From assembly GCA_026770585.1 (NCBI GenBank), contig MU646802.1:290082-313068 (forward strand): 22,987 nt of DNA. The letters run 5' to 3'. Of the stretch, positions 1 through 22,987 are shown in pieces. Source of the DNA: Baffinella frigidus (taxonomy: Eukaryota; Cryptophyceae; Cryptomonadales; Baffinellaceae). The notes under the pieces are model-generated. The model worked only from the letters and a program-made list of their open reading frames with translations. It had not been told where the DNA came from and did no database searches. The number at the start of each line of letters is the position of its first letter. Within the stretch, counting starts at the first letter, position 1. Both the position numbers and the translations under genes were made by a program.

Positions 1-37
<37 letters not shown>

Positions 38-520
38 CGACGCGCATGACGCTCGCAGTGCAACGGCTCCGCACTGTTCCAAGGTGTTGCGCGATTCGAT
101 CCTGGAGGGGGGGGCGCGTACCGCAAGGAGGTACTTCACCTCCGAGCTCCTGCTCGGAAACGAACGAGTCATCAGGCGTCGCTGGTGAAGATGGTGAAGC
201 TAGGGGTGGGCACCCTAGTTGCGGCGTGAAGCGAATTGCGGCGTTCCGTAGCGCACCCTACTGTGTTGCATACCGTAGCACCTTAAGGAATGCCGGAATG
301 AGGTTAACGCCGGGATTTGGGCGTCCACCCTTACCCGCTCCTCCACCGTGAATGTGTGTGTGTGCTGTGTTGGTGTTGCAGGCTTTTTCTCTCTCGCTCT
401 CTCGCTCTCTCTCTCTTTCTCTCGCTATCTCGCTCTCGCACTCTCTCTCTCTCTGCTGAGTTGTTGAAGGCGGGCGCTCACTGGAGATTTTATTGATACC
501 AAGACCAGCATGGCCACATT
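1..520. repeat. Microsatellites and one inverted-repeat element downstream of the first gene
   Basis: No gene is seen here. Positions 1-40 are a GA microsatellite and 386-456 a CT microsatellite, i.e. opposite purine/pyrimidine polarity. Between them, 204-330 is a diverged inverted-repeat element whose arms resemble the elements at 5013-5113 and 7067-7164 (arm core close to ATTCCGGCGTCAACC). The interval lies downstream of the minus-strand gene that ends at 521. Confidence 0.7.
489..494 (-). other. AATAAA polyadenylation signal of the membrane-protein gene
   Basis: The minus strand reads AATAAA 27 nt downstream of the proposed TAG stop (523-521). This is the expected spacing for a compact 3' UTR and supports the tiny terminal exon. 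Confidence 0.4.
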
Positions 521-1842
521 CTAAGACCCCCTGCAGGATTTTTGGAGCTACGAGCTCGTACCAGGATTGGGGGTTCGCTCACTTGATGTCGGCGATGGCT
601 GGGAACGCGCCAGCGAGGACCAGACAGTGCAGAGAGAGGATCAGCGACACTGCACTCCGCCCCTGTGGTTTCTCGGATTGTGAGGAAAGCGCGATCTGCT
701 GCCAGGGCGTGCCGCTCTTCTGTTGCGAGATGGAGGGAGGGAGGGAGGGAGGGAGGGAGGCAGGGAGGGAGGGAGGGAGAGAGAGAGAGAGAGCGAGCGC
801 GCGCGCTCTCTGCTCGAAATGAACAATCTGACCCGGAGAAGTCCCACGACTAGAGATCAGACTGAAAACACGAGGGGGGTCACTGGGGAATCACTCTCAC
901 CAGAGGGGTCAGGGGTGTCGGAGAGAGGCAAGTGCGTGCTCATCAGCAAGCGTCTGGAGCATACCACCTGCCTCTTTCCGTTCGCAGTCCGACCGATTGA
1001 GCGATTCTTTGCCCACCGGCAATGCAGGTTTGAGGGTCGGACCTTCTCGTGAACGGCAGCGATGTAGTTTGGAGCGAGCGCCGATGCAGCTCCATACAGA
1101 GCGAGGACCCAAGCTGCCTTCTGGGCGCACTCGGGCCCTGAGTTGAAAAACACAACGACCCACCAACCGATCGTCGCTCCCAGAGCCACCAGCTCCAGCC
1201 TTGGGGGGAGCGCCTCGCCGGCCATCCCTTTCCCCTGCGCGGATGGAGCGATCAAGGCGTACTCAAATCCAAGGGCGCGAAATAGAGGGGTTCCGCGAGC
1301 AGAGAGCGAGCACCGCCGCGAGAGCGAACACCGCCGCGGGGCCGCTTGCGACGCGCCTCACAGCCCGCCACACGATCACGCTGGCAATCCTGTGATCCGA
1401 TCTGTGTGCGCCAGCCGTCGACGCTAAAAAGGAGGGAATGCGCGCCAGTAGGCGCCGCGCGAGGCAGGCAGGGGGGCAGCGTACGCCTTGCGAAAAAACA
1501 ATGAAGGGGGCACCGCCGTGGATCCACTTTAGCGACGTGCCTCACAGCCCGCCACACGACCACGCTGGCAATCCTGTGATCCGATCTGTGTGCGCCAGAG
1601 GTTCTCACCTTTAGTCGACGCTACAAAGGTGGGATTGCTCGACAGTAGGCGCCGCACGAGGCAGGCAGTGGAGTCGCGCACGCCGTGCGGCAAAGAAGGA
1701 AGAGGGGGGATCGATGAACGTGCGATACGCCCCGGCACAACGCGATGCGCCCCCCAGATTTCCCGGATTTTACCGGTGTAAACCGTGCCAAAAGCCTGCT
1801 GAAAGCGTTCAGAGGTGGACGCTTCCGAAACTGCGCAGTCAT
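521..1842 (-). CDS. Unrecognised 116-residue membrane protein, 4 exons
   Basis: I do not recognise the family. Model on the minus strand: exon 1 1842-1774, exon 2 1234-1043, exon 3 662-583, exon 4 530-521. Intron phases 0, 0, 2 join into one frame of 117 codons with the stop. Donors are gtaaaa, gtccga and gtgagc; all acceptors are CAG. The N-terminus (residues 1-23) is Arg-rich without acidic residues (MTAQFRKRPPLNAF...). Three hydrophobic stretches follow, about residues 36-53 (with GWWVVVFF), 63-83 and 92-111, so a small three-helix membrane protein is likely. An AATAAA lies 27 nt past the stop on the minus strand. The Arg-rich N-terminus could be a mitochondrial presequence, but that is inference. 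The start is 237 bp from the COMMD10 start, divergent. Exon 2 is the firmest part; exon 4 (10 nt) is the weakest and rests on phase, acceptor and the nearby polyadenylation signal. Confidence 0.5.
723..812. repeat. GGGA/GA microsatellite inside intron 2
   Basis: Tandem GGGA units (about 730-775) pass into GA and GCGC repeats. The stretch lies in intron 2 of the membrane-protein gene (663-1042). Low-complexity open frames on both strands here are repeat artefacts. Confidence 0.85.
1374..1700. repeat. Diverged tandem duplication in intron 1 of the membrane-protein gene
   Basis: Two copies of a roughly 125-145-bp segment lie at about 1374-1495 and 1556-1690. The shared blocks include GGCAATCCTGTGATCCGATC and TAGGCGCCGC, followed by GAGGCAGGCAG. 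Both lie in the intron 1235-1773. Minus-strand frames across the repeat look partly hydrophobic, but they do not join in phase to the flanking exons, so I treat this as intronic. Confidence 0.7.
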
Positions 1843-2079
1843 CGGATCGATCCTTGTCCGGCGATCGCCCTTGAGACGGACCTTCCCCTCGACCACCAAA
1901 GGCACCTTTGTGGGTTGCAGCAGTGGGTTGAGGAGCAGGTCGGTGCCAGCGTGATTTGCCGAGGCGGCGTTGGTGGAGGAGGGCTCCGAGTGAGAATACA
2001 GCAGCACTCTTCTCCCAGCCGCTGGAAGGACTAGAAGCGGGTCGGCTGTTCGTGGCGGCTGCGGAGCTGCAGGTGCGAG
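1843..2079. promoter_or_regulatory. Divergent promoter region between the membrane-protein gene and COMMD10
   Basis: The two start codons (minus strand at 1842, plus strand at 2080) are 237 bp apart, so both 5' UTRs and any shared promoter must fit here. No TATA box or clear motif is seen. Confidence 0.5.
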
Positions 2080-5000
2080 ATGGCGGAGGAGGATAGCGAT
2101 GCGCTCTTCGCGCTGACCAAGCGCGTGCGCGAGGCGGTCTCGCTCATCAACTCGCTCGACGAGGGGCGCCTCGCGGTGGTCGTCAAGCGACTCGCCCGCG
2201 CCGTGGGCGGCAGGTACGCAGAGAATGCTCGCCCCCACTATAGCGAGAGCTCCGAGCACCAGGGTGCCCCATCACGCAAAACCGTGGCGTTGAACCAACC
2301 AGCGGGGGCCTGGGGGTTCTGTGTTCGCTGGACGCGCTGGGCTCATGAGGGCTGGCTGCTGAACTCGGCGGGTGCACCCGCAGAGCTGGCCCGCCATTCA
2401 GCGAGGAGGAGCTGGAGCAGCTGCAGACGCGCCTGGAGCTGTCGTCCGCTGACCTCTCGACAGTCATTGAAGCGTGCTCCTTCTTCCTCGAGGTCCGCCC
2501 ACCAACCCTACCCCATCGTCGATTTTCACTTCTCGGATTCACCTGGGCAGACTAGACCCCCTTTTTCGGGGCGTCTGCCCAGTTCAATTCGAGATCTCGA
2601 AATCGACGAGTTGGTTCTCCCGTGAGGGTTGGTGGCACTCTCGGAGGGGGGTAGTTGGCGGGACTGGGAACAGGGTGTGCGGACGCAAAGACAGACCCAC
2701 GAACGCTGGACTCCTTCAGACCCTTCCTCGAGAAACACAGCGTGCGCTTCCTCGATACATGCTACTGGGAGAAGATTCTCCCACTTGTCGCAACCTCACC
2801 CCCCCCCCCCCTTCTGCAGAAATCGGCGTACCACGTGATCAAGCCGCCTGACCTCTCTGCACATCTCCAAGCTGCCGGCTTCCTTCAATCCCACGTCCGA
2901 CCCCCCCTCCCCACACACGTGCAGCCTTCCAGCCCCCCCCCCCTCCCTGACCGCTAGCCGCTACACCCACCCTCGGGAGGGAACCCCGACTCTGGGAGGG
3001 GAACTCCGGACGACAGGCAGTAGTACTCTTATCTCAGAAAAGGAGTTCTAAAACTCGTTTTCTTGAGTCAATTCCCCTTCAAATATGTCAACGTATTCTT
3101 TTCTCTACGCATAAGTCAACAGATTTGAAGGGGACTTGACTTAAGAAAACGAGTTTTAGAACTCCTTTTGTGAGATAAAAATGCTCTGTTGCGCCGGAGG
3201 CACCGCTGTGCATGCTAGCTCTGTCTCAGGCTATTTGGGCTCGCCAATTTGGTGAGTACGACCTCTTTTCCGCTCAAATGTTGATAGATCTTCCCCGCGA
3301 ACCCAGCGCGTCAATTTGAGAACAGTCGGTCAACCCGAGTGAGGCTAGGCCCCCCTCCCCCCGCGCATTCGAATGAGTGCTGCGAGGGGGGGGGGGCGAC
3401 TGGGGATCACCTAGCTCTGCCTGAGTTGTATTCTGGCTCGTCCTGAAGGCTGTCTATTCGTCCTTTTGTACTGGATTTCTGCTCTTACATACTTTGAAGG
3501 GCGGGCCAGAACAAAACTCAGACAGGACTAGGAAGCGTGGTGAAAGGCACCTTGCGCGGTTTGGCGTTGAGCGTTTAGGTTTTACGGTGCAGGGTGTAGA
3601 ATTTGGACGTTGGGGTTCTACGGTTGAGCTCAATCCCCGAACACCGAAGCCTAACCGCCAATGCGTTGTATCAGGCGCGGGCGTTGGCGGATGTGTGGGA
3701 GGCTGAGGCGCCGGCCCTTCTCAGGTCACCCCTCCTTTAGGGTTCACGGTTTAGGGCTTAGGGCCTAGGGCCTAGGGCTTAGGGCTTAGGGCTTAGGGCT
3801 TAGGGTTTACCCGCGCCGTGCGCCCCCCCAACATGCCGCCTTCTAAGCGCGGAGCAGCCATTCTCACACCCCGCACCTTCTGTACGATACGCCAGAGGTT
3901 ATGAGCCCTGTGTTCCTGGTTTCTGGCGCCCGAGGCGGTACCTAGCGCGCCCCTCGCGCCGCCATGCTCTCAACGCCGGAGAACAGGCACGTAACGCGAC
4001 TCCTGGTGACGCGCACTTAAACCCTGCACCCTGCACCCTCCACCCTGAATCCCAGATCCTAAACCCTGCAACCTACACCCTAAACTCTAGACCCTCAACC
4101 CCAAATCCTAAACCCCTAACTCCAAACCCCAAACCCTAAACCCTAAATCCCAAACCCCAAACCCCTAAACTGGGAGGTTGCGGGAACAAGCTCCTTGGTG
4201 GGGGGGTCCTCTCAAACGGCGGGGCGCAGACACGTGAAATGACTCCTGGTGACGCGCATGTAAAGCGACTCCTGGTGACGCGTTGAACCCTAAACCCTGA
4301 ACCCAAAACGCTGAACCAGGCGGTTGCGGGAAGGGTCATCAGTGGGGGGCGCGGAGCGGCTGCTGGGGATCGACTGGCGGCTCCACCTCCACGCCGCATC
4401 CTCCGCGGTGCCTTCCCCACGAGGCGGATCAAACACCCTTTTTAAAACCCGGGGAGCTGTACACGTGAGGCAGTGTGTAGTAATTTTCATATGGCCCTCC
4501 CGCTTTTCGAGCGGACACGTGACCAACTCCGTACGAAATACCTACAATCGATATTTTAAAAGGGCGCGGGGCGGCTCCTGGGGGTTGACTGGTGGCTTCA
4601 CCTTCACGCCGCATCCTCCGCGGTACCACCAGCAACCCGAAACAGCTTATTTCGGGTCTGGGAGCTTCGGATGTTCATTTCGTAGAGCCCTACGGTAGGA
4701 CATCCCTAGGTATCTAGGGCTGAGCGGCTGCTGGGGATCGACTGGCGGCTGCACCTCCACGCCGCATCCTCCGCGGTACACCCTAAACCCTGAAACCTGA
4801 ACCCAAAACCCTGAAACCTGAACCCCGAACCCGAAACCCGAAATCCGAAACCCGAAACTCTAAAACTTAAACGTTACACCCTAAACCCTAACTAACCCCG
4901 AAACCCGAAACACGAAGCGCTGAACATTAAACCCGAAATCCTGAACAATAAACGACTGCGGAGTGACGATGAAAGGTGGAACCTTCCCCGCTTGCGTATG

Positions 5001-7710
5001 GGCGGACTCCCTGATTCCGACGTCAGCCTAATTCCGGCATTGCGTAGGGTGCTACCGTACGCAATACGGCAGAGTGATACGGAATGCCGGAATCAAGTTG
5101 ATGCTGGAATTGGGGCACAGCGCTGCATGAGCTCTCCGCGGGCGTGCTACTGTGTGATGGACCAGCGGCGTCCTTTCCCTGACTTAATCTCGGGAGATAA
5201 CATCACCAGTTCCACGTTTTACGCTATGTGAGGCAAGGGTTTTATCCCAAGATAGCAGCAAACACCTCAACATGCCACAAATGAAAGCCTCACATAGCGT
5301 AAAAGTGGAACAGGTTATGTTATCTTCCGAGCGGAGACTGCGTCCGTGGCGCGGGTGCCTCCCCTCGTCGACAATCACGACTCGGAACATACCATAATCT
5401 GCCCTGATAAAAAGTCGTAAGATAGCATCATTTGATGCCTACAATAGCATATACACCCTTACATTCCGCGTGGGGAGCCTAAGATAGCGGGATAGATTCT
5501 GGTATGTTCCGAGATGAAATCGCGACTCGAGCCTGCGGCGTCTCGCACCCCGCCATTCCGATTTATTTCCTGCGCCCCACTCCTCAAAATTTGCACAGAT
5601 GGCTCTACCCCCCCCCGACTGATTTCTCGCGGTGGGTGCAGAGGTCACGGCTGGCGGAACCCCGCGCGATTATCACTCTGAAAGTCTCCGACCCCGCGTC
5701 GCCGGCTGGCAAGGTACACCTTCTTCTTCTTCTTCTTCTTCTTCTTCTCCTCCTCCTTTTTTTTTTCTTCTTCTTTATTATTCTCAGCCTAGAGACGAGT
5801 GATCCAAAAGTCCACGAGCCTTAAGAAGTTTCCGTCTGAACACTGTCACGCGGGCAAGGTACAGCTTCGTTCTCCAACAACCCCTCCACATGATATCGCT
5901 GTTGGAACACCTTGGAGTATCTTGGAACACCTTGGAACACCTTGGCAACGTACAGCTTCATTCTCCAACAACGTCGTCACATGATATCGCTGCTGCCAGC
6001 ATTCCAGCTCAAGATTCTGCGGTGCTGCTGCAGAATGCAGGCCCTCGTCAATCGAAATCACCCCCACGTGTGTGAACCCCACGTGTTGCAATCTCTGGGC
6101 CCCTTCGCCGTTCCTTCCCCCGCGCACCGTCTCTCCTTCCTCAGGCAGGGTCCATGTGGTATCCCTCAAGTGGAGTGGGTTTAGGGGTCTTACAGACCCC
6201 CCCCGGCCACTTAAGGGATAGTGCCGTGCTCGAGTGCTGGATGGGTCACGGGGCCCTTGTGGTAGAGTGCCTAGGGTGGTGCTATGCTCCTAGGCATAGG
6301 CCTACAGTAGGACCCTCACGCAGTGCGTGTCCTTCATGTCGAGTCACCCCTGTAGGGTGACGTGCTCCAGTCGAGATGGCTCTATTTGACATCAATATCT
6401 GGATGGCTCTATTTGACCATCAACGTCTGGCAGACGGTCACTATCCCTCAAGTGGCGAGGGTTTGGGGGTCTTGAAAGACCCCCGCGCCATTGAAGGGGT
6501 AGTGACGTGATCGAGTGCTGGATGGTTGGTATTTGACCATCAACATCTGACCATCAATATTTGATTATCAATATCTGGCAGACGGTGCCGCTGGAGATGG
6601 ACCACGCACAGCTCTCGTCCTTCCTCGCCAACCTCGACCGGGTTTGCGCCCCGACCCCCACGCGGTAGACTACAGGGGCACCTCGCTCATAAGAAACCGC
6701 CCCCCCCCTAGGACCACCATAGGGCCCAAGGCATAGCCCTACTGTAGGGGGCTCGGGGGAGGCAGTTTTGTATGAGCGAGGTACCCCTGTACGAAGCGTT
6801 CGACTACGCGGAATTCCGCGGGGTACGTGACCAAATTTGCACCAGAAAATCGTTGAAGTTGAACTGACCCAGGGCAAGTTGACATTCGATGAAAGGTCCG
6901 TAGTCCACACCGTGTGGACATGCGTCCCCGCAAGGGTGGACGTCCTACAGGGGTACCTCGTTCATAAGAAACCAACCTCCCCTAGGACCCTAAAGTAGGC
7001 CTCTGCCTAGGGCCTTATGGTGGTCCTAGGGGGGGGGGGCGTTTCTTATGAGCGAGGTACCCCTGTAATTCCGGCGTCAACCTAATGCCGGCATTCCGTA
7101 TCACCCTTTTTATTGCATACGATAGCACCCTACGGAATGCCGGAATTGGGTTGACGCCAGAATTAGGACGTCCGCCCGTATCGTTGCCACTCGCACCGAG
7201 TGCCGTATCACTTGAGTGGCCATTAGACGCATACGCCCTACCGTAGGGCCCTAGGACCTGCCTAGGACCTCTTGGCCGTTAAATTTGACGGCATGGCCAC
7301 TTTAGGGATAGAGCGAATCCGGGAAGACTTGTCCGATTCTTAGGTTTCGAGGTTTCGAGGTTTCGAGGGTTTTGCACCAGGGAATCGTGTACCGTTGTAA
7401 ATGTTACATTTATTATTGCTGGCACAAATAACCCAAGTGCAACTGTCTTCTCGCACTGTCCTGTGCGTGAATGCTCGAATCGGAGATCGCGCCTCCTCGT
7501 GAGGTGACGAGCATCGAAAAAGCTTCAGGAGGACCTAGTCTAGGACGCACACCCCAGATACAGTCGATCTATCGGCCCGAGGCGGGCTCGTCCTAAACTC
7601 TAAATTATAAACCCCACACCCTAACCCCCACACCCTACGCCCTACACCCTAAAACCTAAATCCTAAACCCTGATGTGCAGTTGCAATCGCAGCTGGATGC
7701 GCTCTCGTAG
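2080..7710 (+). CDS. COMMD10: COMMD10, COMM domain-containing protein 10 (complete, 8 exons, 195 aa)
   Basis: COMMD10 is a subunit of the ten-member COMMD ring of the Commander complex (CCC plus Retriever), which recycles endosomal cargo. Exons: 2080-2213, 2384-2492, 2820-2894, 3675-3724, 4718-4775, 5642-5713, 6582-6641, 7681-7710. Intron phases 2,0,0,2,0,0,0 close one frame of 588 nt ending TAG; human COMMD10 is 202 aa. Visible matches: AVSLINSLDEGRL (19-31) and FSEEELEQLQ with IEACSFFLE in the N-terminal helical domain; YHVIKP (85-90); then the COMM domain from about residue 127 with GIDWRLHLH (129-137), TLKVS, VPLEMDHAQLSSFL and the terminal LQSQLDALS. Intron 2 opens with an inverted-repeat element 6 nt after its donor. 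Exon 5 is the third of three near-identical exon copies and the only one whose acceptor fits the phase left by exon 4. Exon 4 is short and rests on ADVWEAEAPALL matching the corresponding COMMD10 stretch. Confidence 0.92.
2499..2635. mobile_element. MITE-like element, family with CCACCAACCC ends
   Basis: Imperfect inverted repeat: the left end CCACCAACCCTACC pairs with the right end CCCGTGAGGGTTGGTGG. The arms also carry ATCGTCGATTT and its counterpart, and an inner GGGCAGAC/GTCTGCCC hairpin. It lies in COMMD10 intron 2, six bases after the donor GT (2493). The sequence at 10405-10718 in VPS36 intron 9 shares these arms. Confidence 0.75.
3029..3178. mobile_element. MITE-like element, family with TTATCTCA ends
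   Basis: About 150 bp in COMMD10 intron 3. Two roughly 55-nt arms are inverted: TTATCTCAGAAAAGGAGTTC pairs with GAACTCCTTTTGTGAGATAA, and the inner arm ends CCCCTTCAAAT/ATTTGAAGGGG. Terminal TA on each side would fit a TA target duplication. A second member is at 11116-11297. Confidence 0.8.
3215..3348. mobile_element. MITE-like element, family with CTAGCTCTG ends (copy 1)
   Basis: COMMD10 intron 3. It starts CTAGCTCTGTCTCAGG and ends GTGAGGCTAG. The interior has GGGCTCGCCAATTTGGTGAG and a region related to CAGCATGTCAACTTGAG of other members. The full-length relatives are 13451-13592 and, inverted, 18173-18312. Confidence 0.7.
3411..3531. mobile_element. MITE-like element, family with CTAGCTCTG ends (copy 2)
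   Basis: 121 bp in COMMD10 intron 3. The left arm CTAGCTCTGCCTGAG...TTCTGGCTCGTCC pairs with GGGCGGGCCAGAACAAAACTCAGACAGGACTAG. It is closely related in length and arm sequence to 22638-22758. Confidence 0.75.
3739..3808 (+). repeat. Telomere-like tract, TTTAGGG sense
   Basis: Degenerate GGGTTTA/GGGCTTA heptamers begin about 15 nt after the exon 4 donor of COMMD10 (gtcacc at 3725). Confidence 0.85.
4017..4166 (+). repeat. Telomere-like tract, CCCTAAA sense
   Basis: Degenerate CCCTAAA/CCCTGAA/CCCAAAC units in COMMD10 intron 4, in the orientation opposite to the tract at 3739-3808. A related short tract is at 4283-4320. A GACTCCTGGTGACGCG motif recurs nearby at about 3998, 4239 and 4265. Confidence 0.85.
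4343..4407 (+). pseudogene. Extra copy 1 of COMMD10 exon 5
   Basis: This stretch encodes ERLLGIDWRLHLHAASSA and then a donor-like GTGCCT. It has an upstream CAG, but that acceptor leaves two bases before the first codon, whereas exon 4 ends needing one. Splicing in from exon 4 would therefore shift the frame. It is almost identical to the chosen exon 4718-4775. It may be a decoy or a decaying duplicate. Confidence 0.75.
4563..4622 (+). pseudogene. Extra copy 2 of COMMD10 exon 5
   Basis: This copy encodes GAGRLLGVDWWLHLHAASSA after an AAAAG acceptor and before a GTACCA donor. Substitutions (I to V, R to W) and a phase 0 acceptor, incompatible with exon 4 (phase 2), argue against use from exon 4. 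The donor is intact. Confidence 0.75.
4783..4955 (+). repeat. Telomere-like tract, degenerate CCCTAAA
   Basis: Begins 7 nt into COMMD10 intron 5, right after the donor gtacac. Units drift between CCCTAAA, CCTGAAA and CCCGAAA. Confidence 0.85.
5013..5113. mobile_element. MITE-like element, family with ATTCCGGCGTCAACC arms (copy 2)
   Basis: The left arm ATTCCGACGTCAGCC...CCGGCATTGCGTA pairs with TACGGAATGCCGG...GATGCTGGAAT. It lies in COMMD10 intron 5. Relatives are at 7067-7164 and 204-330. Confidence 0.75.
5189..5331. mobile_element. MITE-like inverted-repeat element
   Basis: 143 bp in COMMD10 intron 5. The left arm CTCGGGAGATAACAT...CCACGTTTTACGCTATGTG pairs with CACATAGCGTAAAAGTGGAA...ATGTTATCTTCCGAG. 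No second copy was seen in the window. Confidence 0.75.
5381..5513. mobile_element. MITE-like inverted-repeat element
   Basis: 133 bp, only 50 bp after the previous element. The ends CTCGGAACATACCA and TGGTATGTTCCGAG are inverted copies. It contains AAGATAGC-type repeats. Confidence 0.7.
5718..5780. repeat. CTT microsatellite just after the COMMD10 exon 6 donor
   Basis: CTT units and a T run start 5 nt into intron 6. It is pyrimidine-rich in the sense strand. Confidence 0.9.
5848..5993 (+). repeat. Repeats derived from the COMMD10 exon 6 donor region
   Basis: GGGCAAGGTACAGCTTC at about 5850 resembles the end of exon 6 plus its donor (GGCAAG|GTACACCTTC). A related copy, GGCAACGTACAGCTTC, is at about 5944. 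Both lead into CTCCAACAAC...CACATGATATCGCTG. Between them is a CACCTTGGAA minisatellite (5910-5944). Confidence 0.6.
6163..6512. mobile_element. Two short inverted-repeat elements, CTATCCCTCAAGTGGC family
   Basis: Copies at about 6163-6222 and 6441-6512. Each has TATCCCTCAAGTGG at one end and an inverted counterpart such as CCACTTAAGGGATA at the other, around GGGTCTTNNAGACCCCC. Both lie in COMMD10 intron 6. Diverged, longer relatives are at 7209-7314 and 12433-12538. All arms can be read as starting and ending in TA. Confidence 0.65.
6671..6791. mobile_element. MITE-like element, TACAGGGG family (copy 1)
   Basis: 121 bp in COMMD10 intron 7. The ends TACAGGGGCACCTCGCTCAT and ATGAGCGAGGTACCCCTGTA are inverted. 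The core is rich in CCTAGGACC-type sequence. Confidence 0.8.
6801..6918. mobile_element. Truncated element, CCACACGGTGGACTAC family
   Basis: Homologous to 9381-9519 and 9642-9780 (TACGTGACC...TTTGCACCAG, AAGTTGAC, GATGAAAGGTCCGTAGTCCA). The left end is eroded where it meets the preceding element at 6791. Confidence 0.65.
6946..7067. mobile_element. MITE-like element, TACAGGGG family (copy 2)
   Basis: 122 bp with 27-nt arms that differ at one position: TACAGGGGTACCTCGTTCAT begins it and ATGAGCGAGGTACCCCTGTA ends it. The TA at both ends suits a TA target site, as used by Tc1/mariner-type transposases. The next element begins at its last base. Confidence 0.85.
7067..7164. mobile_element. MITE-like element, family with ATTCCGGCGTCAACC arms (copy 3)
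   Basis: The best-preserved copy: AATTCCGGCGTCAACC... and ...GGTTGACGCCAGAATT are inverted, and inner CCGGCATTCCGTA pairs with TACGGAATGCCGG. It abuts the TACAGGGG element. Confidence 0.8.
7318..7672. repeat. Rest of COMMD10 intron 7, ending in a CCCTAAA tract
   Basis: 7318-7589 shows nothing recognisable apart from a GGTTTCGA triplet repeat near 7345. 7590-7672 is a degenerate CCCTAAA tract ending 8 nt before the terminal exon. The last acceptor (TGTGCAG, 7674-7680) thus follows telomere-like sequence directly. Confidence 0.75.
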
Positions 7711-8184
7711 CCCGCGCTCGTAGGACTGTGTAAAGTCACTCCGGCTATTCCTAAATGGAGCGTGGAGGCGGATGCGACGCTTAAGAGGGTGAGGGCTGCT
7801 GCGGGCTGGACCTAGTGGAGCGAGGGTGCTCCAACGGCGCTCCAATGGCGCGTGTCACGCCAATAAACAGCATATATACACGACGTGTGTATCCTTCAAG
7901 TACCGAGCGAGTTAGGGCGATTGATCGCCCTAGACCGAATGAAGATTTGTTCGCGCTCTTGAGGGGCCTAACGCAGTCTGAGGCGGGCATATGAGATACA
8001 CTGATTCATTCGCAATGCACGACGTGTGCACACGTCACCGCTTACGCCACCCAGGTTGCGGGGTTTTGATGAATGAAGTTGGTTCATTCGCATGATACAC
8101 GACATACAGACAGTGCCTAGGCCCCCCAACTAGAAGGGGGTTGCTGGATAAAGTTGATTAATTCGCAACACACCCCGCCACCGC
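7711..8184. other. Convergent intergenic region between COMMD10 and VPS36
   Basis: The stops are 474 bp apart, facing each other. A plus-strand AATAAA at 7862-7867 could serve COMMD10 (about 150 nt past the stop). A 26-nt block around ACGCCACCCAGGTTGCGGGG at 8038-8063 repeats the last codons of VPS36 exon 13 (8181-8206), i.e. another exon-end copy, here in the 3' flank. A CCTTCAAG element fragment lies near 7890. Confidence 0.6.
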
Positions 8185-11100
8185 TTACGCCACCCAGGTT
8201 GCGGGGGGTGTTTGAATAAAGTTGGGGAAGAAGCGGAGGCCTTCGATGGAGTCATCGCGGCAGATCTCCCCGTCCGATTCTGACTTCTCCAGAAGATCCC
8301 GCGAGACCCGCATCGTGTATCCTAGCGCCTGTGCGGTGCACGGTGTGTGAGAGGGAGTGGGTGCGAGAGAGAGAGAAAGAGAGAGAGAGAGAGGGAGGGA
8401 GGGAGGGAGGGAGAGAGAGAGAAATGGGGAGGGAGGGAGAGACAGAGAGAAAGAGGCGTGGTTCGTTGCGGTTTAGCAGTGCCGCCCGCGGTGCAGGGGT
8501 TACTCGTAATTAAGGAGGAGCGCGAGCCCCCTCGACTCTCAAGCCTCCAAGCGGTATGGCATAGTGGCAGTGGGCAGTGGGCCGCGGGGAAGCGGGCAGG
8601 AGCAGACCTGTGAGAGGTGAGCCGCCGTGCCGCCCCCCGGGATGGTGGAGAGGAGCACCCGGGGTAGAGGAGAGGAGTCGAGGGGGCATGCGAGCCCCCT
8701 CGACTGGCAAGCCTTCAAGCGGTATGCCATGGTGGCAGTGGGCAGTGGGAGACCTGGGATAGGTGGGCTGCCGTGACGCCAGCCGGGGTGCAGGAGAGGA
8801 GCAGTGGGGAGAAGGGGGGGCGAGGAGAAGAGGAGCAGTGGGGAGGAGATCTGGGAGAGGTGCGCCGCCGTGCCGCCCCCCAGCGAGGAGGAGAGGCTCA
8901 GTGGGGGTCAGACCTGGGATAGGTGCGCAGCCGTGACACCAGCCGGGGTGGAGGAGAGGAGCTGTTGGAGCGCGTCGCTGGCTGTGTCGCCCATGGCTTT
9001 CTCCGACTGTACCACTAGAACCTGCACCCCCGCGCATTGTGTGAGAAGGGACCCTAGGACGGGCCTCGTGTGGAAATACATCATCAACGTGTTCACAACA
9101 TGTGCACACATTGCTGCCACGTTGCAGCAACGGGTGCGCTGGCTGTGTCGCCCATGGCTTTCTCCGACTGCACCACTAGCACCTGCCACCGTGATTCCCG
9201 GAGAAGATTAAGAATACACGATTTGTGATTCCCAGAGAGGCGTGGATTCACTTCCGGAAATCAGGTTGCTGCATCGTGCATCCATCAACACATCGTGTAT
9301 CCATAAACTACTCTGTCACTCACAAATCGTGTATCCGTGAAGTTCGAGGGGCCGTTTGAACTGATAGGAGGGGGTGAGGGCCGCACGGTGGGCTTCGAAG
9401 GTTTCGGGACCCCTAGATTCAACGGTAACGTGTCCAAGTTTGCATTACAAAATCCTTCAAGTTAACTGCCCACCGGGTAAGTTGACTTTTCATGAAAGGT
9501 CCGTAGTCCACTGTGCGGGGGGGGAGGGGACCCCGGAGGCGAAGGCTTTGAGGCGGAGCGGCACGCCGCGCGGCTGGAACAGCTCACACGCTTTGTGCAG
9601 ATCCGCTGGCGAGACCTGCGGAGGGTATCAGGTTTAGGGATCCACTCGGTGGACTACGAGACTTTCGGTGACCCCGGATTCCGGGGTGTTACGTGACCAA
9701 TTTGCATCAGAAAAATCCTTCAAGTTAATCGTCTTCAGTTAAGTTGACTTTTGATGAAAGGTTCGTGGTCCACCGTGTGGTACGTGCTCTGTCACCGCCG
9801 CTGGCAGATTCGGAACAGTTCACACGCTTTCCGCAGATCCGCTGGCGGGACCTGCGAAGGGGCAATTCAGCTTTTGGTGTCAAGTTTAGGGTTTAGAGTG
9901 TAGGTGCTATGTCACCTCTGGCACGCCCTTGCGCCAGCCCTGATAGAGCACCGCACCTCCCAGCGCCCGCATAGGCGGGGCGGGGAGTATAAGGCGCGGT
10001 TACAGAGACAGTAAATATCTGTGAGCGTCATCATCGGACTGAGGTACCACTCAGCAGCCACCGGGGACTTCGGGAAACGGTCCATATAAACGATGCTGGT
10101 ACAAATCTTATCCGTTGCTGTGGATCCCAACCGGAATCTCGCCCGGAAATCCGAGCGAAAAGGACCACGGTGCCTGCTAAGTGGTACCAGCGAATCATGG
10201 ATGTAGGGGTGGGGGACCATGTCGATGCCGCGGGCGCGGTTGTACAGACAGTAAATATCCGTGAGCGTCATCATCTTCAGCCCGCCTGTGCTTGTCCCCC
10301 CTTTCCCGTCCGGCTGCCCCCTGAGAAGAGGAGCGGTTTAGGGTTTAGGGTTCAGGGTTCAGGGTTTAGGGAGGGTAGGTACTCGAGGAACGGGAGGAGG
10401 TGGTCAGCAACCACCAACCAACCCTCACGGGAGAAGCAAATCCATTGATCTCGACCTGTTCCCAAAAGTTGATAATGTACCAAGATTTTGTCAACTTAAG
10501 ACCAGACACCCCAGATCTGGGGTGTCTGCAAGGTGAATTTGAGGTCTGACAATCGACGATTTGGTCTTTCCGTGAGGGTTGGTGGTAGTTGGTAGTTCCA
10601 CCAACTCTCACGGAAAGACCAAATCGTCGATTGCCAGACCTCAAATTCACCTTGCAGACACCCCAGATCTGGGGTGTCTGGTCTTAAGTTGACAAAATCT
10701 TGGGACATTATCAACTTTGACCGGGCGCGTGACCGCTCCAAAGTTAACGAATCTGTACCGTACACCCAGCATGACAACTTGAGAACAGTCCACCAACCCG
10801 AGTGAGGCAGAGCTAGAGTGTGGCGGGGGGTCACTTGAGGATCGGCAGGAGGCTGCCCGGAGAGCTCCGCGTTTAGGGTTCGGAGTTTAGGGATCAGGGT
10901 TTACAAAGCGTGGACGTGAGCGTAAACCCAATGTTTTGGGGGGGAAGGCCACTGTCAGCCTCGAGTGGTGTGGCTGCCTCTGTACCGAGGCGGGCCCGTC
11001 TTACGGCTCATTGACTTTTGGATCACTCATCGCCTGGCTTAAAAGTAATCAAGTAGAAGAAGGAGAAGAAGGAGAAGCAGGAGAAGAAGGAGAAGAATGA

Positions 11101-14100
11101 GGAGTGTGGTGGGGTTTATCTCACAGAATGTATTTGTTGATTGGTTTTAGAAAGTCAGCTCACCCACAAAATCGTTAACTTATTGTTTACTGTTACAAAA
11201 CTTATTGTTTACTGCTACAAATTAAAATATCAAGTTGACGATTTTGTGGGCGAGTTAACTTTCCAAAACCAGTTAATGAATATATTGTGTGAGATAAGGG
11301 TGGTACTCGAGGATCGGGAGGAGAAAGTCAGTCAGCCCTCTCCCGCTCCAAAGTTGTCAAATTTGTACCGCAAACCCAGCATGTCAACTTACGAATAGTC
11401 AGCGAACCCGACCGAGACAGAGCTAGAGTGTGGCGGGTAGGTGACTCGAGGATGGGGAGGAGGAAGTTGGCAAGCTGCCTGGAGAGCTCCGTGTTCAGGG
11501 TTCGGCGTTAACTCGGGCGCTGCTACGTGTGGGTTGCCTCAACTCAAGGCTCAAGGGCCTCGTTCAGGACCTGTATCAAGAGCAAGAAAGAAAGAAGGAA
11601 GGAGAAGTGTGGGTTGGGGGGTCACTCGAGGATCGGGAGGAGGAAATCAGCAAGTGTCGAATCAAGAGTCGCGGCATGTTGGTTTCGATACGTAACGAAA
11701 GCACTTTTTTCTCGCGGGAGTGTGGCGGGGTGGTACTCGAGGATGGGGAGGAGGAAGTCAGCCAGCTGCCCGGAGAGCTCCGCGTGGAACAGGTCCGCCC
11801 CCGCCACCTCCTTCGATACGGGACTGCCGCAATTCACGGCCAGAGTCAGGGGGGGGGGGTAACAGCACTTCAGCCGTCACCTTCTAGCTCTGGATCAGTC
11901 TACAGGTCCGACCCCACCACTTCCTTCGACACGGGACTGCCGCAATGCATACCCAGAGTCAGGCAAAACATACCCCCATCCGCCATCTTCTAGCTCCGGT
12001 TCAGTCTTGAGAATAGTCGGTCAGCCCGAGTGCCGAACAGGTCCGCCCCCGCCACCTCCTTCGATACCGGACTTCCGCAATGCTACCCAGAGTCAGAAAC
12101 AGTTTTTGATCCACCTCATCCGCCACGACTCCTCGAATTCTCCGGAGAATTCACGGGGCTGGCACCCACCTCATCAGAATGAAGTTTATGTGAAGCCCAT
12201 AACAGCGCGAAATCCCAGGTGTTACACGGCCGGGGACAGGGTCAGAGGGATGCAAGCTAGCTTTACAAAGACCCCCGCTGGATGTACACAGGGATCACCA
12301 CGGGCCATTTCATGTCTCTTCGCCATCACCGCTCCCACCTCATCCGACACCCTCGAGAAACTCCTCGAATTCTGAGTGACTCGCGTGGTGCAGTTCTGTA
12401 CTCCCTAGGGGTACTCCCTAGGCCCCTGGTGCCTATTCCTTAAGTGGCGGACGGGCGATTAATCGCCCTAACTCGCCCTAGGCAGGTCCTAGGGCCCTAC
12501 CGTAGGGCGTATGCGCCTACTCGCCACGTACGGGATAAGAGACGCGGCCCTGAGGCCTGCCGTATGATTGTTACCCTGCCATGGAGGAGTTGTATCATCT
12601 CCGCATCCAGGGGGGTCTGGCATTGAACAGGAGAGGGGAGGTTGGTTGCCTGGCGGCGAGAGTCGACAGCCGGCAAGGTCCACTTATGACCACTAAGTGG
12701 ACCTCGCAGATTGTCCACTCTCAGGCGGCGACGTTGCCCACTCACAACACAACGGGGAACGTTCCTAAAGTGAAGTAGTGTATTGTTTCTTAGGAAACAC
12801 GCCAAAAATCAGCATTGGTTGGTCACGTTATCCCCGGATATCCGGGGAAGATGTGACTGGTAGCCTGTTGAGTGGAGAGGGCCCGAGAGGCACGGGAGGC
12901 GAGACCTGACGATGCCAGGGTTGCGCAGAAGCTGCGCTTACTCCCCATGCACCCCCAGGTTCTCTCGCTCGCTATCTCTCTCTCGCGCGCTCTCTCTCTC
13001 GCTCTCTCTCGCTCCCTCTCTCTTTCTCTCTCTCTCTCGCGTGCTCTCTCTCTCTCGTTCTCTCTCGCTCTCTCTCTCTCTCTCTATCTATCTCTCTCGC
13101 GCGCTCTCTCTCTCGCTCTCTCTCTCTCGCGCTCTCTCTCTCTCACTATCTCTCTCTCTCTCGCTCTCGCGCTCACCTGACGATGCCAGTGTTGAGCAGC
13201 AGCTGGGCATACTCCCCCTGCACCCCCTTCTCCCCACCCTCTCGAGCGGCACCCTTCGCCTCCTCATCAGCCTGCGCCCAAAATTAACACCACACGTAAA
13301 TTTCTGATGCAGGCCATGTTTGAATTTATTTGATACTATCACGTCAGGCTGCGCCCAAAATTAACACCAGACCTGAATTTCAGATCAAGGCAGGTGTTAA
13401 TTTATGTGGTGCAATCACTGCTTCGCGCACGCGCCTGAGCCGCACAGAGCCTAGCGCGGTCTCTGTGAATTTGGGCTCCACCAATTTGGTGAGCCCGGGC
13501 GCTATTCCGCTCCAAAGTTGACGAATTTGTACCGCAGACCCAGCATGTCAACTTGAGCATAGTTGGTCAACCCGAGTGAGGCAGCGCTAGAGAGCCAGTC
13601 GCGTGTGACGCCCTCCAGCGCGCCACTCATTCCAGCCACGCAACCGACCACGTTTCCCGCACAACCCGAGATGGGTTTGTTATTTCCTACGGAGGATGTT
13701 CTCGAGATATAGAGGCATCGCAAGAAAGGAGAGGGCGCGCGAGAAGCGTCTAGCCGACGAGCATCCCCCATTAGTAACCGGAGAAATCGGAAAAGAAGGA
13801 GAGGACTAGCAACCAGTAGGCGATTCATGCAATGTCGACCATCTCTAGGTAAATCAGAAACCCTAAACCCTAAACCCTAGACCCTTAACCCTCAACCAGT
13901 AACGCTAAACGCTCAACCCGAAATCCTAAGCCATAACCCCTAAACAATCACACAAATCCTAAGCCAGAACCCCTAAACAATCACACAAATCCTAAGCCAG
14001 AACCCCTAAACCCTCAAAGCAAGGAGGCGAGACCAGAAGGCGCTTCATGCATTCAGCAATGTCGACCATCTCGCTCTAAACATAAACCCTAAACCCTAAA

Positions 14101-17100
14101 CCCTAAGAGCAAGGAGTCTGAATTCTTCCCCGATTGACTTGACAAGTGATTTTACCGCGGCCGAACATTCTCTCTTCGAACCGATTGAATTTCGATTGCA
14201 GGTTTTCCGTTTCTCGGGCAATCGTACGAGATCTCGCCCGAAATCAGGCAGCCTGCGGCGCAAAACGCCAGATAAAAACACTTGTAAAGTCAATCGGGAA
14301 GAAACGGTTTCTTCCCGAGTTGGGAGCTGTAGAACCGCTCCCAACTCGGGAAGAAACCATTACGTTACACGCCCTGAGAGCCTAGCCTAGGTACCCACAC
14401 GGAGGCGACACCTGGAGGCGCTGCATGCGTTCGGCCATCTCGCGCGCGTGCAGCCAACGTCAACTCTGGTACAAAATCGAAAAGTCGAACCTTGAAAAGT
14501 CCGTGTGCAGTATTGTAAGATCTTGGGGGTTCACATTCGTTCCAGGAATTGACGTGGTGGCTTTGGAAAGGGGTCCAGGGCTGAACCCTTTCCCAATTAG
14601 TCCGGCGGCATCACAAGCAGAGGAGAGGAGAGGGGAACAGGAGGCGCTTCATGCGTTCGGCAATGTCAACCATCTCCCTCTGAACCCTAAACCCTAAACC
14701 CTAAACCCTAAACCCTAAACCCTAAACCCTAAACCCTAAACCCTAAACCCTAAACCCTAAACCCTGAACCCTAGACCCTTAACCATACCCTAAACCCTAA
14801 ACCCCAAATCTTCAGAGCAAGGAGTAGGTAGGGACCAGGAGGCGCTTCATGCGTTCAGCAATGTCGACCATCTCGCTCTAAACCTTAAATCCTAAACCCA
14901 ATTCATCGTAATCCTTTCAATACCTTCTTTTCTCAGAACCACTCTGAGATAAGAACAAGGAGAGGAGTAGAGAGGAGTGAAGACCAGGAGGCGCTTCATG
15001 CGTTCAGCAATGTCAACCATCTCGCGCGCGTGCAGCATCAGCCCATCCAAATCGCCCAGCGCGGTCCCTGCATTGCGGAATCAGGGTTTTGTGTTGACGC
15101 GGCAACGTTCCCTCCATGCGTGAGTATCAACCCGTCCAAATCGCCCAGCGCCGTCCCTGCCAACGTTCCCTCAAAGTTAGTCCCGGACCGCAAATGATTA
15201 TATTTTGCAAGGCGCCGTGTAAAGGATTTCTGGCACAAACCCGTGGAGCATCAGTCCGTCCAGCTACTGGAAAGCCCGAGGGGAAGTGTCAAAAAGTAGC
15301 GGACACTCTGGTGTCCGCTACTTTGGAGCCATTTTCACCTGAAAAGGCAATTTCTGCCCCAGGATATGACCAAAAATCGTCAAAAGGCAACAATAGTGTC
15401 GTGTCCAGAGAAATTGAGACTTCCCCTGTGGCTTTGCAGTAGAGGTCGGCCAGCGCGGTCCCTGTGAGGCAGAGAGGTTGTCAACAGTTGGAGGACACCT
15501 CGCAGTAGGCGGTGTTAACCCTTGGAGAACAAGCTCTGGTCGCTACGTGGCAACGACCCCTCCAAGAGGGTTCTGAATTCTCAAGGACCGGAGGCATCCC
15601 TGTGTTGGAGCTGCGTGCGGGGTTGAGGATTTAGGATTTGGGGATTAGGGTGTAAAGTGTAGGGTTTAGGGTGTAGGATTTAGGGTTAAGGGTTTACGGT
15701 TTAGGGTTTAGGGTTTAGGATTTAGGGTTTAGGGTTTAGGGTTTAGGGTTCAGGGTTCAGGGTTCAGGGTTTAGGGTTTAGGGGTTGGGGTTTGGGGTTG
15801 AGGGAGACGGACCCATGGTTTGGCCGGTGGACTTCTCGCGCTGTTCGCGCATGTCCATCAACGCCGCCATCCCCGATCGCCCCGACTGCTTTCAGGTTGG
15901 CATTGAGGGAGTGTAGGGGGTGTAGGAGGTTAAGGGTGTATGGTTTATGGTTTATAGTGTGATCACCGCCGCCATCCCCGATCGCGCGGACTGCTTTCGG
16001 ATTTGGGGTTCGGGGAGTTAAGGGTTTGATTACCGCCGCCGTTCAGGAAAGTCCCGACTGCTTTAGGGTTTGGTGTTTAGGGGGTTTATGGGGTTTAGGG
16101 GGATTAGGGTTTGGGGTTTGGGGTTTAGGGTATAGGGTTTAGGGTTTCGGATGTAGGGTTTAGGGTTTATGGTTTGATCGCCACCACCATCCTGGAACGC
16201 CCCGACTGCCCGTTCCTCAGTAGGTCACTTTGCAGCAAGGATGATATCAAACACAATCATTACCAAGCACAACACAATATCAAATACATCCTGTGCAGTT
16301 CGAGAGCCTCGAATGGTTCAGGGTTTATGGTTTAGGGGGTTCAGGGTTTAGGGTTAGGTGGTTTGATCGCCGCCGCCATCCCGGAAAGCCCCGAATGGTT
16401 TAGAGTTTAGGGTTTAGGGGGGTTAGGGTGTAGGGTTGAGGGTTCAGGGATTGATCACCGCTGCCATCCCGGAACGCTCCGACTGCGCGTTTCGCCAAGT
16501 CAATTTGCAAGCAGGGTGGTTCGTTCTTATCAAATACAGCATATGAAGGTTTCTCTTTTCTCCAATAACGCATAGGGAGGTTTCTCGTTTCTACGCGTCA
16601 ATTTGAAGGGTGGCACGTTCATATCAAACACAGCATGTGGAGGTAGAGAGTCAGCGTGGAGAGCGTGCGGTTGCAGACGAGAGTGGCCGTAGCTAGTGCG
16701 GGTGGGGGGAGGGGGGGTGGGGGGGAGGAGGGGGGGGGGCACCGGTGGTGGCGCGGCCGCCGCCGCAACAGTCGGGTTCGCTGAGAGTCGATCCTTACGC
16801 TCCCATGCCTTCCCTGCAACCGGCAGGAGCAGCACTCTTCACCACACCGGGTCCGCGGGACGGAAACCATGCAACACGCGCCGCGAATGTCGTAATTCGA
16901 CCACAGTGGTGCGCTGCCGCGAACCAGTTGGAGATCCTTGTGAACTTTTGCAATCTCTACGACGGAGATTTTAATCTTAAAACGACTCGGATGGTGCGTT
17001 TATAAATACTTGTTAAACGCATTCTGCTACCCTCTTGCCATAAAACACAATTAGAGAAGAACCCCCGTACAAAATAACAATTAAAATGAGGTTAAAAGGG

Positions 17101-19113
17101 GCACGGGCGAGCCAGGGTTTCTTCCCCAAAATCGATTCAGAGTAGCTGGGGACAGGCAGGCAGGATGTCCCATGAGTACACCGGCGCGCCAACGTTCATC
17201 GGCGCGATGCACACGCTCAACAAGGAGGCGACACGCGCCGGCCAGAAGCTTTCTTCCGATGACACCTTCCGTGGTTGCATTCCCTGCAAGCAGCAGGAGC
17301 AACACGCTTGGCCAGATCGGGTCCACAAGACAGAACCCGTTCAACACGAGCCGCGGATTTCATGATTCGAATTGCATAATTCGACCCACCACAGTGGTGC
17401 GCTGCCGCGAACCAATTACTTTCGTCTCATACAATTATAACCCAACTTCATCTCCATCGTCTCCTAGGAAGCGTGTAAGGTGTCATGGGACTACTCTTTG
17501 GAGCTAAATTACTCCGCCAAACTTTTCTGGTTGAATCCCTGACACCGTTTTGAAGAGCGTGGTCCCAGCTTTTCTAGGTCATTTTCACAAGCGAGCTTAA
17601 CAATTTTGGTTTGGGAAATAGCCGACCTCAAATATTGCGTTTTTCGCTGATGTTAAATAAATCGGGACACATTTACTACACGACATCCTTGGTACAAATC
17701 TTCGACTTGACGACAGAGAGTTGCTCGAATCATTGCATACTGAGATAATTTTAGGCAACTGCTTCGAACATAGAACGTGATGGGAGCATCGGTTTTCAAA
17801 CGCTGACATAGCCTTTTTTATGTCATGGTAGGTGCATAGCATGATATAAAATCGTGCAGTAAATGTGTCCCGAATGATTGAGCAGTCCTGAATGGAGCGA
17901 TTCCGGGAAATGTTGGCCACTTTTCGGGTTGCTGGTTCGACGGTTTGCTCCTTTCATTTGTTCCAGAATTCTCGAAACGGTGCGTTTTGAAACGGCGTAA
18001 AACCTTTTTTATTATTCAAATGAAGTCAGCAAACCGTCACACCAGCAACCGAAAAGCGGCCATCATTTCCCAGAATCGCTCTTATCTCACATGCTTCCTA
18101 GCATCAAAATCTTAGAGAGGAAATCATTAGACCCACCACAGCCGCGAAGGCTGCCCCCCCCGGGCGGGAAGTCTAGCTCTGCCTCACTCGGGCTGACTGC
18201 CTATTCTCAAGTTGACACGCTGGGTGTGCGGTACAAATCAGCTCAACTTGAGCGCGAAAAAAAATCACGGGCTCGCCAAATTGGCGACATCAAATCAGCG
18301 TGAGACAGAGCTGGGAAGTGCGGCGGCGCTTCGCACCAGCAATGGCGGCGGTGAGCGCCTTGAGGAACTCGTTCTTCCCCCCCTTTGGAAACCCGATGGT
18401 CACGTACGAGCGCTGGTCCCCCGCCAGCTCCAGCCGCAGCTTCGGCGTCTTCATGAACCCCGACTTGTCCGTCACCTGCTCAGGACGCGCGCGGGGATCA
18501 GGCGCCGTCCCCTGCTGCACCAAGAGGCTCCCTGGACAGGCGCGCGGCGGGACTGCGAGTTGCCTTCCCCGGGGCGACGGTTGGCTGGCGCGTCAGGAGC
18601 ATCGCGTGCAGGAGAGGTTGGGGTTGAGAGAGACCGCGCTGACAAGCTCGAGCGACGCCGCGAGGCGGATGTTGTTGTTCTCAGCCGCCCACAGCACCCG
18701 GTGCGTCGTCAAGGTCGCCACGCACGGGTCATACACCTGCGGATCGTGGAGATCGGCGCTTCATCAGTGGCCTCGGTGTACGCCCTGTCTCGTTATTTGG
18801 CGGAAGGGGGGTTTGCAACCAGTGTTGCGAGAGTTGCGTCAGTCAGAGCTGACCCGAGTGGTTACCTTGTCGTCGCGGTTGTAGAAGCGCGTCGCAGGGT
18901 CCATCCGCACCTGCCGTTGGTTGAGTGCGGAGGTGAATATCACGCAGATTCCAACCGAGTCATGTGCACCGCGGGTTGGAAGGAAGGAGGGCGATGCAAG
19001 CCCCACTCTTTCACAGACTCCTGGGTCTCGGCGGGCACACACACCTCCACTTCGTTCGGATCGAGGATCGGGCGCCCGCCGCCCGAAACCTCCACCTGGC
19101 CGAGGAACTCCAT
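8185..19113 (-). CDS. VPS36: VPS36 / EAP45, ESCRT-II subunit (complete, 13 exons, 390 aa)
   Basis: VPS36 is the ESCRT-II subunit that binds phosphoinositide and ubiquitin through its GLUE domain on endosomes and links to ESCRT-I/III. Minus-strand exons: 19113-19045, 18910-18866, 18736-18635, 18475-18337, 16813-16743, 15885-15813, 15067-14985, 13271-13177, 11823-11737, 10290-10218, 9615-9532, 9021-8914, 8328-8185. Phases 0,0,0,1,0,1,0,2,2,0,0,0 give 1,173 nt ending TAA; human VPS36 is 386 aa. GLUE is about 1-125: FYNRDDKVYD, LTTHRVLW (47-54), TIGFPKGGKNEFLKAL, KAWERK (120-125). A helical linker follows (AREMVDIAERM), then the EAP30/winged-helix region: SPVSKEV, MMTLTDIYCLYNRARG (261-276), SPADL...PLRLKAFASG, VLVVQ, CRDDSIEGLRFFPN (366-379). 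No NZF zinc finger is present, unlike yeast. The start gives FLGQVEV as the natural N-terminus. The exon 10 acceptor (ACAAG) is weak but demanded by phase. Introns hold the truncated exon copies and mobile elements listed separately. Confidence 0.94.
8366..8452. repeat. GA/GGGA microsatellite
   Basis: VPS36 intron 12, about 40 nt upstream of exon 13 in the gene sense. Read on the minus strand it is a long CT tract, i.e. pyrimidine-rich ahead of the acceptor. Confidence 0.9.
8529..8896 (-). pseudogene. Tandem truncated copies of VPS36 exon 12 3' end
   Basis: Three copies of the end of exon 12 (TPAGVTAAHLSQ region plus donor) lie at 8851-8896, 8754-8802 and 8608-8656 on the minus strand, downstream of the real exon. 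Two keep a GTCT donor; the one at 8851 has AT in place of GT. A shared intron block (AAGCGGTATGGCATAGTGGC type) repeats at 8529-8581 and 8696-8748. This looks like a decayed tandem array of an exon-end/intron-start unit. Confidence 0.8.
9135..9183 (-). pseudogene. Truncated copy of VPS36 exon 12 5' end
   Basis: Minus strand: acceptor GGTGGCAG, then codons for VLVVQSEKAMGDTAS, breaking off in the exon. It is 115-160 bp upstream (gene sense) of the real exon at 9021-8914. It has an acceptor but no donor. Confidence 0.85.
9185..9380. other. Part of VPS36 intron 11 with short dispersed repeats
   Basis: No gene seen. CACGATTTGTGATTCCC and ATCGTGTATCC recur several times, in both orientations. Confidence 0.5.
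9381..9519. mobile_element. MITE-like element, CCACACGGTGGACTAC family (139 bp)
   Basis: The ends CCGCACGGTGGGCTTCGAAGG and CCTTTCATGAAAAGTC-side GGTCCGTAGTCCACTGTGCGG are inverted. It lies in VPS36 intron 11, ending about 11 nt from the exon 11 donor (9531-9530). It is the same length as the copy at 9642-9780. Confidence 0.8.
9642..9780. mobile_element. MITE-like element, CCACACGGTGGACTAC family (139 bp), second copy
   Basis: The left end CCACTCGGTGGACTACGAGA pairs with the right end TTCGTGGTCCACCGTGTGG. It lies in VPS36 intron 10, about 26 bp from exon 11. The two copies therefore flank exon 11 on both sides in the same orientation. Confidence 0.82.
9808..9851 (-). pseudogene. Truncated copy of VPS36 exon 11 5' end
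   Basis: Minus strand: acceptor TTCGCAG, then VPPADLRKACELFR, then breaks off into unrelated sequence with a stop. The real exon (9615-9532) reads VSPADLHKACELFQ. It has an acceptor but no donor. Confidence 0.85.
9997..10036 (-). pseudogene. Truncated copy of VPS36 exon 10
   Basis: Minus strand: MMTLTDIYCLCNRA, then TTATACTCC in place of RGIDM and the donor. It is separated from the real exon by an inverted-repeat element (10041-10190). It retains neither splice site, so it is a relic. Confidence 0.8.
10041..10190. mobile_element. MITE-like element between exon 10 and its truncated copy
   Basis: The left arm GAGGTACCACTCAGCAGCCACCG pairs with CGGTGCCTGCTAAGTGGTACCAG. The duplicated exon segments on both sides share about 40 bp. 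Confidence 0.7.
10336..10372 (+). repeat. Telomere-like tract, TTTAGGG sense
   Basis: Four to five TTTAGGG/TTCAGGG units, 40 nt upstream of VPS36 exon 10 in the gene sense (CCCTAAA on the coding strand). Minor tracts of the same kind are at 9885-9902 and 10869-10903. Confidence 0.85.
10465..10718. repeat. Near-perfect 254-bp palindrome
   Basis: Arms of about 121 nt (10465-10585 and 10598-10718) with only a handful of mismatches around a 12-nt spacer. Each arm has an inner palindrome CAGACACCCCAGATCTGGGG. The arm junction at the centre carries the CCACCAACCCTCACGG end seen at 2499-2635, so this may be two family members joined end to end. It lies in VPS36 intron 9. A further end fragment is at 10405-10430. 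Confidence 0.88.
11055..11100. repeat. GAAGGA microsatellite
   Basis: AGAAGGAGA units in VPS36 intron 9. Pyrimidine-rich on the gene's strand. Confidence 0.85.
11116..11297. mobile_element. MITE-like element, TTATCTCA family (second copy)
   Basis: 182 bp. The left arm TTATCTCACAGAATGTATT... includes GGTTTTAGAAAGTCAGCTC and CACAAAATCGTTAACTT; the right arm is its inverse, ending TTGTGTGAGATAA. An internal duplicated TTATTGTTTACTG sits at the centre. Confidence 0.8.
11900..12076 (-). pseudogene. Two truncated copies of VPS36 exon 9 5' end
   Basis: At about 11903-11940 and 12041-12076 the minus strand repeats the acceptor (GCGGCAG or GCGGAAG) and the first codons, PVSKEVVGSDL and a diverged version, then breaks off. 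Both include the CTGACTCTGGGT intron block that precedes the real exon 9 (11823-11737). Confidence 0.8.
12433..12538. mobile_element. Inverted-repeat element related to the CTATCCCTCAAGTGGC family
   Basis: TATTCCTTAAGTGGCG at one end, CGCCACGTACGGGATA at the other. The core is rich in GCGATTAATCGCC and CCTAGGGCCCTA, shared with 7203-7320. It lies in VPS36 intron 8. Confidence 0.65.
12911..12956 (-). pseudogene. Truncated copy of VPS36 exon 8 3' end
   Basis: The minus strand resembles the end of exon 8 (codons for GEYAQLLLNTGIV plus AG|GT), diverged to GSKRSFCATLASS in its own frame. The donor is GTCTCG. It is separated from the real exon by the CT-rich microsatellite. Confidence 0.8.
12958..13172. 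repeat. 215-bp CT-rich microsatellite next to the VPS36 exon 8 donor
   Basis: CTCTCTCG/CTCTCGCG units. On the gene strand this is a GA-rich tract starting about 4 nt after the exon 8 donor. It lies exactly between exon 8 and its truncated copy. Leu/Ser-rich open frames here are artefacts. Confidence 0.92.
13274..13402. repeat. Direct repeat of the VPS36 exon 8 acceptor region
   Basis: The CTGCGCCCAAAATTAACACC block adjoining exon 8 (from 13272) recurs at about 13352. The second copy holds the acceptor CAG but only a stub of exon. GGTGTTAAT at 13394 is inverted to it, giving a short hairpin at 13361-13402. Confidence 0.6.
13451..13592. mobile_element. MITE-like element, CTAGCTCTG family (copy 5)
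   Basis: 142 bp, VPS36 intron 7. It starts CTAGCGCGGTCTC and ends GAGTGAGGCAGCGCTAG. The interior has GGGCTCCACCAATTTGGTGAG and CAGCATGTCAACTTGAG. Same subfamily as 3215-3348 and 18173-18312. Confidence 0.75.
13856..14105 (+). repeat. Telomere-like tracts, CCCTAAA sense
   Basis: Degenerate units at 13856-14013 and 14077-14105. The 13950-14010 part repeats ACAATCACACAAATCCTAAG in tandem. They lie between exon 7 copies. Confidence 0.85.
14122..14358. mobile_element. Inverted-repeat element followed by a perfect hairpin
   Basis: TTCTTCCCCGATTGACTTGACAAGTG (from 14122) is inverted at CACTTGTAAAGTCAATCGGGAAGAA (to about 14304). Adjoining it, 14306-14358 is a hairpin of CCCGAGTTGGGAGC with its exact inverse around a short loop. 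Both are in VPS36 intron 7. Confidence 0.75.
14683..14815 (+). repeat. Best telomere-like array, about 11 perfect CCCTAAA units
   Basis: 14685-14764 is an uninterrupted CCCTAAA array, then degenerate units to 14815. It directly joins a truncated VPS36 exon 7 copy at 14677. A small tract at 14877-14902 joins the next copy in the same way. Confidence 0.95.
15126..15470 (-). pseudogene. Two truncated copies of VPS36 exon 7 5' end
   Basis: At about 15126-15160 the minus strand has GGCAG|GGACGGCGCTGG giving TALGDLDGLILTHGG. At about 15446-15466 it has TCACAG|GGACCGCGCTGG giving TALADLYC. Both keep the acceptor and break inside the exon. They are upstream of the real exon in the gene sense. Confidence 0.85.
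15266..15440. mobile_element. Inverted-repeat element with an internal perfect hairpin
   Basis: ACTGGAAAGCCCGAGGGGAAG pairs with CTTCCCCTGTGGCTTTGCAGT. Inside, AAAGTAGCGGACAC (15293-15306) pairs exactly with GTGTCCGCTACTTT (15311-15324). VPS36 intron 6, abutting a truncated exon 7 copy. Confidence 0.75.
15627..15802 (+). repeat. Telomere-like tract, TTTAGGG sense
   Basis: Starts about 11 nt from the VPS36 exon 6 donor and fills much of intron 6 (CCCTAAA on the coding strand). Mostly TTTAGGG with GTGTAGGG and TTCAGGG variants. Confidence 0.9.
15905..16480 (-). pseudogene. Five truncated copies of VPS36 exon 6 5' end among TTTAGGG repeats
   Basis: Minus strand, VPS36 intron 5. Copies at about 15962-15995, 16030-16062, 16183-16210, 16366-16397 and 16448-16480 repeat the exon 6 acceptor and start (SGRSGMAA, then V/I instead of LMDM). 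Four of the five keep a recognisable CAG; the one at 16366 reads ATTCGGGGC. All then break into CCCTAAA-type sequence. TTTAGGG tracts separate them (15905-15960, 16000-16030, 16065-16172, 16317-16360, 16399-16445). Confidence 0.88.
16807..17415. repeat. Direct repeats bracketing the inserted promoter-exon copy
   Basis: 16807-16924 (start of VPS36 exon 5, its acceptor and adjoining intron) recurs, diverged, at 17277-17415. Shared blocks include TTCCCTGCAA, GCAGGAGCA and ACCACAGTGGTGCGCTGCCG. The duplicated VPS36 boundary lies on both sides of the ANTH promoter/exon 1 copy at 16929-17276, as expected if the insertion was made with a duplication. Confidence 0.8.
16929..17276 (+). pseudogene. Truncated copy of the divergent promoter and ANTH exon 1 start, inside VPS36 intron 4
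   Basis: 16929-17164 matches 19169-19398 (promoter, 5' UTR) and 17165-17276 matches the first 112 nt of ANTH exon 1 with three substitutions, all changing the residue (S12I, K17T, V22A). After the codons for DDTFRG the frame enters the copied VPS36 exon 5 border and stops 29 codons later (at 17365). A 5'-truncated ANTH gene relic on the strand opposite to VPS36; a transcript would be antisense to VPS36 intron 4. Confidence 0.85.
17661..18071. mobile_element. Two adjacent inverted-repeat elements in VPS36 intron 4
   Basis: 17661-17875: the arm CGGGACACATTTACTACACGA pairs with TCGTGCAGTAAATGTGTCCCG. 17895-18071: GAGCGATTCCGGGAAATG...GCTGGTTCGACGGTTTGCT pairs with AGCAAACCGTCACACCAGC...CATTTCCCAGAATCGCTC (about 54-nt arms). 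The region is AT-rich relative to the exons; no coding potential is evident. 17416-17660 shows nothing else recognisable. Confidence 0.75.
18173..18312. mobile_element. MITE-like element, CTAGCTCTG family, with 7-bp flanking repeat
   Basis: Starts CTAGCTCTGCCTCACTCGGG, ends TGAGACAGAGCT. GGGAAGT lies immediately outside both ends (18166-18172 and 18313-18319), a candidate target-site duplication. It lies about 23 bp from the VPS36 exon 4 donor. Confidence 0.82.
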
Positions 19114-19398
19114 GGCTCGATGCCCAACGTCTGGCTGCGAGGAAGGCAGGAAGGCTACCAAAGAGATTGAAGATCCTTGCGAACTTTTAAAATCTCTACG
19201 ACGGAGATTTTAATCTTAAAACGACTCATTTTGTACGTGTATAATACTTGTTAAACGCATTCTGGTACCATCTTGCTATAAAACACATTTAGAGAAGAAA
19301 CCCGGTACCAAATTACAAGTAGGATGTAAAAAGGGGTCCGGGCGAGCCGGGGTTCTTTCCCCAAAATCGACTGACTTAGCAGGGGACAGGTGGGCAGG
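19114..19398. promoter_or_regulatory. Divergent promoter between VPS36 and the ANTH gene
   Basis: 285 bp separate the two start codons. AAAATCTC and GAGATTTT form an inverted repeat with a 7-nt spacer at about 19188-19210; a TATAA occurs near 19238. Much of it (from 19169) is duplicated at 16929-17164, where the inverted repeat is partly broken. Confidence 0.55.
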
Positions 19399-22300
19399 AT
19401 GTCCCATGAGTACACCGGCGCGCCAACGTTCAGCGGCGCGATGCACAAGCTCAACAAGGAGGTGACACGCGCCGGCCAGAAGCTTTCTTCCGATGACACC
19501 TTCCGTGGTTTCATGGATAAGGCTCAAGGCGCGATGGCTTTCGAGCCTCTGAAGAAGGCTGTGGTCAAGGCGACGTCGCTCGAGCACGGGCCGCCAAAGG
19601 AGAAGCACGTGCAGTTCCTGATGCACGAGATGCGCGACGCCAACATCCGGGACATCTTCGAGGAGGTCTTTCTGCGCCTCCACAACAAGGACGCTACAAT
19701 CGTCCTCAAATCGATCATGGTGTTCCATCGCCTCCTCGGCGGCGCCCCGCCATCCTACAAGCTCTTCGACCGCATCTATGCGTCCCGCGGGGAGTTTCGC
19801 CTATCGCGCTTCCTCGACGAAACCACCCACGAGAGCATGCAGGTCCTCCCACGCCCGCCGCTGCAATCTTTTCAACTCGGATTAAATTGGAGAGGTGCAG
19901 AGCCAGGGGGTAACGCGATGCACCATCTGGGCGGCATCCGAGTACCCTCCAGGGTTCAACGGCACGTGCGGCCAGCATAGACACCCCATCCCGCGCCGCG
20001 GGTCTTGCATCACCCGCTGTGCTCCTCCTTTTGCTCTTTCCTCCATTTTCGGCAGCCACTTGTGGATCCTGGCCAGACAGGGGAACCGAGGAGGTTGGGT
20101 TTGCTGGGATGAGTGCCAGTGACGCCTCTCTTGACCCGCACAATCAAGGAGGCGGCACCAACCCGGTCCCTCGCTCTCCTCTCGCCGCAGTCCTCTTCCC
20201 GACTGTTGCACGCCCCCGCGACCCATCGCCTCGACGCGACCCATGCCCTCGAATGGTGGCGCGAGCATCTCGCAGCAAGCTCACGATGCTCCCCCGGCAG
20301 GCGAGCCGGATGGTGCAGAGCTACGCGATGTTCATGGAGGAGAAGATCGAGATGCACCACGACGTGCGCTTCCCGTACGAGCGCAACACCGAGGACGCCG
20401 CCCGCCACGTCGCCGATGTCTGCCCCTCTCATCAACACACTTGCACAATCCTGGTGCAAAACACTGCCTCACACGCTTCTCGTGCATAAGGAACACTCAC
20501 GACTCCAAGAGACACGCCGCTGAGGTGCCACCAGCCCTGGGAGGTGGCTCAAATAGTGCCCTGGGACGTTTTTTCGATTTGCCTTGACAGCTTCCCGTAC
20601 GAGAGGAACACTGATGACGTCATCAGTGGCGGCCCGCAACGTCGCCGATGTCTGCCACCCTCATCCGGGAAAAGGTTTAATTTAAAATAAAATGGCCTAT
20701 CAAACCGGATTCTGGCCCTGATTAAATTTACTTAGGGCCCTAATTAACCTTCGTCTAACTCCTATGAACACATAGGGATCCATTTTATTTGAAATTAAAC
20801 CTGTCCCAAATCTGTCCCCGTGGTACAAGAGGGCCTCAGCGAAAATAAATAGATTCTTATGAAGCGCCCTCTGCGAGTGTCTGTACTACGGTATGTCCTG
20901 GAGCTGATAGGAGCGCGTCTCTTCGTAGGATCCCGCGCGGGCCTACCGTGGTCAATCCTGTATGGGTCGGGGAGAAGCTGTCGAGCTCTGAGGGGGTGGG
21001 CAGAGAGAGTCACGCCATATGTGTTATAAAGCCTCTATATATATTATGAAGAGAGATGCAGGCTGACGTCGCGTGGGGACAGAGGGGGGGGGGGCGGGGG
21101 GGCTGTGGGGGGGTGCTTTCGTCGGTCCAAAGGGTGTGGTAGGTGGAGTTAGCGCGACTAAGACGAAGAAGCTAGCTCTGTCTGAGTAAAATTAGGCTCG
21201 CCATAATTGTATTTTAGTTACGTTCTAGATTTCTTGTCTAAATGTATTTCATGGCGAGCCCAGTTTTACTCCGGCAGAGCTAGGAAGCGGCTGGTGGTGA
21301 CGCAGTGTGGGTTTGTCGGGTGGGGACGGTGCGTGGGTTCGTCGGGTACTGACGGTGTTTTCTTTCATCGGGTACTGACGGTGTTTTCTTTCTTGGATCG
21401 CAGATCAGCCCGGAGCAGCTGATGCAGGACGTGAAGAGCATCATGTCGCTCCTCGACGTCGGCTACAAGTGCTCCTTCCGCGAGGTCTGTCCATTCGCCC
21501 ATCGCCTCCTCTCACCCCCCCCCCAACACGCGCTGCCCGCGTGCGCACGCTCTTCGCGGACAGGGTGGTGTGGCGCGTGTGTGATATGTGCGATGGGTAA
21601 CCTCAGCCTCCGCTGGGGTGCCAACACGTAGCCTGGTTCAAGTGAGAGGTTCCCGTGAGCAAGCGGCAGGGGGGGGGGGGGCGTGAGCTCCCGTGCAAGG
21701 ACGCGTGCGAAGCGGGGAGCGCGACGTGGTGGGCGGAGCTGACAGGAGGCGATGGGAGGGCGAAAACATATTTAATTCCATGATTGACAAATGTTTGATT
21801 TCGGAATTGAATGATGATGCAGGTGAGCGTGAGATGGGAGGGTGGAAAATGATAATTTTAAAATTGATTGATGGTGCACGTGAGCGCTAAACCCTGAAGC
21901 CTGAACCCTTGACCCTGAAGCAGGTGAGCACGGTGCACCCCACGAGCATCGCGGCGTTCTCGCTCATCTTCAAGGACATGCGCATCCTCTACCACGCCCT
22001 CAACAAGGTCGGCCCTAAACCCTAACTCCAAAACTCTGACCACCACAACCCTAATTACTCATCTTCAAGGACATGCGCATCCTTTACCACGCCCTCAACA
22101 AGGTCAACCCTAAACCCTAACCCTGCCACTCAAACCCTAAACCCTTAACCACTAAAACCCTAACCCTGAACCAACCCCCTTAATCCTAAACCCCAACTCC
22201 TAAACCCGCAACGCTAAACCCTACACCCTAAACCCTCAACCCCAAACCCCAAACCCCGAACCCCAAACCCCAAACCCCCAAACCCCAAACCCCAAGCCCC

Positions 22301-22437
22301 AAACCCCAAACCCCAACCCCCAAACCCGATACGCGCAGGGGGTGCTGCGGCTGCTGGAGAACTACTTCGAGATGCCGAAGATGGTGGCCTCGAAGATCCT
22401 CGCGCTTTACAAAAACTTCCTCGACCACGCCAAGAAG
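19399..22437 (+). CDS. ANTH-domain clathrin adaptor (AP180/CALM-like), 5' part, 5 exons, runs off the window
   Basis: Adaptors of this family bind PtdIns(4,5)P2 and clathrin/SNAREs at the plasma membrane and promote coated-vesicle formation. Exons: 19399-19842, 20301-20417, 21404-21484, 21924-22007, 22339-22437; all introns phase 0; 275 codons so far. The lipid-binding motif K-x9-K-x-K-H is intact: KATSLEHGPPKEKH, residues 57-70. Later ANTH helices are recognisable: FLMHEMRDANIRDIFEEV, VLKSIMVFHRLL, SYAMFMEEKIE (exon 2), LMQDVKSIMSLLD (exon 3), AFSLIFKDMRILYHALN (exon 4), VLRLLENYFEMPKMVASKIL (exon 5). The ATG is set by the conserved start; an in-frame GTG three codons upstream is not needed. 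The exon 4 acceptor is a tandem AAGCAG. The C-terminal clathrin-binding tail must lie beyond the window; no further exon is seen in 22438-22987. Confidence 0.93.
20591..20649 (+). pseudogene. Frameshifted copy of ANTH exon 2 3' end with both splice signals
   Basis: FPYERNTDD is followed by about 8 extra nt (around TGACGTCATCA), then the ARNVAD equivalent and the donor GTCTGCC, identical in its first seven bases to the true exon 2 donor. A pyrimidine-rich stretch ending TTGACAG directly precedes it. The insertion breaks the frame. Confidence 0.8.
20667..20806. mobile_element. MITE-like inverted-repeat element, AT-rich
   Basis: ANTH intron 2, 18 bp after the exon 2 relic. GGGAAAAGGTTTAATTTAAA pairs with TTTGAAATTAAACCTGTCCC; AAAATGG/CCATTTT continues the arm. 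Confidence 0.8.
21172..21283. mobile_element. MITE-like element, CTAGCTCTG family, long arms
   Basis: 112 bp in ANTH intron 2. CTAGCTCTGTCTGAGTAAAA and GGCTCGCCAT pair with ATGGCGAGCC and TTTTACTCCGGCAGAGCTAG. The neighbouring 21084-21117 is a G-rich run. 20830-21080 shows nothing recognisable. Confidence 0.82.
21886..22325 (+). repeat. Telomere-like tracts around ANTH exon 4 and up to exon 5
   Basis: CCCTAAA/CCCTGAA units fill 21886-21920 (up to the exon 4 acceptor), 22010-22056 (from 3 nt past the exon 4 donor) and 22106-22325 (drifting to CCCCAAA, up to the exon 5 acceptor). Both splice sites of exon 4 and the acceptor of exon 5 are embedded in such sequence. Confidence 0.9.
22058..22102 (+). 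pseudogene. Copy of the last 45 nt of ANTH exon 4 with donor
   Basis: 15 codons (LIFKDMRILYHALNK) repeat 21963-22007 exactly except for one silent C-to-T change, followed by GTCAACCCTAAACC versus GTCGGCCCTAAACC. The period is 95 bp. No AG lies just upstream, so it has a donor only. Confidence 0.92.
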
Positions 22438-22904
22438 GTGCGCGCTTTTAAAATACTCTCTCGTGTAAAGTGGTCGCTCGTGTAAAGTGGTTGCTCGTGT
22501 AAAGTCGGTGCTGTGCCTCTTGGAGCCATTTTTATCTGGACGTTGAGCAGCGACGGATCGGATGAGTGCGCGGTGCGGAGGTCCACCTCTGTCTGATCAA
22601 AACTGGGCGCGCCGTAAATGTGACCAAGCTGGGGAGTCTAGCCCTGCCAGAGTTTTATTCTGGCTCGTCCTTCAAACTAGTTGAGAGCATAAATCCGGTA
22701 CAAGCGGGCGAACAGAAAGCCTTGAGGACGAGGCAGAATAACACTAAAGCAGAGCTAGGGCGTGGCGCGCTCGATACTGCTTGTGCGCAGACAGGGTCGT
22801 GGTGCGTGTGTGTGCCCCTCCTTCTAAACCCGAAATCCTAACCCCTGAACCATAAACCATGAACCCTACCCCCCCCCCCCTAAACCCTGACGGCGACTCC
22901 GCGC

Positions 22905-22935
<31 letters not shown>

Positions 22936-22987
22936 ACGAGCTGCTCGGCCAGGTTCAGCCCCCCCCCCCCCCCCCCCCCCCCCCCCC
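22438..22987. other. ANTH intron 5 (partial): MITE, telomere-like sequence, terminal poly-C
   Basis: After the exon 5 donor (gtgcgc) come CTCGTGTAAAGTGGT tandem repeats (22460-22510), a CTAGCCCTG...GCAGAGCTAG element at 22638-22758 (121 bp, close to 3411-3531), degenerate CCCTAAA units (22823-22890), and C homopolymers of 31 and 30 nt (22902-22932, 22958-22987). No exon is recognised. Confidence 0.7.

Follow-up and report, generated by a model that had tools for sequence, protein, structure and literature searches.

The window, the whole 22,987-nt stretch of Baffinella frigidus DNA analysed here, carries COMMD10 and an ANTH gene on the + strand and VPS36 on the - strand. We rebuilt the gene models from sequence, obtaining 7 exons for COMMD10 (with the position of exon 4 judged by eye only), 13 for VPS36 and 5 seen exons for the ANTH gene. 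The joined proteins of the three genes matched the COMM, EAP30/Vps36 and ANTH Pfam models above the cut-off. When compared with the annotated VPS36 protein of B. frigidus, 11 of the 13 VPS36 exon peptides matched exactly over their full length, and in exons 4 and 6 all but one residue was matched; the annotated protein contains all 13 exons whole.

A sequence-only reading of the window had claimed extra copies of COMMD10 exon 5, VPS36 exons 6-13 and ANTH exons 1, 2 and 4, and matching the window against itself confirmed them at every named exon. We found 33 exon copies at E≤0.01, all direct. A stricter setting left 31 copies from 12 of the 25 window exons, none of them inverted; the copies spanning a donor lay downstream of their exon in 18 of 18 cases and those spanning an acceptor lay upstream in 10 of 10, while two copies were exon-internal and one ran across both borders. 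The proposal that most copies sit astride one junction and break off inside the exon held for the sides, but COMMD10 exon 5, VPS36 exons 10 and 13 and ANTH exon 1 differ.

COMMD10 exon 5 (4345-4407, + strand, supported by the COMM domain model) is one of three near-complete copies. The other two, at 4562-4627 (87.9% identity) and 4719-4777 (96.6%), also on the + strand, hold nearly the whole exon, so that the spliced one of the three is not distinguishable here. The VPS36 exons, supported by the annotated protein, and their copies are all on the - strand. Exon 13 (8185-8328) ends at the stop codon, and the copy of its end (8033-8082) crosses the end of the coding sequence rather than a splice site. 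Exon 12 (8914-9021) has an acceptor-side copy at 9137-9186 (96%) and donor-side copies at 8743-8808, 8820-8896 and 8603-8656. Exon 11 (9532-9615) has an acceptor-side copy at 9812-9861 (90%), and exon 10 (10218-10290) an internal copy at 9993-10035 (90.7%) that reaches neither border. Exon 9 (11737-11823) has acceptor-side copies at 12035-12096 (90.6%) and 11902-12007 and donor-side copies at 11426-11494 (88.4%), 11606-11654, 11298-11336, 10816-10872 and 10373-10408. A single donor-side copy (12904-12956, 88.7%) accompanies exon 8 (13177-13271). Exon 7 (14985-15067) has donor-side copies at 14833-14876 (97.7%), 14623-14676, 14410-14454, 14022-14074 and 13799-13845 and an acceptor-side copy at 15118-15160 (88.6%), and exon 6 (15813-15888) has acceptor-side copies at 15962-16024, 16034-16127, 16371-16443 and 16454-16486. 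Flanks in common among some copies of exons 7 and 9 suggest that these were themselves copied from copies.

The ANTH exons, supported by the ANTH model, and their copies lie on the + strand. The 5' flank and start of exon 1 (19399-19842) are copied at 16928-17280, which matches 19167-19514 at 87.8%; this copy is 353 nt long and lies 2.1 kb away within a VPS36 intron. Exon 2 (20319-20417) and exon 4 (21924-22007) have donor-side copies at 20590-20665 (76.3%) and 22058-22121 (95.3%), and at exon 4 the two repeats are separated by 31 nt of other DNA.

The pattern extends beyond the window: two other sets of genes in this genome, proteasome genes and kinase genes, show it too, and the counted sample comprised 21 genes and 87 exons. 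Random 10-kb stretches could not serve as a random genome sample (11 of 20 were all N and 4 more largely N). Local copies were present at 44 of the 87 exons, with 96 matches in total. Searching the same queries against the loci of other gene families gave 9 matches per 6.07 million query-bases, a chance expectation of about 0.64 matches. All 47 donor-spanning copies lay downstream of their exon and all 36 acceptor-spanning copies upstream, so that every one of the 83 border-spanning copies at kept exons was on the predicted side with order preserved; one of the 96 matches was inverted, and three were near-complete copies with both borders. The claim of recurrent, short, order-preserving duplications astride splice junctions, which leave one intact exon and lengthen the intron, is supported by these counts.

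The kept exons are those that remained after predicted exons on the opposite strand, outside the gene or themselves copies were dropped before counting. The dropped predictions were in L010 (6195, 8927, 9530), L011 (8805), L012 (2968), L013 (2059), L014 (5202), L030 (3106), L031 (2104), L034 (1852), L037 (1662, 2292), L039 (980, 1078, 1371), L040 (3027) and L041 (2773, 3076, 3258); L001, L003 and L015 were not counted as genes. Several dropped predictions had copies of their own, and 8 border-spanning matches among them were on the wrong side, 7 from three opposite-strand predictions in L041 and one from L037 2292, itself a copy. These 8 matches weigh against break repair as the source; we presume the predictions behind them to be false exons.

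These numbers also bear on the weakest explanation, that the copies are assembly artefacts. Nothing in the data spoke for it, and it is scarcely credible for copies that differ by about 2-30% from their exon, mostly have other flanks and occur at half of the exons in 21 genes on many contigs.

We compared divergence within pairs of exon and copy, excluding exons of more than 300 nt (3 of 87) from this and from the overhang and exon-versus-intron comparisons. Within pairs, intron parts had 1.98 times the substitutions of exon parts (95% interval 1.40-2.90, 29 exon sides), and over all 46 pairs the ratio was 1.80; intron parts gathered 5.0 gaps per 100 nt compared with 1.0 in exon parts. A ratio of about 2 fits copies that decay neutrally beside a conserved exon, and it calls for no maintenance of the copies by selection or gene conversion. 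A higher ratio of 4.4 was seen at 18 exon sides with exon divergence of at most 10%, a subset selected on low exon divergence. Copy-exon differences fell mainly at third codon positions (31, 20 and 70 differences at the first, second and third position, 581 sites for each), somewhat above the expectation for a neutral copy plus silent exon change. This bias, along with the AG or GT retained at the border of many copies, could suggest that the copies are kept for splicing as decoy or alternative splice sites. We regard such a function as very improbable given the neutral ratio, and by eye the annotated VPS36 protein contains no additional segment that corresponds to a copy peptide.

The sequence-only reading had described short tandem duplications. 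The copies are indeed short, direct and order-preserving, but most are not simply tandem. Among 21 young pairs (exon-part divergence of at most 5%), 15 consisted of nearest copies whose gap contained no further copy. In 14 of these the repeats were 31-205 nt apart, with other DNA in between (median gap over the 15 pairs 77 nt, range 1-205); the gap was at most 8 nt in one of the 15 and in 7 of 82 pairs overall. Six of the seven youngest pairs (exon divergence of at most 2.2%) were nearest copies, with gaps of 70-169 nt. Each copy is specific to its own exon. The DNA in the gap differs among cases and includes dispersed-repeat DNA, CT repeats and telomere-like repeats. Dispersed-repeat DNA makes up 70 of 70 nt of a gap in L032, and in L037 116 of 116 nt of one gap and 85% of the 67 nt of another. 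Telomere-like repeats were rejected as the typical filler: CCCTAAA-like repeats occurred at 2.2/kb in fillers versus 5.4 in introns, and TTTAGGG-like repeats at 1.7/kb versus 0.9.

Two further ideas on the copies' limits were rejected. An apparent restriction of copies to the splice junction, as if cut at the splice site or derived from mRNA, was suggested by pairs with overall identity of at least 88%, in which the intron overhang had a median of 6 nt and 28 of 36 showed no significant similarity past the border. This is largely a sorting artefact, because overall identity is itself lowered by the intron part. When sorted instead by exon-part divergence of at most 5%, the 21 pairs had overhangs of at most 6 nt in 6, 7-25 nt in 7 and more than 25 nt in 8. 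Copies on both sides of the same exon were somewhat more frequent than expected under independence (13 versus 7.7, Fisher p=0.01), and at VPS36 exons 7, 9 and 12 the copies on the two sides almost complement each other as halves, with 2, 1 and 7 nt missing, as if a whole exon had been inserted where the exon itself had broken in the middle. Across the 13 two-sided exons this arrangement fit no better than in permuted data (gap of at most 3 nt in 4 of 13 versus 2.5 expected, P=0.23), with one clean case left, in L013.

Whether exons are duplicated in preference to intron interiors has a divided answer. Direct pairs in 14 genes comprised 55 exon pairs compared with 41 intron-only and 29 copy-of-copy pairs, so intron-only duplications are common. 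Exon copies exceeded matched intron pieces 2- to 8-fold, an excess that is partly detection bias; a true preference is unproven, because copies of a conserved exon are expected to stay recognisable for about twice the time and gaps accumulate about five times as often in introns. The excess is nevertheless more than detection bias clearly explains, which counts against debris of break repair. In the 21 youngest pairs, the exon part was longer than the intron part (median 41 versus 19 nt, Wilcoxon p=0.02), a difference not expected from uniformly placed breaks, although a copy needed at least 12 exon nt to be detected.

The reading that we favour, at about even odds, is that repair of DNA breaks leaves the exon copies behind as neutral debris and thereby lengthens introns. 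The DNA would be opened across an exon border by a staggered break or by one nick in each strand, a few tens of nucleotides apart. Filling in both ends would retain the stretch between the nicks (median aligned length 58.5 nt) on either side, and the filled-in ends would then be joined with extra DNA between them. With a donor inside that stretch, the left end would still carry the complete exon and donor, and the intron would gain filler as well as a truncated exon bearing a donor. Duplication across an acceptor would give the mirror image. Fill-in is favoured because the 83 of 83 correct sides and the single inversion among 96 matches agree with the prediction for staggered ends, whereas captured DNA could land on either side and in either orientation. 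Copies with one splice site are probably tolerated because they would not be recognised as exons, and events that cut an exon open are presumably removed by selection. Staggered-break repair classically yields adjacent repeats, so the spacer in most young pairs requires an extra step in this model.

Of the alternatives, one that we consider unlikely but still worth weighing is that plain tandem duplications, by slippage or unequal exchange, arose astride the borders and had their intron parts later rewritten by indels, in many cases leaving the exon half alone recognisable. Adjacent cases exist: at the L013 exon 7238-7292, 7124-7190 lies beside its match 7192-7259, and 7261-7370 matches 7368-7480; at the L014 exon 1978-2071, the gap is only 7 nt. 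The five-fold gap excess in intron parts also speaks for this reading, and the acceptor-side copy of VPS36 exon 7 has 12 intron nt in common with the exon after a 31-nt insertion is skipped. The copy's intron flank was found further out in the exon's intron in 8 of 28 short-overhang pairs but did not reappear in the other 20, and the gaps of the six youngest nearest pairs mean that insertions are needed in nearly every young case.

We give a similarly small chance to a distinct insertion process as the main source of intron growth. It would duplicate 30-130 nt of target, prefer exon borders to the intron interior and carry filler, for example pieces of small inverted-repeat elements. Such a break-and-insert activity, linked to splice borders or to transcription and not yet characterised, could have helped to make the genome about six times that of Guillardia theta; the genome of Baffinella sp. 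CCMP2293 is 534.5 Mb (PMC9756366).

Replication template switching, with microhomology, short backward jumps and templated filler, would also yield direct, order-preserving repeats with filler, and we rate it somewhat lower again. The gaps of 10 of 23 young nearest pairs had a similar stretch in the locus, several of these being dispersed or simple repeats, but the other 13 had none in the locus sequence examined.

It is improbable that small inverted-repeat transposable elements inserting near exon borders made the breaks or the repeats, although dispersed-repeat edges adjoined 14 of 95 copies (2.8 ± 1.7 expected) and were found no more than 20 nt from 8 of 87 donors, compared with 2.0% of random intron points. 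Dispersed repeats also make up 28% of filler nucleotides versus 19% of other intron nucleotides and fill the L032 gap and one L037 gap. Counted per filler, however, they showed no excess over random intron pieces (15 of 49 versus 13.9 ± 3.1), fillers were not clearly more palindromic (9 of 49 versus 26 of 245), which led us to reject palindromic filler, and an edge lay within 20 nt of only 2 of 87 acceptors. By eye, the L032 and L037 elements look cut short, and the flanking repeats are of different lengths (46, 60 and 84 nt), unlike the target-site duplications of known DNA transposons.

Long introns are usually ascribed to transposable elements. Here, copies and fillers account for about one fifth of the sampled intron sequence, which is thus assignable to local duplication and filler at exon borders. 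A conserved exon beside a neutral copy is a built-in clock by which each event can be dated from copy decay, so that rates of intron growth could be measured across a genome or between strains.

Small tandem duplications from staggered-break fill-in have reportedly been described by Schiml in 2016 and by Vaughn and Bennetzen in 2014. The sequence-only reading knew of no named equivalent for the exact pattern, but three reports describe related kinds (PMC4974935, PMC2671141, PMC8355091). Experiments in mouse and human cells showed small tandem duplications arising from the fill-in of protruding break ends (PMC8355091); these are short, direct and order-preserving as here, but their repeats are apparently adjacent. 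Ours are not spacer-free but about 30-200 nt apart in most young pairs, and they occur at half of the sampled exons. Human repair-mediated duplications capture proximal DNA, and PMC2671141 reports linked copies of up to 619 bp near their source and partial exon or intron pieces in 4 of 824 donors, as well as one complete donor exon that was inverted and the exclusion of cases within 50 bp. The placement independent of side and orientation that goes with DNA capture was not found among our copies, which keep their side and include one inversion in 96. Doublets (Thomas 2004, mentioned in PMC2671141) are short paired duplications and resemble ours as short local repeats. Introners (PMC9860276) are likewise short repeated elements that alter introns of many genes, but they create new introns, in some cases flanked by target repeats of 3-9 bp; in our genes existing introns become longer, the repeat is host exon sequence, and we did not find one element at many introns ending at splice sites. 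In the potato RdRp gene, PMC4974935 describes a tandem duplication across an intron-exon border that created an intron; as here, the duplicated stretch crosses the acceptor border and leaves exon sequence in the intron. That case is one duplication and a new intron in one gene, whereas here existing introns seem to grow in many genes. The kind of event is thus known, and its density at exon borders is unusual.

When joined, the window exons gave Pfam matches above the cut-offs for COMMD10, VPS36 and ANTH-domain proteins, and VPS36 retrieved an annotated Baffinella frigidus protein, which 11 of its 13 exon peptides matched from end to end and the remaining 2 at all but one residue. We take the organism to be the cryptophyte Baffinella. 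Comparing the window with itself revealed numerous local direct repeats. A search with exons plus 80-nt flanks found 33 copies of exon sequence at E ≤ 0.01, every one direct, and bore out the extra copies that the sequence-only reading had reported for each exon it listed. At a stricter setting 31 copies, derived from 12 of the 25 exons, were retained: 18 donor-spanning copies, all downstream, and 10 acceptor-spanning copies, all upstream, with 2 internal copies and 1 that carries both borders. The repeats of ANTH exon 4 are 95% alike, with 31 nt between them. We also observed an adjacent tandem duplication of 182 nt (1329-1510/1511-1706, 80%) upstream of COMMD10, and long poly-C runs at the window end (22904-22933, 22959-22987) that may represent sequencing or assembly trouble.

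The pattern extends to other genes of the genome. Proteasome loci were located by PF00227 and kinase loci by PF00069 and read in stretches of ≤10 kb each; the 13 kinase stretches, taken from the 108 matches listed, are a non-random sample, most having several short matches clustered. Exon calling relied on AG/GT borders and on a codon-usage measure for which the window exons were the training set. In that training window the first version of the caller recovered 19 of the 25 known exons on the correct strand, with both ends exact for 7, and made 26 predictions, of which 7 were false; a later version with lower thresholds was used at the other loci, where exons are predictions from ab initio calls plus domain matches. 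The resulting 21 genes are a small sample of conserved genes; most of the other assembly stretches read N. At least one copy was found for 44 of their 87 exons (32 of 62 beyond the window), with 96 matches in total. These comprise 47 donor-side copies, all downstream, 36 acceptor-side copies, all upstream, 9 internal copies, 3 with both borders and 1 inverted, counted after some predicted exons, and 8 wrong-side matches among them, had been dropped. The same queries against the loci of other gene families gave 9 matches in 6.07 million query-bases, so that 0.64 matches were expected by chance versus the 96 found. Genes differ, and 6 of the 21 (in stretches L010, L011, L031, L034, L035 and L038) had no copies.

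We compared exons with intron pieces of matched length from the same genes, clear of exons and known copies. A direct copy was present for 42 of 84 exons versus 204 of 830 intron pieces, and one of ≥88% identity and ≥35 nt for 23 of 84 versus 28 of 830, while an inverted copy was present for 1 of 84 versus 86 of 830. Direct pairs of ≥70% and ≥30 nt in 14 genes comprised 55 exon, 41 intron-only and 29 copy-of-copy pairs. The comparison that the sequence-only reading had called for, of duplications at exon junctions against those elsewhere in introns, shows a real counted excess at exons. A preference of the process for exons is possible, but we do not claim one, because copies of a conserved exon should stay recognisable about twice as long and intron alignments are gappier (5.0 versus 1.0 gaps per 100 nt, about five times).

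The decay of the copies was followed in alignments reaching ≥12 nt into the intron, taking a single pair for each of 29 exon sides and excluding the six border-adjacent intron bases. Pairs differed at 94 of 1269 exon and 123 of 840 intron sites, an intron:exon divergence ratio of 1.98 (bootstrap 95% 1.40-2.90; 1.80 with all 46 pairs). Under neutral decay, a ratio of about 2 should be expected for a free copy next to a constrained exon, both intron sides being free. Among sides whose exon divergence was ≤10% (n = 18), a group chosen by that very measure, the ratio was 4.42. By codon position the differences numbered 31, 20 and 70, each per 581 sites; silent change in the exon and high third-position G+C would both be expected to shift the counts in this direction.

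Border-spanning pairs (n = 82) had a median aligned length of 58.5 nt. Ranking pairs by exon-part divergence alone, we took the 21 at ≤5% as the youngest; their median exon part was 41 nt and their median intron part 19 nt (≤6 nt in 6, 7-25 nt in 7, >25 nt in 8). Six had another copy inside the gap, and with the gap statistic restricted to nearest copies, the remaining 15 had a median gap of 77 nt (range 1-205), ≤8 nt in only 1. For 10 of 23 gaps in young nearest pairs (≤8% divergence), a similar stretch lies elsewhere in the same locus. In stretch L032, the DNA enclosed by a 46-nt direct repeat is exactly 70 nt of a dispersed repeat. Stretch L037 has two such cases: an 84-nt repeat surrounds 67 nt, mostly of the same dispersed family, and a 60-nt repeat surrounds 116 nt of another. 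A clean exception to the gapped pattern is the exon at 7238-7292 of L013, which has adjacent duplications on both sides (7124-7190 matching 7192-7259, and 7261-7370 matching 7368-7480); the two duplications meet in this exon, which is composed of one repeat's end and another's start.

Using a repeat library built solely from the sequence analysed here, we found a dispersed-repeat edge within 10 nt of 14 of 95 copies versus 2.8 ± 1.7 expected. At a distance of up to 20 nt, 8 of 87 donors and 2 of 87 acceptors had such an edge, versus 2.0% of random intron points. Dispersed repeats cover 28% of filler versus 19% of other intron nucleotides; per filler there was no excess (15 of 49 with ≥30% cover versus 13.9 ± 3.1), nor was any palindromic excess clear. 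Small dispersed elements may be the source of some of the breaks or filler. One dispersed family of about 90-140 nt, with core inverted repeats AAGTTGAC/GTCAACTT recognised by eye, is probably a small non-autonomous transposable element; members lie at 3215-3345, 10721-10816, 11335-11425, 13451-13590 and 18173-18312 of the window, and similar stretches in L010, L012, L013, L014, L032, L035, L037 and L041. The VPS36 exon 9-10 intron contains a near-perfect inverted repeat (10465-10718), whose 121-nt arms are 98% complementary and separated by 12 nt. The telomere-like heptamer CCCTAAA/TTTAGGG forms degenerate arrays in window introns at 4018-4170, 4780-4953, 13858-14018, 14683-14808, 15620-15804, 16062-16175 and 22106-22327. 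On the sense strand of the 21 genes, CCCTAAA-like heptamers occur at 5.4 per kb versus 0.9 for TTTAGGG, perhaps because they are usable as branch point and pyrimidine tract.

In the 21 genes, copies account for 5,954 nt, recognised filler for 5,876 nt and other intron for 43,820 nt, counting intron flanks with the copies, including a few outside gene limits and leaving in small overlaps between classes. Copies and filler thus make up about a fifth of the total, as the still-recognisable part alone. The assembly containing the window is 382 Mb; PMC9756366 puts Baffinella sp. CCMP2293 at 534.5 Mb, which is 6.1 times the figure for Guillardia theta.

From the constant side and orientation of the copies it follows that every event preserved local DNA order, as would fill-in of both ends of a staggered break, and the intervening DNA points to an addition. 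We propose that a staggered break would have both ends filled in, local order being retained, and that extra DNA would be added, most simply prior to joining. Events within an exon would disrupt it and not persist. Those across a border would leave the exon intact beside a truncated copy that has only one splice site and that, we infer, the exon-definition machinery would skip.

Among the listed titles and openings of abstracts from the open-licence PMC literature, none described this pattern for a cryptophyte under the topics of partial exon duplication, exon remnants, intron lengthening, algal intronic exon fragments, internal duplication, cryptophyte introners and intron gain, cryptophyte nuclear genomes and Baffinella. 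In mouse and human cells, small tandem duplications arise when protruding ends are filled in (PMC8355091); potato provides a case of a duplication that crosses an intron-exon border (PMC4974935); and partial exon/intron pieces are 4 of 824 donors of captured proximal DNA in human (PMC2671141).
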